Positions 1-63,362 of a stretch of 63,362 nt of DNA are shown piece after piece; the first letter of the stretch is position 1; the number at the start of each line of letters is the position of its first letter. Origin of the DNA: Accumulibacter sp. (GTDB taxonomy: Bacteria; Pseudomonadota; Gammaproteobacteria; Burkholderiales; Rhodocyclaceae). A program made the position numbers and the translations under genes. The stretch covers positions 1-63,362 of the forward strand of contig JACKLW010000020.1 of assembly GCA_024235715.1 (NCBI GenBank). Direction: 5' to 3'. Under the pieces are notes generated by a model. It was not told the origin of the DNA and did no database searches. It worked only from the letters and a program-made list of their open reading frames with translations.

Positions 1-113
1 AGCGAGGCGGCCTGCTCTGGAAATTCGAGCAACCGGGCAGCGTCGATTTCGCTTGCCTCGTTCCAGGTCATATGGAGGCCGGGATGGTTGCCAAGGTGAC
101 GGTAAGCGAGTGA
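1..113 (+). CDS. cupredoxin-like copper protein, 3' end only
   Basis: The window opens inside a gene read from base 3 and ending at the TGA at 111-113. The 36 visible residues contain F-A-C-L-V-P-G-H followed by E-A-G-M, the C-terminal copper-ligand loop (Cys, His, Met) of plastocyanin/azurin-type cupredoxins. The full protein would normally be periplasmic with one type 1 or red copper site. Only the last strand is present, so length and signal peptide cannot be judged. A Tn3-like inverted repeat begins 9 bases after the stop, so this gene belongs to a different block from the cadR-cadA unit. Confidence 0.75.
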   Translation, partial: RGGLLWKFEQPGSVDFACLVPGHMEAGMVAKVTVSE

Positions 114-122
114 TCCCGAGCA

Positions 123-160
123 AGGCGGCGCCTCAGAAAACGGAAAGACCGTACGCCAAG
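123..160 (+). repeat. degenerate Tn3-family inverted-repeat-like end
   Basis: This 38-bp stretch contains CCTCAGAAAACGGAAA and ends in CGTACGCCAAG. That resembles the 38-bp terminal repeats of Tn21/Tn501-type transposons, which have a CTCAGAAAACGGAAA core and an inner end ...CGTACGCTAAG or ...GCACGCTAAG. The orientation is the same as the better repeat at 15341-15378. No tnpA or tnpR is visible nearby, so it is at best an orphan end marking a recombination border between the cupredoxin and cadR. The match needs one gap, hence moderate confidence. Confidence 0.55.
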
Positions 161-167
161 ACCTCGA

Positions 168-599
168 TCAGCCGAGGTGCGTCTGCCGTTCATGCCGAGG
201 TTCTGTTTCCATGGACGCCAGCCCCTGCAAGATTCCACAGGCGTCCATGGCCTGCTCGCTCTGGCAGCGCTGACGCAGCTCTCTGAGCTGCTGCTTGAGC
301 TGGGACAGCTCGGCCATACGCACATCAACGTGGGCAATGTGTTCGTCGAGTAGTTGATTGACGCCACCGCAATCACCGGCAGGCTGATCCATCAGACCCA
401 GCAGCCTGTGGATTTCCGCATGCGTCATGTCCAGGGCGCGACAATTCCGTATGAAGCGAAGCCGCTCGACGTGCAACTCGCCATAGCTGCGGTAGTTGGC
501 CATCGTCCGTGCCGGCGCGGATAGCAGTCCTTCCTTTTCGTAGTAACGCACGGTTTCCACCGTGCATTGCGCCACCTGGGCGAGTTCACCGATCTTCAC
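168..599 (-). CDS. cadR: CadR/PbrR-type MerR-family metal-responsive regulator
   Basis: A MerR-family activator predicted to sense Cd(II), Pb(II) or Zn(II) and switch on the divergent cadA. The start is the GTG at 597-599, which opens VKIGELA and follows a GGAG with 7-nt spacing; a GTG six codons upstream has no such site. The protein has 143 residues. The N-terminal winged helix (IGELA...TVETVRYYEKEGLL) is followed by a coiled coil. Cysteines at about 76 (GDCGG), 112 (QRCQS) and 119 (DACGI) match the three-cysteine metal site of CadR/PbrR. Its own promoter must lie in the shared 618-648 region. Assignment to CadR rather than PbrR or ZntR rests on the cysteine pattern and the cadA neighbour. 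Confidence 0.9.
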   Translation of the reverse strand: MKIGELAQVAQCTVETVRYYEKEGLLSAPARTMANYRSYGELHVERLRFIRNCRALDMTHAEIHRLLGLMDQPAGDCGGVNQLLDEHIAHVDVRMAELSQLKQQLRELRQRCQSEQAMDACGILQGLASMETEPRHERQTHLG

Positions 600-617
600 G
601 GGTAGTCTCCAAAACAC

Positions 618-648
618 TTGACCCTATAGTAACTTCAGGGTGTGCAAT
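618..648 (+). promoter_or_regulatory. MerR-type divergent promoter and CadR operator
   Basis: A -35 element TTGACC (618-623) and a -10-like TGCAAT (643-648) are separated by 19 bp, the overlong spacing typical of MerR-activated promoters. Between them lies the dyad ACCCTATAG...CTTCAGGGT (621-641), close to known CadR/PbrR boxes. It points toward cadA, whose ATG is 30 bp downstream of the -10. Confidence 0.9.
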
Positions 649-677
649 GCGCAGCATACCAACAATTGGACAACGCC

Positions 678-2969
678 ATGGCCTCTCGCCCCGCGGAAAT
701 CGCGCGTGCTCACCACGCATGCGGCGACGATCATTCGCATGCTCACGACGCCTTGCCCGCTGATCACGATCGTGGGCATTCGCACGACCATGGTCATGAG
801 TGTTGCGCTGCCGATCCGTCACCACCATCGTCATCAAGCAACGCCAGTCTGGTCACAGCCAGAATTCCGGTCGGCTACACACTCACTCGCCTACGCGTTG
901 CCGAGATGGATTGCCCGACCGAGGAGACGTTGATCCGCAACAAGCTGGGTGGCCTAGCGACGGTGCGAGGGATGGAATTCAACCTCATGCAGCGAGTCCT
1001 GACCGTTGTCCACCAAGACACCACGCTAGCTGTCGTTGAGACGGCCATCCGCGACTTGGGCATGAGTACCGAGCCAATGGAGACAAGCAACCAAAGCAGC
1101 GTGTCCACCGAGGCAGTCGGTAAGCCTTGGTGGCCGTTGGCGCTGGCCGGGCTTGCCGCTCTGGGTGCGGAAATTGTCCATTGGCTTGGCTTGCCGGAAT
1201 GGTTGTCCGGACTGCTGGCTCTCGTCGCCATCACCATCAGCGGTGTCGGCACTTTCAAGAAGGGCTGGATTGCGTTGCGCCACGGCAATCTCAATATCAA
1301 CGCCCTGATGAGCATTGCCGTGACGGGTGCGGTATTGCTGCGGCAGTGGCCGGAGGCGGCCATGGTCATGGTTCTGTTCACTCTTGCCGAGTTGATCGAG
1401 GCGAAGTCCTTGGATCGAGCACGCAATGCCATTCGCAGCTTGCTGCAGCTCACTCCGGAAATGGCAACGGTACAGCAGGCGGACGGCGATTGGGTCGAGC
1501 TGCCTGCCAAGGCTGTGGCCATTGGCCAAATCGTGCGCGTCAAACCAGGCGAGCGCGTCGCCCTCGATGGTGTCGTGACGGCCGGGCGATCAAGCATCAA
1601 CCAGGCGCCAATTACCGGCGAGAGCTTGCCGGTCGACAAGTCGGCTGGAGACAGTGTATTCGCCGGGACCATCAACCAATCTGGCTCCGTCGAATTTCGG
1701 GTTACGGCCGAATCCACGCATTCGACCTTGGCACGCATCATTCACGCGGTCGAAGAGGCGCAAGGCGCACGTGCGCCAACCCAGCGCTTCGTCGATCAGT
1801 TTGCCAAGATCTACACGCCGGCGGTGTTCGTCTTCGCCATCGCTGTGGCTCTTGTGCCACCGCTGCTATTTGGTGGCGACTGGCAGGACTGGGTATACCA
1901 GGCGCTGGTTCTGCTGGTCATCGCCTGTCCGTGCGCCTTGGTCATTTCCACCCCCATCACCATCGTCAGCGGCCTGGCAGCAGCAGCCCGCCACGGTATC
2001 TTGATCAAGGGCGGTGTTTATCTTGAAGAAGGTCACAAGCTCGCGTGGCTGGCATTCGACAAGACCGGCACCATCACCCACGGCAAACCGGTATTGACCG
2101 ATACGGACCTGCTCGATCAGACGACCGGAGTGGATGCCGTCCGAGTGGCCACCAGTCTTGCTGCACGCTCCGACCACCCGGTTTCTCACGCCATAGCCAC
2201 AAGCGGACAACAGAACGGCACCGTCCTGCTTGATGTCACCGACTTCGCCGCCATTCCAGGGCGAGGTGTGCTCGGAACCGTTGGCGGCGTGCAATATCAG
2301 CTCGGCAACCATCGCTTGATCCATGAGCTTGGCGCATGCACTCCTCCTCTGGAGGCTCGGCTTGGTGAATTGGAAGAGCGAGGCAAGACGGTCATTCTGC
2401 TCACCGATGGCGAGCGCGTGCTGGTCCTGTTTGCCGTGGCCGATACGGTCAAGGACAGCAGTCGCGCCGCGATCCGGGCGCTACATGAGTTGGGCATCAA
2501 GACAGTCATGCTGACCGGCGACAACGCGCACACCGCGCGAGCCATCGCCGCCCAGGTTCAAATCGACGAAGCCTTGGGCGATCAACTGCCGGAAGACAAG
2601 TTGCGCGCTATCGAACGCTACGCGCAAAGCGGCAAGGTTGGCATGGTGGGCGACGGCATCAACGATGCACCGGCCCTGGCGCGAGCTGACATCGGCTTTG
2701 CCATGGGTGCGGCGGGTACCGATACGGCTATCGAGACTGCTGACGTGGCACTGATGGATGATGACCTGAACAAGATAGCGCGTTTTGTCCGCCTGTCGCG
2801 CACCACCCGCACGGTACTGATACAGAACATCACGCTGGCCTTGGGCATCAAAGCCGTTTTTCTCGTACTGACGCTGCTCGGCATGGGCACCATGTGGATG
2901 GCGGTATTCGCTGATATGGGTGCGAGTCTTCTGGTTGTGGCTAATGCTCTAAGGCTGGTGCGTCAGTAG
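678..2969 (+). CDS. cadA: CadA/ZntA-type heavy-metal P1B-ATPase
   Basis: An inner-membrane ATPase predicted to export Cd(II), Zn(II) and Pb(II) from the cytoplasm. I chose the ATG at 678 because an upstream GTG at 642 overlaps the promoter -10. The 763-residue protein begins with a His-rich leader containing H-D-H-G-H-E-C-C. An HMA-like domain follows with the MDCPTEE motif of ZntA-type pumps (Cys about 79). It then has CPC in a membrane helix (417-419), the phosphorylated Asp in DKTGT (461), SDHP (His about 500) and GDGIND (about 658-663). It is intact. CadR at the divergent promoter indicates induction by divalent soft metals. The stop is only 10 bp from the convergent kinase gene, leaving no room for a clear terminator. 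Confidence 0.95.
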   Translation: MASRPAEIARAHHACGDDHSHAHDALPADHDRGHSHDHGHECCAADPSPPSSSSNASLVTARIPVGYTLTRLRVAEMDCPTEETLIRNKLGGLATVRGMEFNLMQRVLTVVHQDTTLAVVETAIRDLGMSTEPMETSNQSSVSTEAVGKPWWPLALAGLAALGAEIVHWLGLPEWLSGLLALVAITISGVGTFKKGWIALRHGNLNINALMSIAVTGAVLLRQWPEAAMVMVLFTLAELIEAKSLDRARNAIRSLLQLTPEMATVQQADGDWVELPAKAVAIGQIVRVKPGERVALDGVVTAGRSSINQAPITGESLPVDKSAGDSVFAGTINQSGSVEFRVTAESTHSTLARIIHAVEEAQGARAPTQRFVDQFAKIYTPAVFVFAIAVALVPPLLFGGDWQDWVYQALVLLVIACPCALVISTPITIVSGLAAAARHGILIKGGVYLEEGHKLAWLAFDKTGTITHGKPVLTDTDLLDQTTGVDAVRVATSLAARSDHPVSHAIATSGQQNGTVLLDVTDFAAIPGRGVLGTVGGVQYQLGNHRLIHELGACTPPLEARLGELEERGKTVILLTDGERVLVLFAVADTVKDSSRAAIRALHELGIKTVMLTGDNAHTARAIAAQVQIDEALGDQLPEDKLRAIERYAQSGKVGMVGDGINDAPALARADIGFAMGAAGTDTAIETADVALMDDDLNKIARFVRLSRTTRTVLIQNITLALGIKAVFLVLTLLGMGTMWMAVFADMGASLLVVANALRLVRQ

Positions 2970-2979
2970 CAAATTGCTC

Positions 2980-4335
2980 TCAGATTGGATTCGTTGGTTG
3001 CGTGCTCCCCATGGGAAGCACGAAACCAACGGTTGTCCTGCCTATCGCGGACTCTACGAACGTCTTGCCGCCATGCATGCGCGCGATGGCGGCGACGATC
3101 GACAACCCTAGACCATGGTTGGTTTCGCTATGTTCACGCGCAGGTGACGCCCGGTAGAAGCGATCGAATAGGCGAGATTGGTGCTCTTCCGGGATGGTCG
3201 GGCCGATGTTGCTTACCGAAAGTTTGACGGCATTTGTCGCGTCGGAGTCGATGGCCAGCTCAACGACGGAGCCTGGCTCGGCGAAGTGGGTTGCATTCGA
3301 TAGCAGATTTGACAGTGCCCGGCGTAGCAACGCCGTGTCAAAGAAGCCTGACGAGTCTCCCTGCACCTCGGCACGTAGTCCAGCCTCCTGGAGCGACGCG
3401 TCGTGATAGTCGATGACTTCGGCTGCGATCATCGCCAGGCTATCAATACGATCTCGTCGTGCGAGCGCGCCACAAGCGGCTCTTGACAGGAACAGCATGT
3501 CGTTCACGAGACTGGCAAGGCGCCGCAGTTCTTCAAGGTTTAAGCCGAGGACTTCCCTCAATTCATTCGCATCTCGATTGCCGCTCAACGCCAATTCTGT
3601 CTCGCCAATCAGTATAGTCAGGGGATTTCGCAACTCATGTGCGACGTCCGCATTGAAGCCATCCAGCTGCTTGTAGGCGTAGTCCAGCCGCGCGAGGAGC
3701 GCGTTGAACTGCGCAACCAAAGGCTGCAACTCTTCAGCTTGGCCTGACCCATCCAGCGACTGGTCAAGGCTGTCCGGGGCTAGTGCTGCCGCCTGCCGGG
3801 CGAGGTCGTGAATCGGCGCCAGTCCCCGTCTTACGAGCCAGACGCCACTCAGGTAGATCAACGCGGAACCGGCCAAGGCACACGCTAGAAGCGTCCACGC
3901 CAAGCGTCTCATTAGTTCAGCATCTGCTTCCGTGTTCAGCGTCATCTGGGCGCGAAGGGCCGATGTGCCTAATAGCATGGACGGAACATCAAAAGTAAGC
4001 TGCCTCTGAGAAATGGGGGCTTGTGCGGTAGAGGCGCTGCTGTAAACGAGCGCGCCAGCGGCTGTGCTCAGGCGCAACTGAAGATCAGCATGGCCGACAA
4101 AGAAATCGTCAAGCTTGTGACGCAGGCTGGTCAATTCGTCCTCGGCTCCAATTTCCGCCACCAGATGGCGAATGACTTCCTCCTTGTGCTGAAGCTCTTC
4201 ACTCTGGCGGGCCATGAAACTGAGGTTCGTGACGAAGTACACCGCCACACAGACTAGCCCAAGCCCTAGAAGAGCCTGCACAGCGAGCCAACGAGACAAC
4301 CAGTGGTCTATCGATCCTGGAGCACGCGTCTTCAT
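2980..4335 (-). CDS. heavy-metal sensor histidine kinase (CzcS/CusS-like)
   Basis: A membrane sensor kinase of the heavy-metal two-component family, 451 residues. An N-terminal helix (about 16-38) and a second at about 145-167 flank a periplasmic sensor of roughly 105 residues. A HAMP region leads to the H-box DVAHELRNP with the phospho-accepting His233, an N-box LSNLLSN (about 341-347) and a G-box HGLGLS (about 407-412). The start overlaps the stop of the response-regulator gene by 4 nt, so the pair is translationally coupled. Context beside czcCBA suggests control of metal export; the exact ligand cannot be read from the sequence. Confidence 0.9.
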   Translation of the reverse strand: MKTRAPGSIDHWLSRWLAVQALLGLGLVCVAVYFVTNLSFMARQSEELQHKEEVIRHLVAEIGAEDELTSLRHKLDDFFVGHADLQLRLSTAAGALVYSSASTAQAPISQRQLTFDVPSMLLGTSALRAQMTLNTEADAELMRRLAWTLLACALAGSALIYLSGVWLVRRGLAPIHDLARQAAALAPDSLDQSLDGSGQAEELQPLVAQFNALLARLDYAYKQLDGFNADVAHELRNPLTILIGETELALSGNRDANELREVLGLNLEELRRLASLVNDMLFLSRAACGALARRDRIDSLAMIAAEVIDYHDASLQEAGLRAEVQGDSSGFFDTALLRRALSNLLSNATHFAEPGSVVELAIDSDATNAVKLSVSNIGPTIPEEHQSRLFDRFYRASPAREHSETNHGLGLSIVAAIARMHGGKTFVESAIGRTTVGFVLPMGSTQPTNPI

Positions 4336-5018
4336 GACTTTCGGCTTTCCAGGACGTAGCCCATTCCACGGACGGTGTGAAGGAGTTTCTCGTAGAACGG
4401 ATCGTCGAGCTTGCCTCGCAGGCGACGCACGGCTACTTCGACGACGTTTGTATTGCTGTCAAAGCTCATGTCCCACACCTTCTCGGCCAGTGCTGCGCGC
4501 GAAATCACCTGCCCGTGCCGGCGCAGTAGGAGGCTGAGCAGCGTAAATTCCTTAGCGGTCAGGTTGATGCGCTCGCCACCTCGCGTTACCCGTCGCCGCG
4601 CGAGATCAACTTCGAGGTCAGCCAGCCTGAGGATATGGACGTCCGGACCTAGGGGCTCTCTTGTTCCGCGACGCAGCAGGGCCTGCACCCGGGCAAGTAG
4701 CTCGGAAAGGGAGAAGGGCTTTACCAAGTAATCGTCAGCCCCGGTTTGCAGGCCCCTCACCCGATCCTCAACCTTGTCTTTCGCTGTGAGCATCAATACC
4801 GGCACGGCGCTCTGTCGTCGAAGCGCGTGCACGATTGCGAAACCATCCATCCCTGGCAGCATGACGTCGAGAAGGACGGCGTCGTATCCGCCGTGCAGCG
4901 CAAGCTGCAGCCCGGCCGGGCCGCTGTGCGAGACATCAACGACGTAGCTGTTCTCCGTAAGCGCCTTGCGCAGGTACTCGGCAAGCCTCAATTCGTCTTC
5001 GATGACCAGGATCTTCAT
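4332..5018 (-). CDS. OmpR-family response regulator (CzcR/CopR-like)
   Basis: A response regulator of 228 residues. The ATG at 5016-5018 opens MKILVIEDE, the conserved N-terminus of this family; upstream in-frame ATGs would add an unrelated leader. The receiver has acidic residues at 7-9, phospho-acceptor Asp51 (LLDVMLPG) and a conserved Lys near 101 (LVKPF). A winged-helix DNA-binding domain ends with GMGYVL. It is encoded first in a two-gene operon with the kinase. The perfect palindrome ATTAC-N6-GTAAT about 35 bp upstream is a good candidate for its own operator. Confidence 0.93.
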   Translation of the reverse strand: MKILVIEDELRLAEYLRKALTENSYVVDVSHSGPAGLQLALHGGYDAVLLDVMLPGMDGFAIVHALRRQSAVPVLMLTAKDKVEDRVRGLQTGADDYLVKPFSLSELLARVQALLRRGTREPLGPDVHILRLADLEVDLARRRVTRGGERINLTAKEFTLLSLLLRRHGQVISRAALAEKVWDMSFDSNTNVVEVAVRRLRGKLDDPFYEKLLHTVRGMGYVLESRKS

Positions 5019-5052
5019 GCGCGAATTATCGCGGGATCGGCGATGCAAAAGG

Positions 5053-5068
5053 ATTACGAATTCGTAAT
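5053..5068. promoter_or_regulatory. ATTAC-N6-GTAAT box in the czcR/DUF4148 intergenic region
   Basis: A perfect 16-bp palindrome ATTACGAATTCGTAAT lies between the divergent response-regulator gene and the DUF4148 gene. The same ATTAC-N6-GTAAT arrangement occurs at 22424-22439 and 48686-48701, each in a metal-gene promoter region, so it is probably an operator for an OmpR-type metal response regulator. Confidence 0.7.
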
Positions 5069-5210
5069 TTGGCAGTTCGCAAATTGACGTGCTCGGCGCG
5101 CTATCGTACCTCCCGTGCCGAACGTTCAACCCGAACGGCATCGTTACCGCACACCAGCGCGTTTTCAAGTTCCATCAAATTCCACTTCGCCTACAAGAAG
5201 GAAACCCATC

Positions 5211-5552
5211 ATGTTGATTCGTACTGCCATACTTTTTCCCGTCCTCTCCATCGCCCTCGCCGCGCCGACGCTTGCGCTGGCCGAATCGGAGATGCATTTG
5301 TCGAGAGGCGAGGCGGGTTACACGTTCTATCCCAATCATGTGAAGTCCACCAAGACCACCGCCCAGGTCATGCAGGAATTGCAGGAGGCCAAGGCAGACG
5401 GGAGCTACCAACAGTCTCTGGTAAATTATCCGGCTCCTGCCAAAAGCGTCGGACCGGTCAAAACTCGAGCCGAAGTGCTCAATGAGCTAAAGAATGTTAC
5501 CCCCGCCGAGCGCGCGCGAATGCAGGCAATCTATACAAAGGGTGCGGGCTAA
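5211..5552 (+). CDS. DUF4148 domain-containing periplasmic protein
   Basis: A 113-residue secreted protein of unknown function. The start at ATG 5211 follows an AAGAAGGAAA ribosome-binding site; a longer reading would put about 30 unlikely residues before a clean signal peptide (about 1-23, ending ALA). The mature part carries two copies of a short pattern: T-x-A-(Q/E)-V with (Q/N)-E-L near 45 and again near 84. This is typical of DUF4148, common in Burkholderiales and often next to copper or stress regulators. It is divergent from the response regulator and shares the palindromic box region, suggesting metal-dependent expression. Confidence 0.7.
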   Translation: MLIRTAILFPVLSIALAAPTLALAESEMHLSRGEAGYTFYPNHVKSTKTTAQVMQELQEAKADGSYQQSLVNYPAPAKSVGPVKTRAEVLNELKNVTPAERARMQAIYTKGAG

Positions 5553-5746
5553 CATCTGGGCTCTTCGTCTTTGAGTTACGGTCATGTTGGCGGCAGTTTC
5601 GATCCGTAATACCCGATATCTCAGGCTCGAAGGCTACCATCTCAACCGCCCAGACCAATCGGCATTGTCATGGCGAATGCGCAAACACCACCTGCCTTAC
5701 CGGGAAACCACCGTATGAAACCGACGCAGCGGCAAGGCTTCTTGTT

Positions 5747-5752
5747 TATACT
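5747..5752 (+). promoter_or_regulatory. candidate -10 of czcI, possibly leaderless
   Basis: TATACT sits 6 bp before the GTG start of czcI. With ordinary -10 geometry transcription would begin at or next to the start codon. No convincing -35 hexamer is visible. No ribosome-binding site fits between. Confidence 0.35.
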
Positions 5753-5758
5753 GCGCCC

Positions 5759-6112
5759 GTGATCAAGCGCCTCGTCCTTATCCTCTTGCTAGTAGTGACG
5801 CCGCTCCAGGCTGCTTGGGGCCTGGCGGGCAGCTATTGTCCGCATGACGAGCGGAGTGCGGACACGCAACATTTTGGCCATCACGTACACCAGCACCAGG
5901 CGGCCGACCAGAACGACGTCGGCGATCCAACCGCGACCAGTTCTGATACCGATTGCATCTCGTGTCACCTTGGATGTGTCGGTGTCGCTATCTCTCCTGC
6001 CCCAGTGCTGCTGTCCACGCCAGCATCTTCGGCTGTCGCCCCCCCCGCTTGCTTTCCCCTCTCCGTCTTTCTCCAGGGTCCAGAACGACCCAATTGGGCG
6101 CCCGCCGTCTGA
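5759..6112 (+). CDS. czcI: CzcI-like periplasmic metal-efflux accessory protein
   Basis: A 117-residue protein with a signal peptide (about 1-22, ending GLA) and a His/Cys-rich mature region. It contains Y-C-P-H, an H-F-G-H-H-V-H-Q-H cluster near 40 and a C-I-S-C-H-L-G-C cluster near 70. These are the marks of CzcI, found immediately upstream of czcC in Cupriavidus-type cobalt-zinc-cadmium operons and proposed to be a regulator or metal-binding accessory. The start is GTG. It is first of czcI-C-B-A, with 267 bp to czcC. The exact role of CzcI is not established. Confidence 0.8.
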   Translation: MIKRLVLILLLVVTPLQAAWGLAGSYCPHDERSADTQHFGHHVHQHQAADQNDVGDPTATSSDTDCISCHLGCVGVAISPAPVLLSTPASSAVAPPACFPLSVFLQGPERPNWAPAV

Positions 6113-6379
6113 TCCGGCGGAACGTCCACAGCTTTCAACCGCAATTCCTCTCCTTGAGCCCCAGAACAGGGGCTAAGCGGCCGTCGCAAACGGTGCTTCA
6201 GAGTGATGGCGGCCACCACAAGCTGGAACCGTTGCGCAATCGCGCAAATCGGCGGCGAACGCCTGCCAATACGGGCTTTCAGCGCGCATCCCGCGGCAAC
6301 GACTGACAAAGCCAAGGCCAACTATCTGGTTGCCTTGCCGCCTGCATGCGCGGGTATCAAACGGAGATTTCGACGAGAC

Positions 6380-7669
6380 ATGCATTCAGATATTCATCGT
6401 GGGCGTGTGGCCCACTTCATCGCAACGCTGATCCTGGCGGCCGTCACGTCGACGGCGCTGGCTGCCGAGCCACCCCTGACCTTGGCAGCGGCCTTGCAGC
6501 TTGCCGAAGCGGCCAACCCCCAACTTCGGGCAGCGCAAGCCGAACTGGCCGCCACCGAGGGGCAACTCGATGACACCCGTGGCCTGCTCTGGAACAACCC
6601 GCAACTAGCCGCCGAACAGGCCCGCCGCAAGGTTCCTCTCCCGGGCCAGGGAAATGACACCCTGCGGGAGTGGGGTGCCGATCTTTCCCAGACCCTGGAG
6701 ATCGCAGGTCAGCACGGCTATCGTCGCAGCGCGGCTGAGCAGGATCTGGCCGCACTCAAGGAAAGCATCGAAGAGACTCGCCGGCGGGTCCTCGCCGAGG
6801 TCGAGCAGAAGTTCGTCCAGGTATTGGGCCTGCAGACGCGTGCCACGACCGAGGCTGAACTGGTCAGCTTGATCAGGGATGCTGCTGGAGCGGCAAGAAA
6901 ACGCTTTGCGGCGGGCGAGGATACCAAGCTCGACAGCAATCTCGCGGAGGTTGAGCTCGGCCGCGCCGACAATCAGCTGCAGGCGGCGCGCGAGCAGCTC
7001 ATCCAGGCCCGCGCAGATCTCGCCGCCACACTGCAATTGCCGGCCGAAGCGCTGCCGGAAGTACGAGGGACGCTGGCCTCCGAAGTGGCCACGCCATACA
7101 CCCTGGACGAGCTGCTGACCACAGCCGCTGACCGGCCGCAATTGCGTGCGCTGGAGTACCAGGAGCAGGCCGCTCGCAGTCGACTGGGTTTGGAGCGTGC
7201 CGCGGCATACCCGGACGTGACTGTCGGCGTTTTCACGGCCCGTGAAGGACCAAGCGATGCACGCGAGCAGATCACCGGCGTTTCCGTTTCCCTACCCCTG
7301 CCACTGTTTCGGCGCAACGCCACCGGCATCGGCAGAGCGGTCACCGACGTGAGTAAAGCCCAGATCGAGCGCGAGGTGGCCAGGCGGGACGCGCGCGCAA
7401 CGGTCCTGGCTCTGTGGCAGAAGCGGGAAAGCCTGCGTGGTCGGGTAAAGCAACTCGATCAAGTTGTCCTGCAACGCCTGAACGAGAACAAGCGTCTGTC
7501 CGTAGCAGCCTACCGGGCTGGTGAGATCAGCCTCGCTCAACTCCTGCTGGCAACCCGGCAAGTTCTGGATACCCGCCGCGAAGTGCTGGAGGCGATGATC
7601 GATCTGGCCCTGGTGCGCATCGAACTCGAGCAGGCAGCGGGCTGGCATCGGCAGCCGAAGAGCTCGTGA
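6380..7669 (+). CDS. czcC: CzcC outer-membrane factor of RND metal efflux
   Basis: The TolC-family outer-membrane channel subunit of a Co/Zn/Cd export complex, 429 residues. I chose ATG 6380 because it opens a signal peptide (about 1-30, ending ALAA) directly followed by the family start PLTLAAALQLAEAANPQL. The rest is long alpha-helical repeat sequence with two OEP domains. It precedes czcB by 64 bp in the same direction. Compared with the CusC homologue in this window it shares the fold but differs in sequence, as expected for Czc versus Cus lineages. Confidence 0.9.
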   Translation: MHSDIHRGRVAHFIATLILAAVTSTALAAEPPLTLAAALQLAEAANPQLRAAQAELAATEGQLDDTRGLLWNNPQLAAEQARRKVPLPGQGNDTLREWGADLSQTLEIAGQHGYRRSAAEQDLAALKESIEETRRRVLAEVEQKFVQVLGLQTRATTEAELVSLIRDAAGAARKRFAAGEDTKLDSNLAEVELGRADNQLQAAREQLIQARADLAATLQLPAEALPEVRGTLASEVATPYTLDELLTTAADRPQLRALEYQEQAARSRLGLERAAAYPDVTVGVFTAREGPSDAREQITGVSVSLPLPLFRRNATGIGRAVTDVSKAQIEREVARRDARATVLALWQKRESLRGRVKQLDQVVLQRLNENKRLSVAAYRAGEISLAQLLLATRQVLDTRREVLEAMIDLALVRIELEQAAGWHRQPKSS

Positions 7670-7733
7670 TGAGCCATCACCGAGTCGCACACGGCACCCA
7701 TCACCTGAAAACGTATCCATTGGAAGATCATTC

Positions 7734-9083
7734 ATGAACAAGCTATTCCACGTACTTCCAGCGCAGCGGGCGGCACTTCTCGCGCTCGGCTTCTCCGCCC
7801 TGATTCTCGGCGGCTGTGGCAAGACCGAATCTCCGGCCACCACCGCCAAGGCCGGCACGGCAATGAACAGCGCCGAAGAGCCGCACGCCCCTGCCGAGAA
7901 GCCAGGTGAGCACCAGGGCAAGGACGAACACGCTGCGGGCGAGAAAGCCGGGACGCACGCTGGCGAGGCTAGCAAAGACGGGGACGGCCACGGCGACGAG
8001 CATGGAGCCGGGGGGGTGGAAGCACTCAAGCTCAGCGCCGAAGAAATTCAGTCTGCCGGCATCGAGAGCGCATTAATACTGGTGCAGGAAGTGAGCGAGC
8101 CGCTCACCCTGACCGCCACCATCCGACCAAACCAGGACCGCATAGCGCACGTGGCGCCACGCGTCTCTGGGCGCATCGTCAATGTCAAAGCCAACCTCGG
8201 CGACCAGGTAAAGGCCGGGCAGACGCTGGCTGTTCTCGATAGCCTGGAAGTCGGCGATGCGTACTCGGCTTACCTGCAGGCAGCGACCCAGCAGTCGGTA
8301 GCCAAGGCCGACTTCGAGCGCGCCGAGAAGCTGCACGGCGATCAGATCATTGCCCAGAAAGACCATCTGCGCGCCCATGCCGAGTACGAGAAGTCCAGGG
8401 CCGCTCTCGCAGCGGCCAGGGACAGACTGCGCATGCTGGGTGTGGACGCCTCGCCTACGGGCGACGGCAAGGCACGATCCACCTTCCCGGTCAGCACACC
8501 GTTCGCCGGAACGGTAATCGAGAAGCACGCCATCCTCGGCGAGCTCTCCCAGCCAGACAGTCCGCTTTTCGTCGTCGCCGACCTGTCGAAACTATGGATC
8601 GCAGCCGATCTGTTCGAGAAGGATCTCGGCCGCGTCCAGGTAGGCGCCAGTGCGGTTGTTACCGTCGCCGCCTATCCAGACGAGTCCTTCGAGGGCACGC
8701 TGACCTACATCGCGGCAGCGGTCGACAAGGAAACTCGTACCGTGCAAGCGCGTGTGGAAGTGGCGAATCTGGACGGCCGGCTCAAACCGGAGATGTTCGC
8801 CACCGTCGCCATCCGTACCATCGAGACAACCAGACAGGGTGCGACAGTCAAAGCCTTGCTGGTCCCCACCGAGGCCGTCGTGTTGATGAATGGTCAGCCC
8901 ACGGTGTTCATCGAGGACAGCGACGGCTTCGAGCCGAGAGATGTCGTGCTCGGGCAGAAGCTGCGTGGGCGCCTGGTGGTCAAGAGTGGCTTGGCGGCGG
9001 GCGAGCGGGTGGTGACGGCGGGCGCTTACGCTCTTAAAGCACGCATCATGAAGTCCGAGCTTGGCGCAGGTCACGGGCATTGA
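7734..9083 (+). CDS. czcB: CzcB periplasmic adaptor (membrane-fusion) protein
   Basis: The membrane-fusion subunit linking CzcA and CzcC, 449 residues. The lipobox LILGGC (Cys about 28) marks a lipoprotein. A His/Glu-rich linker (about 48-90, several H-x-G and D-G-H repeats) may buffer metal. Barrel-sandwich and hairpin segments follow (HVAPRVSGRI, LGDQVKAGQTLAVLDS), then the membrane-proximal C-terminus. The last residues GAGHGH are again His-rich. The gene ends only 10 nt before the czcA start, consistent with one mRNA. Confidence 0.92.
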   Translation: MNKLFHVLPAQRAALLALGFSALILGGCGKTESPATTAKAGTAMNSAEEPHAPAEKPGEHQGKDEHAAGEKAGTHAGEASKDGDGHGDEHGAGGVEALKLSAEEIQSAGIESALILVQEVSEPLTLTATIRPNQDRIAHVAPRVSGRIVNVKANLGDQVKAGQTLAVLDSLEVGDAYSAYLQAATQQSVAKADFERAEKLHGDQIIAQKDHLRAHAEYEKSRAALAAARDRLRMLGVDASPTGDGKARSTFPVSTPFAGTVIEKHAILGELSQPDSPLFVVADLSKLWIAADLFEKDLGRVQVGASAVVTVAAYPDESFEGTLTYIAAAVDKETRTVQARVEVANLDGRLKPEMFATVAIRTIETTRQGATVKALLVPTEAVVLMNGQPTVFIEDSDGFEPRDVVLGQKLRGRLVVKSGLAAGERVVTAGAYALKARIMKSELGAGHGH

Positions 9084-9093
9084 GGGGAAAACC

Positions 9094-12000
9094 ATGCTGA
9101 ACCGTATCGTTGATCTCTCCTTGCGCTACAAGCTGCTCGTCTTGCTGGCTTTCGTGCTGATGGCTTTCTTTGGCGTCCGCGCCTTTCTCAACGTCCCGGT
9201 GGATGCGTTCCCGGACGTTACCCCGAACCAGGTCAACGTCTATACAGAGTCGCCTGGACTGGCCGCCGAAGATGTCGAGCAATTGCTCACGACGCCGATT
9301 GAAACGGCCATGGCTGGCCTGCCGGGGGTCGAGCAGATTCGCTCGGTTTCCCTATTCGGCCTGTCTTACGTCGGCGTCTATTTCAAGGACGATGTGGACA
9401 TCTACTTCGCCCGGCGCCTGGTCGGAGAGAAGTTGCAGGAGGCAAAGGAACGTTTACCCGCAGGCTATGGCGAGCCTTCTCTCGGACCGAACAGCTCGGG
9501 GCTTGGCCAGGTTTTCTGGTACACCGTGGAATCGGCCGACGAGAAACTTTCTGCCATGGACCTGCGTACCTTGCACGACTGGACCGTGCGTCTCATGTTG
9601 CGCACCGCACCGGGGGTAGATGACGTCACCACCTGGGGTGGGCAGGAAAAGCAATACCAGGTCCAGATCAATCCAGAGAAACTGATCAAGTACGGACTAT
9701 CCTTCAAGGCAGTCATGGAAGCGCTTGCCGCCAATAATCGGCAGGTGGGCGGACAGTACATCAACCTCGGCCAGGAGCAATATCTGGTTCGTGGCCTTGG
9801 TCTGGTGGCCAACACCACGGACATTGGCAACGTGGTCATTGCCGAGCGCGAGGGCGTGCCGATCCACGTGCGCGAGGTGGCCGAAGTCAAGGAAGGCCCG
9901 GCGCTGCGCTTCGGGGCAGTGACGCGCGACGGCAAGGAGGTGGCTCTCGGTATCGCCCTCGCACGAATCAACGAAAACCCCAAGAGTGTCGTTGATGCAG
10001 TGAAGCAGAAACTCGATCTCGCGCGCCAGGCACTACCTCCTGGCGTCAGCATCAAGCCGGTCTACGACCGTACCGAGCTGGTCGACAAGGCGCTCGCGAC
10101 CGCCGAAAGCGCCCTCGTGGAAGGATCGATCCTGGTGGCCATCGTGCTCTTCCTGTTCCTCGGGGAAATTCGCTCGGCAGTGGTCGTGATCGCCACGTTG
10201 CCGCTGGCGATGCTGTTCGCCTTTCTGATGATGCAATATTTTGGGCTGTCGGCCAATCTCATGTCTCTGGCAGGTCTGGCGATCGGCATCGGCATGATGG
10301 TGGACGGTGCCGTGGTCATGGTGGAGAACGCCTTCCGCTTGCTCTCGCACAAGACTGGTCAGGTTGTAAACCGCACTCACGTCATGCTGGAAGCTGCGCG
10401 CGAGGTCATCAACCCGATCGCTTTTGCCATTCTCATCATTATCGTGGTGTTCCTGCCGCTTTTCTCGCTGACCGGTCTGGAGGGCAAGCTGTTCAAACCC
10501 ATGGCCTTCACGATCACTTTTGCCATGGTGGGCTCGCTGATTCTCACGCTTACCCTGGTGCCTGTGCTCGCCGCGCTGATCCTGAAACCCAAGGAAGAAA
10601 AAGACACGTTTCTGGTCCGCTGGATCAAGGCTGGCTACCTGCCGGTTCTCGACTGGGCGCTGGAAAACAAGAAGAAGGTGATCGTCGCTTCGCTGACCTT
10701 GCTCGTCTCGGCCCTCGCCACCTTCCCCTTCCTCGGCAAGGAGTTCATGCCGACGCTTCAGGAAGGCGCCATCATGTTCAGAGCGACCGGCATCCCGTCG
10801 ACTTCGTTGGAGGAGTCGATACGCGTCTCGCAACGAATGAATGAGGTACTCAAGAAAGAGTACCCACAGACCAAGATGGTGCTGGCCACCATTGGACGCG
10901 CAGAGAAGGGCGAAACCGCCGACGCCAACTACATGGAGGTGTTGGTAGAGGTGAAACCACAAGCTGAGTGGCCTGAGAAGATGTCCATACCGGAACTTTC
11001 AGACCGCATGAAGGAAACCCTGGAGGTGGCGCTACCGACCGTGGTGGTAGGCAACACCCAGCCAATCCAGATGCGGGTCGAAGAACTGATCTCGGGCGTA
11101 CGTGCAACGCTTGCCCTCAAACTCTACGGACCAGACCTCGCCGAACTCGACCGCCTGGGCGCAGAAAGCAAGGGCATCCTGAGCAGTGTACCTGGCGTCG
11201 CCGATCTGTCTCTGGAAGCCAACAAGGGCAAGCCGCAACTGGTCGTGAAGGTCAACCGCGAAGAAGCCGCGCGTTTCGGGATCAACGCTGACGAGATTCT
11301 GGAGGTGGTGCAGGCCGGAATCGGCGGTATGGCTGTCAGCACGCTCATTGATGGCGTACGTCGCTTCGACATTCAGGTGCGTCTCGATGCAGCCTTCCGT
11401 GATACGCCGCAGGCAATCGGTAACATCCCGGTGCGCACCTCATCCGGCGCCATGGTCCCGCTCTCGCGCGTGGCGACGGTGGAGATGGACGAGGGCTATA
11501 CCTTCGTGCGCCGCGAGCAATTGAGTCGCTATGCCGTCTTGCAGATGGACGTGAGAGGCCGCGACGTGGACGGTTTCGTCCAGGAAGCGGACGAGAAAAT
11601 CCGGAGTCAGCTGAAGCTTCCCGAAGGCTACTGGATTGAATGGGGCGGGGCTTTCGAGAATCAGCAGCGGGCGATGGCGCGACTGGCGCTTATCGTACCG
11701 CTCACCATTGGACTCATCTTTGTCCTGCTGTACACCGCCTTCAACTCGCTGACCCTCGCCACGCTCATTATTGCCAACGTGCCCTTCGCGGCAATTGGCG
11801 GAGTCTTCGGACTGGCGATAACCGGCCAGTACGTCTCGGTGCCCTCGGCGATTGGCTTTATCGCCGTGTTCGGGGTCGCCATGTTGAACGGTATCGTACT
11901 GGTGTCATTTCTCAACGACCAGCGCGGCCAGGGCCTGTCGATCCGTGATGCGGTACGCCAGGGGACGGCGCTACGCCTGAGGCCCGTACTGATGACCGCC

Positions 12001-12189
12001 TCGGTGGCCATCCTCGGCCTCATCCCGATGTTGCTTGCGCAGGGCGTTGGCGCGGAAACACAACGGCCTTTGGCGACAGTCGTCGTCGGTGGCCTGCTCA
12101 CCTCGACGGCTCTGACGCTGCTCCTGCTGCCGCTCATGTACGAGTGGGTCGAGACGCGCCGCGAGCGTCGCACCAGAACTTCACATTGA
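9094..12189 (+). CDS. czcA: CzcA-family RND heavy-metal efflux pump
   Basis: The proton-driven inner-membrane transporter of the CzcCBA complex, 1031 residues, intact. The ATG at 9094 follows GAGGGGAAAACC; an earlier start would overlap czcB. Twelve membrane segments and two large periplasmic loops are apparent. Helix 4 carries GMMVDGAVVMVEN with the Asp/Glu residues used for proton relay in HME-RND pumps. The periplasmic signature differs from the Cus-type pump at 15846-19004 (no paired Met site), favouring divalent cations such as Zn, Cd and Co. Confidence 0.93.
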   Translation: MLNRIVDLSLRYKLLVLLAFVLMAFFGVRAFLNVPVDAFPDVTPNQVNVYTESPGLAAEDVEQLLTTPIETAMAGLPGVEQIRSVSLFGLSYVGVYFKDDVDIYFARRLVGEKLQEAKERLPAGYGEPSLGPNSSGLGQVFWYTVESADEKLSAMDLRTLHDWTVRLMLRTAPGVDDVTTWGGQEKQYQVQINPEKLIKYGLSFKAVMEALAANNRQVGGQYINLGQEQYLVRGLGLVANTTDIGNVVIAEREGVPIHVREVAEVKEGPALRFGAVTRDGKEVALGIALARINENPKSVVDAVKQKLDLARQALPPGVSIKPVYDRTELVDKALATAESALVEGSILVAIVLFLFLGEIRSAVVVIATLPLAMLFAFLMMQYFGLSANLMSLAGLAIGIGMMVDGAVVMVENAFRLLSHKTGQVVNRTHVMLEAAREVINPIAFAILIIIVVFLPLFSLTGLEGKLFKPMAFTITFAMVGSLILTLTLVPVLAALILKPKEEKDTFLVRWIKAGYLPVLDWALENKKKVIVASLTLLVSALATFPFLGKEFMPTLQEGAIMFRATGIPSTSLEESIRVSQRMNEVLKKEYPQTKMVLATIGRAEKGETADANYMEVLVEVKPQAEWPEKMSIPELSDRMKETLEVALPTVVVGNTQPIQMRVEELISGVRATLALKLYGPDLAELDRLGAESKGILSSVPGVADLSLEANKGKPQLVVKVNREEAARFGINADEILEVVQAGIGGMAVSTLIDGVRRFDIQVRLDAAFRDTPQAIGNIPVRTSSGAMVPLSRVATVEMDEGYTFVRREQLSRYAVLQMDVRGRDVDGFVQEADEKIRSQLKLPEGYWIEWGGAFENQQRAMARLALIVPLTIGLIFVLLYTAFNSLTLATLIIANVPFAAIGGVFGLAITGQYVSVPSAIGFIAVFGVAMLNGIVLVSFLNDQRGQGLSIRDAVRQGTALRLRPVLMTASVAILGLIPMLLAQGVGAETQRPLATVVVGGLLTSTALTLLLLPLMYEWVETRRERRTRTSH

Positions 12190-12200
12190 AAGGGAGAACG

Positions 12201-12626
12201 ATGAATACAGTATTTGCCATCGTCGGTCTGGCCGCGCTGACGCTTACCGGTTGCGCAGGGCATACGCACGCGCTTGCGCCGGCAAGTGAAAACCCGAGCG
12301 TCACGGTTGGTACCTTCAGTCACGAGGGGCGCGAGGCGCCTGCAGTGGTCCTGGAGGTCGGGGGGCGGCGTTTCACCGCTCAGGGCTTCGCAATACGCCG
12401 CGACGCGAACCGCTCGGCCTTGCAACAGCACGACAGTCGCGGCCGGCGTCCCAGCGGGATCTCGCCTGGAAGCGATAGCGAGCACTACGACTACTCGGCC
12501 AATCCGGAATTGCGCGCGGCGGATGGCGCGGTGCTGCGATGCACCCTGACCTGGCCCGCTCGGCAAGCGCCTGCAGGCTATTGCGAGAGGGATGAGGGGA
12601 CGCGTATCGCTGTCCGCTTTGAGTAA
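12201..12626 (+). CDS. small lipoprotein of unknown function behind czcA
   Basis: A 141-residue protein with a short signal peptide and lipobox TLTGC (Cys about 17), followed by GHTHAL. The ribosome-binding site AAAGGGAGA lies just before ATG 12201. I do not recognise the mature domain. It has a strand-rich region, an Arg-rich middle and two cysteines in the C-terminal third (RCTLTW and GYCERD) that could pair. It is 11 nt after czcA and before the PII-like gene, so it probably belongs to the czc transcript. Confidence 0.7.
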   Translation: MNTVFAIVGLAALTLTGCAGHTHALAPASENPSVTVGTFSHEGREAPAVVLEVGGRRFTAQGFAIRRDANRSALQQHDSRGRRPSGISPGSDSEHYDYSANPELRAADGAVLRCTLTWPARQAPAGYCERDEGTRIAVRFE

Positions 12627-12665
12627 GCGAATCGGCAATCACGAAAAATCCAAAGGAGAACTGAC

Positions 12666-12992
12666 GTGAAGGAAATCAAGGCATTCGTCCGGCAGCACCG
12701 CATCGCCAACGTGCTTCAGGCGCTGCGCGATCTGAAGGCTGCCGACATCAGCTATCACAACATCACGGTCTCCCAGGTGCAGCGGCCCTTGGCGAGCGAG
12801 GACCCAGCACAGCAGCACTACTCCCTGGATCTTGCCGAAGCCGTCGTCTCCGAATACAAGCTGGACCTCGTATGTACCGATGAAGTGGCCGACGAGCTGA
12901 TTGGCGCCATCACGACAGCGGCGCATACGGGTCTGCCAGACGCCGGCTGGATCTTTGTGAGCGAGGTGACGAAGGCAATTGAAATTCGCTGA
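12666..12992 (+). CDS. PII-like (PII-NG group) signalling protein of metal-efflux operon
   Basis: A 108-residue PII-superfamily protein starting at GTG 12666 after AAAGGAGAA. The N-terminal MKEIKAFVR strand and the B-loop-like AHTGLPDAGWIFV near 90 are PII hallmarks. The T-loop region (about 35-55) lacks the uridylylated Tyr context and basic tip of GlnB/GlnK. Such proteins next to CzcA/CusA pumps form the PII-NG group, thought to modulate the pump or sense nucleotide state rather than nitrogen. It is the last clear gene of the czc run; the function is inferred from family and position. Confidence 0.8.
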   Translation: MKEIKAFVRQHRIANVLQALRDLKAADISYHNITVSQVQRPLASEDPAQQHYSLDLAEAVVSEYKLDLVCTDEVADELIGAITTAAHTGLPDAGWIFVSEVTKAIEIR

Positions 12993-13235
12993 AAGCCTGT
13001 CCAGCTTGCAGCTTTCCGAAGCTTCACCCTCAAGCCGGACGTATGATGGCCAGATGGAAATTATGATAACGATCGGGGCAACGGCCAGTGGCCACAGATT
13101 GCGACTCGCGCTGGTGCCGCTCGGCCACCTGGTTGGCTGCCTGCCAATTGGCAACACCGGTGGCGCGAACGTCAGCGCCTTCGCGCCGATGGCCATCCCT
13201 CGCGACCTGAAACGGCTGCTGCAGGACCGCGACCG
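12993..13235. other. 243-bp spacer with fused remnants before lspA
   Basis: No convincing complete gene. A plus-strand reading frame runs to 13239 and its TGA overlaps the lspA ATG. This suggests that the tail (ending PRDLKRLLQDRDR) is the 3' end of a gene once coupled to lspA. Its 5' part is antisense to a short hydrophobic coding segment (SRNLWPLAV on the minus strand, about 13055-13107) that also occurs at 50574-50623. The spacer therefore looks like a recombination scar. Confidence 0.45.
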
Positions 13236-13787
13236 ATGACCTCCCCTTCTGCCAGCGCGGCGCAACCCCGCCCTGTGGCCGCCGCCTCGAGCGACCGCTG
13301 GTGGCTGTTGATGGTGATCGCCGCGTCAATGCTGGCGCTCGACCAGGGCGTCAAGTGGATCGTCGCGCAGAATCTGCCGCTGGGCGCGAGCATCGCGGTC
13401 ACCGAGTGGTTCAATCTGGTCCATGTTCTCAACCCGGGCGCTGCGTTTTCGTTCCTGGCCGATGCCGGCGGATGGCAGCGCCACGCGCTGACCGTGCTGG
13501 GCGCGGCCGTCAGTGTCGTGCTCGCCGGGCTGCTGTGGCGCGGCGTCGGCAGTCCTGTCGAGCGCGTGGCCTATGTCGGCCTGATCGGTGGCGCGCTGGG
13601 CAACGTCGTCGACCGGGTTCGCATTGGCGCGGTGATCGACTACCTCGATCTACATTGGCGCGACATGCACTGGCCTGCGTTCAACCTGGCGGACATCTTC
13701 ATCGTCGGCAGCGCGGCGCTGCTGGTGCTGGCGGCGTTCAGGCCGGGCGCAAACGGGCAACGAACCGGACAAGGGAGTACTGGGTGA
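13236..13787 (+). CDS. lspA: signal peptidase II (prolipoprotein signal peptidase)
   Basis: A 183-residue inner-membrane aspartyl protease that removes lipoprotein signal peptides. Four membrane helices are visible. The catalytic aspartates are Asp126 (GNVVDR) and Asp153 (FNLADI). The motif DQGVKW in helix 1 and NPGAAFS in the first loop fit the family. An N-terminal extension of about 20 residues is Ser/Ala/Pro-rich. Copies of lspA are common in Pb/Cd resistance cassettes, where they may mature cassette lipoproteins. Its stop overlaps the next start (TGATG), so translation is coupled. Confidence 0.93.
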   Translation: MTSPSASAAQPRPVAAASSDRWWLLMVIAASMLALDQGVKWIVAQNLPLGASIAVTEWFNLVHVLNPGAAFSFLADAGGWQRHALTVLGAAVSVVLAGLLWRGVGSPVERVAYVGLIGGALGNVVDRVRIGAVIDYLDLHWRDMHWPAFNLADIFIVGSAALLVLAAFRPGANGQRTGQGSTG

Positions 13788-14248
13788 TGAGCATTGCTGT
13801 TTCGAATCGTCGACTTGCGCGCATCGCCGCGGCCTTGTTGATATTGGGTGCAGCGTCAGCCGTCCATGCGCAGGTGCGGGTCGACGGGGCCTGGGCGCGT
13901 GCGACCGTGCCGAGCCAGTCGGCCACGGGCGCCTTTATGCGCCTGACCGCCGACAAAGATGTCGTTCTCATCGGCGTCAGCTCGCCGGTCGCCCGTGTCG
14001 TCGAAGTGCACGAGATGTCGATGGACAAGGACATCATGCGCATGCGCGCGGTCGATCAACTTCCCTTGAAGGCCGGCCAGACGAACGAGCTGAAGTCCGG
14101 TGGACTGCACATCATGATGATGGGGCTGAAGAAGCAGATCAAGGTGGGGGAGGTCGTGCCCTTGACGCTCTCGTTCAAGGCGGCCGACGGCCGCGTGTCG
14201 ACGGTCGAAGCGAATGCAATGGCCAGTTTCGCCCCGCCCGAACGATGA
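13787..14248 (+). CDS. PCu(A)C-type periplasmic copper chaperone
   Basis: A 153-residue periplasmic Cu(I) chaperone. The ATG at 13787 overlaps the lspA stop and opens a signal peptide (about 1-28, ending VHA). The metal motif is complete: His75-x-Met77, Met86 and His108-x-Met110, matching H-x-M...M...H-x-M of the PCu(A)C family that delivers copper to oxidase assembly or handles periplasmic copper. The C-terminus lacks the His/Met tail seen in some homologues. It overlaps dsbB by 4 nt, placing copper handling and disulfide formation on one transcript. Confidence 0.9.
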   Translation: MSIAVSNRRLARIAAALLILGAASAVHAQVRVDGAWARATVPSQSATGAFMRLTADKDVVLIGVSSPVARVVEVHEMSMDKDIMRMRAVDQLPLKAGQTNELKSGGLHIMMMGLKKQIKVGEVVPLTLSFKAADGRVSTVEANAMASFAPPER

Positions 14249-14703
14249 GCACAGCACAGTCGGTGGAGCCGCGCCACGGCGGCCGGTATGCCACGTTCTG
14301 GACACCGTTGTTCCTGGCCTGGCTGCTGGCGCTGTTGGCCACGGCCGGCGCGCTGTTCCTGGGCGAGGTAATGGGCAATACACCCTGCGTGCTGTGCTGG
14401 TATCAGCGCATCGCGATGTTTCCGCTGGTGCTGGTGCTGGGCATGGGCTTGTTCACCTCGGACCCTCGCTGTGCGCGCTACGCCTTGCCACTGGCCGCGG
14501 TGGGATGGGGCATCGCTGCCTACCACCTGATGGTTTTCTGGGGCGTGGTGTCCGAGGGCCTCGTGCCCTGCGGCCAGGGATCGTCCTGCACCGATATCGA
14601 TGTGCAGGTGGCCGGTTTGATGCCGATTCCGCTGCTGTCGCTGGCGGCGTTCACCGGCATCCTGGTGCTGCTGTGGTTTTCAATGAGGAGGGCAAAGGCA
14701 TGA
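14245..14703 (+). CDS. DsbB/BdbC-type disulfide bond formation protein
   Basis: A 152-residue inner-membrane quinone-linked oxidase that re-oxidises a DsbA partner. It has four membrane helices with the first redox pair Cys48-V-L-Cys51 after helix 1 and a second pair Cys109/Cys115 (PCGQGSSC) in the second periplasmic loop. It starts in ATGA overlap with the chaperone gene and ends in ATGA overlap with the DsbA-like gene, so the oxidoreductase pair is made together. It is shorter than E. coli DsbB, as usual for BdbC-type proteins. Confidence 0.9.
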   Translation: MSTAQSVEPRHGGRYATFWTPLFLAWLLALLATAGALFLGEVMGNTPCVLCWYQRIAMFPLVLVLGMGLFTSDPRCARYALPLAAVGWGIAAYHLMVFWGVVSEGLVPCGQGSSCTDIDVQVAGLMPIPLLSLAAFTGILVLLWFSMRRAKA

Positions 14704-15377
14704 GCAGGAAGTGGATGGTTCTGGCGACGGTCGCCGTGGTCGTTCTGGCCTTCGCGGCAGGGGTCGTGGTCTTCACGGGGCGCACGAACCAGGAGGTGAC
14801 GGCGGCGGCCCAGACGCACAGCGACGCGCTGGTCAGGCCGCACTCGCCCATCTACGGCAATCCGGCGGCCAAGGTGACGATCGTCGAGTTTTTCGATCCG
14901 TCCTGCGAGGCCTGCCGCGCCTTCTATCCGATCGTCAAGCGCATCGTCAACGCGAGCTTCGGCCAGGTCCGGCTCGTCGTGCGCTATGCGCCTTTGCACC
15001 ACGGGTCGGATACGGCCGTGCGGATCATCGAGGCGGCGCGGCTGCAGGACAAATACTGGGAGGCGCTCGAGCGGGCGCTGGCTGTGCAGCCGCAGTGGGC
15101 CGCGCATGACCGGCCCCAGCCGCTGTTGATCTGGGACGTCATTGGCGACATCGGCCTGGACATGGCGAAGGCGAGAGCGGATGCCGATGGGCCGGCCGTC
15201 GACCAGGTGCTGCGGCAGGACATCGCCGACATGCAGGTGCTGAGGGTGAATCGCACGCCGGGCTTCTTCGTCAATGGCACGCCCTTGCGTGACTTCGGCG
15301 AGGCGCCATTGAAGGCGCTTGTCGAGCAAGAGCTCAAGAAGGGGTCGTCTCAGAAAACGGAAAACAAAGCACGGTAA
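14700..15377 (+). CDS. DsbA-like thioredoxin-fold protein with transposon-encoded C-terminus
   Basis: A 225-residue membrane-anchored (helix about 5-25) DsbA/DsbG-like oxidoreductase with active site Cys69-E-A-Cys72 and the cis-Pro context RTPGFFVNG near 192. The ATG overlaps the dsbB stop. The last 12 residues (GSSQKTENKAR and preceding) and the TAA lie inside the 38-bp Tn3-family repeat at 15341-15378. The native 3' end was thus replaced when a transposon inserted, but the fold should be complete because homologues end at about this point. Confidence 0.9.
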   Translation: MSRKWMVLATVAVVVLAFAAGVVVFTGRTNQEVTAAAQTHSDALVRPHSPIYGNPAAKVTIVEFFDPSCEACRAFYPIVKRIVNASFGQVRLVVRYAPLHHGSDTAVRIIEAARLQDKYWEALERALAVQPQWAAHDRPQPLLIWDVIGDIGLDMAKARADADGPAVDQVLRQDIADMQVLRVNRTPGFFVNGTPLRDFGEAPLKALVEQELKKGSSQKTENKAR

Positions 15378-15378
15378 G
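15341..15378 (+). repeat. 38-bp Tn3-family (Tn21-like) terminal inverted repeat
   Basis: It starts GGGGTCGTCTCAGAAAACGG and ends GCACGGTAAG, 38 bp in all, very close to the Tn21-type terminal repeat (GGGG outer end, TAAG inner end). Orientation predicts transposon DNA to the right, but no transposase or resolvase is present. The inner end abuts a truncated toxin gene at base 15379. It is the scar of an insertion and later deletion. Confidence 0.9.
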
Positions 15379-15438
15379 TCCCTTGGTTTCGCGCTTGTAG
15401 TCACGCTTGAACTGGCCAGTGTGATCAATCTTTCGCAT
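15379..15438 (-). pseudogene. truncated YafQ/RelE-type toxin
   Basis: An ATG at 15436-15438, overlapping the antitoxin 3' end, opens a frame reading MRKIDHTGQFKRDYKRETKG. This is the N-terminus of YafQ-family mRNA interferases (pattern FKRDYKR). After 20 residues it runs straight into the Tn3 inverted repeat, so about three quarters of the toxin, including the catalytic His residues, is missing. It cannot be toxic. Confidence 0.75.
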
Positions 15439-15688
15439 TCAGGTCCGCCATCAGGTCCTCGACGGTGGCGAACGACTTCAGGCCACCATTGCGCGCCTCC
15501 TTCATCGCTTCGATAGTATCGACGTTGGGAACCAGTGGCTCGAACGGCAGTGCCTTCTCGCGTGCGACTCGGGTCAGCATGATGCGGAAGGCGTCCGACA
15601 CGGTCAGCCCCATCGCCGCAAGCACGGCGGTCGCCTCTTCCTTGATGTGCTCGTTGATTCTGGCACGGACAACAGCATTTTCGGACAT
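15425..15688 (-). CDS. RelB/DinJ-family antitoxin
   Basis: An 87-residue antitoxin. The ribbon-helix-helix N-terminus (NAVVRARINEHIKEEA...VLAAMGLTVSDAFRIMLTRV) and a C-terminal toxin-binding region are typical of DinJ/RelB. A strong GGAGGA site precedes ATG 15688. Its cognate toxin overlaps the 3' end but is cut off by the transposon repeat, so the antitoxin is orphaned. It may still bind its operator or neutralise a related toxin elsewhere. Such TA pairs are frequent passengers of Tn3 transposons. Confidence 0.88.
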   Translation of the reverse strand: MSENAVVRARINEHIKEEATAVLAAMGLTVSDAFRIMLTRVAREKALPFEPLVPNVDTIEAMKEARNGGLKSFATVEDLMADLNAKD

Positions 15689-15845
15689 GTTCTGATCCTC
15701 CAGTTTGGTGAGCTACATTGCAGCCCACGAGACGCCATGACGCATCCCTTGCGTGTTGACCGGATGTCGGAAAATATCGGTTGCCCACACGACCGGCAAA
15801 GCGTCGCAAACAATGGTTTCGACAGGGCGAAGCAACGGCCGTGAG

Positions 15846-18800
15846 TCAGTCCGCACTCAGCACTTGCACCGCCGGCCTTGCCAGACTCCGCCGCAACTGC
15901 CACTGCTTGACCAGCGCATACAGTGCCGGGATGACGCAGAGGGTCAGCACCGTCGAGGAGACCATGCCGCCGACCATCGGCGCGGCGATGCGGCTCATCA
16001 CTTCCGAGCCGGTGCCGGTCGACCACATGATCGGCAGCAGGCCGGCCATGATCGCCACCACGGTCATCATCTTCGGCCGCACGCGTTCGACGGCGCCTTC
16101 CATAATTGCGTGGTAGAGGTCCGTGGCGCTCGGATCTTGTCCTTCGGCGCGACGTTTGGCGGTGATCTCCTGCCACGACTGGTCGAGGTAGATCAGCATG
16201 ACGACGCCGGTCTCGGCGGCGACGCCGGCCAGCGCGATGAAACCGACCGCCACCGCGACGCTCATGTTGTAGCCCAGCCACCACATCAGCCAGATGCCGC
16301 CGACCAGCGCGAAGGGTACCGAGAGCATCACGATCAGCGTCTCGGTCAGGCGGCGGAAGTTGAGGTAGAGGAGCACGAAGATGATCGCCAGCGTCAGCGG
16401 TACGACGAGGGTTAATTTGGCCTTGGCGCGCTCCATGTACTCGAACTGGCCCGACCAGGTGGCGTAATAGCCAGGCGGAAAGCTGACCTTGTCGGCCACC
16501 GCCTTCTGGGCATCCTTGACGTAGGAACCGACGTCGCGATCGCGGATGTCGACGAAGACGTAGGCGGCGAGCAGCGCATTCTCGGTCTTGATCCCGGGCG
16601 GGCCGTTGCGCAGCTCGATGCTCGCCAGTTGCCCGAGCGGGATCATCCCGGCATTACCTGGAACGAAGACTTCGTTGGCGATGCGCTGCGGATCGTCGCG
16701 CAGGGCGCGCGGATAGCGCACGGTGATGTTGTAGCGCTCGAGCCCTTCGACGGCGGTAGTGACCATCGCGCCGCCGAGTGCGCTGCTGATCACCTGCTGG
16801 AAGTCGCCGACGGTAATGCCGTAGCGCGCCAGTTGCTCGCGTTTCGGCGTGATGTCCAGGTAGTAGCCGCCGGTGACCCGCTCGGCGTAGGCGCTCGAGG
16901 TGCCCGGCACGTCCTTCACCGCCTGCTCGATCTCGCGAGCGACTTTCTCGATCACCGCCAGTTCCTTGCCGAAGACCTTGACGCCGACCGGCGTGCGGAT
17001 GCCGGTCGAAAGCATGTCGATCCTCGCCTTGATCGGCATCGTCCACGAGTTGGCAACACCGGGAAATTTCAGCGCAGCGTCCATCTCGGCGACCAGCTTG
17101 TCGACGTTCATGCCCGCGCGCCACTCCTTTTCCGGCTTGAGGTTGATCACCGTCTCGAACATCTCGATCGGTGCCGGATCGGTGGCGCTGGCAGCGCGGC
17201 CGGCCTTGCCATAGACCGATTCGACTTCGGGGAAAGTCTTGATCACGCGGTTGGTGGTCTGCAGCAGGCGCGCGGCTTCGGTCACCGACATGCCCGGCAG
17301 CGAGGCCGGCATGTAGAACAAGGAGCCTTCGTTGAGTGTCGGCATGAACTCCGAACCGATGCGGCTGGCCGGCACGACGGTGACCGCCATCACCACGCCC
17401 GCCAGCAGCAGGGTGAGGATCTTGTTGCTCATCACCCACTGAATGATCGGCCGGTACACCCAGATCAGGAAACGATTCACCGGGTTCTTCTGTTCCGGCA
17501 TGATCCGGCCGCGGATGAAGAACATCATCAGCACCGGCACCAGCGTCACCGAGAGTATCGCTGCGCCGGCCATGGCGAAGGTCTTGGTAAAGGCCAGTGG
17601 GCTGAACAGCCGCCCTTCCTGTCCTTCGAGAGTGAACACCGGCAGGAAGGAAACGGTGATGATCAGCAGCGAATAGAAGAGCGCCGGCCCCACCTCCTTG
17701 CAGGCCCGGATCATGGTCGCTGCGCGGTCGTGCCGCGTCGCGTGCGGCGGCAGGTGTTCGAGCCGCTTGTGGGCGTTCTCGATCATCACGATCGCGGCGT
17801 CGACCATGGCGCCGATGGCGATGGCGATGCCGCCGAGACTCATGATGTTCGACCCCATGCCCATGCTGCGCATGGCGATGAAGGCGATCAGGATGCCGAT
17901 GGGCAGCGTCAGGATGGCGACCAGCGCGCTCCTCACGTGCATCAGGAAGATCACGCAGACGGCGCCGACGATCAGGCTTTCTTCGAGAAGCGTCCATTTC
18001 AGGTTGTCGATGGCGCGTTCGATCAGCGTCGAGCGGTCATAGACCGGAACGACCTCGGTCCCTTCCGGCAGCCCCGGCAACAGTTCCTCGATCTTGGCCT
18101 TGACGTTGGCGATCACGTCGAGCGCATTTTGGCCGAAACGGGCCATGACGATCCCCGACACCACCTCGCCCTCGCCGTTGAGCTCGGTGATGCCGCGCCG
18201 ACCGGCCGGGACGATCTCGACGCGCGCGACGTCGCGCACCAGCACCGGCGTGCCGCCATCGCTCTTCAGCACCAGGGTCTCGATGTCGCCGACGCCCTTG
18301 AGATAGCCCAGCCCACGGACCATGTATTCCTTCTCGGCCAGCTCGACGACGCGGCCGCCGACGTCGCGGTTCGATTCGCGGATCACCTGCGACAGGCGCG
18401 CCAGCGGGATGCCGTAGCTGGCCAGGCGGTGCGGATCGACGGTGACCTGGTACTCCTTGACGAAGCCGCCGACGCTGGCCACTTCGGCGACGCCGCCGGC
18501 CTTGGTCAGCTGGTAGCGGACGTACCAGTCCTGCACACTGCGCAGATCGGCCAGCGATTGATCCCTGCCGGTCAGCGCGTACTGGAAGACCCAGCCGACG
18601 CCCGTGGCGTCTGGTCCGATCTGCGGCGAGACACCCTGCGGCAAATTGCCCTGCACCGAGCTCAGGTACTCCAGCACGCGCGAGCGCGCCCAGTAGATAT
18701 CGGTACCGTCCTCGAAGATCACATAGACGTAGGAAGCACCGAACATCGAGAAACCACGCACCACCTTGGCTTTCGGCACTGCCAGCATGGCCGTGGTCAG

Positions 18801-19004
18801 CGGGTAGGTGACCTGATCCTCGACCACCTTCGGCGCCTGCCCGGCGTAAGGGGTGAACACGATCACCTGCACGTCGGAAAGATCCGGCAGGGCGTCGAGC
18901 GGCGTCTTCTTGACCGCGTAGATACCACCGGCGACCACCGCCAGGGTGGCCAGAAGCACCAGGAAGACGTTGCGCGCCGACCATTCAATCAGCCGATCGA
19001 GCAT
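15846..19004 (-). CDS. cusA: CusA/SilA-type RND Cu(I)/Ag(I) efflux pump
   Basis: The inner-membrane transporter of a CusCBA complex, 1052 residues, intact. It begins MLDRLIEWSARN and has the typical LDALPDLSDVQVIV segment. Helix 4 carries MVDAAIVMIENAHKR with the proton-relay Asp/Glu. Met residues in SLFYMPASLPGM and KARIDMLSTGIRTP match the three-Met Cu(I)/Ag(I) site of CusA, separating it from CzcA at 9094. It is the last gene of cusF-C-B-A on the minus strand, one base after the cusB stop. Confidence 0.93.
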   Translation of the reverse strand: MLDRLIEWSARNVFLVLLATLAVVAGGIYAVKKTPLDALPDLSDVQVIVFTPYAGQAPKVVEDQVTYPLTTAMLAVPKAKVVRGFSMFGASYVYVIFEDGTDIYWARSRVLEYLSSVQGNLPQGVSPQIGPDATGVGWVFQYALTGRDQSLADLRSVQDWYVRYQLTKAGGVAEVASVGGFVKEYQVTVDPHRLASYGIPLARLSQVIRESNRDVGGRVVELAEKEYMVRGLGYLKGVGDIETLVLKSDGGTPVLVRDVARVEIVPAGRRGITELNGEGEVVSGIVMARFGQNALDVIANVKAKIEELLPGLPEGTEVVPVYDRSTLIERAIDNLKWTLLEESLIVGAVCVIFLMHVRSALVAILTLPIGILIAFIAMRSMGMGSNIMSLGGIAIAIGAMVDAAIVMIENAHKRLEHLPPHATRHDRAATMIRACKEVGPALFYSLLIITVSFLPVFTLEGQEGRLFSPLAFTKTFAMAGAAILSVTLVPVLMMFFIRGRIMPEQKNPVNRFLIWVYRPIIQWVMSNKILTLLLAGVVMAVTVVPASRIGSEFMPTLNEGSLFYMPASLPGMSVTEAARLLQTTNRVIKTFPEVESVYGKAGRAASATDPAPIEMFETVINLKPEKEWRAGMNVDKLVAEMDAALKFPGVANSWTMPIKARIDMLSTGIRTPVGVKVFGKELAVIEKVAREIEQAVKDVPGTSSAYAERVTGGYYLDITPKREQLARYGITVGDFQQVISSALGGAMVTTAVEGLERYNITVRYPRALRDDPQRIANEVFVPGNAGMIPLGQLASIELRNGPPGIKTENALLAAYVFVDIRDRDVGSYVKDAQKAVADKVSFPPGYYATWSGQFEYMERAKAKLTLVVPLTLAIIFVLLYLNFRRLTETLIVMLSVPFALVGGIWLMWWLGYNMSVAVAVGFIALAGVAAETGVVMLIYLDQSWQEITAKRRAEGQDPSATDLYHAIMEGAVERVRPKMMTVVAIMAGLLPIMWSTGTGSEVMSRIAAPMVGGMVSSTVLTLCVIPALYALVKQWQLRRSLARPAVQVLSAD

Positions 19005-19005
19005 C

Positions 19006-20550
19006 TCAGTGGCCCTCGTGCTTGGCGGGGGCCTTCTCGATGCGGGTGATCACGAACTCGCCATCGCCCCGGTCCTCGAACTCGAAGCGCATCGGCGCAC
19101 CTGGCGGGACGCCCTTCGCCACCTCGGGACTCGCCAGCCCGAACTCCATGGTCATCGCCGGCCACTGCAGCGCCGGAATCGGCTCGTGCGTGACCGATGC
19201 GGTGTTCGACGCGATATCCAGTGAGTCGATCGAACCCTGCGCCTGATAGAGTTTCACCGCCGCCTTCGCCATGCTCGTCGCTTCTGGCGCGGTGAAGGTC
19301 GACAGGGCCGCCTTGAGGTTGCTTTCCGCGTCGATCAGGAAGTTGGCCGCGGTAACCACTTCGTCGCCAGCCTGAATTCCTTCGAGAATTTCGACCGCGT
19401 CGCGTCCGCGCAGACCGATCTTCACCGGCTGTGGCTTGTACTTGCCCTCCCCGAGCACGACCAGGACCACCTGGCGGTCGCCGGTGTCGATCACCGCTGA
19501 TGGCGGTACCGTCAAACGGGCGGCGTTCCCTGCGGTGGCGATTTCCACATGCGCGAACATCCCCGGACGCAACATGTTGTCATGATTCTTCAGTTCGAGC
19601 CGAACCGGCGTGGTACGGGTCGCGGCATTGATGGTCGGATAGAGGTAGGTGATCTTGGCTTCGAAAAGGTGTCCAGGGAAGGCGTCGATGATCACCTGCG
19701 CCGCCGCACCGAGCTTGACCTGGGCGAGATCCTGCTCGTAGACGTCGGCGATCACCCAGACGGTGGACAGGTCGGCGATGCGGTAGATGACCGTGCCGGC
19801 CATGAAGCGTGTTCCCTCGACCGCTTGCTTTTCCAGCACTACGCCGTTGGCGGGCGACGAAAAGGTGACGAGCGCATTCTGCGAACCTGCTGCCCCGGCG
19901 ACTTTCCAGTTGCGTAGCCGTTCGCGAGCGGCTTCGGCCAGGCGCCGGGCGCCTTCGCGCGCTGCCGGGTCCGCTTCCCCGGCGCTTTTTTCCAGCGCTT
20001 CGGCGATGCGCAACTCCTTTTGGGCTGAGACCAGCTCAGGGCTATAGACGGAGAACAGCGCCTGGCCCTTGCTCACCGGGTCGCCGGTGGCACTCACCTG
20101 CAGCCGTTCGATCCAGCCTTCGAAACGTGGCGCCACATCGTGAATCTTGCGCTCGTCAACTTCCACGCGGCCCACGGTTCGCAGCGCCGAATCCAGTGTG
20201 CGTTCTTCGGCACGGGCCGTCTTGACGCCGAGCGTTTGCACACGAGCCGGGCTGACCTTGACCACGCCGCTGTCGTCAGGCTCGTCGCCTTCGTAGACCG
20301 CGATGTAATCCATGCCCATCGAGTCCTTCTTTGGCTCTGGCGAGGTATCGGGCAGACCCATCGGATTACGGTAGTAGAGGATCTTGCGTGCCTTCTTGCC
20401 GGCGGGCTCGCCGGGCGCGGCGCCATCCGCACCGGCGCTGGCGACCGTTTCGCCGCTACCGGCCGGTTGCCGACCGCCGGCCCAGTAGCCGGCACCCAGC
20501 GCTGCGGCGATGGCGACGACTGCCAGGATGAGTGTTGGATTGCGGTTCAC
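19006..20550 (-). CDS. cusB: CusB adaptor with fused C-terminal CusF domain
   Basis: The periplasmic adaptor of the Cus pump, 514 residues. A membrane anchor (about 8-26) is followed by a heavy-metal-binding segment (LYYRNPMGLPD...KKDSMGMDY, about 58-82) like that in Cus/Sil adaptors. The barrel-sandwich and hairpin domains come next. The last about 85 residues are a CusF-like domain (GSIDSLDIAS...LQWPAMTMEF) keeping the Trp and two Met copper ligands. The protein therefore carries its own metallochaperone, in addition to the separate cusF. The start overlaps the cusC stop by 4 nt. Confidence 0.92.
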   Translation of the reverse strand: MNRNPTLILAVVAIAAALGAGYWAGGRQPAGSGETVASAGADGAAPGEPAGKKARKILYYRNPMGLPDTSPEPKKDSMGMDYIAVYEGDEPDDSGVVKVSPARVQTLGVKTARAEERTLDSALRTVGRVEVDERKIHDVAPRFEGWIERLQVSATGDPVSKGQALFSVYSPELVSAQKELRIAEALEKSAGEADPAAREGARRLAEAARERLRNWKVAGAAGSQNALVTFSSPANGVVLEKQAVEGTRFMAGTVIYRIADLSTVWVIADVYEQDLAQVKLGAAAQVIIDAFPGHLFEAKITYLYPTINAATRTTPVRLELKNHDNMLRPGMFAHVEIATAGNAARLTVPPSAVIDTGDRQVVLVVLGEGKYKPQPVKIGLRGRDAVEILEGIQAGDEVVTAANFLIDAESNLKAALSTFTAPEATSMAKAAVKLYQAQGSIDSLDIASNTASVTHEPIPALQWPAMTMEFGLASPEVAKGVPPGAPMRFEFEDRGDGEFVITRIEKAPAKHEGH

Positions 20551-21851
20551 AGCGGTGCTCCCACGAGAAGTTCGAGTTCGGCCAGGCGAACGGCAGTCTC
20601 GACGTCGGCGTCGAGCAGTGCCAGCCGCGCGCGCAGAATCTGCCTCTCCGCGTCGATCAGGGTGTTGAAGTTGACCCGGCCACTCTCGTAGCCCGATTGA
20701 GCAGCTTCGAAGGTCGCGCTGGCCTGCGGCAACAAGGTGTCCTTCAGCAGACGGGCCTTGTCGCGGCTGGCCTCGAAGGCGGCGAGCGTTTCGCCGAGCC
20801 GCCCGGCCAGGCGCGTCTCGGCAGCGACCACCCGCGTCTGGGCGGCCTCCAGGCGCCGTTCGGCCTCGCGCTCCTGCGCGCGACGGGACGACTGTTGCAG
20901 CGGAATGGTTACCCCCACCATCACTTCCCAGTTGTCGGGAGCGTTGTACGGGCGGTTGTTGGTCAGGCCGACGGCAAAGTCCGGATAGCGGTTCAACCAG
21001 GTGAGTTCGCGACCTTTCTCCGCGGCGACGACGCCGAAGCGTTCGCGCGCCACCTCCGGCGAACGTGTGCGAATCTGTTCAAGCAGGCCTGAATAGGAAA
21101 TTCTGGCGGGAGCCGACGGCAAGCGCACGGGCTCCGCCAGCGGGGCATTACCGTCGCGCGCCAGTAGGGCGTTGAGCTTGGCGGCGTTGTCACGCCGGCG
21201 GCGTTCGGCTTCGACGAGCTCGATCTTCACCGATGTCAGTTCGCTCTGCGCCCGCAAGGCGTCTTGCTGCGGCACCAAGCCGACGCCGTAGCGGGTGAGC
21301 ACCAGCTGCTCGATGGCGTCGAGCAACGACAGGGTCTCGCGCAGAATGCGGATTTGACCCGAGGCCTGGAACTGCCTGGCGTACGCGGTCTTGATGCGGT
21401 TTTCCACCTCCAGCACGGTACCTTGCTGCATGGTTTCCACCTGCTCGGCCTGCGCCGCAGCCACCTCGCCGCGCAACTCCCGCTTGCCCCAGAACGGCAG
21501 CGGCTGAACCACCCGGTAACGGGTGTTGCCCACCTGCCCCGGCAGCAAGGAAGTGCTGCGCGAGGGATTCATGGTGTTGGTGAAGTCCATCAGCTCAAGC
21601 TCGAAGCGCGGATCGGGCAGCGCCGCAGCCGGCTCCACCCGCTCCCGTGCCGCCTCTGCCTCGAACTTGCGGACGCCGAGCTCGGGGTTGTGCTCGCGGG
21701 CATAGCTCAGCAAGCCGCTGAGCGAAGCGCCCAGCTGCACTTCCGAGGTGCCTTGCGCGTGCAACGGCGCGACACGCAGGGCGAGTGCGAACAGCACACA
21801 GGCAGTCGCCCACCGCCTGTTACTGGCGTTGGTAATGGGGGTCATCATCAA
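20547..21851 (-). CDS. cusC: CusC-type outer-membrane efflux protein
   Basis: A TolC-family outer-membrane channel, 434 residues, with a signal peptide (about 10-33, ending LHA). Two OEP repeats are visible: the first ends around RYGVGLVPQQDALRAQ, the second around GYESGRVNFNTLIDAE. It lacks an obvious lipobox. It lies 67 bp downstream of cusF and overlaps cusB by 4 nt, so cusF-C-B-A is one operon. Predicted partner of CusB/CusA in Cu(I)/Ag(I) export. Confidence 0.9.
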   Translation of the reverse strand: MMMTPITNASNRRWATACVLFALALRVAPLHAQGTSEVQLGASLSGLLSYAREHNPELGVRKFEAEAARERVEPAAALPDPRFELELMDFTNTMNPSRSTSLLPGQVGNTRYRVVQPLPFWGKRELRGEVAAAQAEQVETMQQGTVLEVENRIKTAYARQFQASGQIRILRETLSLLDAIEQLVLTRYGVGLVPQQDALRAQSELTSVKIELVEAERRRRDNAAKLNALLARDGNAPLAEPVRLPSAPARISYSGLLEQIRTRSPEVARERFGVVAAEKGRELTWLNRYPDFAVGLTNNRPYNAPDNWEVMVGVTIPLQQSSRRAQEREAERRLEAAQTRVVAAETRLAGRLGETLAAFEASRDKARLLKDTLLPQASATFEAAQSGYESGRVNFNTLIDAERQILRARLALLDADVETAVRLAELELLVGAPL

Positions 21852-21918
21852 TCAGGGGATCCGGTGGCAGAACAAACGGCGTTCGGCAACGCCGGACGCA
21901 GCGAAACCGTGCCGGAGA

Positions 21919-22263
21919 CTATTTCGCTGCCTCCAGCGTGGTGACAGTCAGGGCATCGCCGACCTGGTCCGCCGTGAAACGGATCTTCTCGCCGGCCTTG
22001 ACCTTCTCGAGCATCGCCGGGTCGCTGACGCGGAAGGCCATGGTCATTGGCGGCATCCCGAGATTGGCCAGCGGACCGTGCTTGATGGTGATCTTGCCGG
22101 CGGCCTTATCGATTTTCTTCACAGTCCCTTCGGAAGAAGGTGCCGCTTTGACATCGCCGGCGCTGCCGCCCGCCTGATGATGGGAGTCATGCTCGGCGGC
22201 GGCAACAACCGGGTTGGCAACGACCAAGGCAAGCAGCGAAAGGGCGGAGAAGAAAGATTTCAT
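21919..22263 (-). CDS. cusF: CusF-like periplasmic Cu/Ag chaperone (Trp ligand replaced by Met)
   Basis: A 114-residue periplasmic protein with a signal peptide (about 1-22) and a His-containing linker. The OB-fold core ITIKHGPLANLGMPPMTM aligns with CusF, where the copper ligands are His36, Trp44, Met47 and Met49. Here His and both Met residues are kept but the Trp position is Met. The cation-pi shield is therefore absent and an all-thioether site is possible. It is the first gene of cusF-C-B-A. The palindromic box at 22424 lies about 160 bp upstream. Confidence 0.9.
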   Translation of the reverse strand: MKSFFSALSLLALVVANPVVAAAEHDSHHQAGGSAGDVKAAPSSEGTVKKIDKAAGKITIKHGPLANLGMPPMTMAFRVSDPAMLEKVKAGEKIRFTADQVGDALTVTTLEAAK

Positions 22264-22635
22264 GACGGATCCTGTTGGTGGATGAGGTGGGAGCGATTGG
22301 TTTTGAATTTCAGTCTCACGATGACGGCTTCTGCTTGCACCATTATCTGAGACAAGCTTAGACTCAATGTGGCCGGAGCCGGTAATGATGCCTACCTCCT
22401 CAGGTCGGCAAGCTGACCTGAGGATTACATTTCTGTAATGCCGCTCGGTCGGGAACGATCACTCAGCGGCTGGCAAGCCAGGAAGCTCAGAAAGGCGAGC
22501 AGACCGAAGTGCCTGAACGCCGCGCCGACAAAGGCCGAACGCCAGCGCTCATTTGATCGGATGCTTTCTCCCATGTCGTCAGGATGGGAGAGCGGCCTCG
22601 AAACGCTCAGCACTTGTCGCGCGGCAAGCGCAGGT
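22264..22635. other. 372-bp promoter region of the cus operon
   Basis: This stretch lies between the cusF start and the copK stop. It holds the ATTAC-N6-GTAAT box (22424-22439). Just left of it is an inverted repeat CTCAGGTCGGCAAGCTGACCTGAG (described as CTCAGGTC...GACCTGAG, about 22399-22422), which could form a hairpin terminating copK transcription or act as an operator. I see no convincing gene here. Confidence 0.6.
22424..22439. promoter_or_regulatory. ATTAC-N6-GTAAT box upstream of cusFCBA
   Basis: ATTACATTTCTGTAAT, a perfect 5+6+5 palindrome identical in layout to the boxes at 5053 and 48686. It lies upstream of cusF and downstream of copK. It is a probable binding site for the CusR/CopR-like regulator encoded at 47942-48622 or the one at 4332-5018. 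Confidence 0.75.
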
Positions 22636-22926
22636 CTAGCTTCCTCCGGTATGGTTCTCCTTGAGGAGCGAACTGAGGCGACTGACCTCGTCACCGTGCA
22701 TGATGATCTTCTGGCCATCCTTGGTTTCCATCACCTTGTTCTCCTCCATGCGCACGGCGCGACCATATTTGTCTTCCATGGCCATCTTGCCGCCCTTGAA
22801 GACGAAGAGCGTTGAGCCGTCTTTCAGCGCGATCACCTTCTCGGCTTGCGCACGAGCGGCATCGTCGGCGAAGGCAGACGCGGTAAGGGCGCTGAGTGCG
22901 CCAATCATCAACAGATTTTTTAACAT
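22636..22926 (-). CDS. copK: CopK-family periplasmic copper-binding protein
   Basis: A 96-residue secreted protein with a signal peptide of about 20 residues (ending AFA). The mature part shows the CopK pattern: LKDGSTLFVFKGGKMAMEDK (about 34-53), then M-E-E-N-K-V-M-E and K-I-I-M-H-G. CopK of Cupriavidus metallidurans is a small beta-sandwich that binds Cu(I) through methionines and cooperatively Cu(II). The Met residues at about 48, 50, 59, 66 and 76 fit that site. It lies between czcE and cusF on the same strand but with its own gaps, so it may be separately transcribed. Confidence 0.88.
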   Translation of the reverse strand: MLKNLLMIGALSALTASAFADDAARAQAEKVIALKDGSTLFVFKGGKMAMEDKYGRAVRMEENKVMETKDGQKIIMHGDEVSRLSSLLKENHTGGS

Positions 22927-23051
22927 TTTCGTTCTCCTTGATTTGACTCAATGGACATTGCAAAGATGTCTTGCTATTCGCTATTGGCCGTCTGGCTGGG
23001 CGATGGAATCGCCTCGTCAGCGGCCGCTTTCTGTGTGCCTGTGGAACTGTG

Positions 23052-23444
23052 TCAGCTACCCTGATGGTCTGGGCTTTCGTCCACAAACACCGTCACGCCA
23101 TCTGCGCCGGCAACGATCTTCGACAGAGGAAACGGCGTGGTCCCGAGCGTATCGAATGTCCAGATGGTGCTCTTGCCCCCGGCGTCGATGCGCACAGTTT
23201 CCAGCTGCTTGACGTTCAGGAACCTGGTACCACTATCGATCTTGATCTCCCGTGCGGCGACTCCGGGCGACGCGTAACCATAGGGGGCGAGCTGCGTGGC
23301 AGTTGGCTGGCCACCGGCTTCCGAGACGTGCGAAATCCAGTGTGCTGTCTGTGCTTCGGAGTAGTCTTGGTGAGCAAACGCGGTCGTTGCACCGGTAGCA
23401 CTCGCAGCCACTATCAGGGCCAGTTTGGCGAGTTTGTAGTTCAT
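23052..23444 (-). CDS. czcE: CzcE-family periplasmic heavy-metal protein
   Basis: A 130-residue periplasmic protein. The ATG at 23442-23444 follows AGGAAAACATC and opens a signal peptide (about 1-22, ending AFA). Next comes a His-containing start (HQDYSEAQ). The core SGTRFLNVKQLETVRI...STIWTFDTLGTTPFPLSKI (quoted in parts) matches CzcE of Cupriavidus, a dimeric copper-binding protein thought to modulate metal sensing. It ends with DGVTVFVDE. Longer readings add an unrelated leader. It is not adjacent to the czc operon here, which suggests shuffling of cassettes. Confidence 0.82.
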   Translation of the reverse strand: MNYKLAKLALIVAASATGATTAFAHQDYSEAQTAHWISHVSEAGGQPTATQLAPYGYASPGVAAREIKIDSGTRFLNVKQLETVRIDAGGKSTIWTFDTLGTTPFPLSKIVAGADGVTVFVDESPDHQGS

Positions 23445-23702
23445 GATGTTTTCCTCGTGAGATGGGGTTGAATGCGCCGGACAGTCCTCATCCGACGCTG
23501 ATGCCATCTTAGAAGACGCATGCCAACAGAATGCTGACTGGCGAGTTACGATTTGGTCAGATGACTGTAACCAAGGCCCATGTGTGCGGCAGGAGGCAAG
23601 CATCGCATCCGCGGTCGCGTGCCCTGCCCTGCCCACGATTTCTCGGTGCCAACCATGCCGGAGTAGTCAGAGTTTTTCCGGCGTACACATGGAGAAGAAC
23701 GC

Positions 23703-24272
23703 ATGGCTTTCGTTGACACGTCCAGGGGTCATCGATTTCCCTGGTACGTCAGGTTGTTCTTCTGGAACCAGCGGCGTCGATATGGCTCGGTGCTTGAGCC
23801 GGCAAGGCTGTGGGGCCGTACCCCAAAGGTTTTTGCCGCCCTTGCCACGCTCTACGGCGCACTCGACCGGCAGACATCACCGCTTGCGCCCGCCTTGCGA
23901 TCCTTGGTGACCGTGCGGGTGTCGCAGATCAACTGGTGCGCGTTCTGCGTGGACATCAATTCTGCGACCGTGCTGAAGCGTGGTGTGGACCCGGCGAAGC
24001 TTGCCGAGCTCCCGGTGTTCGAGGACAGCGCGAAGTTTTCGGACCAGGAGAAAGCCGCGCTCGCCTATGCAGAAGCGATGACGTGGTCTGACCGGCAGAC
24101 GACGGCAGAGCATTTTGCACGCCTGCACGCACATTTCGATGATGATGCAATCATCGAGCTGACCGCGCTGGTGGCGTTCCAGAACATGTCGAGCAAGTTC
24201 AATGCGGCGCTTGGCGTGGAACCCCAGGGATTCTGCGCAGTGGATGCGAAACTGGCGAGGGCGGATAATTAG
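23703..24272 (+). CDS. carboxymuconolactone decarboxylase/AhpD-family protein
   Basis: A 189-residue all-helical protein of the CMD/AhpD-like family, starting at ATG 23703 after GGAG. The redox motif W-C-A-F-C-V-D-I (Cys about 79 and 82) is that of AhpD-type peroxidase helpers rather than true decarboxylases. Likely role: thiol-based detoxification of peroxides or reactive species, sensible in copper stress, but the substrate is unknown. It is followed 132 bp later by a methyltransferase on the same strand; no shared regulatory signal is obvious. Confidence 0.85.
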   Translation: MAFVDTSRGHRFPWYVRLFFWNQRRRYGSVLEPARLWGRTPKVFAALATLYGALDRQTSPLAPALRSLVTVRVSQINWCAFCVDINSATVLKRGVDPAKLAELPVFEDSAKFSDQEKAALAYAEAMTWSDRQTTAEHFARLHAHFDDDAIIELTALVAFQNMSSKFNAALGVEPQGFCAVDAKLARADN

Positions 24273-24404
24273 CGAGACACGCAGAATGACGCAGAAATCG
24301 TGCGCAGCGGCGCAGTCTGCCCGCGCGTGCGGCCTTCATCGGATTAGCCATTTCCGCAGCTCTGCGTAAATGCTCATGATCTCGAATGGGAGAAAAATCC
24401 TCAA

Positions 24405-25004
24405 ATGAATCTTCATGGCCGCTTGTTTCAAGCTACGGGGATGCCGGACAAGAACTGGTGGCATGCCTTGTGGCTCGACCCCGATGGCATCGTCAGGGAT
24501 TTGCGTGTCGAATCCGGGATGACCGTTGTCGATTTGGGTTGTGGCGATGGCTATTTCACCGCAGCCATCGCGCGTCGGCTTGGCCCAGGCCGCGTCATCG
24601 GGCTCGACCTTGACCCGGCAATGCTGGAGCAAGCGAAAGGCGCTTGCGACGGGATGTCGAACTGCGACTGGCTACTCGGCGATGCGATGGAGTTAAGTCG
24701 GCTGATAGCCAGCCCGGTAGACTATGTCTGGATGGCAAACACTTTCCACGGTGTGCCGGACAAAACCGCTCTGGCCAAGGAAATCACTGCCGTCCTCCTG
24801 CCCGCAGGTCGCTTCGGAATCGTCAATTGGTGTCCGATTCCACGCGAAGAGACGCCTGTGCTGGGTCAGCCCCGCGGGCCACGCACGGAACTTCGCATGT
24901 CTGCAGAGGACACCCGCGCGGTAGTTGAACCGGCTGGCTTCCAACTGGAACAGCTGGTCAATCTGCCGCCCTACCACTACGGGACAATCTTCAAGAAAGC
25001 CTGA
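24405..25004 (+). CDS. class I SAM-dependent methyltransferase
   Basis: A 199-residue cytosolic methyltransferase. Motif I VVDLGCGDGYFT (about 41-52) binds the methionine part of SAM, and GLDLDP near 65 carries the acidic residue for the ribose. The post-I region CDWLLGDAME and motif IV DYVWMANTFHG follow. The family (methyltransf_11/25) includes enzymes with arsenite, small-molecule or lipid substrates. No cysteine triad of ArsM is present, so arsenic methylation is unlikely. Substrate unknown. Confidence 0.85.
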   Translation: MNLHGRLFQATGMPDKNWWHALWLDPDGIVRDLRVESGMTVVDLGCGDGYFTAAIARRLGPGRVIGLDLDPAMLEQAKGACDGMSNCDWLLGDAMELSRLIASPVDYVWMANTFHGVPDKTALAKEITAVLLPAGRFGIVNWCPIPREETPVLGQPRGPRTELRMSAEDTRAVVEPAGFQLEQLVNLPPYHYGTIFKKA

Positions 25005-25112
25005 CGCGGATCCCTTATTTCAGCAACTCAACGCCAAAGAGATTTTAGATTGGATCGAACGGCCAAGACACCACAGAGGGCGGTGAATCAGCGTCGGGGC
25101 AAGACAACGGCT

Positions 25113-25547
25113 CTAAGTCGTACTTGACTTTGCCCCCTCTGTCGCGCTGTGGTTCCGTGCCTCCACAATGAGCAAGGCAGCTCCCAATGCGATGGCTATA
25201 TCGGCAAGGTTGAAAAACGGGGTGACTTCGACCTGTTCGCCATGAGCATGCGTGTGGTTGATGGCTAGCTTTCCGAACTGATCGACCATGACGATGCAGG
25301 CGGCCACTCCGTACCAGACGAAGGCCGATATGCGGCATGCCGTTTGCCATGCCGGCACAGCCAGCGATATAAGCCATCTCGCAAGAGCGGTACAGCTTGA
25401 TCCGAGACCCCAACCCGCCAGCACTTCGACTGGGAAATGCCTCCCGGTGGCGATGTGCGACCAGCCGACCAAGCCGACGTCCATGTTCAACGGGGCACGG
25501 CCGCCGTGGCGGCGATTATCCGAGCACGTGGTAGCCGCCGTCCACAT
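25113..25547 (-). pseudogene. PbrBC-type remnant: PAP2 phosphatase tail joined to internally deleted LspA
   Basis: The frame (ATG perhaps at 25484) begins with the C-terminal part of a PAP2 phosphatase (SHIATGRHFPVEVLAGWGLG, containing the conserved catalytic His region). It continues into an LspA-like piece. The LspA part has helix 1 (CIVMVDQFGKLAI) and TPFFNL, then jumps to ADIAIALGAALLIVE, the last helix. Everything between the two FNL motifs, including the first catalytic Asp, is missing, as if deleted between short homologies. The PAP2 N-terminus is also absent, cut by the fabI end. PbrB-PbrC fusions belong to lead-resistance operons. Confidence 0.7.
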
Positions 25548-26349
25548 ACACGGTGTCTCCGGTAATCAGCTTGGCATAGTCGCTAGCCAGAAAGGCGGTT
25601 GCCATGCCCACGTCCTCGATAGTTGCCAGAACATGAGACGGCGCACGCTCGCTGGCCTTCTCTATCAACTCGTCGAAACGGCCGATGCCCGATGCCGCCC
25701 GTGTCTTGATTGGTCCTGGTGATATGGGGTTTACGCGGATGCCTTTGGGACCCAGTTCCGCGGCCAGATATCGAGACGTCGCTTCGAGCGCCGCCTTCAC
25801 GGGTCCCATCACGTTATAGTTCTCGACGACCTTCTCGGCGCCGAAGTAACTCATGGTGAAGAGCGCGCCACCGTCTTTCATGAGCGGCTCGGCCAGCTTG
25901 GCCATGTGGATGAATGAATGGCAGGAAACATCCATTGCCATCAGGAAGCCTTCGCGAGAGCAGTCGGTCACTCGACCATGCAGGTCCTCACGCGGAGCAA
26001 AGGCAATCGAATGGAGGGCAAAGTCGAGTCTTCCCCACTCGCGCTCGATGGCCTCGAACACGGCTTCCAGTTGCCCTTCCTCGCGAACATCGCAAGGAAG
26101 ATAGAGCGATGGCGCAACATCAAGAACCTTGGCCAGGGGCTCCGTGAACTTCCTGGATTTCTCATTCAGGTAGGTGATGCACAACTCCGCACCGAGGCTG
26201 CGAAATGCCTGAGCACAGCCCCAGGCGATGGACTGGTCGTTGGCAATGCCGAGGATTATCCCCTTCTTGCCTGCCAATAGTTTCCGCCCGTGCTCGCGCT
26301 GAGTTCTCAAGCTATCAAGTAATCGTGTATTGATGGTTTTCTCGGTCAT
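25516..26349 (-). CDS. fabI: FabI-type enoyl-ACP reductase
   Basis: A 277-residue NAD(P)H-dependent enoyl-ACP reductase, starting at ATG 26347-26349 (MTEKTINTRLLDSL). The cofactor loop GIANDQSIAWGCAQ, the catalytic Tyr-x6-Lys in NYNVMGPVKAALEA (Tyr about 174) and SPGPIKTRAASGI near 215 are FabI features. The N-terminus is longer than in housekeeping FabI by about 25 residues. Extra fabI copies on mobile DNA can give triclosan tolerance or serve a dedicated fatty-acid or PHA route. It lies 78 bp downstream of the Rieske gene and overlaps the PbrBC remnant by 32 nt. Confidence 0.88.
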   Translation of the reverse strand: MTEKTINTRLLDSLRTQREHGRKLLAGKKGIILGIANDQSIAWGCAQAFRSLGAELCITYLNEKSRKFTEPLAKVLDVAPSLYLPCDVREEGQLEAVFEAIEREWGRLDFALHSIAFAPREDLHGRVTDCSREGFLMAMDVSCHSFIHMAKLAEPLMKDGGALFTMSYFGAEKVVENYNVMGPVKAALEATSRYLAAELGPKGIRVNPISPGPIKTRAASGIGRFDELIEKASERAPSHVLATIEDVGMATAFLASDYAKLITGDTVYVDGGYHVLG

Positions 26350-26427
26350 TGGTTTCTCTTTTTCTCTCCGCCATGTTCGGTACGCGACAAGTCGCAGAGC
26401 CATTGCATGGTTCTTGCATCCGGGCCC

Positions 26428-27066
26428 TTATCCGACGTCTTTGCCGATGATGACCTGGACGTCACTCGAATAGGTGTAACGCGGGATGACCAGGTTGGTC
26501 GGCGCTGGAACACCCTTGTACACTCTTCCCGCGAGATCGAACTTGGAGCCGTGGCACGGACAATAAAAGCCGCCGCGCCACTCGGGGCCAAGATCGTCAG
26601 GCGCGATGTCCGGGCGAAAAGTCGGTACGCAACCGAGGTGCGTGCAGAGTCCCACCGCGACGAGGTACTCGGGCTTGATCGCACGCGATGGATTCTTGCA
26701 GTAGGCAGGCTGCTGAGGCTCTTCCGACTGGGGATCGCGCAAGCGCTGGTCATCTGTTTCCAGCAGCCGCAACATCTCATCGGTACGACGCAAGATCCAG
26801 ATCGGCTTGCCCTGCCATCCCACCGTCAGCAAGGTGCCGGGTCCGAGCTTGCTGAGATCTATCTCGACCGGAGCGCCGGCCGCTTTGGCTCTTTCGCTGG
26901 GCAGCATGCTGCTGATAAACGGTACCGTGGCCGCGGCAATGCCGACCCCGCCCAAGGCTGTCGTCGCCGCGACCAGAATGCGTCGCCGTGCGAGGTCGGG
27001 TTGCTCGTGTGCTGCGTCAGGCGGATCGACGTGCTGCAGCAGCGTTGGTGCCTCGTCGCGAGTCAT
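26428..27066 (-). CDS. orphan Rieske iron-sulfur subunit of a bc1-type complex
   Basis: A 212-residue Rieske [2Fe-2S] protein resembling PetA of cytochrome bc1. An Arg triplet and hydrophobic stretch (DLARRRILVAATTALGG, about 25-41) form a Tat-type anchor. Cluster ligands are Cys141-T-His143 in CTHLGC and Cys169/His172 in CPCHGS, with Cys146 and Cys171 for the disulfide. The start follows GAAGGAGTGACGAGC. No cytochrome b or c1 gene accompanies it. It begins 5 bp after the phaC stop, so it is probably co-transcribed with phaC and fabI. It could replace a metal-damaged chromosomal subunit. Confidence 0.87.
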   Translation of the reverse strand: MTRDEAPTLLQHVDPPDAAHEQPDLARRRILVAATTALGGVGIAAATVPFISSMLPSERAKAAGAPVEIDLSKLGPGTLLTVGWQGKPIWILRRTDEMLRLLETDDQRLRDPQSEEPQQPAYCKNPSRAIKPEYLVAVGLCTHLGCVPTFRPDIAPDDLGPEWRGGFYCPCHGSKFDLAGRVYKGVPAPTNLVIPRYTYSSDVQVIIGKDVG

Positions 27067-27071
27067 GCTCG

Positions 27072-28898
27072 TCACTCCTTCAATACATAGGTTCCCGGGC
27101 TGTCGCACAGGGGCGCGTAGCCTTTGTCCGGGGCGCCCATCGCTGGCGGCGCTTCGCTGCCAGAGGAATGACGCTCCAGCCATTGTTGCCATACCGGCCA
27201 CCAGGATCCCTCGCTGGTCGGCGTCTTTTCCTTCCAGGTTTCCGGATCGATGCAGCGGTCTCCTTCGTGGCACACGCTGAGCTGGTAAGAGCGGTGCGGG
27301 TGGCCGGGTTCATTGACGATGCCGACGTTATGCCCGCCGCTGGTCAGGACGAAGGTCAGTTCGGTGGCATCGCTCTGCAGGTGCAGCTTGTAGACCGAGT
27401 GCCAGGGGGCGACGTGGTCAGTCACGGCGGCCACGGCAAAGATCGGGCAGTGGATGTCGCTGATCGAGATGGCGCGGCCTTCGACCATGTACTTGCCTTC
27501 GAAGAGCTCGTTATCGACGTACAACCGGCGCAGCAGTTCGGAATGCTGGCGGTAGGGCATGCGCGTGCCGTCGGCGTTCCAGGCCATCAGATCGAACATC
27601 GGCTCGCGATGCCCCAGGTAGTACTCGCGAACCATCTTCGACCAGATCAGGTCGGCGGACTTGAGGACCTGAAAGCCGCCAGAGACCTGCTTGTGACCGA
27701 GGTAGCCCTTCTGCCACATCATGTCTTCGAGCAGCGTGACTTCGCTGGCGTCCATGAAGACGTTGATCTCGCCGACTTCGGTGAAGTCGGTCATGGTGGT
27801 GAACAAGGTGACGCTGGCCAGACGATGGTCCCCGTCTCTCGCCATCGCCGCCGCCGTGATGGTCAGCAGAATGCCGCCCAGGCAATAACCGGCGGCGTGG
27901 ATCTTGCGCCCGGGTTGCATCTCGGAGATGACCTCGACAGCGGCCAGCGTGCCGTGTTTGCGGTAGTCCTCCATGCCCAGATTGCGGTGCTCCGGGCCCG
28001 GATTGAGCCACGAGACCATGTACACCGTATGGCCGCGATCGACGAGATACTTGACCAGCGAGTTGTGCGGCGAGAGGTCGAGGATGTAGTACTTCATCAT
28101 CCACGCCGATTGCATCAGCACGGGTTCGCGCTGGACGGTGTCGGTGGCCGGCGCGTACTGAATCAGCTCGATCAGGTGATTGCGGTAGACCACCTTGCCA
28201 GGGGTGATGGCGAGGTTCTCGCCGACGCGGAAGGCTTCTGCCCCGGCGGGCGGTTCGTCGCGCAGCGAGCGTTTGATGTCCTCCCGATAGTTGGTGGCGC
28301 CGCGCGCCAGATTGGCGCCGCGCTCGTTGATCGTCGCTTCGGCAATTTCGGGGTTGAGGAAGGGGATGTTGCACGGCGCGCTCATGTCAAGGATCTGACG
28401 AGCGGTGAAAGCCACAGCGGCCTGACTATGTTTTGATATGCCGCGTACGTCGGTGGTCGCGTTGTGCCACCACTGCTGGTTGAGCAGGAAGCCCTGGTAG
28501 ATGACGTTGTAGGGAAAGCGCTGCCAGCCGGGATGGTCGAAACGGTGATCGCCATGCAGGGGTTCGATGCACGGCTCGGCCTTGCCGGTCACCGCGGAAG
28601 TGAGCGCGTAGCTGCTTAGGCGCATCGCCTTGCGCGTCGCCTTGGCGGCCAGTTGAAACTGTTTCCCGGGTGAGGAGCCAAGGTGCACCATCCAGTCGAG
28701 GTAGGCCATGGCCAGCGACGCTGGCGAAACGCCGCCGGTGAACTGGCCGAGCGCGATGTTGGTCATGCGGTCGATTTCTTCGAGGGCGTCTGAGTCGAGC
28801 AGATGACGGTCGCCGAGTCGACGAGAGGAGCCGTGCGCTGGTGGGTTTGCAGGCGACTTGTCAGCGTCGGCGGCAATTTCTTCGCGCTTGTTGATCAT
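27072..28898 (-). CDS. phaC: PHA synthase (PhaC-like)
   Basis: A 608-residue polyhydroxyalkanoate synthase of the class I/II type. An N-terminal PhaC_N domain covers about 100-280. The alpha/beta-hydrolase domain has the lipase-like box GYCLGG with nucleophile Cys339, Asp494 (TDHVAPW) and His523 (GGHNVG). It is long enough to be active. It is first in a run with the Rieske gene and fabI. A MerR-type promoter with 19-bp spacing lies at 29115-29145, about 215 bp upstream, suggesting metal-induced expression. Chromosomal phaC genes sit with phaA/phaB, which are absent here. Confidence 0.9.
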   Translation of the reverse strand: MINKREEIAADADKSPANPPAHGSSRRLGDRHLLDSDALEEIDRMTNIALGQFTGGVSPASLAMAYLDWMVHLGSSPGKQFQLAAKATRKAMRLSSYALTSAVTGKAEPCIEPLHGDHRFDHPGWQRFPYNVIYQGFLLNQQWWHNATTDVRGISKHSQAAVAFTARQILDMSAPCNIPFLNPEIAEATINERGANLARGATNYREDIKRSLRDEPPAGAEAFRVGENLAITPGKVVYRNHLIELIQYAPATDTVQREPVLMQSAWMMKYYILDLSPHNSLVKYLVDRGHTVYMVSWLNPGPEHRNLGMEDYRKHGTLAAVEVISEMQPGRKIHAAGYCLGGILLTITAAAMARDGDHRLASVTLFTTMTDFTEVGEINVFMDASEVTLLEDMMWQKGYLGHKQVSGGFQVLKSADLIWSKMVREYYLGHREPMFDLMAWNADGTRMPYRQHSELLRRLYVDNELFEGKYMVEGRAISISDIHCPIFAVAAVTDHVAPWHSVYKLHLQSDATELTFVLTSGGHNVGIVNEPGHPHRSYQLSVCHEGDRCIDPETWKEKTPTSEGSWWPVWQQWLERHSSGSEAPPAMGAPDKGYAPLCDSPGTYVLKE

Positions 28899-29220
28899 GA
28901 CTATTTTCTCCGTTCAATGGTGGAGCGCTTGTCGGCAGTTAAAGTCAAACGCCGCAGCTAGACGACTGGGGACGTCCATCGACACCGAAACGCTCCTATG
29001 TTGCATTTCTCCTCGCGCGCAACCCGGATATCGTCGCTGCGGCGAAGAAAAGACAGCCAAGCAACCGGCGCCGCATGTGCCATGGCGTACAGTTGTCAAG
29101 AGAAGCTGTATATCAATCTAGACCTGTGTGTACCTGAGAGGTCAAGCCAAATCTTGGTCATTGGTCGCAATGTCTGAGCGCAAGCTTTGAGCAATCTGGC
29201 CACCCGACGCCGGTCGATGA
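28899..29220. other. 322-bp intergenic region upstream of phaC
   Basis: It holds the MerR-type promoter at 29115-29145 and an approximately 215-bp untranslated stretch before phaC, unusually long. I see no gene. The first 20 bp before phaC include GGAGAAAATAG, a plausible ribosome-binding site (minus strand). Confidence 0.6.
29115..29145 (-). promoter_or_regulatory. MerR/CueR-type promoter upstream of phaC
   Basis: On the minus strand the sequence reads TTGACC (29140-29145), 19 bp, then TAGATT (29115-29120). The spacer ends ACACACAGGTC, the same right arm as the copA promoter at 37132-37162. The overlong spacer and the partial dyad (GACCTCTCAG...CAGGTC) are the marks of MerR-family control. 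Confidence 0.75.
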
Positions 29221-30360
29221 TCATAGCCAACGACGCGTTATCCAGCCGACACACTCCAGCAGGCGCTGCGGCCAACGTCGTTGAGCCCAGCTTCCGGCCG
29301 TGACCGGTCGAGATTGCGACAGGTCATCGAGAAACTCTTGTTCGAGTTGGGTGCAAACGCTGGGTTGGTCTACGGCCAGGACCAGCTCGTAGTTCAGGAA
29401 GAAGCTCCGGTAATCAAAATTTGCGGTACCAAGAGCGGCCCACTTCCCGTCGATCACGATTGTTTTCGCATGCAGCATGCGCGGCCGGTACTCGTAGACG
29501 CGCACCCCGGCGGCGATAAGCGCCGCGTAAAACGCACGCGCTGCCCAGCGCACCAACGGGACGTCGTTTCGCAGCGGGACGAGTAGCCGTACGTCGACCC
29601 CACGCCGCGCCGCCATCGTCAGACGCTGCTGCATGAGCAGGTCGGGAACGAAATAGGGAGTGGTCAGGTAGATGTGCTCACGCGCTCCTGAGAAGGCCTC
29701 CGAGTAGAGGCAGCGGACGCGGTGTCTACATGTGCTGGTGTGGTTCGAGATCAGGCTGGAGCCGCCGCCATGTGTCGGCGCCCAGCGGTATTGGCCGCGC
29801 CAGAATGCGTCGAAAAGTCCCGCCGCGTCGAGCACGAGCACTCCCGAGATCGAGGCGTGGGTGTCGCGCCATCGTGTCTCGCCGTAGAACCGGCGCGAAC
29901 TCTCGCGGTGAATGTTGAAGCCCCCGACATAGGCGAGTCGGTCATCGACCACCAACAATTTGCGGTGGTTGCGACGGTTGTAGCGCAGCGGTCGGAGCCA
30001 GTTCCAGCGGTGAAACCACTGCACCTGCACGCCTCGCTGGAGAACATACTGCACGAGCGGCGGCGTGGACTCGCCGAACGCCCCTGCTGCATCCAGGTGC
30101 AGCCTCACATCTACGCCCGCCTGCGCGCGCTCGGCCAACGCCACGGCGAACTCCCAGCCGATCTCATCGCCCGCGAAGATGTAGCTTTCCATGCGTACAA
30201 TCCGGCAGGCTCTCTTGATCGACGCGAGCATTGCCGCGTAGAGCACGTCGCCTTCGATGAATAGCACGACCTGCATCGGGGCGGCCGGCGGCGCTGAGGC
30301 GTCGCCGGCGGGATCGACGTGGCACGCGCACGGGGCGGCAGCGCGGGAATTCGGGCTCAC
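29221..30360 (-). CDS. phospholipase D-family protein, cardiolipin synthase-like (ClsB type)
   Basis: A 379-residue PLD-superfamily enzyme with two HKD motifs: NHRKLLVVDD (His132, Lys134, Asp139) and LHAKTIVIDG (His297, Lys299, Asp304). Length and order match ClsB, a cardiolipin synthase without N-terminal membrane helices. An N-terminal Cys/Ala-rich tail (PCACHVDP) is unusual. Predicted role: remodelling of membrane phospholipid. It is transcribed toward phaC but separated from it by the 322-bp region. Substrate inferred from family. Confidence 0.88.
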   Translation of the reverse strand: MSPNSRAAAPCACHVDPAGDASAPPAAPMQVVLFIEGDVLYAAMLASIKRACRIVRMESYIFAGDEIGWEFAVALAERAQAGVDVRLHLDAAGAFGESTPPLVQYVLQRGVQVQWFHRWNWLRPLRYNRRNHRKLLVVDDRLAYVGGFNIHRESSRRFYGETRWRDTHASISGVLVLDAAGLFDAFWRGQYRWAPTHGGGSSLISNHTSTCRHRVRCLYSEAFSGAREHIYLTTPYFVPDLLMQQRLTMAARRGVDVRLLVPLRNDVPLVRWAARAFYAALIAAGVRVYEYRPRMLHAKTIVIDGKWAALGTANFDYRSFFLNYELVLAVDQPSVCTQLEQEFLDDLSQSRPVTAGSWAQRRWPQRLLECVGWITRRWL

Positions 30361-30523
30361 GGCTTCCGCTGCTTGTAGGAGTACGGTTTCCCGAGTGTCG
30401 CCGTGACGGCGATGTTACTGCGTGTCACGCAATCGATTTTAGTTCTCAACGGGAAGCCCCAGAAGGACCTCGGGAACCTCATCGCCGGCTCTCCACTCTC
30501 GCCTTGGCGGATCCTGCGGACGC

Positions 30524-31240
30524 TTACTTGACCGGCGCTGGAGCCTCGGCAAGCTTCTGCTCGATCCTTGTCTGCGGAATGGCGCCGGCAATGCGCTCAC
30601 CGTCCGCAAAGAAAATCGTCGGCGTGCCGCTGACGGCCAAACTACGGCCCAGTTCGATACTTTTCTTGACGGCCGTGGTATCGCAATCGCCCTTGCCGTT
30701 CGGCGCCTTGCCATCGAGCATCCACTCGTTCCATGCTTTCGCCCGGTCTGCCGAACACCAGATCCGGTTTGACTTGTCGAGCGAATCCGGCGAGAGAATC
30801 GGGTAGAGAAAAGTGTAGATGGTCACGTCGTCCAGCCTGGCGGTCTCCTTGGCCAAGCGCTTGCAGTAGCCGCAGTTCGGATCCTCGAAGGTCGCAAAAA
30901 CACGCTTGCCATCGCCGCGCACCTGCTTGACGGCGAGCGCCAGGGGCAAGTCAGAGAACTCTATTGCGCTGAGTTTCTGCAGCCGCTCGGCAGTTACGTT
31001 TTTCATCGTCTCGCCATCGATCAGCGAGCCGACGAGCAGCACCGAAACCTTCTCGTCGGTGTAGATGACCTCCCGGCCATTGGCGTAGACCTCATAGAGC
31101 CCGAGATAGGGGGTCCTGGTGACGCTGGTGACTGTACCTCCGAGCCTGGCTTCAACCGCCTTCTTCACGGAGGCCTCGTCGGCCAGAGTCGGCACGCTGA
31201 ATGCGGCGGCGAGGGCAAGCGATACGAGTTTCCTGTACAT
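30524..31240 (-). CDS. dsbC: DsbC-family periplasmic disulfide isomerase
   Basis: A 238-residue periplasmic protein, starting at MYRKLVSLAL after GGAGAAAACAG. It has a signal peptide (about 1-20), an N-terminal dimerisation domain and a thioredoxin domain with Cys123-G-Y-Cys126 and the cis-Pro loop SGTPTIFF near 210. A second cysteine pair (WCS...GDCD) is also present as in DsbC. Copper causes wrong disulfides, so isomerase cargo fits the theme. No DsbD partner is encoded nearby; it would have to come from the host. Confidence 0.9.
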   Translation of the reverse strand: MYRKLVSLALAAAFSVPTLADEASVKKAVEARLGGTVTSVTRTPYLGLYEVYANGREVIYTDEKVSVLLVGSLIDGETMKNVTAERLQKLSAIEFSDLPLALAVKQVRGDGKRVFATFEDPNCGYCKRLAKETARLDDVTIYTFLYPILSPDSLDKSNRIWCSADRAKAWNEWMLDGKAPNGKGDCDTTAVKKSIELGRSLAVSGTPTIFFADGERIAGAIPQTRIEQKLAEAPAPVK

Positions 31241-31410
31241 CTGTTTTCTCCGGATCGAGAGTGGTTTACGTTTCAGTAAAGCTTGATGGGGTACCGCAGC
31301 ACAGCCTTCTTTAGCACTGACTCGGCGCTCGCCAACGTCGGGATTTTTGCCGTGTGGCCTCGTTTTCCGGCGATGACGAGTCCTGCGCGCTTGCGTCCAG
31401 CCACGAAGAA

Positions 31411-32091
31411 TCAACCATGCGTCGCAGGTCCTGTCAGAGGTTCGGTCGGACGTTTCTTGCCCGCACACACATAGATGGCGCCAAAGTAGTATTCCTTGTA
31501 TTCGGTTTGCCTCAAATGCCGTCCGATAGACTCCCAGGGATGGCGATCGGCCAAGTCCAGGCTCACCCCAAATGGTTTGTTCAACCACACGGCGAGTTTG
31601 ATCAACCATGTCGGCCAATGCTCAGGTTCCTTCATATCCAGGATCGCCAGAGTTCCCCCTGGCCTCAAGGCACCGCTCGCCCTCTCGATGATCGCCTCGT
31701 ACTCGGGCACCAACGTAATGGCAAACATTGAATACACAGCCGACACACCGACAGGAAACTGCCATTCGGCAAGGTCAGCCTGCACGATTTCCACGTTCGT
31801 CCAGTGCTCTCTGGCGACTCGACATCTGGCGACATCCAGCATCGCATCCGTGAGGTCTACAGCAACAATCTTTCCCTTGGGACCGATGATCCGCTGCACG
31901 TACTCAAAATTGAGCCCTGTCCCGCAGCCCAATTCAACAACCTGGTCGCCGGGAGCAAGGCCAAGTGCCGAGATCGCGTCCTGTCGGTAGCGATCCATCT
32001 CGAATCCAAAAAGCCGATAGAGCTGGATCGACAAGTCATATCGTTTCGCGCGTCGGCGATAGAGATTCCGCGTTTCATCCTTGTTGAGCAT
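31411..32091 (-). CDS. class I SAM-dependent methyltransferase (UbiE-like)
   Basis: A 226-residue methyltransferase starting MLNKDETRNLYRRRAKRYD. The SAM motif VVELGCGTGLNFEYVQ (about 49-64) is followed by VAVDLTDAML and LAILDMKEPE. The N-terminal region and R-R-x-A-x-R-Y-D pattern resemble UbiE/COQ5 or phospholipid N-methyltransferases. Its C-terminus mentions KEYYFGAIYVCAG. It is the last gene of the run starting with copA, 85 bp behind a YHS protein. Substrate unknown; a membrane lipid or quinone is a reasonable guess. Confidence 0.85.
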   Translation of the reverse strand: MLNKDETRNLYRRRAKRYDLSIQLYRLFGFEMDRYRQDAISALGLAPGDQVVELGCGTGLNFEYVQRIIGPKGKIVAVDLTDAMLDVARCRVAREHWTNVEIVQADLAEWQFPVGVSAVYSMFAITLVPEYEAIIERASGALRPGGTLAILDMKEPEHWPTWLIKLAVWLNKPFGVSLDLADRHPWESIGRHLRQTEYKEYYFGAIYVCAGKKRPTEPLTGPATHG

Positions 32092-32176
32092 CAGCGCATC
32101 TTCCAGCCAATTTGGCGCCCGGCAAGGCGGTAGCAAACAGGTGCCGCCACAGCCGAGACCGCGCCGCCATCGACGC

Positions 32177-32359
32177 TCACTGCAGATAGCGCTCCGGATC
32201 GCGCTCGAACTCCGCCTGGCAAATCGGGCAACAAAGCAAGTATTCGTTTTCTTTGTACTGAAGGGTGATGTGGGCCTTGTTGCGGTTGATGCGCTTGCCG
32301 CAGACTGGATCGCGGTCTTCACGTTTTTTCGGTGTCGTCTTGGTGTTTTCCCTGTTCAT
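32177..32359 (-). CDS. YHS-domain mini-protein (copy 1)
   Basis: A 60-residue soluble protein. ATG 32357-32359 follows AAGGAGAAAGTA, better than an in-frame ATG 21 nt upstream. It consists of a Lys-rich start and one YHS-like domain: DPVCGKRINRNKAHI then YLLCCPICQAEFERDPERY. Three Cys plus the DPVCGK motif suggest metal binding, probably copper. A close relative (about two-thirds identical) is encoded at 42139-42321. It lies in the copA run. Confidence 0.85.
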   Translation of the reverse strand: MNRENTKTTPKKREDRDPVCGKRINRNKAHITLQYKENEYLLCCPICQAEFERDPERYLQ

Positions 32360-32460
32360 TACTTTCTCCTTGCGTTGCATTGAAATGGGTGCCTGAAGCC
32401 GCCATGACTTGGGTGTTGTGGCGATGGTGCCTTATTCGGGTGTCGCGCCATCGGGGTTGC

Positions 32461-33588
32461 TTAGCCGGCAGCCAGCAAGTGCCGCTGCGCCCAGGGCAGC
32501 AGCAGGCGTCGCAGGTGCGACGGTCCATAGAGCCAGCGAAGAAACGTCGTGGTGTCGCTGATCCGCGCTTGCGCGCGCAGGAGCCAGCGATAACCATGAT
32601 TGCCGAGGCGGTCGTAGATCACACGATTCAGCGCGGCTGTGTCGATCGGGCCTTTCATCTCTCGCTGCCATGAGGCGTCGTAGTCCGTATGTTCCAGCAT
32701 GCTGCGCGCCGCCATCACGCCCGACAGGATCGCGTAGCGCATGCCGAAACCGGCAAACGCGTCCTGAAATCCGGCCTGCTCGCCGGCCACCAGGTGGTGG
32801 CCACGGCGGGCGGTTGTCGGCACGAAGAAACTGCCCGCGCCGCCGTGGAAGCGCGCATCGCGCATCTCGAAACCGAGCAGACGGCGGAAGCGATCGACGG
32901 TTCGCTGGACGTAAGTTCGTTGCTCGGTAAAACCCCTGAACATGCAGCTCTTGACCGTGCCACGACCAGCCATCACGAGCAGATAGGCGTAGCCACCCGG
33001 CGCGAGTGCATCGTCGAGGACCAACCAGAAGCCGTCTGCGAGAGATGTCTCGAAGTGGTACCCCACCGCGATGGCGCTGGCCGAGTGCGGACCGGTGGCC
33101 AGAATACCCGCGCCGGACAAGTGATCCTTGCGACTGCCGAAATGCACCTCGACCCCCAGCGAGAGAGCCTGATCGAGTAGCGTCCGGTCGAGGCTGCCGT
33201 AGTCCGGGCCACGTTCCACGAGGTAGCAGATCGGCTCTGAACTGCACAGAGGGTAGCGGCGGTCCCAGGCATCGAAGCCGATACCGTGGGTGCAGGGCGC
33301 CGTCGCGAAATCGGTCGTGATGCCAGCAGCCCGCAGAACATCGAGCACGTTGCGCTTGCCAGACCAGTTTTCAAGGCCCTGGAGATCACCTTGGAAGCGA
33401 TGGCCGACCTCACGCTGAGCCTCATGCAAGAGCACCTGCTTTCCGCTGCGAGCGAGCGTGATCGCAGCGGAAAGACCGGCGGGCCCTGCCCCGACCACCT
33501 CGATAGGAGCGAACTCATCGCGTATCGTGGCAATCCTTCTGGAGCTTGCGTTCTTGGTCATTCGGGAGTGCTCTTCGTCAGGTGGCAT
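32461..33588 (-). CDS. FAD-dependent oxidoreductase, geranylgeranyl-reductase-like
   Basis: A 375-residue flavoprotein. The dinucleotide fold IEVVGAGPAGLSAAITLARSG (GxGxxG, about 29-34) and the GILATG motif near 163 identify a GR2-type FAD enzyme. The C-terminus contains GEQAGFQDAFAGFGMRYAIL, typical of geranylgeranyl reductase/FixC relatives. An alternative ATG at 33561 is preceded by GAAGAG, so the true start may be 9 codons later. It lies in the copA run between YHS proteins. The substrate could be an isoprenoid or quinone-like lipid; not provable here. Confidence 0.82.
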   Translation of the reverse strand: MPPDEEHSRMTKNASSRRIATIRDEFAPIEVVGAGPAGLSAAITLARSGKQVLLHEAQREVGHRFQGDLQGLENWSGKRNVLDVLRAAGITTDFATAPCTHGIGFDAWDRRYPLCSSEPICYLVERGPDYGSLDRTLLDQALSLGVEVHFGSRKDHLSGAGILATGPHSASAIAVGYHFETSLADGFWLVLDDALAPGGYAYLLVMAGRGTVKSCMFRGFTEQRTYVQRTVDRFRRLLGFEMRDARFHGGAGSFFVPTTARRGHHLVAGEQAGFQDAFAGFGMRYAILSGVMAARSMLEHTDYDASWQREMKGPIDTAALNRVIYDRLGNHGYRWLLRAQARISDTTTFLRWLYGPSHLRRLLLPWAQRHLLAAG

Positions 33589-33620
33589 ACGCGTTTGCTG
33601 GTTGTCGAAGAGCGCCTCGT

Positions 33621-34001
33621 TCAGCAGCAGCCACCACGCCGGCGACCTGGTTCTGCCGGTTGCGCTGCCTGCACAGTCGGAAACTGCTCGGGCGCAGCCT
33701 CGAATCGATCGCGGTTCTCGCGCGACTCAAAATAGACGGGGGCGCCCCGATGGATCGAGGCGATGGCCTGGAGCGGATCCACCGAGCGGCCGCTGACCGG
33801 GTCTGTGGCTGGCAGCGTCGCTCCGGTCGTTGCGTCGCCGTGACTGCCATGAACATTGGCATCATGCTGACCCGCGTGTCCTGCGCCGCGATGATGACTC
33901 CCACCAGCGTGGCCTCCGCAGCCCATTCCGCTCCGCCGCATGAGCATGAAAATGCCGATGCCGAAGACGATCAACAACCAGTTTTGAGTTATCCATTCCA
34001 T
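33621..34001 (-). CDS. small membrane protein with His/Gly linker and YHS-like domain
   Basis: A 126-residue protein: one N-terminal helix (about 6-21), then a Gly/His-rich linker (G-C-G-G-H-A-G-G-S-H-H), then a YHS-like domain. In the latter DPVSGR replaces DPVCGM, so the usual Cys is lost. The chain ends in RRRGGCC, a terminal Cys pair. Good AAAGGAGAAACAC site. The N-terminal part resembles DUF2933. Its layout suggests a membrane-tethered metal buffer in the copA run. Confidence 0.78.
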   Translation of the reverse strand: MEWITQNWLLIVFGIGIFMLMRRSGMGCGGHAGGSHHRGAGHAGQHDANVHGSHGDATTGATLPATDPVSGRSVDPLQAIASIHRGAPVYFESRENRDRFEAAPEQFPTVQAAQPAEPGRRRGGCC

Positions 34002-34176
34002 GTGTTTCTCCTTTGCATTGGTTCGGATGGCAAATGCGTTCTGGGACTATTCCGTTATCTATTCGCAGTCGCGGCCATGATTTGCGGCGCCCCACAGGCC
34101 GATGATCTCAGGCGGAGGAAGCCTGCGGCGAGGAACCTGTCGAGGCAGAAAAGTAGTCAGTGGGGTCGGTAAGTCA

Positions 34177-34665
34177 TCAGTGACATCCTGCGGGTGGGCT
34201 AGCCTCCAGGTTGCCGATCTCACACTCTTCGGTGTAATGGATGAACCCGCGGCGCAAATTTTCTCCCCAGCCGTTGCCGAGGTGTGCCCCGGCTTTCTCC
34301 AGTGCCGCTTCGATTTGCGAAGCGGTAGCCTGCAGCAGATCGTAGGTCACCACGACTTCCGCGCCATTCACTTGCAAAGATTCAATGCCCATCATTGCGT
34401 TGATCTGTGCTTGCAAGTGCTTTGCCTGAGCCGCATCGAGCACCCCATCCACGACAAACCGTCGTTGCTTCAACACAACCAGTCCCTGTTTTTTCGGCGC
34501 TGGATGACCTGGCTTGCCGACATACAAGTGCGGATGGGCCTCGAAACGCTCGATACATTGCGCCGAGCAGAACGCATAGTCACTTCCCTGATAGCGGAAG
34601 CGATAACTATCTGGCTCGACCATCATGCCGCACACCACGTCTTCTACTTTGGTTTCTGTTGGCAT
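34177..34665 (-). CDS. YHS + heavy-metal-associated (HMA-like) domain protein
   Basis: A 162-residue soluble protein starting MPTETKVED after GAGGGAGCAAG. Residues 8-50 form a YHS domain (VVCGMMVEPDSYRFRYQG...YAFCSAQCIERFEAHP, in parts). Residues 65-130 form a ferredoxin-like HMA-type fold without a CxxC pair (VVDGVLDAAQAKHLQ..IESLQVNGAEVVVTYD). The C-terminus contains an EEC..EIGN..AGCH stretch with Cys and His. It starts 17 bp after the copA stop, so it is coupled to the ATPase and could be its metallochaperone. Confidence 0.82.
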   Translation of the reverse strand: MPTETKVEDVVCGMMVEPDSYRFRYQGSDYAFCSAQCIERFEAHPHLYVGKPGHPAPKKQGLVVLKQRRFVVDGVLDAAQAKHLQAQINAMMGIESLQVNGAEVVVTYDLLQATASQIEAALEKAGAHLGNGWGENLRRGFIHYTEECEIGNLEASPPAGCH

Positions 34666-34681
34666 CACTTGCTCCCTCAAG

Positions 34682-37102
34682 TCAGATGGAGATCCTGCGC
34701 AGCCGCAAGGCGTTGCTGATCACCGAGATCGACGACAGACTCATCGCTGCGGCGGCAAAGATGGGTGAGATGAGAATGCCCAGGAAGGGATACAGGATGC
34801 CCGCAGCGACCGGCACCCCCGCGGCGTTGTAGACCAGGGCGAAGAACAGGTTCTGCCTGATATTGCGCATGGTCGCGCGCGCCAGACGCCGCGCCCGCAC
34901 GATGCCGTTCAGATCTCCCTTGACCAGCGTGAAGCCGGCGCTCTCGATGGCCACGTCGGCGCCGGTACCCATGGCAATGCCGACGTCGGCCTGCGCCAGA
35001 GCCGGCGCATCATTGACGCCGTCGCCGGCCATCGCCACCTTGCAGCCTTGGGCCTGCAATTCCTTGATGATGCGCGCCTTGTCCGCGGGTAGCACGTCGG
35101 CGCGGATTTCATCGATGCCCAGACGGCCAGCGACGGCGCGCGCCGTGCGCTCGTTGTCGCCGGTGGCCATGATGATCTTCAGGCCCTCGGCATGCAGCGC
35201 CTTGAGCGCTTCGAGCGTGGTCGCCTTGACGGGATCGGCGACGCTCACCAGGCCGGCGATTTCGCTGCCGATGAGGACGAACATCACCGTCTCTCCTTCG
35301 TCACGGCGAGCGTTTGCCGCCTCGACGAACGCACTGGACGCGCCGCCCTCCAGGCCCAGTTCGGTGAGCAGCGCCGCATTGCCCAAGGCAACAGCCTGGC
35401 CATCGACCACGCCCTTAACGCCCTTGCCGGTGATCGCCTGGAACTCGTCGGCATTGGCCAGTTCCACGCCGCGCTCTTCGGCGCCGCTGACGATCGCCTC
35501 GGCCAAAGGGTGTTCGGAACCGCGTTCGAGGCTGGCGGCAAGGCGCAGTACCTCGGCTTCCTCGTGTCCGGCGGCGGGCAGCACCGCGACCAGCTTTGGC
35601 TTACCGACGGTCAGCGTCCCGGTCTTGTCGACGATCAGGGTATCGACCTTCGCAAAACGTTCGAGGGCCTCGGCGTTCTTGATCAGCACGCCTGCCTGCG
35701 CACCGCGTCCGGTGGCGGTCATGATCGACATCGGCGTCGCCAGGCCGAGCGCACAAGGGCAGGCGATGATCAGGACAGCGACGGCCGCGACCAGTCCATA
35801 GGAAAGTGCCGGCGCAGGTCCCCAGATCGCCCAGGCGATGAAGGCCAGGATGGCGATGCCGATCACCGCTGGAACGAACTTTCCGGCGACCGAGTCGGCG
35901 AGCTTCTGGATCGGGGCACGCGAGCGTTGCGCATTGGCGACCATGTCGACGATCTGGCTGAGCACCGTGTCACCGCCGACCCGCTTCGCTTCGACGATCA
36001 GCGAGCCGGTGCCATTGATAGTCGCCCCGGTGACGGCGTCACCAGCGACCTTTTCAACGGGCACAGCTTCACCCGAAATCATCGACTCGTCGATCGACGA
36101 ACGGCCTTCGATTACCAGGCCATCCACCGGCACCTTGTCGCCCGGCCGCACCCGCACATGGTCGCCGACGACGACTTCCTCGAGCGGTATTTCCTCCTCA
36201 CGCCCGTCGGCACGGATCACGCGTGCTGTTTTGGCGGCGAGATCGAGCAGCGCGCGGATCGCCGAACCGGTACGCTCGCGCGCGCCTAGTTCCATCACCT
36301 GGCCGAGCAGGACCAGGACGATGATCACCGCGCCGGCCTCGAAGTAGACTCCGACGTGTCCCTGCGCATCGCGGAAGCCAGCCGGGAACAAGCCCGGCGC
36401 CAGGAGCGCGACGACGCTAAAAAGATACGCTGCGCCGACGCCCAGGCCGATCAGCGTGAACATGTTCAGGCTGCGATTGACCACAGACTTGACGCCGCGA
36501 ACGAAGAAAGGCCAGCCGGCCCAGAGCACTACCGGTGTTGCCAGAAGAAATTCGATCCACAGTGCGGTGCGCTCGCCGAGCGCGTCGCGTACGAAGCCGA
36601 GCCCGAGGAAGGGGCCCATGGTCAGCACCAGCAGCGGCACGGTCAGCACAGCGCCGATCGAGAAACGGCGCCGGAAATCGACCAGTTCGGGGTTGGGGCC
36701 TTCGTCGCCTGTGGGGACGCCCATCGGCTCCAACGCCATGCCGCATTTCGGGCAATCGCCGGGGGCGTCGCGAACGATTTCCGGGTGCATCGGGCAGGTA
36801 TATTGCGTGCCTGCAGGCACGGAAGGCGCTTGTTTCTTGTGCGCGCCTGTGAGGTAGTGTGCAGGATCCGCGGCGAACTTGTCGCGGCACTTCTGCGAAC
36901 AGAAGTGCCAGGTTTTTCTGTCGTGTTTGAAGCTCGGCTTGCCCGTCCCAAGAGCGACGGACATGCCGCATACCGGATCCTTCACCGTCGTGACCTCGGC
37001 TGCCGCCTGGTCGCAGTGAGAGCCGTGCGATCCATGTGCGCTGTGAGAATGCTCGGGGTGATGATGGTGGTCTTGCCCGGCCGACCTTGCACTCGTGTTC
37101 AT
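34682..37102 (-). CDS. copA: Cu(I)/Ag(I) P1B-ATPase with N-terminal YHS and HMBD domains
   Basis: An 806-residue inner-membrane copper/silver ATPase. After a His-rich leader there is a YHS domain (DPVCGM, Cys45) and a heavy-metal-binding domain (YTCPMHPE...[12 protein letters not shown], Cys103, 117, 120). No CxxC HMA domain is present. Core motifs are CPC (448-450), DKTGT (Asp492), SEHPLAE and GDGVNDAP. This layout matches SilP/CopF-type pumps. The start follows TTGGAGAGGATTGCC. It is led by a MerR-type promoter at 37132-37162 and heads a seven-gene run on the minus strand. Confidence 0.95.
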
Positions 37103-37131
37103 GGCAATCCTCTCCAAGTAATATGGCTTCC

Positions 37132-37162
37132 AGCCTAGACCTGTGTGTTGCTCACAGGTCAA
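37132..37162 (-). promoter_or_regulatory. CueR-type promoter of copA
   Basis: On the minus strand TTGACC (37157-37162), a 19-bp spacer, then TAGGCT (37132-37137). The dyad ACCTGTG...CACAGGT (37139-37159) spans the spacer, as in CueR/CupR promoters. Start codon 30 bp downstream. The regulator is probably the MerR protein at 45859-46287. Confidence 0.9.
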
Positions 37163-37173
37163 GCATTATTTCT

Positions 37174-37332
37174 TCAAGGCGCGACGGCCAGTTGATGTCC
37201 CTCGCCGGCGGGTAACTGAATGGTGTCCAGGAACTCCAGCGAGCTTTGGTTCACCACACAGATCTTCGGTTCCTTGCGGCTGGCGACGTAGAGCTTGCCA
37301 GTGCCGCACACTGCACCGAGGTGATACGGCGC
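37174..37332 (-). pseudogene. 3' fragment of YncE-like beta-propeller gene
   Basis: The last about 50 codons of a gene closely related to the propeller at 42629-43618, with the same stop position relative to the copA promoter. It reads ...HQLAVAP before TGA. The rest is missing; similarity ends at about 37332. Confidence 0.75.
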
Positions 37333-38053
37333 AGCCGTAATCTGGTCACCCGGATCGGCAATATCGAATTACGCGTCCCGAGGGATCTCTGCAGCCTGTC
37401 GGGTGTTGAATTCGTCGTCTCCGACAGCCATGCCTTGCCTGCCGTCCTTTGGGGTGCCTGCCATAACTTGCGCATGATCCTCAGAGCCATCCGGCTTGGT
37501 TTCGTCTTTCTCCTGACTGAACTCTTGGGGCTTTACTCTCTCAACAAAGCGAAAATCCCAGACCCGCTTCAACCGTAGGCTCTTTGAAGTGCGTTGTTCA
37601 GGAGCGACTCGGTACCAAACGTCGTAAGTTGACGCGCCGGCGACGATGGCGCCGATATAGTGCTTCATTTCGCCGATTTCCTTGCGCTGGGCGGCGATGC
37701 CGTCGGCGAACCCGCGTACGCTCGGGTCGGTTCGCTGGTCAGTAGGGCAATCGAGTGGTGCGTGATCATCACCCGCATCTGCGAAACATCGTCAACTGCC
37801 CATTTACCAGTCGATACGATGCTTGCCCTCGGTCTCCTTGTGTCGATGCCGTTGGCGCCTACAACGCCTGGCCGACAGAAAGGTAATGTTTTGGTCACCT
37901 TTCTGTCGGTGTTCGGCAACTACCATAGCGCCAACATTAGGCGACAAGTTCAGTTTGGCAACATTGACGGCATTTGCAGCGCGAAGGTAATCGGCAACCG
38001 AAGTTCGCAAAGATTTGCATACCACTTCGTAAGAAAACCGAGAGGAAAATGAA
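37333..38053. other. gene-poor remnant region
   Basis: About 720 bp between the propeller fragment and the small gene at 38054. Apart from the DUF305 remnant (37620-37800) no readable family is found. The frame downstream of that remnant (to 37369 on the minus strand) is charged and unrecognised. The stretch 37870-38040 is AT-richer than the rest of the window and may hold the promoter of the 38054 gene. Confidence 0.5.
37620..37800 (-). pseudogene. frameshifted DUF305-like protein remnant
   Basis: Two adjacent frames give the halves of a DUF305-type sequence. The first is VSQMRVMITHHSIALLTSE (about 37731-37790). The second, after a shift at about 37710-37731, is FADGIAAQRKEIGEMKHYI (about 37650-37710). 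The HH and Q-x-x-E-I-x-x-M pattern is characteristic. DUF305 proteins are periplasmic, ferritin-like and common in copper clusters. There is no start codon or signal peptide, so it is dead. Confidence 0.6.
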
Positions 38054-38263
38054 ATGAAACGCAACCTGGATCAATACGTGGGGAAAATCGTTCGTCTGAA
38101 CCGGCCCGTTTTTCAGGAAATCTCGGGTCGTTCAAAGTACCAGGGCATGGCTATCGAGAATCGCTTCCTGGTTTCGGAAATCAGTCACAAGATGCGCCAA
38201 CTGATCTGCTACGGAGGGCAGCTGCGCGTCCTTGTAGGCCCGTCCGATGTGGTGCTGATCTGA
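38054..38263 (+). CDS. small conserved-looking hypothetical protein
   Basis: A 69-residue basic protein (MKRNLDQYVGKIVRLNRPVF...). The start at ATG 38054 follows GAGAGGAAAATGAA. The sequence alternates hydrophobic and charged residues, suggesting a compact beta-barrel such as an SH3- or Sm-like fold. Residues FLVSEISHKMRQLICYGG and a VLVGPSDVVLI ending are distinctive. I do not recognise a family. It is alone on the plus strand, is followed by a hairpin terminator, and faces the M48 protease gene. Confidence 0.6.
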   Translation: MKRNLDQYVGKIVRLNRPVFQEISGRSKYQGMAIENRFLVSEISHKMRQLICYGGQLRVLVGPSDVVLI

Positions 38264-38288
38264 TTTTCTGCATTGAGAAAACCCTCTC

Positions 38289-38306
38289 AAGGCCGCTCGC
38301 GGCCTT
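38289..38306. terminator. hairpin between convergent genes
   Basis: AAGGCCGC-TC-GCGGCCTT forms an 8-bp perfect stem with a tight loop, 26 bp after the 38054 gene and 50 bp after the end of the convergent M48 gene. No long T-run follows, so efficiency is uncertain. Confidence 0.5.
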
Positions 38307-38355
38307 GCCGCAAATCGGCAATTGCAGGGTAAGCCTGCTCAAGACGCGTTTATCT

Positions 38356-40320
38356 TCACGCCGCCACAGCCGGCGGTGGCGGTATCGGGCAATCCAGAAC
38401 ACTCGCAAAGGCCCGTAGCAACTCGATTTCGGCAGGGCTTGCCAACCGATCGTGCCAGATGCTGGCGACGCAGGCCGTCAGGAATCGGGATTTGGCGGGC
38501 GCTTGCAGTTCGTCCAGTTTGACCAGTGCACGATCGAGGTCGGCGATGCCGATTTGACCGATCGCTGATAAGGTCGGTCCGTCTGCCCCGAGCGCGCGCA
38601 GTGACGCCTGGAAAGCGCCCAGCGCGTCACCATCACCACCGCTCTCCGCGCCGGCATGCGCAAGCACCGACAGCACGATGCCGGCTTCCGTCGTCAGGTG
38701 CTCGAAACCGGCGTAGCGCGCTTTCGTCGGGACATGCTTGAAAAACTGGCTGTCCAGATGCCGGAACAGGATTTTCTGCAACGACCACTCCATCAGGTCA
38801 ACCCTGGCGTCCATTTCGATCAGGGCAAGCAGATTGTCCTTGAACGACCGGTACTGCGCGGCCGACAACTGCTTGAGCGCGGGAATGGCGATATCGATGA
38901 TCGGCAGACGGAATCTGACATCCAGCGCATCGATCGGCGGCATCAAGGCACGGGTCAATGCAAAAACGTCCGGGTCGGCATAGGCCTGCAATTGCTTCAA
39001 TTGCCGCGTGCGAATCGCTTCCCCCTTGTCGAGCAGCAGGGCATAAACGATAGCGCGCGCGCCGTAGGGTTCGCGCGCCGCATCCTGGATCGGCGCGGGC
39101 AATTCCGCCAGCAGGGCGCGGGCGTAATCGACCGCCTGCGGCTGCGGCTGGCCGACCTGCGCCATCACCGCCATAAGCTCGGCGGCCACGGATCCCGCAG
39201 TCATGGTGCCGACGGTTCCGACGCGCTTGCCGGCGGACGGGCGTTGCGCAGCGTTCTCGCTACCGGACTCGCGTCCATTCGCAGATTCCGCGGGTGCTTC
39301 GGAAACGTCGAACAAGCCGTCCCATTGCGGATCGATACGCCGGATGCGCTTCTCCAGCGGTGGGTGCGTGGCGGACAGCCACTGCGTGAACCCCGAAATA
39401 CCTTTGGCAAAAAAGGCGTGGCTGACTTCGGCCGCGCCTGGACTTCGCACACTCGAACCGTAAGCCAGACCGCCAATCTTCTTCAGCGCCCCGGCAATGC
39501 CGTTCGGGTTGCGCGTGAACTGAACCGCCGAGGCGTCGGCCAGATATTCGCGCTGCCGGCTCACCGAGGCCTTGATCAGGTTGCCGAAAAACGTTCCGGC
39601 AAAACCGATGGCCATCAAGCCCAGGGCGAGCGCCAGGATGCCGGCCCCACCCTTGTCGTTGCCGCGCCGGCGGCCGGAGAACGGCGCCGCGCGCAACAGG
39701 AAGTAGCCGATGATGCCCAGCACCAGGATGCCGTTGAGTACGCCCATCAGGCGGATATTGAGCCGCATGTCGCCGTTGAAGATATGGCTGAACTCATGGG
39801 CGATGACGCCCTGCAGTTGTTCCCGGTTCAGATGCTCGATGGCGCCCTGAGTGACGCCGATCACCGCATCGCGCGGCGAAAAACCGGCGGCAAAGGCGTT
39901 GATGCCCGGTTCATCGACCAGCAGGTACACCGGCGGTACCGGCGTACCCGAGGCGATGGCCATTTCCTCGACGACGTTGAGCAGCTTGCGCTGATTCAGG
40001 TCCTGCGAATTCTGCGCGAGCAGTTGTCCGCCCAGCGACTCGGCGACAACCTTGCCACCCGCCGACAAGGCGACCATCTTGTAGATACTGCCGGCGAGTA
40101 CCACCGCGCAGACGCCGGCACCGACCGCGGCGAAGGTCGCCCAGTCCATCTGCTGGACGAGCGCCTGACCATCACGCAACTGCGTGCTGCTGATGAATCC
40201 GAAAACCAGCATCACCAACACATTGGCCATGACGATCAAGGCGACGACAGCGAGGGCGAACAACACGACCAGCAGCGTCGTGTTCTTGCGCACCCGCTCC
40301 TGCGATTCGAAGAAGTTCAT
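38356..40320 (-). CDS. M48-family membrane metalloprotease (HtpX-like)
   Basis: A 654-residue zinc protease. Two N-terminal helices (about 15-40, 62-85), the zinc motif HEFSH (His175, Glu176, His179) and further helices at about 190-270 match HtpX-type peptidases with a third ligand Glu in REYLADASAVQF (about 285). A long C-terminal domain (about 350-654) is not in HtpX but is common in the M48 proteins paired with LemA. It is 30 bp downstream of lemA and surely co-transcribed. Predicted role: membrane-protein quality control. Confidence 0.9.
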   Translation of the reverse strand: MNFFESQERVRKNTTLLVVLFALAVVALIVMANVLVMLVFGFISSTQLRDGQALVQQMDWATFAAVGAGVCAVVLAGSIYKMVALSAGGKVVAESLGGQLLAQNSQDLNQRKLLNVVEEMAIASGTPVPPVYLLVDEPGINAFAAGFSPRDAVIGVTQGAIEHLNREQLQGVIAHEFSHIFNGDMRLNIRLMGVLNGILVLGIIGYFLLRAAPFSGRRRGNDKGGAGILALALGLMAIGFAGTFFGNLIKASVSRQREYLADASAVQFTRNPNGIAGALKKIGGLAYGSSVRSPGAAEVSHAFFAKGISGFTQWLSATHPPLEKRIRRIDPQWDGLFDVSEAPAESANGRESGSENAAQRPSAGKRVGTVGTMTAGSVAAELMAVMAQVGQPQPQAVDYARALLAELPAPIQDAAREPYGARAIVYALLLDKGEAIRTRQLKQLQAYADPDVFALTRALMPPIDALDVRFRLPIIDIAIPALKQLSAAQYRSFKDNLLALIEMDARVDLMEWSLQKILFRHLDSQFFKHVPTKARYAGFEHLTTEAGIVLSVLAHAGAESGGDGDALGAFQASLRALGADGPTLSAIGQIGIADLDRALVKLDELQAPAKSRFLTACVASIWHDRLASPAEIELLRAFASVLDCPIPPPPAVAA

Positions 40321-40350
40321 CGCTGAAGTAGACGGATCAAGAAATCGCGC

Positions 40351-40953
40351 TCAGAACGACACCGTCGGCGCCGCCTGGATGGCCGCGCTGTCTTCGAATT
40401 CAAGCAGTGCTGCATCTTGCGCGTGGCCGAACATGGCGGCGAAAAAAACCGGCGGGAAAGTTTGCTTGAAGACGTTGTAGGCCATCACCTGGTCGTTGAA
40501 TGCCTGGCGGGCGAAAGCGACCTTGTTTTCGGTGCTCGTCAATTCCTCGCTGACCTGCATCATGTTCTGACTGGCCTTGAGGTCGGGATAGGCTTCCATC
40601 ACCATCTTCATGTTCATCATCGCGCCTGAGAGGCGGTTTTCGGCGCCCATCAGACCCGTCATCGCAGCAGCGTCACCGGGGGCCGCTGCCGCGCGGGCCA
40701 GGCTACCAGAAGCTTCGTTGCGTGCCGAAATCACCGATTCGAGCGTTTCGCGTTCGTGCTTGAGGTATCCCTTGGCCGTCTCGACCAGATTGGGAATCAG
40801 GTCGTAGCGCCGCTTGAGCTGCACTTCGATCTGCGCGAAGGCGTTCTTGTAGCGGTTCTTGAGCGTCACCAGCTTGTTGAAGATTGAGATCAAATAAAAA
40901 ACGCTGAGTGCGATTAGCACCACGATGCCGATGATGACCTGTGTCGTATTCAT
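40351..40953 (-). CDS. lemA: LemA family protein
   Basis: A 200-residue protein with one N-terminal helix (about 5-27) and a long helical domain. The signature FNKLVTLKNRYKNAFAQIEVQ and KRRYDLIPNLVETAKGYLKHE identifies LemA. LemA proteins are membrane-anchored with a periplasmic or cytoplasmic helical bundle of unclear function, often paired with an M48 protease as here. The pair is a self-contained module within the copper region. Confidence 0.92.
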   Translation of the reverse strand: MNTTQVIIGIVVLIALSVFYLISIFNKLVTLKNRYKNAFAQIEVQLKRRYDLIPNLVETAKGYLKHERETLESVISARNEASGSLARAAAAPGDAAAMTGLMGAENRLSGAMMNMKMVMEAYPDLKASQNMMQVSEELTSTENKVAFARQAFNDQVMAYNVFKQTFPPVFFAAMFGHAQDAALLEFEDSAAIQAAPTVSF

Positions 40954-41059
40954 TTTTTGCCCTTGGCGTTGATGGCCGGTGATCGCAATCCGGATTGCGC
41001 CTCAATGCGCCTTGATCCGGGTGCGGGTTGAAAGTGCATGGCGCCGTGTACTCCTCATC

Positions 41060-42112
41060 TCATTGCATGCGCCGAACGGCTTGAGTGGCACGCGCTGGGA
41101 AAGGCGCGGCAGACTCGGTACGGACCTTGAACATCGCCCGCATCACAGCCAGCAGAATCAACGCCACGCCACCAGCCTGCAAGGCACCCAGACGTTCGTC
41201 AAAGCTGGCCATCGCGGCGAAAAGCCCGAGCACCGGCACGAGAAACAAATACAAGGACAGGCGACCGGCCTCCGCCCTTTGCAGAAGCCAGAACCAAAGC
41301 CAGGTGCTCAATGCCGTTCCGGCCAGCGCCAGGATGAGCAGAATGCCGACGAAAGTGCCCGTCCAGACGATGCCTTGCGACACTTCGAAGGACAGTGACA
41401 CGGCGAACAGCAAGCCACCGCCGACGACCAACTGCCAGGCGATCAGCGACATCAGATCTTCGCCCGGTCGCAGGCGCTTCATGATCACGCTGGCGACGGC
41501 GGCACTGAACGCCGAGCCAAGCGCCAGGACGATCCCGAATAAATCGCTGCCGCCGGGCTGGCGCCAGGCAGGGAGTGCCAGCAAGCTGACGCCGGCCAGT
41601 CCGAACAGCAAGGCTGCCGCTTTGCTCAGACTGATTCGTTCGCCGAGGAAAAGCGCTGCCAGCACGATGATGATCAGCGGCTGCGTATTGCCCAGCACCG
41701 CGGCGAGGCCGGCACCGATGTAGGCCGGGCCGGCAAACATCGTCCCGACGGTCAGCGTCGTCGCCAGGACGCCGAGCGGCAAAATCCATCGGGCCAGGCT
41801 TGCCCGCGGCCACAGCCGCTTGCGTCGGATCACTAACACGAGCACCAGGGTGAGGCCGCCGAGGATGGTGCGCAGCGCCGCAAAATGCAGCGGCGGCGCG
41901 AATGCCAGGCCCACCTTAATCAGCGGATAACAGATCGCCATCGACACGATAACGACCAGCATCAACCACGCCTGCTTGCCGTGGGATAGGGTGCCTGCCC
42001 CGACCAGATCCGGTGCCCGCTCTTGCCGCGAGTCGCCGGAGGGCATCGCCCGGTTCATGGGATGTCGGGTCTCGCCATGAGCGTTATTGCCAGCGGTGTC
42101 ATAGGCGTCCAT
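41060..42112 (-). CDS. EamA/DMT-superfamily transporter
   Basis: A membrane protein of about 350 residues with ten predicted helices in two EamA repeats (first repeat from WLMLVVIVSMAICYPLIKVG, second from FGIVLALGSAFSAAVASVIM). The start is uncertain: ATG 42112 (MDAYDTAGNNAHG) or ATG 42058 (MNRAMPSGD); neither has a strong ribosome-binding site. The N-terminal part before the first helix is hydrophilic. Substrate unknown; relatives export metabolites or amino acids. It lies 26 bp downstream of the YHS protein gene and may be coupled to it. Confidence 0.85.
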   Translation of the reverse strand: MDAYDTAGNNAHGETRHPMNRAMPSGDSRQERAPDLVGAGTLSHGKQAWLMLVVIVSMAICYPLIKVGLAFAPPLHFAALRTILGGLTLVLVLVIRRKRLWPRASLARWILPLGVLATTLTVGTMFAGPAYIGAGLAAVLGNTQPLIIIVLAALFLGERISLSKAAALLFGLAGVSLLALPAWRQPGGSDLFGIVLALGSAFSAAVASVIMKRLRPGEDLMSLIAWQLVVGGGLLFAVSLSFEVSQGIVWTGTFVGILLILALAGTALSTWLWFWLLQRAEAGRLSLYLFLVPVLGLFAAMASFDERLGALQAGGVALILLAVMRAMFKVRTESAAPFPARATQAVRRMQ

Positions 42113-42138
42113 CGAGAGCGTACGACACCGGCTGCGCC

Positions 42139-42321
42139 TCAGTGCGCGTACTTCGCCGGATCGCGCTCGAACTCCGCCTGGCACAAGGGGCAGCAAAGCA
42201 GGTATTGCCGGCCTTCGTGCTCGACGACGATATGCGCCTTATTGCGGTTGATGTGTTTGCCGCACACCGGGTCTTTGTCGTCGCGCTTCCTGCCGGCTAC
42301 GGCAGAGGCTGCCTTGTTCAT
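42139..42321 (-). CDS. YHS-domain mini-protein (copy 2)
   Basis: A 60-residue relative of the protein at 32177-32359, with DPVCGKHINRNKAHI then YLLCCPLCQAEFERDPAKY. All cysteines are conserved. A good AGGAGAAAGACA site precedes it. It is first of a two-gene unit with the DMT transporter. The two copies suggest duplication of a copper-module element. Confidence 0.85.
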   Translation of the reverse strand: MNKAASAVAGRKRDDKDPVCGKHINRNKAHIVVEHEGRQYLLCCPLCQAEFERDPAKYAH

Positions 42322-42628
42322 TGTCTTTCTCCTTGCTTGAGTTTAAAAAATCGCGGTAAATCGCATGCATCCGCGTGCCGCAACGGCTAAGCTATCTTGG
42401 CTCCGCCGACGCCCTTACAGCCTTGCCGTCGGGCTCGCCCGGCGTCTTATCCGGCGTTGAGCCATGCCGGTGTCCGCCATGCGTGCCGCAACACATTCCG
42501 CCGCACCGCATGAGCAGAAAAGCTGCGATACCGACGTCGGCCTTGCCCTCGTGTTCATGGCAATCCTCTCCAGATTGATATGGCTTCCAGCTCGGACCTG
42601 TGTTGCTCACAGGTCAAGCGCGATTTGC
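42322..42628. other. remnant region with copA 5' end fused to a DUF2933-like fragment
   Basis: On the minus strand the copA-like start ATG (42556-42558, MNTRA) runs after a few codons into a different frame. That frame encodes IAAFLLMRCGGMCCGTHGG, the helix and Cys/Gly/His linker of a DUF2933-like protein. No complete gene remains. The damaged promoter lies at about 42593-42617. Confidence 0.6.
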
Positions 42629-42786
42629 TCAAGGAACGATTGCCAGTTGATGTCCCTCGCCACCGGGTAACTGGATGGTGTCCAGCAACTCCAGCGAGCT
42701 CTGGTCCACCACCCAGATCTTCGGTTCCTTGCGGCTGGAGACGTAGAGCTTGCCAGTGCCGCGCACCGTACCGAGGTGATACGGCG
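42541..42786. repeat. duplicated segment: copA start/promoter plus propeller tail (copy B)
   Basis: It aligns with 37085-37332. Here the propeller gene is intact while copA is reduced to its first codons. Confidence 0.85.
42593..42617 (-). promoter_or_regulatory. damaged CueR-type promoter with 2-bp shorter spacer
   Basis: TTGACC (42612-42617) is followed by TGTGAGCAACACAGGTC. Compared with the copA promoter it lacks one CA, which makes the spacer 17 bp to the same position; the hexamer there is CGAGCT. The TAGGCT hexamer is also lost. The promoter is probably no longer MerR-controlled. Confidence 0.6.
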
Positions 42787-43618
42787 CGGGCGCGAGTGGC
42801 AAGACGCGGCGCACATCGGTCTGCGGATCAAGTGCCACCAGCTTGTCTTCGGAGATCAGGCTGACGAACAACTGGCGGCCGTCATCGCTGATGTCCAGCC
42901 CGTGCAGGCGCTTGCCCATCGCGTACTCGCGCTCGACCTTGCCGGTCTCGAGCGAGACAGCGCTGACCGTTCCGCTGCGCGCGTTGGCGACGTACAGCCG
43001 CTGGCCATCGGGGGCCAGCAGCATGTGCTCGGGTGAGGCACCGGCGTCCAGGGTGCGCGTGACTTTCCAGTCGGCGGTGTCGATCTCGCTGATCGTGCCA
43101 TTGCCGCTGTTACTGACGTAAACGCGCTTGCCATCTGGGGTCACCACGGCGTAGTTCGGCGCCGGGCCGGTGGCGACGGTGTGGACGACCTTGTTCTCGA
43201 TCAGATCGGTAACGCTGATGCCGCCGCGTGTGGGATGCGTAGACAGCACGTAGCGACCATCTGGAGTGATCGCCTGATGGTGCGTCCAGCCGGCCACCGG
43301 GATGGTCGACATGACGTGGCCGTGCGCCGGATGAATCACCGCCAGCTTGCTGTTTGCCGTATCCACTGACGCGCCCTGCGGCAGTGGTGTCTCCGACAAG
43401 CTGCCGGCGACAAGGTATTCGCCATCCGGGGTGGCGACCAGGCCGTGCGGATTGTCGACGCCGTCGTAGGTGGCAGTGATGCGATTACTCGCCGCGTCGA
43501 CGGCGATGACCTTGTTGGCGGAGCCGAGAGGGATGTACACGGTCATGCCGGCCCAGGCCGTTTGTGCGGAGAGGGCAATGATGATGGCCGTCGCGGCCAG
43601 GCTCGAGTAGCTTTTCAT
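42629..43618 (-). CDS. YncE-like periplasmic beta-propeller protein
   Basis: A 329-residue secreted seven-bladed propeller. The signal peptide covers about 1-23 (ending AWA). Repeats of the type TPDGxYVL..., T-P-D-G-K-R-V-Y-V-S-N and A-P-D-G-Q-R-L-Y-V-A-N appear at about 45-residue spacing. These are the YVTN/YncE repeats. Such proteins accompany c-type cytochromes and may bind metal or DNA or act as scaffolds. It is last of the run from the HD-GYP gene, 78 bp after the cytochrome. Confidence 0.88.
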   Translation of the reverse strand: MKSYSSLAATAIIIALSAQTAWAGMTVYIPLGSANKVIAVDAASNRITATYDGVDNPHGLVATPDGEYLVAGSLSETPLPQGASVDTANSKLAVIHPAHGHVMSTIPVAGWTHHQAITPDGRYVLSTHPTRGGISVTDLIENKVVHTVATGPAPNYAVVTPDGKRVYVSNSGNGTISEIDTADWKVTRTLDAGASPEHMLLAPDGQRLYVANARSGTVSAVSLETGKVEREYAMGKRLHGLDISDDGRQLFVSLISEDKLVALDPQTDVRRVLPLAPAPYHLGTVRGTGKLYVSSRKEPKIWVVDQSSLELLDTIQLPGGEGHQLAIVP

Positions 43619-43696
43619 GTTGAAGTCCCTTCGTGAAAGAGTTGGTCCGGGTTGGTTCCGGCGCGATGGTTGAGGACGTCTGGCGTGCTCGATTGC

Positions 43697-44035
43697 TCAG
43701 CGGACACCAAACTCCTTGCGCATGTAGTCCACTACTGCCTTCAGGTCCTCGTCGCTCAGGGTCGGGTTGCCTCCCCGCGGCGGCATCGCCATCGGCGAGC
43801 CGGGGCTCTGAAAGCCGTCGGCGACACGCTTGACCAGCAGTTCGTCAGCAAGCGCAAGCGGGCCATCCGTGGTCGTCAGGTCGGGGACGCCGGGCAGTAC
43901 GCCGACGCCATCCGCACCATGGCAGGCGACGCAGCTGGATTGATAGGTCGATTCGCCCGTCGCATCGGCTGCCCCAGCGTCACCGGCCACGATCGCGCCC
44001 AGCGTTGTCAGCAGGCTGATCGTGACGCGCCTCAT
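43697..44035 (-). CDS. class I c-type cytochrome
   Basis: A 112-residue periplasmic monoheme cytochrome, starting at ATG 44033-44035 ([14 protein letters not shown]) after GGCGAGGAACAACC. The signal peptide ends near residue 25 (AGA or GAA). The heme motif CVACH is at about 37-41, and the distal Met is in [10 protein letters not shown] near 86. The start overlaps the methyltransferase stop by 4 nt. It is an electron carrier of unknown partner, between an ICMT-like enzyme and a propeller. Confidence 0.9.
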
Positions 44036-44712
44036 GGTTGTTCCTCGCCTTTCCATCGGGGTGAGGAGACGCCGGCGCCAGATGCCCAGCGTGGCCAGAA
44101 AGCCGGGGTGCGCTCCGCGTAAGACGCCCATGCTTCGCCAAAGCTTGCTGCCGCGTCGCGTTCCTCGCGGCGTGCGAGTCGCAGGTAGACCACGACCATG
44201 ATCGGGAACATCGTCAAGGTGATCAGCGTCGGCCATTGCAGCAGAAAGCCGACCATGATCAGGATGAAACCGAGATACTGCGGATGGCGTAGCCTTGCGT
44301 AGGGCCCGGCAGTGGCGAGGGTGCCGCTCGCCTGAGCCGCGTAGAGCACCCGCCAGGCCCTTGCCAGTAGCCAGAAACCGCCACCGATGAAGACCGTCGA
44401 CAGCAGGTGGAATGGCCCGAAATGCGGGTTCGATCGCCAGCCGAACATCACCTCCAGCAGGTGGCCCGAGTCGTGTCCGAGGAAGTCGACACCGGGAAAC
44501 TGCTTCGTCAACCAGCCCGACAGCAGGTAGATCGTCAGCGGGAAGCCGTACATCTCGGTGAACAGGGCGACGACAAACGCCGAAAACATGCCCAGCGTGC
44601 GCCAGTCGCGCTCGCTGCGCGGCTTGAAGAAGCTGAAGGCGAAGAAGATGAACACCGCCGAGTTGATCACCACCATCGACCACAGGCCGTAGGAGGAGGA
44701 TGGGTCGTTCAT
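44032..44712 (-). CDS. ICMT/PEMT-like integral membrane methyltransferase
   Basis: A 226-residue protein with about five membrane helices. The C-terminal part [20 protein letters not shown] (about 148-167) and [12 protein letters not shown] near 190 match the isoprenylcysteine carboxyl methyltransferase / phospholipid methyltransferase fold (SAM-binding R-H-P-x-Y). Both ends overlap the neighbouring genes by 4 nt. Substrate unknown in bacteria; lipid or a small molecule. It is found in copper-linked operons together with DUF2933 proteins. Confidence 0.85.
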
Positions 44713-45038
44713 TTGTCATCCGCCTTGTTCGATGAGCCGCCGTGGTTGCTGTTGTTGCCGTGACCGCCGTGGCCACCGTGCATGAAGACGTGCATCAACG
44801 GACAGGCCAGCAGGAACAGCCAGGGCCACCAGGCAGGCAACCAGCCAAGCAGGTGGCTACGGTGCTCGACGACGAGGAGAACCAGCGAGATGGCGGCGAA
44901 GCCGCCGAACACCCACCAGGAGCGTCGGCTGGCCCTGTCGCCGGAGGGGTTGCGCGACGTTTCGCTTGCAGAATGGTCATGCGTATTCACAGTTGGCTCC
45001 TCGGCGGGTAAATCGACTTCGTTCGTGGTCTTGCTCAT
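44709..45038 (-). CDS. DUF2933 small membrane protein
   Basis: A 109-residue protein starting MSKTTNEVD. Two helices (about 42-58 and 66-85) are separated by a short turn (RSHLLGWLP). The C-terminus is [19 protein letters not shown], a His/Gly tail that can bind metal. DUF2933 proteins of this kind recur with copper ATPases and YHS domains. Its start overlaps the HD-GYP stop (ATGA) and its stop overlaps the methyltransferase start. Confidence 0.82.
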
Positions 45039-45799
45039 GGCAGCACAGCGGTGCCGCATTTGAGCGCCACCATCTTTTTCAGCGTTGTTTCTTCCTGCAT
45101 AAAGGCTTCGACAGCGAGTGGATCGAACTGGCTGCCACTCATCCGACGGATCTCCCTCGCCGCCGTGTCGAAATCGACACCACGCCGGTAAGGACGGTGG
45201 GAAGTCATCGCATCCAGCGTGTCGATCACGGCAAACAGCCGCGCGCCAAGTGGAATCTCGTTGCCACGCAGTCCTGCCGGGTAGCCACTACCGTCGTAGC
45301 GCTCTTCGTGACAGAGGACGATCTGCGCGGCTTCGCCAAAGCCGGCGAGGGGCGCCAGAATGCGTTGGCCCTCCTCCGGATGGGTGCGCATCACGGCCCA
45401 CTCGGCCTCGTCGAGCGGACCCTCCTTGAGCAACACCGCATCCGGAACGCCGATCTTGCCCACGTCGTGCAGCAGCGCACCCCAATACACCTGGCGCAAG
45501 TGCTCCGGTTTGGAGATGAAACAACGCGCCAGCACGAGGGTGTGGCACGCCACTCGCTTGGAATGAAGGCCGGTTTCGTGCTCACGCAGGTCGAGGGCGG
45601 CGGCCAGTGCTTCGGCGAAGCCCTCGTAGGCCTGGACGGATGGGTGCGTGTCGCGCTTGCAGGTTTCCAGATAGCATGATTCGCAGCAGCGCCCCCCGTT
45701 CAGCTCAAGAGAGAGGCCAGCGAAGTTTGCACCGCAGCAGAGACACTGCCCTTTTGTCAGTCGCGGGTTGTCGCTATCGTTTTGTCGCGTCATATCCAT
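45035..45799 (-). CDS. HD-GYP domain protein with N-terminal cysteine finger
   Basis: A 254-residue cytosolic protein. Residues 19-47 hold seven Cys (GQCLCCG...GRCCESCYLETC), a zinc-ribbon-like or metal-sensing finger. Residues 60-240 are an HD-GYP phosphodiesterase domain: HDVGKIG (His111, Asp112), CHEERYDGSGYPAGL (163-177) and IDTLDAMTSHRPYR. The usual HHExxDGxGYP has Cys in place of the first His, one of the metal ligands. The family hydrolyses c-di-GMP. It is first of a five-gene overlapping run behind a MerR-type promoter. Confidence 0.88.
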   Translation of the reverse strand: MDMTRQNDSDNPRLTKGQCLCCGANFAGLSLELNGGRCCESCYLETCKRDTHPSVQAYEGFAEALAAALDLREHETGLHSKRVACHTLVLARCFISKPEHLRQVYWGALLHDVGKIGVPDAVLLKEGPLDEAEWAVMRTHPEEGQRILAPLAGFGEAAQIVLCHEERYDGSGYPAGLRGNEIPLGARLFAVIDTLDAMTSHRPYRRGVDFDTAAREIRRMSGSQFDPLAVEAFMQEETTLKKMVALKCGTAVLP

Positions 45800-45831
45800 G
45801 TGTCGGTTACCGTTTGGTTTTCGCAGAGGGC

Positions 45832-45862
45832 AGCGTGGGCCTGTGAGCTACTGATAGGTCAA
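45832..45862 (-). promoter_or_regulatory. MerR-type promoter of the HD-GYP operon
   Basis: On the minus strand TTGACC (45857-45862), 19 bp, then CACGCT (45832-45837). The spacer ends GCTCACAGGCC, similar to the right arm at copA. The -10 is weak, which is normal for activated promoters. It overlaps the last codons of the MerR gene itself, which points the same way. Confidence 0.7.
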
Positions 45863-46287
45863 GCGGTGGTTGTGTGGTGAACTTCGTCGCCGGTCGCGTC
45901 GATCAATGCACAGGTGGCGTGACCGTCGGGCTCGCCGTTGGGCATTCCCGCCCACAACGCCAGCGCCTGTTCCAGGCGCGCCTGCAGGGCCTGCATCTCG
46001 GCCACTCGTTCGCGGGTTTCGGCGATACGCCGCTCGACGATCTCTCTGACCACTGGGCACGGCGTTTGGCCGCAATCGGACATGCCGAGGATCTCGGCAA
46101 TCTCGTCCAGATGGAAGCCGAGCCGCCGGGCGCGCAAAATAAAGCGCAGGCGAGTGACGTCGGCGTTCTTGAATCGACGGTAGCCGTTATCGGCGTCGAT
46201 GGCTGGAAGGAGCAAGCCGATACGCGCGTAATAGCGGACGGTATCCGGCGTGACGCCAACCAGGCTTGCGAGCGCGCTGACTTGCAC
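45859..46287 (-). CDS. MerR-family metal regulator (CueR-like)
   Basis: A 142-residue regulator, starting at GTG 46285-46287 after AGGAGAAATATC; upstream codons do not fit. The winged helix LASLVGVTPDTVRYYARIGLL and a dimerisation helix are standard. The metal region is SDCGQTPCPVV (Cys about 78 and 83) with a C-terminal DGHATCALID; this differs from CueR (C-x7-C) and from CadR. It belongs to the heavy-metal-responsive group found with copper cassettes. The three MerR-type promoters at copA, phaC and HD-GYP are its likely targets. Confidence 0.85.
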   Translation of the reverse strand: MQVSALASLVGVTPDTVRYYARIGLLLPAIDADNGYRRFKNADVTRLRFILRARRLGFHLDEIAEILGMSDCGQTPCPVVREIVERRIAETRERVAEMQALQARLEQALALWAGMPNGEPDGHATCALIDATGDEVHHTTTA

Positions 46288-46526
46288 GATATTTCTCCTG
46301 TCCGGAACCAACAAATGAGCAGCCCCACAAGGGGCTTGTTCAGGAAAGAGAGTGGCCGCTAGAAGGATCTGCCGTTGGTCGACGTCTGCTGTATCGGACT
46401 CTCTGCGGCCACCAGGTCTTCGCACCTGTCCTGCATCTGTCTGACGGGCCGGTTTTCTCGCTTTGCAACACCCTTTACCTTTACCTATGGTGCCAGTCGG
46501 GTCCCCACGAGAAAATGACCGCAGGA

Positions 46527-47924
46527 TTACGTTTCAGTCACGTTCGCTGACGCTGCTGCGGGAGCCAAGGGCAGATGCAAGGTGAAGGTCGTCACGCCAG
46601 CGTCGGACGTCACCTCGATCCGACCGCCGTGCGTCTCGACGATGCTGCGCGTGATGGCAAGCCCCAGTCCGGCGCCCTCTCCGTGACGGTATCGCTCTGG
46701 ACTTGCGCGATGGAAGCGCTCGAAGATCTGCGACAGCTGATCGGACGGAATCGTATCGCCGTGGTTCGTCACTGCCAGCGTCGCCAGGCCAGCCTCAGCC
46801 GTGATCGAGATTTCGACGAGACTTCCTGAGCCGCTATGGCGAAGCGCATTCGATAACAGATTGGACAGCGCCCGGCGGATCATCAGGCGGTCGCCAGTAA
46901 CACTCGCCTCTCCAGCAAGCACGATGCGCACTTCCTTTTCTTCCGCCAGCGCTTCGTAGAAGTCGATCAGTGCCCGTGCTTCATCGGCCAGGTTCACCGC
47001 TTCGAGCGAGCGCGGCAGAACCCCGTTTTCGGCCTGGGCAAGAAACAGCATGTCGCTGACCATGCGTGCGATGTGCTCGTACTCTTCGAGGTTTGATGCG
47101 AGCACCTCCCGGTACTCATCCGGACTTCGGGTATGCGACAGCGCGACCGCGGTCTGGGTCATCAGGTTCGAGATGGGCGTGCGCAGTTCGTGGGCAATAT
47201 CGGCAGAGAAATCGGATAGGCGGCGAAACGATGAGTCCAGTCGCTCCAGCATACCGTTGAAGGCCACCACCAGCGCACGCACTTCGGACGGTGCGCTGCG
47301 TTCGGCAAGGCGCTCGCCGAGACCATCGGCCGACAAGTTGCGTGCGGTGGCCGTCACGCGGCGCAGCGGCGCCAGTCCGCGATGGGCGGCGAACACGGCG
47401 AACAAGGCAGCGACGATCACCGCAAAGTAGATGTCGATCCACAGGCGCTTGCGCACCTGTTGGAGAAAGAGCAGATGATGCGAGACATCGAGTCCCACCA
47501 AGGCCCGCAAGCGAGTCGGCTGCGACCAGAAATCGAGCGCCTCGACGGTGGTGGCCAGCCCAAGGTATTGCTTGCCGCCCTTATCCCAAAGCGTCGGGGT
47601 TTCCGGTAACACGTCCTCGGCCAAGGGCTTTTCGCCGAAGAATTCCGGACGGATCGCATAGACCACTGTGCCTTCGGCATCACGTAACACCACCGCCAAC
47701 GCATCGTGCCCGATGAAGGCGTCGTCAAGCCGTTGCCGCAGGGTTCTGTACGGCTCGGCACGGTGCAAGAGGGTCTTGATCAGAGTCACCTTGCCCGACA
47801 GTTCCTGATCGTCGAGCTCACGAAGATGGCCTTCGACGGCAGCTCCCTGTACCAACATGACGACTATCAACAGGGTGGCCGTGAGCAGCGCGAAGAGCAG
47901 CGCCAGACGCGTGGTCAGCGACAT
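46527..47924 (-). CDS. cusS: heavy-metal sensor histidine kinase (CusS-like)
   Basis: A 465-residue sensor kinase starting MSLTTRLALLFALL. The first helix covers about 8-28 and the second about 163-180, around a periplasmic domain of about 135 residues. HAMP is followed by the H-box DIAHELRTP with His245, N-box LSNLLSNALRHSG and GAGLGLAI. It is the CusS/CopS type for periplasmic Cu(I)/Ag(I). It lies 17 bp downstream of the response regulator. A box GATTACGTTTCAGTCAC near the 3' end may be a half operator. Confidence 0.92.
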   Translation of the reverse strand: MSLTTRLALLFALLTATLLIVVMLVQGAAVEGHLRELDDQELSGKVTLIKTLLHRAEPYRTLRQRLDDAFIGHDALAVVLRDAEGTVVYAIRPEFFGEKPLAEDVLPETPTLWDKGGKQYLGLATTVEALDFWSQPTRLRALVGLDVSHHLLFLQQVRKRLWIDIYFAVIVAALFAVFAAHRGLAPLRRVTATARNLSADGLGERLAERSAPSEVRALVVAFNGMLERLDSSFRRLSDFSADIAHELRTPISNLMTQTAVALSHTRSPDEYREVLASNLEEYEHIARMVSDMLFLAQAENGVLPRSLEAVNLADEARALIDFYEALAEEKEVRIVLAGEASVTGDRLMIRRALSNLLSNALRHSGSGSLVEISITAEAGLATLAVTNHGDTIPSDQLSQIFERFHRASPERYRHGEGAGLGLAITRSIVETHGGRIEVTSDAGVTTFTLHLPLAPAAASANVTET

Positions 47925-47941
47925 CGGCCACCCTCGCACGC

Positions 47942-48622
47942 TCAGGGGCCTTCCGGGATTTCGAGCACGTAGCCCATGCCGCGCACGGTACGGATCAGCT
48001 TCAGCTCGAAGGGTTCGTCCACCTTGGCGCGCAAGCGACGCACCGCGACATCGATTACGTTGGTATCGCTGTCGAAGTTCATGTCCCACACCTGCGAAGC
48101 GATCAGTGAGCGCGGCAACACCTGACCCTGACGGCGCAGGAGCAACTCGAGCAGGGCGAATTCCTTGGCCGTGAGATCGATGCGTACGCCCGCGCGACTG
48201 ACGCGGCGGCGCAACAGATCCAGCTCCAGATCTGCGGCCCGCAGCGTATCGATCTCCTGCGATCGGCCACGCCGCAACAGCGTGCGGACACGCGCCAGGA
48301 GCTCGGAAAAGGCAAAGGGCTTGACGAGGTAGTCGTCCGCGCCCAATTCCAGCCCGCGCACCCGGTCTTCCACCCCGTCGCGTGCGGTGAGGAAGAGTAC
48401 CGGCATCTCATGGCCGCTACGGCGCACCGTTTTGAGCACCCCCCAACCGTCCAGCGAGGGCAGCATGACATCGAGCACGATCAGGTCGTAATCACCGGTC
48501 AGCGCCAGGTGCAGGCCGTCGAGACCATCGCGAGCAAGATCGACGATGAAACCCGCCTCGAGCAGGCCTTTGCGCAGGTAATCGCCCGTTTTTGGTTCAT
48601 CTTCGACAATCAGGATCTTCAT
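47942..48622 (-). CDS. cusR: OmpR-family response regulator (CusR/CopR-like)
   Basis: A 226-residue regulator. The receiver has Asp51 (VLDVMLPS) and a winged-helix domain with GMGYVLE at the end. It is intact and in a pair with the CusS-like kinase. The box ATTAC-N6-GTAAT at 48686-48701, 64 bp upstream, is a candidate autoregulatory site. It may also act at 22424 in front of cusFCBA. Confidence 0.93.
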
Positions 48623-48685
48623 GTGCGTCGCCCCATGCTGAGTATTTGCGAAGATTGTGCCTGCTTGCGGCGCCGCTTGACGCCC

Positions 48686-48701
48686 ATTACGAGAATGTAA
48701 T
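48686..48701. promoter_or_regulatory. ATTAC-N6-GTAAT box upstream of cusR
   Basis: ATTACGAGAATGTAAT, perfect 5+6+5 palindrome in the divergent intergenic region between cusR and the propeller-cytochrome fusion. Third instance of this box in the window. Confidence 0.75.
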
Positions 48702-48850
48702 CCGCATGTCAGCTTCCTGACCGGATGGCGTGCGCATCATCATCTGCCAGTGTCGTTTTCAGCTCTGCTACAGATGGATGGCGCTCATTCTGTGCTCGCC
48801 GTGCCTCGGGGCCTGTTATCCGTCTCAACCATCGAAGGATTGGACATCCC

Positions 48851-50011
48851 ATGAATGCATTTGCCTTGTTAGCCACCCGCTACCTCGCTGGCTTCCTGTT
48901 TGTTGTCCCACTCGCAGCCGTCGCTGCCCCGGAGATGGGTCGCATCTTCGCGCTCGCTCCGGCCAGCGGCAGTGATGGCGTAGTGGTGGCAAACAAGCAG
49001 GGCCTGTACCTCGCTCAGCCGGATGGGCGCTTGAGCCTGCGCGCCAAGCATGATGGCGGCTTCACCGCCCTGGCTGCAGACCCTTCCGACGCCACAATTC
49101 TGTACGCAAGTGGTTCCTCGGGCGGCTTGCTGCGATCGGATGACGGTGGCAGCCAGTGGCAACGGCAGAGCCAGGGCGGACCCGACAGCTTCACTGCGCT
49201 GACCGTCAGCCCGACGGACGGAAAGCGCCTGTACGGTGTCGCCGATGGCATCTACCAAAGTACAGACGGCGGTCGCACGTGGACGCGCAGTGGCGACGCA
49301 CCAGAGAAGCTGATGAACATCTCGGCATCACCAAGCGGCTTGTACGCCGGCACCGAGGAGGGCTTGCGTTTTTCGACTGACGGCGGGTCCTCGTGGCGGC
49401 CAGCGTCGATGCTGCGCATCCCGGTGACCATGGTCAGCGCCGAGCCTGACGGAACGCTCTACAGCTTTCAGTTCGGGCAGGGGTTTCTCAAGGCACACGA
49501 GCCCGAATTGGCATGGACGCCGCTGGCCAACAGCTTCGGCGGACAGGCGATCATGGTCATGGCACGAAATGGCACGCGGCTGTTTGCCGCGACCCATATC
49601 GGCAGACTCTTCGTCAGCGCCGATGATGGCCGCAGCTGGCAGGCGATAAGCGGGGCTCGCGGACCGCAAAGCGCGGCGGAAAAACGGGGTGAAAAGCTGT
49701 TTGCGGAGAATTGCCAGGCCTGCCACGGTGCGGTCGGCATAGGTGAAGCGCCACAATTCGGCAAAAGCCTGCAGGGCCTTGCGCCGGCGCTCGACGATAC
49801 TGCACACGCCTGGCACCACAGCGATCAACAGTTACAGAACACCATCCTCAAGGGTAGTCCAGTGCCGAACAGCCGGATGGTGGCTTTCGAGGGACGCTTG
49901 AGCGCACGCGATGCTGAAGACGTGGTCGCCTACATGAAAAGCCTCTGGAATGAGCGCGCCCTGCGCTGCCAGGGAGCGAAACACATGGACCCGGGCTGCA
50001 TGACCCATTGA
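48851..50011 (+). CDS. sialidase-like propeller fused to c-type cytochrome
   Basis: A 386-residue secreted protein. The start at ATG 48851 opens a signal peptide (about 1-26, ending AVAA). Residues 30-275 contain BNR/Asp-box repeats (S-T-D-G-G-R-T-W, S-T-D-G-G-S-S-W, S-A-D-D-G-R-S-W) typical of a sialidase-like or YCF48 propeller. Residues 285-375 are a cytochrome c domain with CQACH and a methionine ligand in NSRMVAFEGRL. A plausible role is periplasmic electron transfer coupled to a binding scaffold. Fused layouts are rare. It ends overlapping the next gene. Confidence 0.87.
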   Translation: MNAFALLATRYLAGFLFVVPLAAVAAPEMGRIFALAPASGSDGVVVANKQGLYLAQPDGRLSLRAKHDGGFTALAADPSDATILYASGSSGGLLRSDDGGSQWQRQSQGGPDSFTALTVSPTDGKRLYGVADGIYQSTDGGRTWTRSGDAPEKLMNISASPSGLYAGTEEGLRFSTDGGSSWRPASMLRIPVTMVSAEPDGTLYSFQFGQGFLKAHEPELAWTPLANSFGGQAIMVMARNGTRLFAATHIGRLFVSADDGRSWQAISGARGPQSAAEKRGEKLFAENCQACHGAVGIGEAPQFGKSLQGLAPALDDTAHAWHHSDQQLQNTILKGSPVPNSRMVAFEGRLSARDAEDVVAYMKSLWNERALRCQGAKHMDPGCMTH

Positions 50012-50523
50012 GCGGAGAGATCGATTCTGGCGCGCCAAGGGAGCAGGCCGCATCAAATGGCACGGTATTCCGCGCGCTGCTGGCTACCAGTGTCGCCTTT
50101 CTCCTCGCGGCGATCGCGTGGAGCACCTGGCAGAGCAGTCCGCCACTGATCGACGCGGATGACGCTCGGCTGCTGGCAATCGGGCAGCGCGTTTACGCTG
50201 AGCACTGTGCGAGCTGTCACGGCGCGAATCTCGAAGGTCAGCCGGCCTGGCGTAAGCGCCGCGAAAACGGTCGCCTGCCGGCACCGCCACACGATGCCAG
50301 CGGGCACACCTGGCATCACCCGGACGCGGTCCTGATCGAGATCGTCAGCAACGGTCTGCAGGCGGGCCGGTACGCGCCGCCGGGTTACAGCAGCGACATG
50401 CCGGGTTTCGCGAACGTTCTCGCCGAGGAAGAGATTCGTGCCAGCCTTGCCTATATCAAGAGTTCTTGGCCAGAAGCTCAGCGCGCCCACCAGGCGCGTG
50501 TCACGCTTTCAACAAGGGAATAG
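50008..50523 (+). CDS. membrane-anchored c-type cytochrome
   Basis: A 171-residue protein with a TTG start at 50008 that overlaps the previous stop (TTGA). One helix (about 23-40) anchors it. The heme site CASCH is at about 67-71. A methionine ligand is likely in SDMPGFANVLAEEE near 130. It is likely an electron partner of the fusion protein. The TTG start is chosen because of the overlap; a later start is possible. Confidence 0.85.
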   Translation: MSGEIDSGAPREQAASNGTVFRALLATSVAFLLAAIAWSTWQSSPPLIDADDARLLAIGQRVYAEHCASCHGANLEGQPAWRKRRENGRLPAPPHDASGHTWHHPDAVLIEIVSNGLQAGRYAPPGYSSDMPGFANVLAEEEIRASLAYIKSSWPEAQRAHQARVTLSTRE

Positions 50524-50544
50524 AACAAAACCCAGCGCCCATAT

Positions 50545-50655
50545 TCATCGTCTTTGATGTGCCGAAAGGCCCGATGAAATCATGATGATGATCGGAACGA
50601 CCAGTGGCCACAGATTGCGACTCACGAACAAGAGCGCGGCCAAAAATCCAGGCAA
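50545..50655 (-). CDS. candidate small membrane peptide in the trbO position
   Basis: A 36-residue frame reading LPGFLAALLFVSRNLWPLVV... and ending SAHQRR. It is hydrophobic with a likely single helix. A TTG at 50653-50655 or a GTG at 50625 could start it; neither has a clear ribosome-binding site. A diverged sister lies at 53500-53552 right after trbN. Its place downstream of trbN matches trbO in IncP plasmids. Its existence as a protein is doubtful. Confidence 0.35.
   Translation of the reverse strand: MPGFLAALLFVSRNLWPLVVPIIIMISSGLSAHQRR
50573..50629. repeat. repeat shared with 13054-13110
   Basis: A 23-bp stretch (50601-50623) is identical to 13085-13107, with partial similarity for another 25 bp to the left. 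It encodes the SRNLWPL part of the small hydrophobic peptide. Confidence 0.8.
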
Positions 50656-50671
50656 TTTTTAGCGGCGAAAT

Positions 50672-50684
50672 TTTAGCCGCTAAA
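50672..50684. promoter_or_regulatory. KorB operator
   Basis: TTTAGCCGCTAAA, the exact IncP KorB consensus. A near-copy (TTTAGCGGCGAAA) lies directly beside it at 50658-50670. Confidence 0.85.
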
Positions 50685-50699
50685 ATCGGACCCACAGAA

Positions 50700-50780
50700 T
50701 CACGGCTGGGCATTGCGGACCAACTTCCGCAGAACATACCTGGGAACCTCCCATGTTGCCCTGGTCCGTGGCTTCGGCGG
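50700..50780 (-). pseudogene. trbN 3' fragment
   Basis: The frame ends ATWEVPRYVLRKLVRNAQP before TGA (50700-50702), matching the end of the trbN-like gene at 53599. The rest is absent. Confidence 0.75.
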
Positions 50781-50839
50781 ACAAAAAAGCCACTTCGTGC
50801 AAGGGAGTTCTGAGCGGTTTCAAATGCAGTCCTCTACAC

Positions 50840-51199
50840 TTAGTGGATAGTGTCTGGCGGGGGTATTTCTTTAAGCATCATTTCAATATCGTGATGTGCT
50901 TCATCAGTGGCGCTCGACATTTCATCATAAGTTAGGTTCGCGGCTACAGTTCGCAACTCGACGCGATGAATGTTCGCGTGCTTGTTCACGATCTCGGACA
51001 ACAGCACATCGATTTTGCGCTGAGTGATACTGGACAGAATTCGCACCGGGAGGAAAAGCCGAATGATGATGATATCGTTCTCTCCCGCAGTTGACTGGAT
51101 ACTTGTAGCTTCGGTGCGGAGCCATGCACGGAATTTTGCGGGCGACATGCCCCCTTCGGGATGAAGAATCGATATCCGCAGTTGTCCGGTGATGGTCAT
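50840..51199 (-). CDS. hypothetical protein
   Basis: A 119-residue protein with a good CGAGGAACCGAACA site before ATG 51199. The pattern I-I-I-I-R-L-F-L-P-V and a helix-rich C-terminus suggest an alpha/beta fold. It has no signal peptide, cysteine or known motif. I do not recognise it. It follows the methylase gene by 26 bp on the same strand, so it may belong to the same transcript. Confidence 0.6.
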   Translation of the reverse strand: MTITGQLRISILHPEGGMSPAKFRAWLRTEATSIQSTAGENDIIIIRLFLPVRILSSITQRKIDVLLSEIVNKHANIHRVELRTVAANLTYDEMSSATDEAHHDIEMMLKEIPPPDTIH

Positions 51200-51225
51200 T
51201 GTTCGGTTCCTCGCTGTACGTCGTT

Positions 51226-51928
51226 TCAGTCGATAGCCGGCAACGCCGTCAGGCTGACCGTCGCTTGATTCCTTTCAGTGCTGATGCGCTCGGCCTGCGA
51301 GTGGTTAGAGTAGGTCGTCCACGTCGGGTAGTACTCGTCCGCCTGATTGCCCCACACGGCCCACCCGTCACGTGGGCCGCGAGCGAACAGTTCCAGGTAA
51401 GGGCCGGGGCTGCACGACTCCACGATGTCATAAAACTCGTCGGGCTTGCGCGAATGCTCGCGCTTTTGCGTTGCCAGGAAATTCACTTGCCGGCGTCCGG
51501 GAGAGAGCGTTCGAGCGTTTTTGCCGCGGACGCCGAACAGTACCAACTCGGTGACGTTGCGAAAGTAGAAACCAACGCCGCGCCCATCCGGCCCGCCGTC
51601 CTTGCGGATCTTGTGCCAAACAATGTTGCTTTTGTACGAGAAGCCCCAGGCTTCGAGCACCTTGATCCTTCCGGCAGCAGAGCATTCGGCACCCACAGAT
51701 AGAGGTGTGCCGTGTTGGCCGTCATAGTTTCGACCGGCAGCGCCATGATTTCCGCAAGGTTCATCGTGCCGTAGCGCGCCAGGCGCTTGTGTTCCGGCGC
51801 CATCTTGCCGGTGCGGTTCTGGAATTGCCACGGCGGGTCGGCGAGGACGGTATGAAAGTGCCGGCCACCGTGTCGGGCCAGCAGATCGCGCCCGCATCAG
51901 ATGCCGTGTCGGCCTTGTTCTCGGTCAT
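51226..51928 (-). pseudogene. MT-A70-family adenine methyltransferase, frameshifted
   Basis: Three frames in succession give one MT-A70 protein. The first (from ATG 51926-51928) gives MTENKADTASDAG. The second contains HTVLADPPWQFQNRTGKMAP with the catalytic DPPW and continues to NALLPEG near 51670. The third resumes with IKVLEAWGFSYKSNIVW and runs to 51226 (GVGFYFRNVTELVLFGVRG, SPGPYLELFAR). Two single-base shifts, at about 51890 and 51667, break it. N6-adenine DNA methylation of the partner restriction site is the likely original role. It starts 2 nt after the restriction gene. Confidence 0.75.
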
Positions 51929-51929
51929 G

Positions 51930-52769
51930 TTATGGGTTCCAGTCCTCAATGAGTTTCGGTGTGATGCCGAACACGAGGACAGGACAGCCGCCGTGCCTGC
52001 CAGCGTTGAGCCGGTACAAGAGCTTGCCCATCCATGTTGTGCTGGCACCGTATTTCGCGCTGACGGTCTTGCCGACTGCTTCGCCGGCCTTGTTCAGTTG
52101 GGGTACCTTGTGAAAGACGGGGTTCAGACTAGCGCTGCGCGTGACCATGACGCCGGCACTGATCAGGCCGCATTCGTGGAAGGCGCGCAGGGCGTACAGA
52201 TCACGGTCGAAGGTTTGATCCTTCGAGTTCCATTCAAGATCGAAGGCTACGCGACCTTTTACATAGTCGATCTTGTGACCGTCGATAAAGTTCTTGATCA
52301 AGCGCGGCGTGCTTTCCGAGCGCTCCACTTTTTTAATCTTCCCGCTTGGTAGGGTTAGTTCGCCGTACTCCCTCATCCTCATCCTCACCACTCAGATCTC
52401 CCTGAATTCGGGCCTCGACCCACCCGGCCGGCCGCAGGATGTGAGAAAACTTCTTCGGCATAACCGATTCGTTTCCGCCTGGCGTGCCAATGTCCCGGTG
52501 GTGATGCGAAAGGCGAGCAAGGCCGCTTCGATTTGCACCAGTTCATCCGGGAATGAGTTAGCCAGGATCGCGGCCGCGTGCCGGTAGCTGTATACGTCAT
52601 AGAGCGCCCGCACGTCGGCGCTGATGTACCGCTCAACGTCGGCTTCGGCATCGGCGTTGGGACCAGGGCGCAGTGCAACATCATCAGCGCCGTTCGCTTC
52701 GGTTTCTTGTTCCTCGTTCTCGGCGTCGCCATTGTCGAGATCTGGATCTTGTTCTTGGACCATTTTCAT
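51930..52769 (-). pseudogene. BglII/BstYI-like type II restriction endonuclease, frameshifted
   Basis: The N-terminal part (DVRALYDVYSYRHAAAIL, PDELVQIEAALLAFRITTG) is followed after a shift near 52500 by GTPGGNESVMPKKFSHILRP. After another shift near 52405 comes FIDGHKIDYVKGRVAFDLEW, then KDQTFDRDLYAL and PVLVFGITPKLI. These are BglII-family features. The first break looks like a lost G in a G-run, the second an extra base. With both the enzyme and methylase broken the system is inactive unless these are assembly errors. An acidic leader of about 45 residues is unusual. Confidence 0.72.
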
Positions 52770-53057
52770 TCAGCGTGCGTAATCGTTTTCGAAAGTCCTC
52801 GACAAGCAGAACGGGGCATCGCACCGCCTGCTTTCGTTCTCGTGTTCACGCTCGATCAACATATGTGCTTCGTTCCGCTCTGATGCCCGGTAGTCAAAAG
52901 GCAAGCTGGTTTGCTGCCCTTGAATCGACTGTTGAACATAGTCGCGCATGAAATCCCGAATCAGCACCGAAGCCGGCCGGTCCTTTGCCTTGGCCGCCCG
53001 GAGAAAGGCTTTTTTCAGGTCTGCATCGACGCGACAGGTAAAGTTTGTCTGTTCCAT
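52770..53057 (-). CDS. ribbon-helix-helix protein, likely transcriptional control or antitoxin
   Basis: A 95-residue protein. The N-terminal FTCRVDADLKKAFLRAAKAK and PASVLIRDFMRDYVQQ fit a ribbon-helix-helix DNA-binding domain. The C-terminal half is polar without known features. Its TGA abuts the ATG of the restriction gene, so the two are coupled. It could be a control protein of the restriction system, or an antitoxin whose toxin is absent. Confidence 0.7.
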   Translation of the reverse strand: MEQTNFTCRVDADLKKAFLRAAKAKDRPASVLIRDFMRDYVQQSIQGQQTSLPFDYRASERNEAHMLIEREHENESRRCDAPFCLSRTFENDYAR

Positions 53058-53598
53058 CTTGCACCCTCTTAATAACGCCGTCCGTACTATGCACTAACAC
53101 CGTTATAAAGGCAATCCGCTGCGTCGAGCGACTTTGGCACTGAATTCGGCCCTGAAAACCACAATAGCGCGACTTGCAGCCCTCCATTTGCGCTGAAGGT
53201 GACGGTACATATCAAGATAGTTTCCGCCTAAGCACATGCTGCCAATGGCATGTGTTTGCTGGTAGTCGTGACAGCGGCCACGACGCCATCCCGTTTCTGA
53301 TTGAGCGTCACGGCAGCGAGGGGCGACCAATTTCGGGTGTGTGTCGACTCCAGCGCACGGGTGCTTCGCACGCGCTGCTTGGTAGAGCCGATGACGGGCC
53401 GCCAAGAGGGCCCCATCTTCGCCGGCATGACGCGGCTCTGGCGTGACATAGCGAATGCCACTCCCTTTTTGGATCCGGCTTGCCTCGGGCGGCGACGATC
53501 GAAGCCAAAGGTCGCTACTGATGGCGATGAGTGCGGCCAACAATCCGACCAATTTTTAAGCCCCGAAATTTTAGCCGCTAAAATCTGGCTCACAGGAA
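53058..53598. other. 541-bp region downstream of trbN
   Basis: It contains the KorB operator at 53570-53582. A minus-strand frame from TTG 53552 begins VGLLAALIAISSDLWLRSS, related to the small peptide at 50545, and then loses similarity. The rest (53100-53480) holds overlapping frames with no recognisable family. The promoter of the ribbon-helix-helix gene must lie at 53058-53110. Confidence 0.5.
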
Positions 53599-53680
53599 TC
53601 ACGGCTGGGCATTGCGGATCAACTTCCGCGGAACATACCCTGGAACTTCCCACGCTACTTTGGTCTGTCCTTCGCGGCGG
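53533..53680. repeat. direct repeat of trbN 3' end and KorB site (copy 2)
   Basis: Counterpart of 50636-50780; this copy is continuous with the trbN-like gene. Confidence 0.85.
53570..53582. promoter_or_regulatory. KorB operator downstream of trbN
   Basis: TTTAGCCGCTAAA, exact KorB consensus, 16 bp after the trbN stop. Confidence 0.85.
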
Positions 53681-54198
53681 CAGCCGCTGCCACCGCATGC
53701 AATCGAGTCGCCTGCGCTGATACCGCCGTCACCGGCAGCAAACGCGCCGCACCCACCTTCGTCACATCCACCGTAACAAAACGCGCTTCCAGCCAGTCCG
53801 CCCATTTGGCGGCCTTCACGCGCAGATCGCTCCGGTACACCGCGTTGTATCGCGGTGTCCGCGAGTGGTAGTTGGCTGCCTTGGTCCAGAGATCGCCCTT
53901 GTCGTTCTTGATGTCCGCGGATCCGCCAGGCGGCCAGGTCGAACGCGTAGCAGCCGGCCGCGGCGACATCGTCTGCCGTGATCCCGTAACGGGACAAGTC
54001 GCGGAGGTAGGAGGTGTTGAACTGCATTGGCCCTACGTCATGCGTGCCGTTGCTATTGCGCACCCATTGACCGGGTTTCCCCGCTTCTTTCTCGGCCACG
54101 GCCAGGATGATGTTTGCGGGGACCGCGTACTTTACGGCTGCCGAAATCGAGCACACGACGCGCTCCTGAAGCTGTGGTGGCAGATCGACAAAAGGCAT
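53599..54198 (-). pseudogene. trbN: TrbN-like lytic transglycosylase with two compensating frameshifts
   Basis: The N-terminal frame has the transglycosylase fold VPANIILAVAEKEAGKPG (catalytic Glu near 36) and NGTHDVGPMQFN. After RIRGH (about 53915) it loses frame. The correct middle (IKNDKGDLWTKAANYHSRTP, YNAVYRSDLRVKAAKWADWL) is in another frame down to about 53660. The original frame then supplies the C-terminus VAWEVPGYVPRKLIRNAQP. One indel each way is needed. The TrbN slot after TrbM and the enzyme type fit IncP TrbN, which opens peptidoglycan for the transfer channel. Confidence 0.75.
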
Positions 54199-54230
54199 TT
54201 GGCCTTCCTTCTTGCTGGTTCCTGCCGTGA

Positions 54231-54794
54231 TTACAGAAGGCGCCGCTGCGCTGCCTCTGCTGCGATTCTGGCGTTGTACTCGGCCTGTGCTCGGTCGTAG
54301 TCATTCGCTTCGGCCCAGTACCCGCCTCTTTCTGGCGTCCCCACGTAACGCGGTTGCGTGCCGGAAAAGTCAGTGTAGGCGTGGCCGGCATAGACCGCGC
54401 AATAGCCTGGCATCCGGTTGCCGATGAGCACCGTCTCGGTGTCCCAGGTCCATGAAAGAAGTGTGACGTTCAGCGATGCCGCATCGCAGCGGCCTGCGCC
54501 GTTTGCCATTGCGTTGACCAGCAGACTCATTTCAGGGGTTTGGTTGGCCACCGGGCACAGCTTCAGGAAATTGCCCCGCGCGCGGATGGTGTCGCTCAGT
54601 TTCCGGTGCGAGATACTGAAATACCGATGCAGCGACGGCGAGCACTCGCCGGGGCGAGTACCCGTCGATAAACACAGGATGGCTTCGCAGGCCAGGCGAG
54701 TATCGCCGGTCAGTGCCTCTTCGGCGCTGGCCGATGCCGAGATTGACGCAGCCGCGGCCAACGCGACCGAAGCGAGAACAAGTTTTGGTTTCAT
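54231..54794 (-). CDS. trbM: TrbM/KikA-like conjugal transfer protein
   Basis: A 187-residue secreted protein with a signal peptide (about 1-24, ending ASA). The mature region LACEAILCLSTGTRPGECSP is the TrbM/KikA signature, with later cysteines (LCPVAN, GRCDAA, GYCAVY) likely forming disulfides. It has a C-terminal Ala-rich helix. It overlaps trbL by 4 nt. TrbM is a mating-pair formation accessory of IncP plasmids. Confidence 0.9.
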   Translation of the reverse strand: MKPKLVLASVALAAAASISASASAEEALTGDTRLACEAILCLSTGTRPGECSPSLHRYFSISHRKLSDTIRARGNFLKLCPVANQTPEMSLLVNAMANGAGRCDAASLNVTLLSWTWDTETVLIGNRMPGYCAVYAGHAYTDFSGTQPRYVGTPERGGYWAEANDYDRAQAEYNARIAAEAAQRRLL

Positions 54795-56419
54795 GTGTAA
54801 CGCCCCTTGCGTGATGGAGAGTGAGTGTCGCGGTCGCGGAATGCGGAGACCTCCGAGTCAGCATCCACCGACGTGTCGCTAGCTCCTGACAGGCTGTTGC
54901 CGTCAAACGTGGGTTCCGGCTTGAGCTGCTCGCTGGATGTTGCGGTCGTCCCCTGGGCCTTGATGGCCGCGGCCACTTTGCCGCCGACGGTCTGGCTGAG
55001 GCGTTCCTGTGCAGCCTCGGCGCCGGCGTTGGCTCTCTCCTTGGCGACGTCCCAACTGCCTTTGACCAGGTTGGCGGCTGCGTCGGTGGCGACCCGGCCG
55101 ACCGTACCCAGAGCAGATTTCTCGCCACCTTGCGGCTGCTGACCTGGTGTCTGCCCGGCGGCCCTGGCTTTGCTGTTGCCGGTCGTGCTGCCCTTGGCTG
55201 CGTTGCCCTTGCTGCTGGAACTCGCACGAGAACCGCCCGAGGTCGTTCCGGATGACGAGCTACCGCTCATCGCCGGGCCGTCCATCGCACCCGCCAGAGG
55301 GCTGCCGAGGCCGGCTGCGCTACCGCTCGCCCCGCCACCACCAACCGCGTCAGCCATCCCACCGGCCATGCGCGAAACAATGTCCGTACCTCCGGCGACG
55401 TTCTGCGATGCTTTCGAGGCGGCGGTCATCAACGCTTGGACGCCGCCCGCCGCATTCGCCGCGCCGGCGGCGATCGCTGCTCCCCCCGTGGCGACGGCCG
55501 CACCCGCCATGGCGGCAGCGCCCATCGCCGCCCCGGTACCGAAACCACCGCCCAGAGCGTGTGTGCCGCCATGCATCGCCAGACCGCCGATCAAGGCCGG
55601 TAGCTTGTTCACCAGGGCCAGCAGGACCACGGAAACAATCAGCATCACGCCCAATTCCTTGAGACTGAGACCGGCGCTCATGCTGGCGTAGTACTGGTCG
55701 ACGAAGGACTTGCCGATGCCGACCAACAGCACCATGGTGAGCAGCTGCGCGGCGATACCCAGAACGGTCTTGTAGTAATGGATCGCCATGTCCGAAGTCC
55801 ATCGCGAGCCACCAAAGCCGAGGAAGAAGACACCGGCGTAAGCCAGGACCCAGCCGCTCACCAGGAGCAGCAACATGTTCACGCCGATCAAGGCCAGGAT
55901 GATGAGGATTGCCGCGCTGATGAGGATGCCGGCCGCACTATCGACTGGCGACCATCCGGAGGAGCGATCGAGAACCTGGTAAAAAATGGTGAAGCCGATG
56001 TCGACGATTCCTGAAGGCGACAGCGCCGGGCCTGTGCCGCTTGCCGTGCCGCCGATCGTGCGCAGCGAATTCATGATGTCGGTGGCGAAAGTCGGGCCGT
56101 TGGTGAGCAACCACCAGAAGAAACCGGTGAAGATCGTGAAGCGCGCGAACTCCGCATAGAACTCGCCAATGTCGGCCTTGCGCAAGGCCAGCATGCCGAA
56201 GGTCCAGACCATCGAGATCAAGGCCAGGGTCCAGAACAACCACGAGGCCCGTGCCGTGATCGTTGCCGCCCACATGCTGGCCGCGGCCGAATAGCGTGCC
56301 AGGACGTTATCCAGCACATCCGAACTGTCGATAGCCGCCTGCGCTTCGACGGAAAAGAGCAGCAGCCACAGCAACAGCGCGCCGGTGGTGGCACCTAATA
56401 GGGCGGGCGTTCTTCTCAT
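54791..56419 (-). CDS. trbL: TrbL conjugal transfer membrane protein (VirB6-like)
   Basis: A 542-residue protein starting MRRTPALLG after GGTGAGGTAGCG. A signal-like segment (about 5-29) and six or so helices between 50 and 310 (WLFWTLALISMVWTFGMLAL, GFFWWLL, LLLVSGWVLAYAGVFFLGFG) form the TrbL/VirB6 core. The last about 230 residues are Gly/Ala/Ser-rich and low-complexity with many charged ends. It is a polytopic component of the transfer channel. Confidence 0.92.
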   Translation of the reverse strand: MRRTPALLGATTGALLLWLLLFSVEAQAAIDSSDVLDNVLARYSAAASMWAATITARASWLFWTLALISMVWTFGMLALRKADIGEFYAEFARFTIFTGFFWWLLTNGPTFATDIMNSLRTIGGTASGTGPALSPSGIVDIGFTIFYQVLDRSSGWSPVDSAAGILISAAILIILALIGVNMLLLLVSGWVLAYAGVFFLGFGGSRWTSDMAIHYYKTVLGIAAQLLTMVLLVGIGKSFVDQYYASMSAGLSLKELGVMLIVSVVLLALVNKLPALIGGLAMHGGTHALGGGFGTGAAMGAAAMAGAAVATGGAAIAAGAANAAGGVQALMTAASKASQNVAGGTDIVSRMAGGMADAVGGGGASGSAAGLGSPLAGAMDGPAMSGSSSSGTTSGGSRASSSSKGNAAKGSTTGNSKARAAGQTPGQQPQGGEKSALGTVGRVATDAAANLVKGSWDVAKERANAGAEAAQERLSQTVGGKVAAAIKAQGTTATSSEQLKPEPTFDGNSLSGASDTSVDADSEVSAFRDRDTHSPSRKGRYT

Positions 56420-56426
56420 CGCTACC

Positions 56427-56639
56427 TCACCAAGCTTTCTGTTGGCTAGGTTTGAACTCTCCTTGTCGTGGGCACTTGTCGAGAAGTTCAGCGCGTTGAG
56501 CGGGATCTTGCACCTTGTCCAGATCGGCGCAGGCCGGGCTGGCGACGGGATTTTTGGTTTCTGGCTTGTCGCCACAACCCGGGACGGTCGCTATCACCAT
56601 GGCAACCAGCGCCACGCTCGAGAGTTGTCTTGCATTCAT
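56427..56639 (-). CDS. trbK: TrbK-like entry-exclusion lipoprotein
   Basis: A 70-residue lipoprotein with lipobox VPGCGDK (Cys about 22) and mature part NPVASPACADLDKVQDPAQRAELLDKCP (in parts), containing two Cys. Small size, signal peptide and location between trbJ and trbL match TrbK of IncP plasmids, which blocks entry of related plasmids. 7 bp from trbL. Confidence 0.82.
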   Translation of the reverse strand: MNARQLSSVALVAMVIATVPGCGDKPETKNPVASPACADLDKVQDPAQRAELLDKCPRQGEFKPSQQKAW

Positions 56640-56651
56640 GTCATCTCCTTT

Positions 56652-57428
56652 TTACCAAGTACGCCCTGTACTGCTGCGGAAAGTGCCACTGCGCAGTTGC
56701 TCGCCGGCAGCGGCTTCTTGTGCTTCACGATCGGCCAGCGCCTGGTTCCGGGTGGCGATGGCGTTTTGTTGCGCGATCAGGAGTCCCCGGATCTGCAGCA
56801 ACTGGTTCGCCTGTTGACTGGCCAGCTGGTTGGCGTAGCCGATGGCCTGCATCTGGCCTGTCGCGCCTTGCGCACTCGACTGAAGGCGCTGCAGGGTGCG
56901 CGCATCGGCTTGCATCGCGTCCTGCTGACGATCCAGCCCTTTGAATAGCGCATCGGTCGCCCTCTTCTGTGCTTCGGATCCGAGGCGCTGGCTCTCCTTG
57001 ATCGCTGCCCATTCGGCCGCCGTGCAACCGCCAGGGTTGAAGCACGGCGAGTTGCGGTAGTAGGCCGTGTCCTGGAACTTGCCCAGGTAGTTGTCGATGC
57101 TGCCGAGGTTGGCCTTGTAGTAATCCAGGGTGTCGATCGCACCGCGCAGCAAGTTCATCGTGGTCACCGCCTGATCCCAGATGTAGGCGGCCGGTGCAGC
57201 GGTATTCCTCAGCATGTTTTCGTACTGCTGCAGTTGCGTCCGGTATTGCTCGATTTGCTGCAGCGTTTGCGCCACGCTTTCCATGGCTGTCATCACGTTC
57301 TGCGTGAGGTTGCCGGCGTCGAACACAGGGATCCCGGTCGCATGTGCCGGCGCCATCATCACTGGGCTGGCCGAGAGGGCCATCGCCAGGAAAATTTTAG
57401 CGGCTAAAATTTTCTTCCCGGGCTTCAT
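56652..57428 (-). CDS. trbJ: TrbJ conjugal transfer protein (VirB5-like)
   Basis: A 258-residue periplasmic protein. The signal peptide begins MKPGKKILAAKIFLAMALSA; the stretch ILAAKIF is encoded by the KorB palindrome at 57396-57408. The mature protein is almost all helical with coiled-coil segments (QTLQQIEQYRTQLQQYENML, QQDAMQADARTLQRLQ) and a disulfide pair (PCFNPGGC). It corresponds to TrbJ, a minor pilus/adhesion component. Confidence 0.9.
   Translation of the reverse strand: MKPGKKILAAKIFLAMALSASPVMMAPAHATGIPVFDAGNLTQNVMTAMESVAQTLQQIEQYRTQLQQYENMLRNTAAPAAYIWDQAVTTMNLLRGAIDTLDYYKANLGSIDNYLGKFQDTAYYRNSPCFNPGGCTAAEWAAIKESQRLGSEAQKRATDALFKGLDRQQDAMQADARTLQRLQSSAQGATGQMQAIGYANQLASQQANQLLQIRGLLIAQQNAIATRNQALADREAQEAAAGEQLRSGTFRSSTGRTW
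57396..57408. promoter_or_regulatory. KorB operator inside the trbJ signal sequence
   Basis: TTTAGCGGCTAAA, exact consensus, flanked by extra A/T so that the palindrome extends (AAAATTTTAGC...). It lies 20-32 nt after the trbJ start codon (codons 7-11). Confidence 0.85.
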
Positions 57429-57449
57429 CGTCTTTTCTCCTTGGCGTCA

Positions 57450-58853
57450 TCAGTAGTCAAAGGATTGGTACGGCTTGGAAAACGTCATGTCCTTGGTGAC
57501 GATGACGTTGAAGCGATAGCCGGGCCGGATCTCCAGCGTCGGCGCAATGTTCATGTTCTTGGCGATCAATTGCGCGGTCACCTGCCCGAGCTGCTGCCCC
57601 AGCGCCTCGCTCATGGCGCTACTGGCACTTGGCGTGCCGTAGGGTGTCTGCGTCTGGTTCTGCTGTTGGCTATAGCTGATGCCGGCGGTGACGGCCGACA
57701 TCAGCAATGCGGACCCGAACAGCCGCAGGTAATGGTTGTTCACCTGGTCCTTGAAGCCGGCGTAGCCGACACCGTCGGCACCCGGCATCGAGCCGATGTC
57801 CATCGCCTTGCCGTCCGGAAAAACGATGCGCTGCCAGGCCACCAGCACCCGCGCCTGACCATAGGCCACGTCGCTCGAATAGCTGCCAACCAGGCGCGAG
57901 CCCTGCGGGAGCAACAGGTATTTGCCGGTAGCGGTGTCGAAAACGTTTTGCGCGATCTGGGCCATGATCTGGCCCGGCAGGTCGGAATTGATCCCCGAAA
58001 TCAGCGTCGCCGCCACCACGAATCCGGCGCGCAGTTCATACGGGGAACGCGGCGCTTCCGGCTGGGAATCGAGCCTCCAGCGGTCGCCCGATCCGGTGTT
58101 GCCGAATTGCGCAACACCGTGCTTGCCGCCGGTCGCCGCCGTTGGCAGCAGTTGCGGGGCAGATGAAGCGCTCCCCCCTGCCCCACTCAAGCCCTGCAAC
58201 TGCGCCAGGCGAGCCTTGTAGGCTGCCGTCGGGTCATCCCGGCCGGCGGCGTCGATCTGCTGCCGCACGGCGGCCAGCCGGGCAATAGCCTCTTCGCGGC
58301 TTCCAGGAGCGCCGGTTACCCCGCCCGGTGGCGAGCCAGCACTGCGCGGGGCGACGACCGGCACGGTGGTCCTGGCCTTCACCGCCTCTTCGAGCTGCTG
58401 CATCTTCACCATGCGGATACGATCCAGCTCATCGTCGCGGGGAGAGCGTTGGAGCGTGCCATCGCCTGTCGAGCGGGGTGGCATCGGCGGCGCGTCGAGG
58501 TTTTCCGGGCGGGCAATGGGGATTGCGCCGAGTGGCGTCGCGGGGCCAGCGAGTTCCGGAACCTGTAGCGGTTTCGCGGCTTCGGCCGGAATGATCCCGT
58601 CCTTTTGCTTGCCGGCGATCTCGTTGGCGAACAGGCTGCTGTTGCCGCCCTTCTCCTTGGCGCCCTGCGCCGGCTCGTTCTGCTGGGCAGCGCGATCCGC
58701 AGCCACCAGGACCATGACGATCAGGAACACGCTCATGACGCCGCCGACGAGGTACACGGGCAGGTTGTTCACCCGGCGCACACCCGACCGCCTGGACAGT
58801 TCGCCAGGCGAGGCGTCCGGTGACATCTGTTCTTCGGTGATGTGCTCAGCCAT
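57450..58853 (-). CDS. trbI: TrbI conjugal transfer protein (VirB10-like)
   Basis: A 467-residue protein anchored by one helix (about 34-54). A long Pro/Ala/Gln-rich stretch (about 60-200) precedes the VirB10 beta-barrel domain with AGFVVAATLISGINSDLPG, YLLLPQGSRLVGSY and PGYRFNVIVTKDMTF. The ATG at 58851-58853 follows GGAGTGATTGGCC. TrbI is the transmembrane energy-sensing scaffold of the channel. Confidence 0.93.
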   Translation of the reverse strand: MAEHITEEQMSPDASPGELSRRSGVRRVNNLPVYLVGGVMSVFLIVMVLVAADRAAQQNEPAQGAKEKGGNSSLFANEIAGKQKDGIIPAEAAKPLQVPELAGPATPLGAIPIARPENLDAPPMPPRSTGDGTLQRSPRDDELDRIRMVKMQQLEEAVKARTTVPVVAPRSAGSPPGGVTGAPGSREEAIARLAAVRQQIDAAGRDDPTAAYKARLAQLQGLSGAGGSASSAPQLLPTAATGGKHGVAQFGNTGSGDRWRLDSQPEAPRSPYELRAGFVVAATLISGINSDLPGQIMAQIAQNVFDTATGKYLLLPQGSRLVGSYSSDVAYGQARVLVAWQRIVFPDGKAMDIGSMPGADGVGYAGFKDQVNNHYLRLFGSALLMSAVTAGISYSQQQNQTQTPYGTPSASSAMSEALGQQLGQVTAQLIAKNMNIAPTLEIRPGYRFNVIVTKDMTFSKPYQSFDY

Positions 58854-58859
58854 GGCCAA

Positions 58860-59330
58860 TCACTCCTTCCGAACCCAGGCACCGGCCGGGGCCACCGTAT
58901 CGTTCTGCGCCACGTAGGCGCGACTCAGAGACTGCGAACCGACCATCACTGTCACGCGATAAAGGTTCGTGCTGGCCGGCGCGTCGAGCACATAGCGCAG
59001 GCTCAATCCCGGCCTGGCGGTGTCCGAGTTGCCCGCCGGCGCTGCCTCGTCCGGTTCGAACTCCAGGATGGCGTAGCCCTTGATGCGCAGCGATTCGACC
59101 AGCGCGCTGCCGTAGGCGTCGGGTGTCGGCTGGCCGAGGTCGAAGCGGGTGCTCGCCGGTGGGTACAGGACCGTGAGCTGCTTCACCGTGTCCGCGGCGA
59201 GCTTTTCATTCAGGGTGGCCGGGGCATCGGCGCCAAGAAAATTGCCGTAAGGCTCGATCGAGGCGCAGCCAGCCAGGCCGGCCAACAGGAACAGGAGGGG
59301 CGCGTGGCCCAGGAGCTTGCGCATGATCAT
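58860..59330 (-). CDS. trbH: TrbH conjugal transfer lipoprotein
   Basis: A 156-residue lipoprotein. The signal peptide ends in LAGLAGC (Cys about 22). The mature domain is strand-rich (LEFEPDEA, GLSLRYVLDAP, YRVTVMVGSQSLSRAYV). It sits between trbG and trbI, overlapping trbG by 4 nt, which is the IncP TrbH position. It may contribute to the outer-membrane ring. Confidence 0.87.
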   Translation of the reverse strand: MIMRKLLGHAPLLFLLAGLAGCASIEPYGNFLGADAPATLNEKLAADTVKQLTVLYPPASTRFDLGQPTPDAYGSALVESLRIKGYAILEFEPDEAAPAGNSDTARPGLSLRYVLDAPASTNLYRVTVMVGSQSLSRAYVAQNDTVAPAGAWVRKE

Positions 59331-60217
59331 TGCCCCTTCTGGATGGTCACTCGATCCTGGCCGGATCCGACGCCGGCAATCAGGATGGCCTTGTCGAATA
59401 CGGCATCGACGATGTAGCGGTTGCCCTGCACGCGATAGTTGACCATCACCGTTTCGTCATCGGAGAAAAGGCTGCCGTCCTTGCGTACGACGAGAAGGGT
59501 CGGCGCTTCGCCCTGGGCCATCGTCGAGGGCATCTGGATGATGGTCTTGCTGCCGTCGTTGTAGACGCGCAAGGGCTTCCAGGCTGCGCTGCCAGAGACC
59601 TCGTAATCGAAGCTCAGGTTGCCCAGGTATTCGCCGGTTTGCGGCAGCGTGTTGTCTCGGCGCTCCCTCCCCTCGCGGGTCTTGATGGCTTCCCACTTGG
59701 CCATGGCGTCTTCGGGATAGGTGAAGGCGACCTGTGGCATGTATCGCGTGCGATGCGAGCGCAGTCGGAAGTGATAGGTGCGCCGGTTGGTGGTCACGAC
59801 CAGGGACGTTTCCAGGCCCACATCCAGCGGCTTGATGATCAGGTGTTGAACTTCGCCGCCGCCACTGCCGGTGATCGCTGGCTCAACCGTCCAGCGAGCC
59901 GTATCGCCGAGGTTGATCGAGTTGACCTGTTCGCCGGGTTGCAGGGCGACGTCGCACACCTGCAGCACGGCGCAAACGATGCTCGGTTGCTGGGCGCCGT
60001 ACAGGAACTTGATCGATCCGTTTGGCCCAGCCACCGGAGCGGCGCCCGTTCCCCCGGAGGCCTTCCATTTCTCGGCGATGGCAATCGCCACTTTCTCTTG
60101 CTTGGTCAGGGTCGGGTTCTTGCCCGAGAAATACAGGTCGGCGAGATCGTCGCCAGGAGCCGCCAGGGCGACTGCGGGCATGGCGCCCAGGATCATTGCG
60201 TAGAGAACCTTCTTCAT
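59327..60217 (-). CDS. trbG: TrbG conjugal transfer protein (VirB9-like)
   Basis: A 296-residue periplasmic protein, starting MKKVLYAMILGAMP with a signal peptide to about 18. It contains the VirB9 N-domain (NSINLGDTARWTVEPAITGSG) and C-domain (ETVMVNYRVQGNRYIVDAVFDKA). It forms the outer-membrane core complex with TrbH and TrbI. A start 37 codons upstream would overlap trbF. Confidence 0.92.
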   Translation of the reverse strand: MKKVLYAMILGAMPAVALAAPGDDLADLYFSGKNPTLTKQEKVAIAIAEKWKASGGTGAAPVAGPNGSIKFLYGAQQPSIVCAVLQVCDVALQPGEQVNSINLGDTARWTVEPAITGSGGGEVQHLIIKPLDVGLETSLVVTTNRRTYHFRLRSHRTRYMPQVAFTYPEDAMAKWEAIKTREGRERRDNTLPQTGEYLGNLSFDYEVSGSAAWKPLRVYNDGSKTIIQMPSTMAQGEAPTLLVVRKDGSLFSDDETVMVNYRVQGNRYIVDAVFDKAILIAGVGSGQDRVTIQKGQ

Positions 60218-60230
60218 GGGGGTGCCCCTC

Positions 60231-61004
60231 TCAAAGCTGTTTCGACCAGGAGAAATCACGGACATAGATACCCAGCGGGTTGTTGCGCATCTGTTCTTCG
60301 CTGGTCTCGGTGGTCGGTTCGACGACATAGATCGTCACCAGGGAGCGCATGCGGAAAGGCTGACCCTTGACGATCCCCTGCCGATCGCGGGTGGTTTCCA
60401 GCCAATCGACTTGCCAGGTTTCTGGCGTTTGCGCGAGCACCGAGGCGATCTCGATGCTGACCGTCTCCTTTGCCGCCCGCTTGAACGGGCTGGATTCCTC
60501 GCTGCCGTTCAGCCATTCATTCATCCTGGCCGTGGCCGGATCGTGCGGGGCCAGCATCGAGTACACGCGGAACACGGCCTTGCGCTGCAGGGCCACGTCC
60601 GGCGTGACCACGCGCGCGTCGCTGATGAACGAGGCCACCGACGCTTCGATCACCCGCACATCGGCAGGCGCCGCCCGCTCGGCCGGTGCCACGGCCAGCG
60701 CCTGCCCGAGCTTGTCCACCTGGACGACGTAGGGCACGAACTTCGCCTGGCTGCCAATGTGGATGATCCCGCCGACGCCGGCCAGCGCGATCAACAGCGA
60801 CAGGATGCTGAGCAGTTGCCAGGTCTGACGCGCAGAAACGACGCTGCCGACGTGCTCGTTCCAGGTGCGGCGAGCAGCCAGGTAGGGGTTCTCGTTCTCG
60901 CCGCTGCGGCGCCCCCCGACCATCGGTTCATGGGAACGCCGGGGATCGGCGTCGGGAGTGGCTCGCTTGAACGGCCAGCCCTTGAGTTGATCAGCAAAGC
61001 TCAT
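60231..61004 (-). CDS. trbF: TrbF conjugal transfer protein (VirB8-like)
   Basis: A 257-residue inner-membrane protein with one helix (about 62-80: LSILSLLIALAGVGGI). The periplasmic VirB8 fold follows (YVVQVDKLGQALAV, SIEIASVLAQTPETWQVDWLE). It assembles the inner-membrane platform. Its start overlaps trbE by 4 nt. Confidence 0.92.
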   Translation of the reverse strand: MSFADQLKGWPFKRATPDADPRRSHEPMVGGRRSGENENPYLAARRTWNEHVGSVVSARQTWQLLSILSLLIALAGVGGIIHIGSQAKFVPYVVQVDKLGQALAVAPAERAAPADVRVIEASVASFISDARVVTPDVALQRKAVFRVYSMLAPHDPATARMNEWLNGSEESSPFKRAAKETVSIEIASVLAQTPETWQVDWLETTRDRQGIVKGQPFRMRSLVTIYVVEPTTETSEEQMRNNPLGIYVRDFSWSKQL

Positions 61005-63362
61005 GCGGCGACTCCATATTCGCTAAGGTTCAATCCCCTGCCCTGCAGCCACTCATTCACCCAGCCATGGCCAAACTTGGCTTCCAGGTGCTTGATGGTG
61101 GCCACCGATTCCTTGTCGGCAGCGCCGACGAAGGCCAGGGCCAACGGCCCCAGGGCGAGGTCGTACAGGCGGCGGCCGTTTTCCGAAACGTAGTAGTACT
61201 GGCGCTTGGGAATGGCGGTCGCCAGGATCTCGATTTGCCGGGCGTTGAGGCCCATGCGGCGATACAGTGCCGCCGTGTCCTCGTCGCGGGCGTAGATGTT
61301 GGGCAGGAAAACCTTGGTCGCGGTCGATTCGACGATCACGTCCAGGATCCCCGAGTTGACCGCGTCGGAGAGGCTCTGCGTGGCCATCAAGACCAGGCAG
61401 TTCGCCTTGCGCAGGACCTTGAGCCATTCCCTGATCTTGGCGCGGAACGCCGGGTGTCCGAGCATCAGCCAGGCTTCGTCGAGGATGATCACCGCCGGCT
61501 GGCCGTGCAGGGCGCGCTCGATTCGCCGGAACAGATACAGCAGCACCGGCAGCGCGTACTTCTCGCCCAGGTTCATCAACTCTTCGATCTCGAAGACCGT
61601 GAAGTCGGAGAGCGACAAGCCGTCTTCCTCGGCGTCGAGCAGGTGTCCCATCGCGCCATCGACCGTGTACTGCCGGATCGCGTCGCGAATCGCCTCGTCC
61701 TGGATGGTGACCGAGAACTCGGACAGGGTGCAGCCACCGCTGGAATGCAGACTGAGAATCGCATTGCCGATTTCGTTGCGCTGCGCGGCCGAGGTGTCCA
61801 GGCCGTTCAACGCCAGGATGGTGTCGATCCACTCCATCGCCCAGGCCCGGTCGCCCTTGGTTTCGAGGAACTGCAAGGGACAGAAGGCCAGGCGCTCATC
61901 ATCGGCGGCGACCGTGAAATGCTTGCCGCTGCTGCCCCCGGTCTGGGCGCGGATCGCGGCGGCGAGCGGGTACATCGACATGCCCTTGTCGAAGGCGAAG
62001 ATTGACATGCCGGCATAGCGGCGCAGCTGTGCGGCGATGATGCCCAGGTGTGTCGATTTGCCGGCGCCGGTCGGTCCGAACATGAAGGTATGCCCGAGGT
62101 CGCGCACGTGCAGGTTCAGCCGAAACGGCGTCGCGCCGTGCGTCACGCAGTGCATCAAGGCCGGCGCCAGTGGCGGGTACATCGGGCACGGAGCACCGTC
62201 GCTGCCTGTCCAGATCGTGCTCGTCGGCAGCAGGTCGGCCAGGTTCATGGTGTTGATGAGTGGCCGGCGAACGTTCTCGACACCATGCCCCGGCAAACTG
62301 CCGAGGTAGGCGTCCATGGTGTTGATGGTCTCGATGCGCGCCGCGAAGCCGAGACGGTTGATGGCCTTTTCTACCTGGCGTGCAGACGCTTCAAGACGGG
62401 TGCGATCCTCGTCCATGAGCACGACGACGCTGGTGTAATAGCCCTGGGCGACCAGGCCGCTATTCACTTCGGCGATGGCCGCTTCGGCATCGGCGACCAT
62501 CGAGATCGCGTCCTGATCGATGGACCCGGTGTTGGTGTTGAACACCTGATCGAAGAAGCCGCGAATCTTCTGCCGCCACTTCTTGCGAAACTTGTCGAGG
62601 TGCCGCACCGCCTCGTGCGTGTCCATGAAGATGAAACGCGACGACCAACGGTATTCGCACGGCAGCTCGCCCAGGGCGGTCAGGATGCCCGGCGTGGACT
62701 CCAGGGGGAAGCCTTCGATGGCGACCGCCTGGATGAACTGGCGGCCGACCTTGGGCACCACGCCGGTCCACATTTCCTGCCCGCCAATGAGCGCGTCCAG
62801 GTACATCGGATTGGTCGGCAACTGCAGGGGATGATTGATGCCGGTGACGCAGAACTGCAGCCAGCGCAGGAAGTCGTCGTGCGTAACCTGCGAACCGTCC
62901 TCGTTGACCACCTTGTGGCCGCGCAAGCGTTGGAGAATAACGGCCGACGACAATCGCGACTCGATGGTGGCGCACTCGCGCTTGAAGAACTCGATCAAGC
63001 CTCTCGTGCTAGCCTTCTGATCGGGCGCCTGGGTGTCGTCGTCGAACATCAATTCAACGAACTTGCGTTGCGCGAGCAGCGGCGGGAAATAGGTCAGCGT
63101 CAGCACGAAGTAGCCTTCGTACATGGTGCCCAGGCCTTCGAACAGCCGACGCCGTTCCTCGTCGATGGCCGCCGACACCCCGTCTGGAAAATGCGAGCTG
63201 CCGCGGCTCGAGTAGTTGGCCGCCGGCCGACGCACCGCGTCAACGTGCAGCATCCAGCCATTACCAAGCCCGGAGAGAGCCTGGTTGATGCGGAACGAGA
63301 CGATCTCGCGTTGCTCGTCGGTGCTGCTGGCGTTGTCGCTTCCGTTGTACAGCCATGCGGCC
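61001..63362 (-). CDS. trbE: TrbE conjugal transfer ATPase (VirB4-like), 5' end outside window
   Basis: About 787 codons are visible; the reading frame is open to the last base (AAWLYNGSDNASSTDEQRE...). The VirB4/CagE N-domain is followed by the ATPase: Walker A GPTGAGKST (Lys at 62057-62059), Walker B VIILDEAWLM and a downstream MATQSLSDA. It powers assembly of the channel and substrate transfer. The stop is followed immediately by trbF. Confidence 0.95.
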   Translation of the reverse strand, partial: AAWLYNGSDNASSTDEQREIVSFRINQALSGLGNGWMLHVDAVRRPAANYSSRGSSHFPDGVSAAIDEERRRLFEGLGTMYEGYFVLTLTYFPPLLAQRKFVELMFDDDTQAPDQKASTRGLIEFFKRECATIESRLSSAVILQRLRGHKVVNEDGSQVTHDDFLRWLQFCVTGINHPLQLPTNPMYLDALIGGQEMWTGVVPKVGRQFIQAVAIEGFPLESTPGILTALGELPCEYRWSSRFIFMDTHEAVRHLDKFRKKWRQKIRGFFDQVFNTNTGSIDQDAISMVADAEAAIAEVNSGLVAQGYYTSVVVLMDEDRTRLEASARQVEKAINRLGFAARIETINTMDAYLGSLPGHGVENVRRPLINTMNLADLLPTSTIWTGSDGAPCPMYPPLAPALMHCVTHGATPFRLNLHVRDLGHTFMFGPTGAGKSTHLGIIAAQLRRYAGMSIFAFDKGMSMYPLAAAIRAQTGGSSGKHFTVAADDERLAFCPLQFLETKGDRAWAMEWIDTILALNGLDTSAAQRNEIGNAILSLHSSGGCTLSEFSVTIQDEAIRDAIRQYTVDGAMGHLLDAEEDGLSLSDFTVFEIEELMNLGEKYALPVLLYLFRRIERALHGQPAVIILDEAWLMLGHPAFRAKIREWLKVLRKANCLVLMATQSLSDAVNSGILDVIVESTATKVFLPNIYARDEDTAALYRRMGLNARQIEILATAIPKRQYYYVSENGRRLYDLALGPLALAFVGAADKESVATIKHLEAKFGHGWVNEWLQGRGLNLSEYGVAA

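Follow-up and report, generated by a model that had tools for sequence, protein, structure and literature searches.

A distinct MerR-family regulator and its candidate operators before the copA, HD-GYP and phaC-Rieske units of an Accumulibacter metal island

We have found a MerR-family regulator, MerR2, with an operator class of its own through which it probably controls the promoters of a copper ATPase gene (copA), an HD-GYP operon and a phaC-Rieske unit of Accumulibacter sp. All lie in one 63,362-nucleotide stretch (contig JACKLW010000020.1), referred to as the window. MerR2 would be a soft-metal activator, responding most likely to Cu(I)/Ag(I). More tentatively, it may represent an undescribed MerR subfamily with a dispersed multi-operon soft-metal regulon, joining export to a co-travelling Rieske protein and a cysteine-cluster HD-GYP protein, to which Accumulibacter would have added its own phaC under a metal promoter. 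The features are listed in Table 1.

Table 1. Genes and predicted operator sites of the proposed MerR2 regulon in the window
Feature	Position	Strand	Remarks
Small membrane protein, weak LspA/PAP2 similarity, end of phaC unit	25113..25547	-	
FabI-like enoyl-ACP reductase	25516..26403	-	
bc1-type Rieske protein, island-associated group	26428..27033	-	CTHLGC and CPCHGS present
PHA synthase, class I-like, assigned as a captured Accumulibacter phaC copy	27072..28898	-	catalytic motifs intact
Promoter/operator of phaC-Rieske-fabI unit, MerR-type (predicted)	29115..29145	-	19-bp spacer, 21.1 bits
PLD-type cardiolipin-synthase-like protein	29221..30360	-	below NCBIfam cut-off
DsbC-like disulfide isomerase	30524..31618	-	ORF limits mechanical
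SAM methyltransferase, UbiE-like	31411..32322	-	ORF limits mechanical
NADb, FAD/NAD(P)-binding oxidoreductase	32461..33588	-	recurrent neighbour of island Rieske and HD-GYP genes
CopA2, Cu(I)-type P-type ATPase, YHS and HMBD domains	34682..37102	-	CPC, YN-x4-P, M-x2-SS
copA promoter/operator, MerR-type (predicted)	37132..37162	-	perfect ACCTGTG-N7-CACAGGT, 19-bp spacer, 38.5 bits
Duplicated copA-type operator	42587..42617	-	17-bp spacer, -8.0 bits
YncE-like beta-propeller protein	42629..43618	-	
ICMT/PEMT-like membrane methyltransferase	44032..44712	-	
DUF2933 protein	44709..45059	-	
HD-GYP domain protein, 254 aa, N-terminal cysteine cluster	45035..45799	-	HD_5 and GYP motif
HD-GYP operon promoter/operator, MerR-type (predicted)	45832..45862	-	19-bp spacer, 16.8 bits
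MerR2, distinct MerR subfamily regulator, 142 aa	45859..46287	-	GTG start; C77 and C126 conserved in subfamily

The copA site (TTGACCTGTGAGCAACACACAGGTC-TAGGCT), the phaC site (TTGACCTCTCAGGTACACACAGGTC-TAGATT) and the HD-GYP site (TTGACCTATCAGTAGCTCACAGGCC-CACGCT) each present TTGACC, exactly 19 bp and then a -10 element on the minus strand, just as the earlier note had described them. Inspection of the sequence confirmed that all three also share the CACAGG right arm it had reported, with a gap of 11 bp from TTGACC. The MerR-family trait of a palindromic operator within a 19-20-bp spacer is seen at every site, the full and perfect inverted repeat solely at copA. The left arms are imperfect at the phaC and HD-GYP sites and the -10 element of the latter is weak, both of which count against a three-promoter regulon. 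A weight matrix trained on 32 unique sites, all from other genera, placed the copA, phaC and HD-GYP sites, in that order, at the top of the window; all other positions scored below 2 bits, except where the copA and phaC sites were read on the opposite strand. Simulated sequence (5 Mb) yielded at best 10.0 bits, and none of 5 million positions reached 16.8, the score of the lowest of the three. The exact pattern occurred three times in the 4.14-Mb genome, always within the window, and zero times for the reversed-pattern control; allowing one mismatch added four matches, one of them the copA site on the opposite strand. All three sites are genuine and not products of chance. A fourth copy at 42617 (minus strand), absent from the earlier note, sits in a duplicated segment made up of the yncE end and the copA start; it has a 17-bp spacer and can probably not be activated. 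No ordinary sigma-70 promoter was found before phaC, and neither Rfam families nor tRNAs were detected in the window.

The MerR gene adjoins the HD-GYP site, as had been claimed, and its stop codon falls inside the TTGACC of that site. Domains PF13411, PF00376 and PF09278 (MerR HTH and MerR DNA-binding) all exceeded their gathering scores. The designation of this regulator as CueR-like was rejected. MerR2 reached 77-78 bits against the curated CueR model (cut-off 147.4), and 67.8, 85.5 and 85.5 bits against the CadR-PbrR, ZntR and MerR NCBIfam models (cut-offs 151.45, 167.95 and 150.85). Its cysteine pattern differs, in that C126 is present in the metal loop while the first CueR loop cysteine is replaced by W112, and C77 aligns where CueR has serine. 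The operator differs as well, since the three sites do not follow the CueR pattern ACCTTCCC-(5)-TGGAAGGT. A copper or silver signal is suggested by the neighbouring CopA2, which is Cu(I)-type: it scored 576 bits against TIGR01511 (cut-off 397) and carries the three motifs of Table 1, which we take to be the signature of Cu(I) P1B-1 ATPases. MerR2 lacks the first CueR loop cysteine, so that copper is proposed on account of CopA2 and the signal may be another soft metal.

The exact ACCTGTG-N7-CACAGGT operator was present in 15 of 369 class genomes, namely in 15 of the 64 with a member of the MerR2 subfamily and in none of the 305 without (Fisher p = 8.7e-13), and a MerR2 gene lay within 10 kb of 12 of the 18 operator instances. 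Counting against the association, 49 of the 64 MerR2 genomes had no exact operator under this strict pattern. Among 47 distant loci, many of them near-identical and 33 also in the matrix training set, 44 had a site scoring 12 bits or more between 400 bp before and 200 bp after merR2 (upstream of merR2 in 42), and a downstream copA was called in 41 of the 47. Targets in other genera were merR-copA, Rieske genes (G229, 22.7 bits; G353, 14.0 bits and about 400 bp upstream; G375, 29.2 bits), cusCBA (G170; cusC site 31.6 bits) and an HD-GYP gene (G345; 13.3 bits, protein 55% identical). The HD-GYP and Rieske links therefore recur outside the genus. These comparisons support a single MerR protein and a single operator class as a fit for all three promoters. 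The proposal of one sensor for three units survives as regards the operator class and the recurrence of copA, Rieske and HD-GYP targets in other genera, but the phaC link is a local addition in Candidatus Accumulibacter. Searches of plasmids with the MerR2, HD-GYP and PhaC proteins revealed no similar cassette among the matches listed or the loci opened. The relatives listed were all distant: MerR proteins reached at most 48.5% to MerR2 within a limit of 5000 records, PhaC proteins at most 56%, and an HD-GYP match of 70% came from a plasmid of Azoarcus, where methanol-oxidation-type genes lie next to it.

Within the genus, the HD-GYP operator was found in all three MerR2 loci with an HD-GYP gene (two of them near-identical) and was eroded or gone in both MerR2 loci without one; the site is kept in L003 and L004 and eroded in L005, which has no HD-GYP gene. 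HD-GYP relatives adjoin Rieske, NADb/Cls or CopA genes in other genera. The operator preceded the HD-GYP gene in only one of six other class genomes with such a relative, which counts against the link. That the N-terminus of HD-GYP might be a domain of the metal-ATPase type was considered and rejected: PF12156 matched the G345 protein only below threshold (E = 0.029; 15.5 bits, threshold 27), and the window protein gave no such match.

In the phaC unit, the gene that recurs behind the operator elsewhere is the Rieske gene. Its product has a TAT/anchor domain and both [2Fe-2S] ligand boxes, as in bc1 Rieske proteins, and with moderate support the island Rieskes appear to form a group apart from other Rieskes (UFBoot 87 with L265, 73 without it). 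Metal-locus Rieske genes in three genomes (G192, G385, G407) have no operator directly upstream, which counts against this link. By contrast with the Rieske gene, phaC lies behind the operator in two of the 28 Accumulibacter-genus genomes and in none of other genera, in both cases between the operator and the Rieske gene. The phaC tree marks the island coding sequence as a copy captured from the lineage itself (clade split support of 100); the two island copies are not sisters in it, which points to separate capture or to recombination with host copies. The island PhaC scored 492.6 bits against the class I model TIGR01838, below its cut-off of 622.65, and has the PhaC_N domain and the Cys, Asp and His motifs, presumably the PHA synthase catalytic triad. 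Its operator is identical in the window and in L093, the closest relative's unit, but with 91% identity in the surrounding DNA and only two genomes this conservation is weak evidence. The window unit includes fabI, which L093 lacks.

That the promoters respond to metal while phaC and HD-GYP are passengers useless for metal tolerance, with phaC mainly replacing a lost chromosomal copy, seems rather unlikely; this reading is compatible with a MerR2 regulon. The phaC gene is the host lineage's own, phaC-fabI pairs without an operator occur at other loci (L270, L272), the chromosomal phaC of G015 is frameshifted, and no second phaC of the island type was found in G000. However, HD-GYP genes lie beside metal genes in four other genomes. 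Replacement of a lost copy was considered as well. Against it, the G015 frameshift lies within a homopolymer and may reflect faulty assembly; in G018, where no island copy was found, the chromosomal gene is split too; and G000 is incomplete (90.5% complete). Less probable still is regulation of copA alone, the phaC and HD-GYP sites being decaying duplicates with weak or constitutive expression. The perfect palindrome, seen at copA only, the decayed duplicate operator at 42617 and a leftover operator copy after M48 in L093 and L096 are in its favour. Against it, the spacer and flanking sequences of the phaC and HD-GYP sites are unlike those of the copA site, both sites retain the 19-bp length with scores well beyond chance, and the link between HD-GYP and the operator recurs in G345. 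Use of the three sites by another regulator is very improbable: candidates exist (the CadR/PbrR-like MerR1 at 168-617, a chromosomal MerR or either of two histidine-kinase/response-regulator pairs in the window, of which one exceeds the cut-off for a CusS sensor domain), but MerR1 has its own, different operator, TTGACCCTATAGTAACTTCAGGGTGT, between merR1 and its P-type ATPase gene, and all 15 class genomes with ACCTGTG-N7-CACAGGT also carry MerR2.

For control of the three promoters by MerR2, recurrence, operator identity, the link between regulator and operator, and phaC capture are read from sequence comparison, whereas binding, metal, activation, co-transcription, catalysis and physiology are inferred as follows. 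The ACCTGTG-N7-CACAGGT element lies in an overlong 19-bp spacer; metal-bound MerR2 would untwist the operator and let polymerase use both boxes, as in other MerR activators. The copA promoter would drive copA and envelope-repair genes (oxidoreductase, methyltransferase, dsbC and cardiolipin-synthase-like), the second the HD-GYP operon, and the third the Rieske operon, with the host-lineage phaC copy inserted directly behind the operator. Metal stress would then bring metal export by CopA2, a spare Fe-S subunit for the periplasmic side of the bc1 complex, lowered c-di-GMP through HD-GYP and an extra PHA synthase. If this is true, the metal response would be broader than known for MerR-type sensors, one operator class on a mobile metal-resistance element reaching export, respiration, second-messenger and storage genes. 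The regulon would provide a testable explanation for bacterial protection of an Fe-S protein that faces the periplasm against copper. Through capture of phaC, the storage polymer that is the hallmark of phosphorus-removing bacteria would become linked to a metal signal, and wastewater metals are predicted to alter c-di-GMP and PHA metabolism in these bacteria.

Among the open-access papers listed by the literature searches, judged by titles and abstract openings, none describes the MerR2 operator or MerR control of a phaC, Rieske or HD-GYP regulon. The Alteromonas macleodii plasmid pAM1A3 (PMC4781885) resembles the present locus in that its metal island is mobile and carries merR, copA and cusRS, and MerR2 relatives occur in the genus Alteromonas, but the part of that report used here describes neither such an operator nor a regulon of Rieske, HD-GYP or phaC genes. 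The betaproteobacterium Cupriavidus metallidurans CH34 (PMC2864759) is comparable in its metal resistance, its MerR regulators and its several phaC genes, but the corresponding part of that paper reports no MerR-controlled phaC. CadR/PbrR, ZntR and MerR share with MerR2 their domains and the logic of a 19-20-bp spacer, and the CadR/PbrR-like MerR1 has a cysteine in the C77 column; the published MerR and ZntR operators differ from that of MerR2, and W112 replaces a cysteine carried by MerR1 and CueR. CueR has a loop cysteine pair, whereas MerR2 has the conserved C77 and C126 instead. According to the portion of Permina et al. 2006 (PMC1526738) drawn on here, MerR metal regulons usually comprise few genes per genome, and the CueR/HmrR operator has arms 5 bp apart, against 7 bp in the ACCTGTG-(7)-CACAGGT of MerR2, whose targets, unlike those of CueR/HmrR, include Rieske, HD-GYP and phaC genes. 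In the same portion, the CueR/HmrR regulons resemble that proposed for MerR2 in having a MerR-family activator, a palindrome in a 19-bp spacer and copper resistance targets, and their extra predicted targets include cytochromes.

The promoter architecture described in the earlier note (TTGACC, 19 bp, then a -10-like hexamer, with a CACAGG right arm) was found at all three sites, on the minus strand. Genome-wide, the pattern TTGACCTNTN8CACAGGY matched exactly at three places, each of them inside the window, and the reversed-pattern control at none; allowing one mismatch added four genomic matches, one of which was the copA site on the opposite strand. A weight matrix was trained on 33 of 47 distant loci (L007-L053; 32 unique 31-mers), without any window or Accumulibacter sequence; the 14 loci not used either duplicated others closely or showed a weak site, or none, in front of merR2. 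Because the training sites had been selected by their motif, what the matrix tests is transfer to the window and not the existence of the motif. Its top ranks in the window were the three sites (38.5, 21.1 and 16.8 bits), no other window position reached 2 bits, opposite-strand readings aside, and the best score among 5 million simulated positions was 10.0.

Positions of regulators, operators and associated segments in the window
Feature	Position	Strand	Remark
MerR1 gene	168-617		probably CadR/PbrR-like, by resemblance
CadR/PbrR-like merR with adjoining P-type ATPase	168-2969		ATPase has CPC; the two further Cu(I) signature motifs are absent
MerR1 operator	618-648		TTGACCCTATAGTAACTTCAGGGTGT
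phaC coding sequence similar to non-island phaC	about 28845 to 27053
Reading frame between operator and phaC	28900-29010	minus	30 codons, strong ribosome-binding sequence
phaC-Rieske-fabI site	29115-29145	minus
yncE end, operator and copA start	37100-37300
copA site	37132-37162	minus
yncE end, operator and copA start, second copy	42100-43620
Duplicate operator	42617		spacer 2 bp shorter, then broken copA start
HD-GYP site	45832-45862	minus
MerR2 gene	45859-46287	minus

The genome is 4.14 Mb in size, and its contig C20 makes up the window. Encoded there are two P-type ATPases, a CzcE-like protein, two pairs of kinase and response regulator, and two RND efflux systems, of which one includes a CusF domain; conjugation proteins resembling TrbE, TrbI and TrbL are present as well. 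Of the named matches of the MerR2 gene, those in Candidatus Accumulibacter are the closest.

Occurrence of the operator follows that of the MerR2 subfamily. Of 369 class genomes, 64 matched a profile built from 15 MerR2 proteins (E up to 1e-28), and 15 had the perfect-arm operator (reversed control, 0). All 15 fell among the 64 genomes with MerR2 and none among the other 305 (Fisher p = 8.7e-13, the genomes not being fully independent). The distance to a MerR2 gene was at most 1.5 kb for nine of the 18 operator instances and at most 10 kb for 12; four were on other contigs and two lay 23-29 kb away. Close to merR2, 44 of the 47 distant loci have a site scoring 12 bits or more, upstream in 42 (33 of the 47 had trained the matrix and are not independent), and L015, L016 and L038 have none there; copA was called downstream in 41. 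Among 150 relatives, own genome counted, a looser pattern was found in four Accumulibacter genomes and in G107; pairing was looked at in the former, all of which carry a MerR2 gene that is 91% identical or more. One genome, G022, has a second at 82%. In three other genus genomes MerR matches reached 36-42% at most, and no site was found. Subfamily genes number four in G192 and three in G459, which suggests duplicated or specialised sensors.

Targets other than copA recur behind the operator in other genera. It precedes a Rieske gene in G229 (22.7 bits), G375 (29.2 bits) and, by about 400 bp, G353 (14.0 bits; same genus as G229), and merR2-yncE-Rieske in G307 (38.8 bits); in G192, G385 and G407 the fetched MerR2 locus holds a Rieske gene with no operator directly before it. 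Also behind operators are cusC (G170), a YHS protein (G229) and, labelled from appearance, porin-like proteins (G204, G279) and a methyltransferase (G206). Within the genus, island-type Rieske genes (94-100%) occur only in G000, the window's own genome, and G015, all other listed matches being at most 59% identical. In a 40-tip tree, 13 tips from metal loci or the like (they stand for 11 genes, of which two were entered twice) split from 27 others, chosen as top-scoring rather than gene by gene on context, with UFBoot 87, or 73 without L265, a gene cut by a contig end. One of the 11 comes from G334, on a 9.8-kb contig where no MerR2 gene is present; G407, G385 and G213 have one Rieske on each side. 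The tree lends moderate support to a separate island group.

HD-GYP is rarer. Five MerR2 loci were compared in the genus (the window, L003, the near-identical L004, L005 and L006), and the site is present in all three that have HD-GYP (window, L003, L004). L005 lacks HD-GYP and the right arm of its site is eroded; L006 has lost both site and gene. HD-GYP matches (E up to 1e-45) occur in seven of 369 class genomes, own genome counted. In G345 the protein is 55% identical, a 13.3-bit operator lies about 80 bp upstream, and MerR2, CopA and NADb (an FAD/NAD(P)-binding oxidoreductase) are on the same contig; no position in the 2.8-3.7-kb loci of the five other genomes exceeded 3.4 bits. With 11-20 kb of context, metal-cluster genes were near HD-GYP in four of five genomes: G345 (NADb, CopA, YncE and MerR2), G213 (an adjoining Rieske gene at the contig end), G444 (NADb and cardiolipin-synthase-like Cls) and G270 (CopA). 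The fifth, G210, showed just a 42% YncE match; G306 was covered by 3.5 kb only. A cysteine tail, CDCTWCRC, closes the NADb proteins of L173 (3718-4845) and L181 (17784-18932), and the window copy is without it.

The phaC gene has a different history. A phaC match (E up to 1e-60) was found in each of the 28 genus genomes; the best copies are 80-94% identical, the window's own aside, and G000 has no further copy of this type. The operator-phaC arrangement occurs in two of the 28, G000 and G015, with identical sites within 91%-identical DNA. In loci fetched with flanks of about 1.5 kb, or less at contig ends, similarity to non-island phaC covered little but the coding sequence and ended before the operator. 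Both island copies belong to a clade (UFBoot 100) that also has six non-island copies, and are not sisters, the window's grouping with G018 (98) and G015's with G011 (97). This placement, with similarity limited to the coding sequence, indicates that the element captured its phaC from the host lineage, and the gene now lies between operator and Rieske gene. The reading frame between operator and phaC is kept in frame in L093 (29 codons). The chromosomal phaC of G015, which also has the island copy, is frameshifted in a G run (L133, contig C7, about 7650-7710), possibly an assembly error; the G018 copy is also split. A second phaC type (76%) stands without operator beside fabI and a Cus system in G013 (L270); in G019 (L272) it occurs close to another RND system, likewise without operator, together with FabI and acetate-kinase-like genes (kinase labelled from appearance, genes pta/ack-like). 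The two appear to form a separate phaC-fabI cassette, and having PHA genes close to efflux genes is therefore not a special feature of the MerR2 regulon.

The earlier note suggested that one sensor may drive three promoters and proposed scanning homologous cassettes for them. The comparison supports one MerR subfamily probably acting on several promoters, and copA, Rieske and HD-GYP were found behind the operator elsewhere; phaC, however, is a local addition. As far as genome comparison can indicate, copA would be the constant target, Rieske a repeated one and HD-GYP a rarer one. Operators of MerR regulators are established to give metal-induced transcription, and by analogy the three sites would too; HD-GYP and PHA synthase may then be of benefit under metal. 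The signal is probably copper or silver, because CopA2, the window's Cu(I)-type ATPase, has CPC, YN-x4-P and M-x2-SS, the residues of Cu(I) ATPases.

The label CueR-like could not be kept. Window MerR2 (the protein to which the comparison applies, among 15 alignment members) falls below every NCBIfam cut-off listed for it. Each of the cysteines C77 and C126 is kept in 48 of the 50 rows of an alignment that also takes in proteins outside the subfamily. W112, invariant in the 15-member alignment, occupies a column that holds cysteine in the CueR and MerR1 rows. The MerR2 operator also differs from the published operators of MerR, CueR, HmrR and ZntR (PMC1526738).
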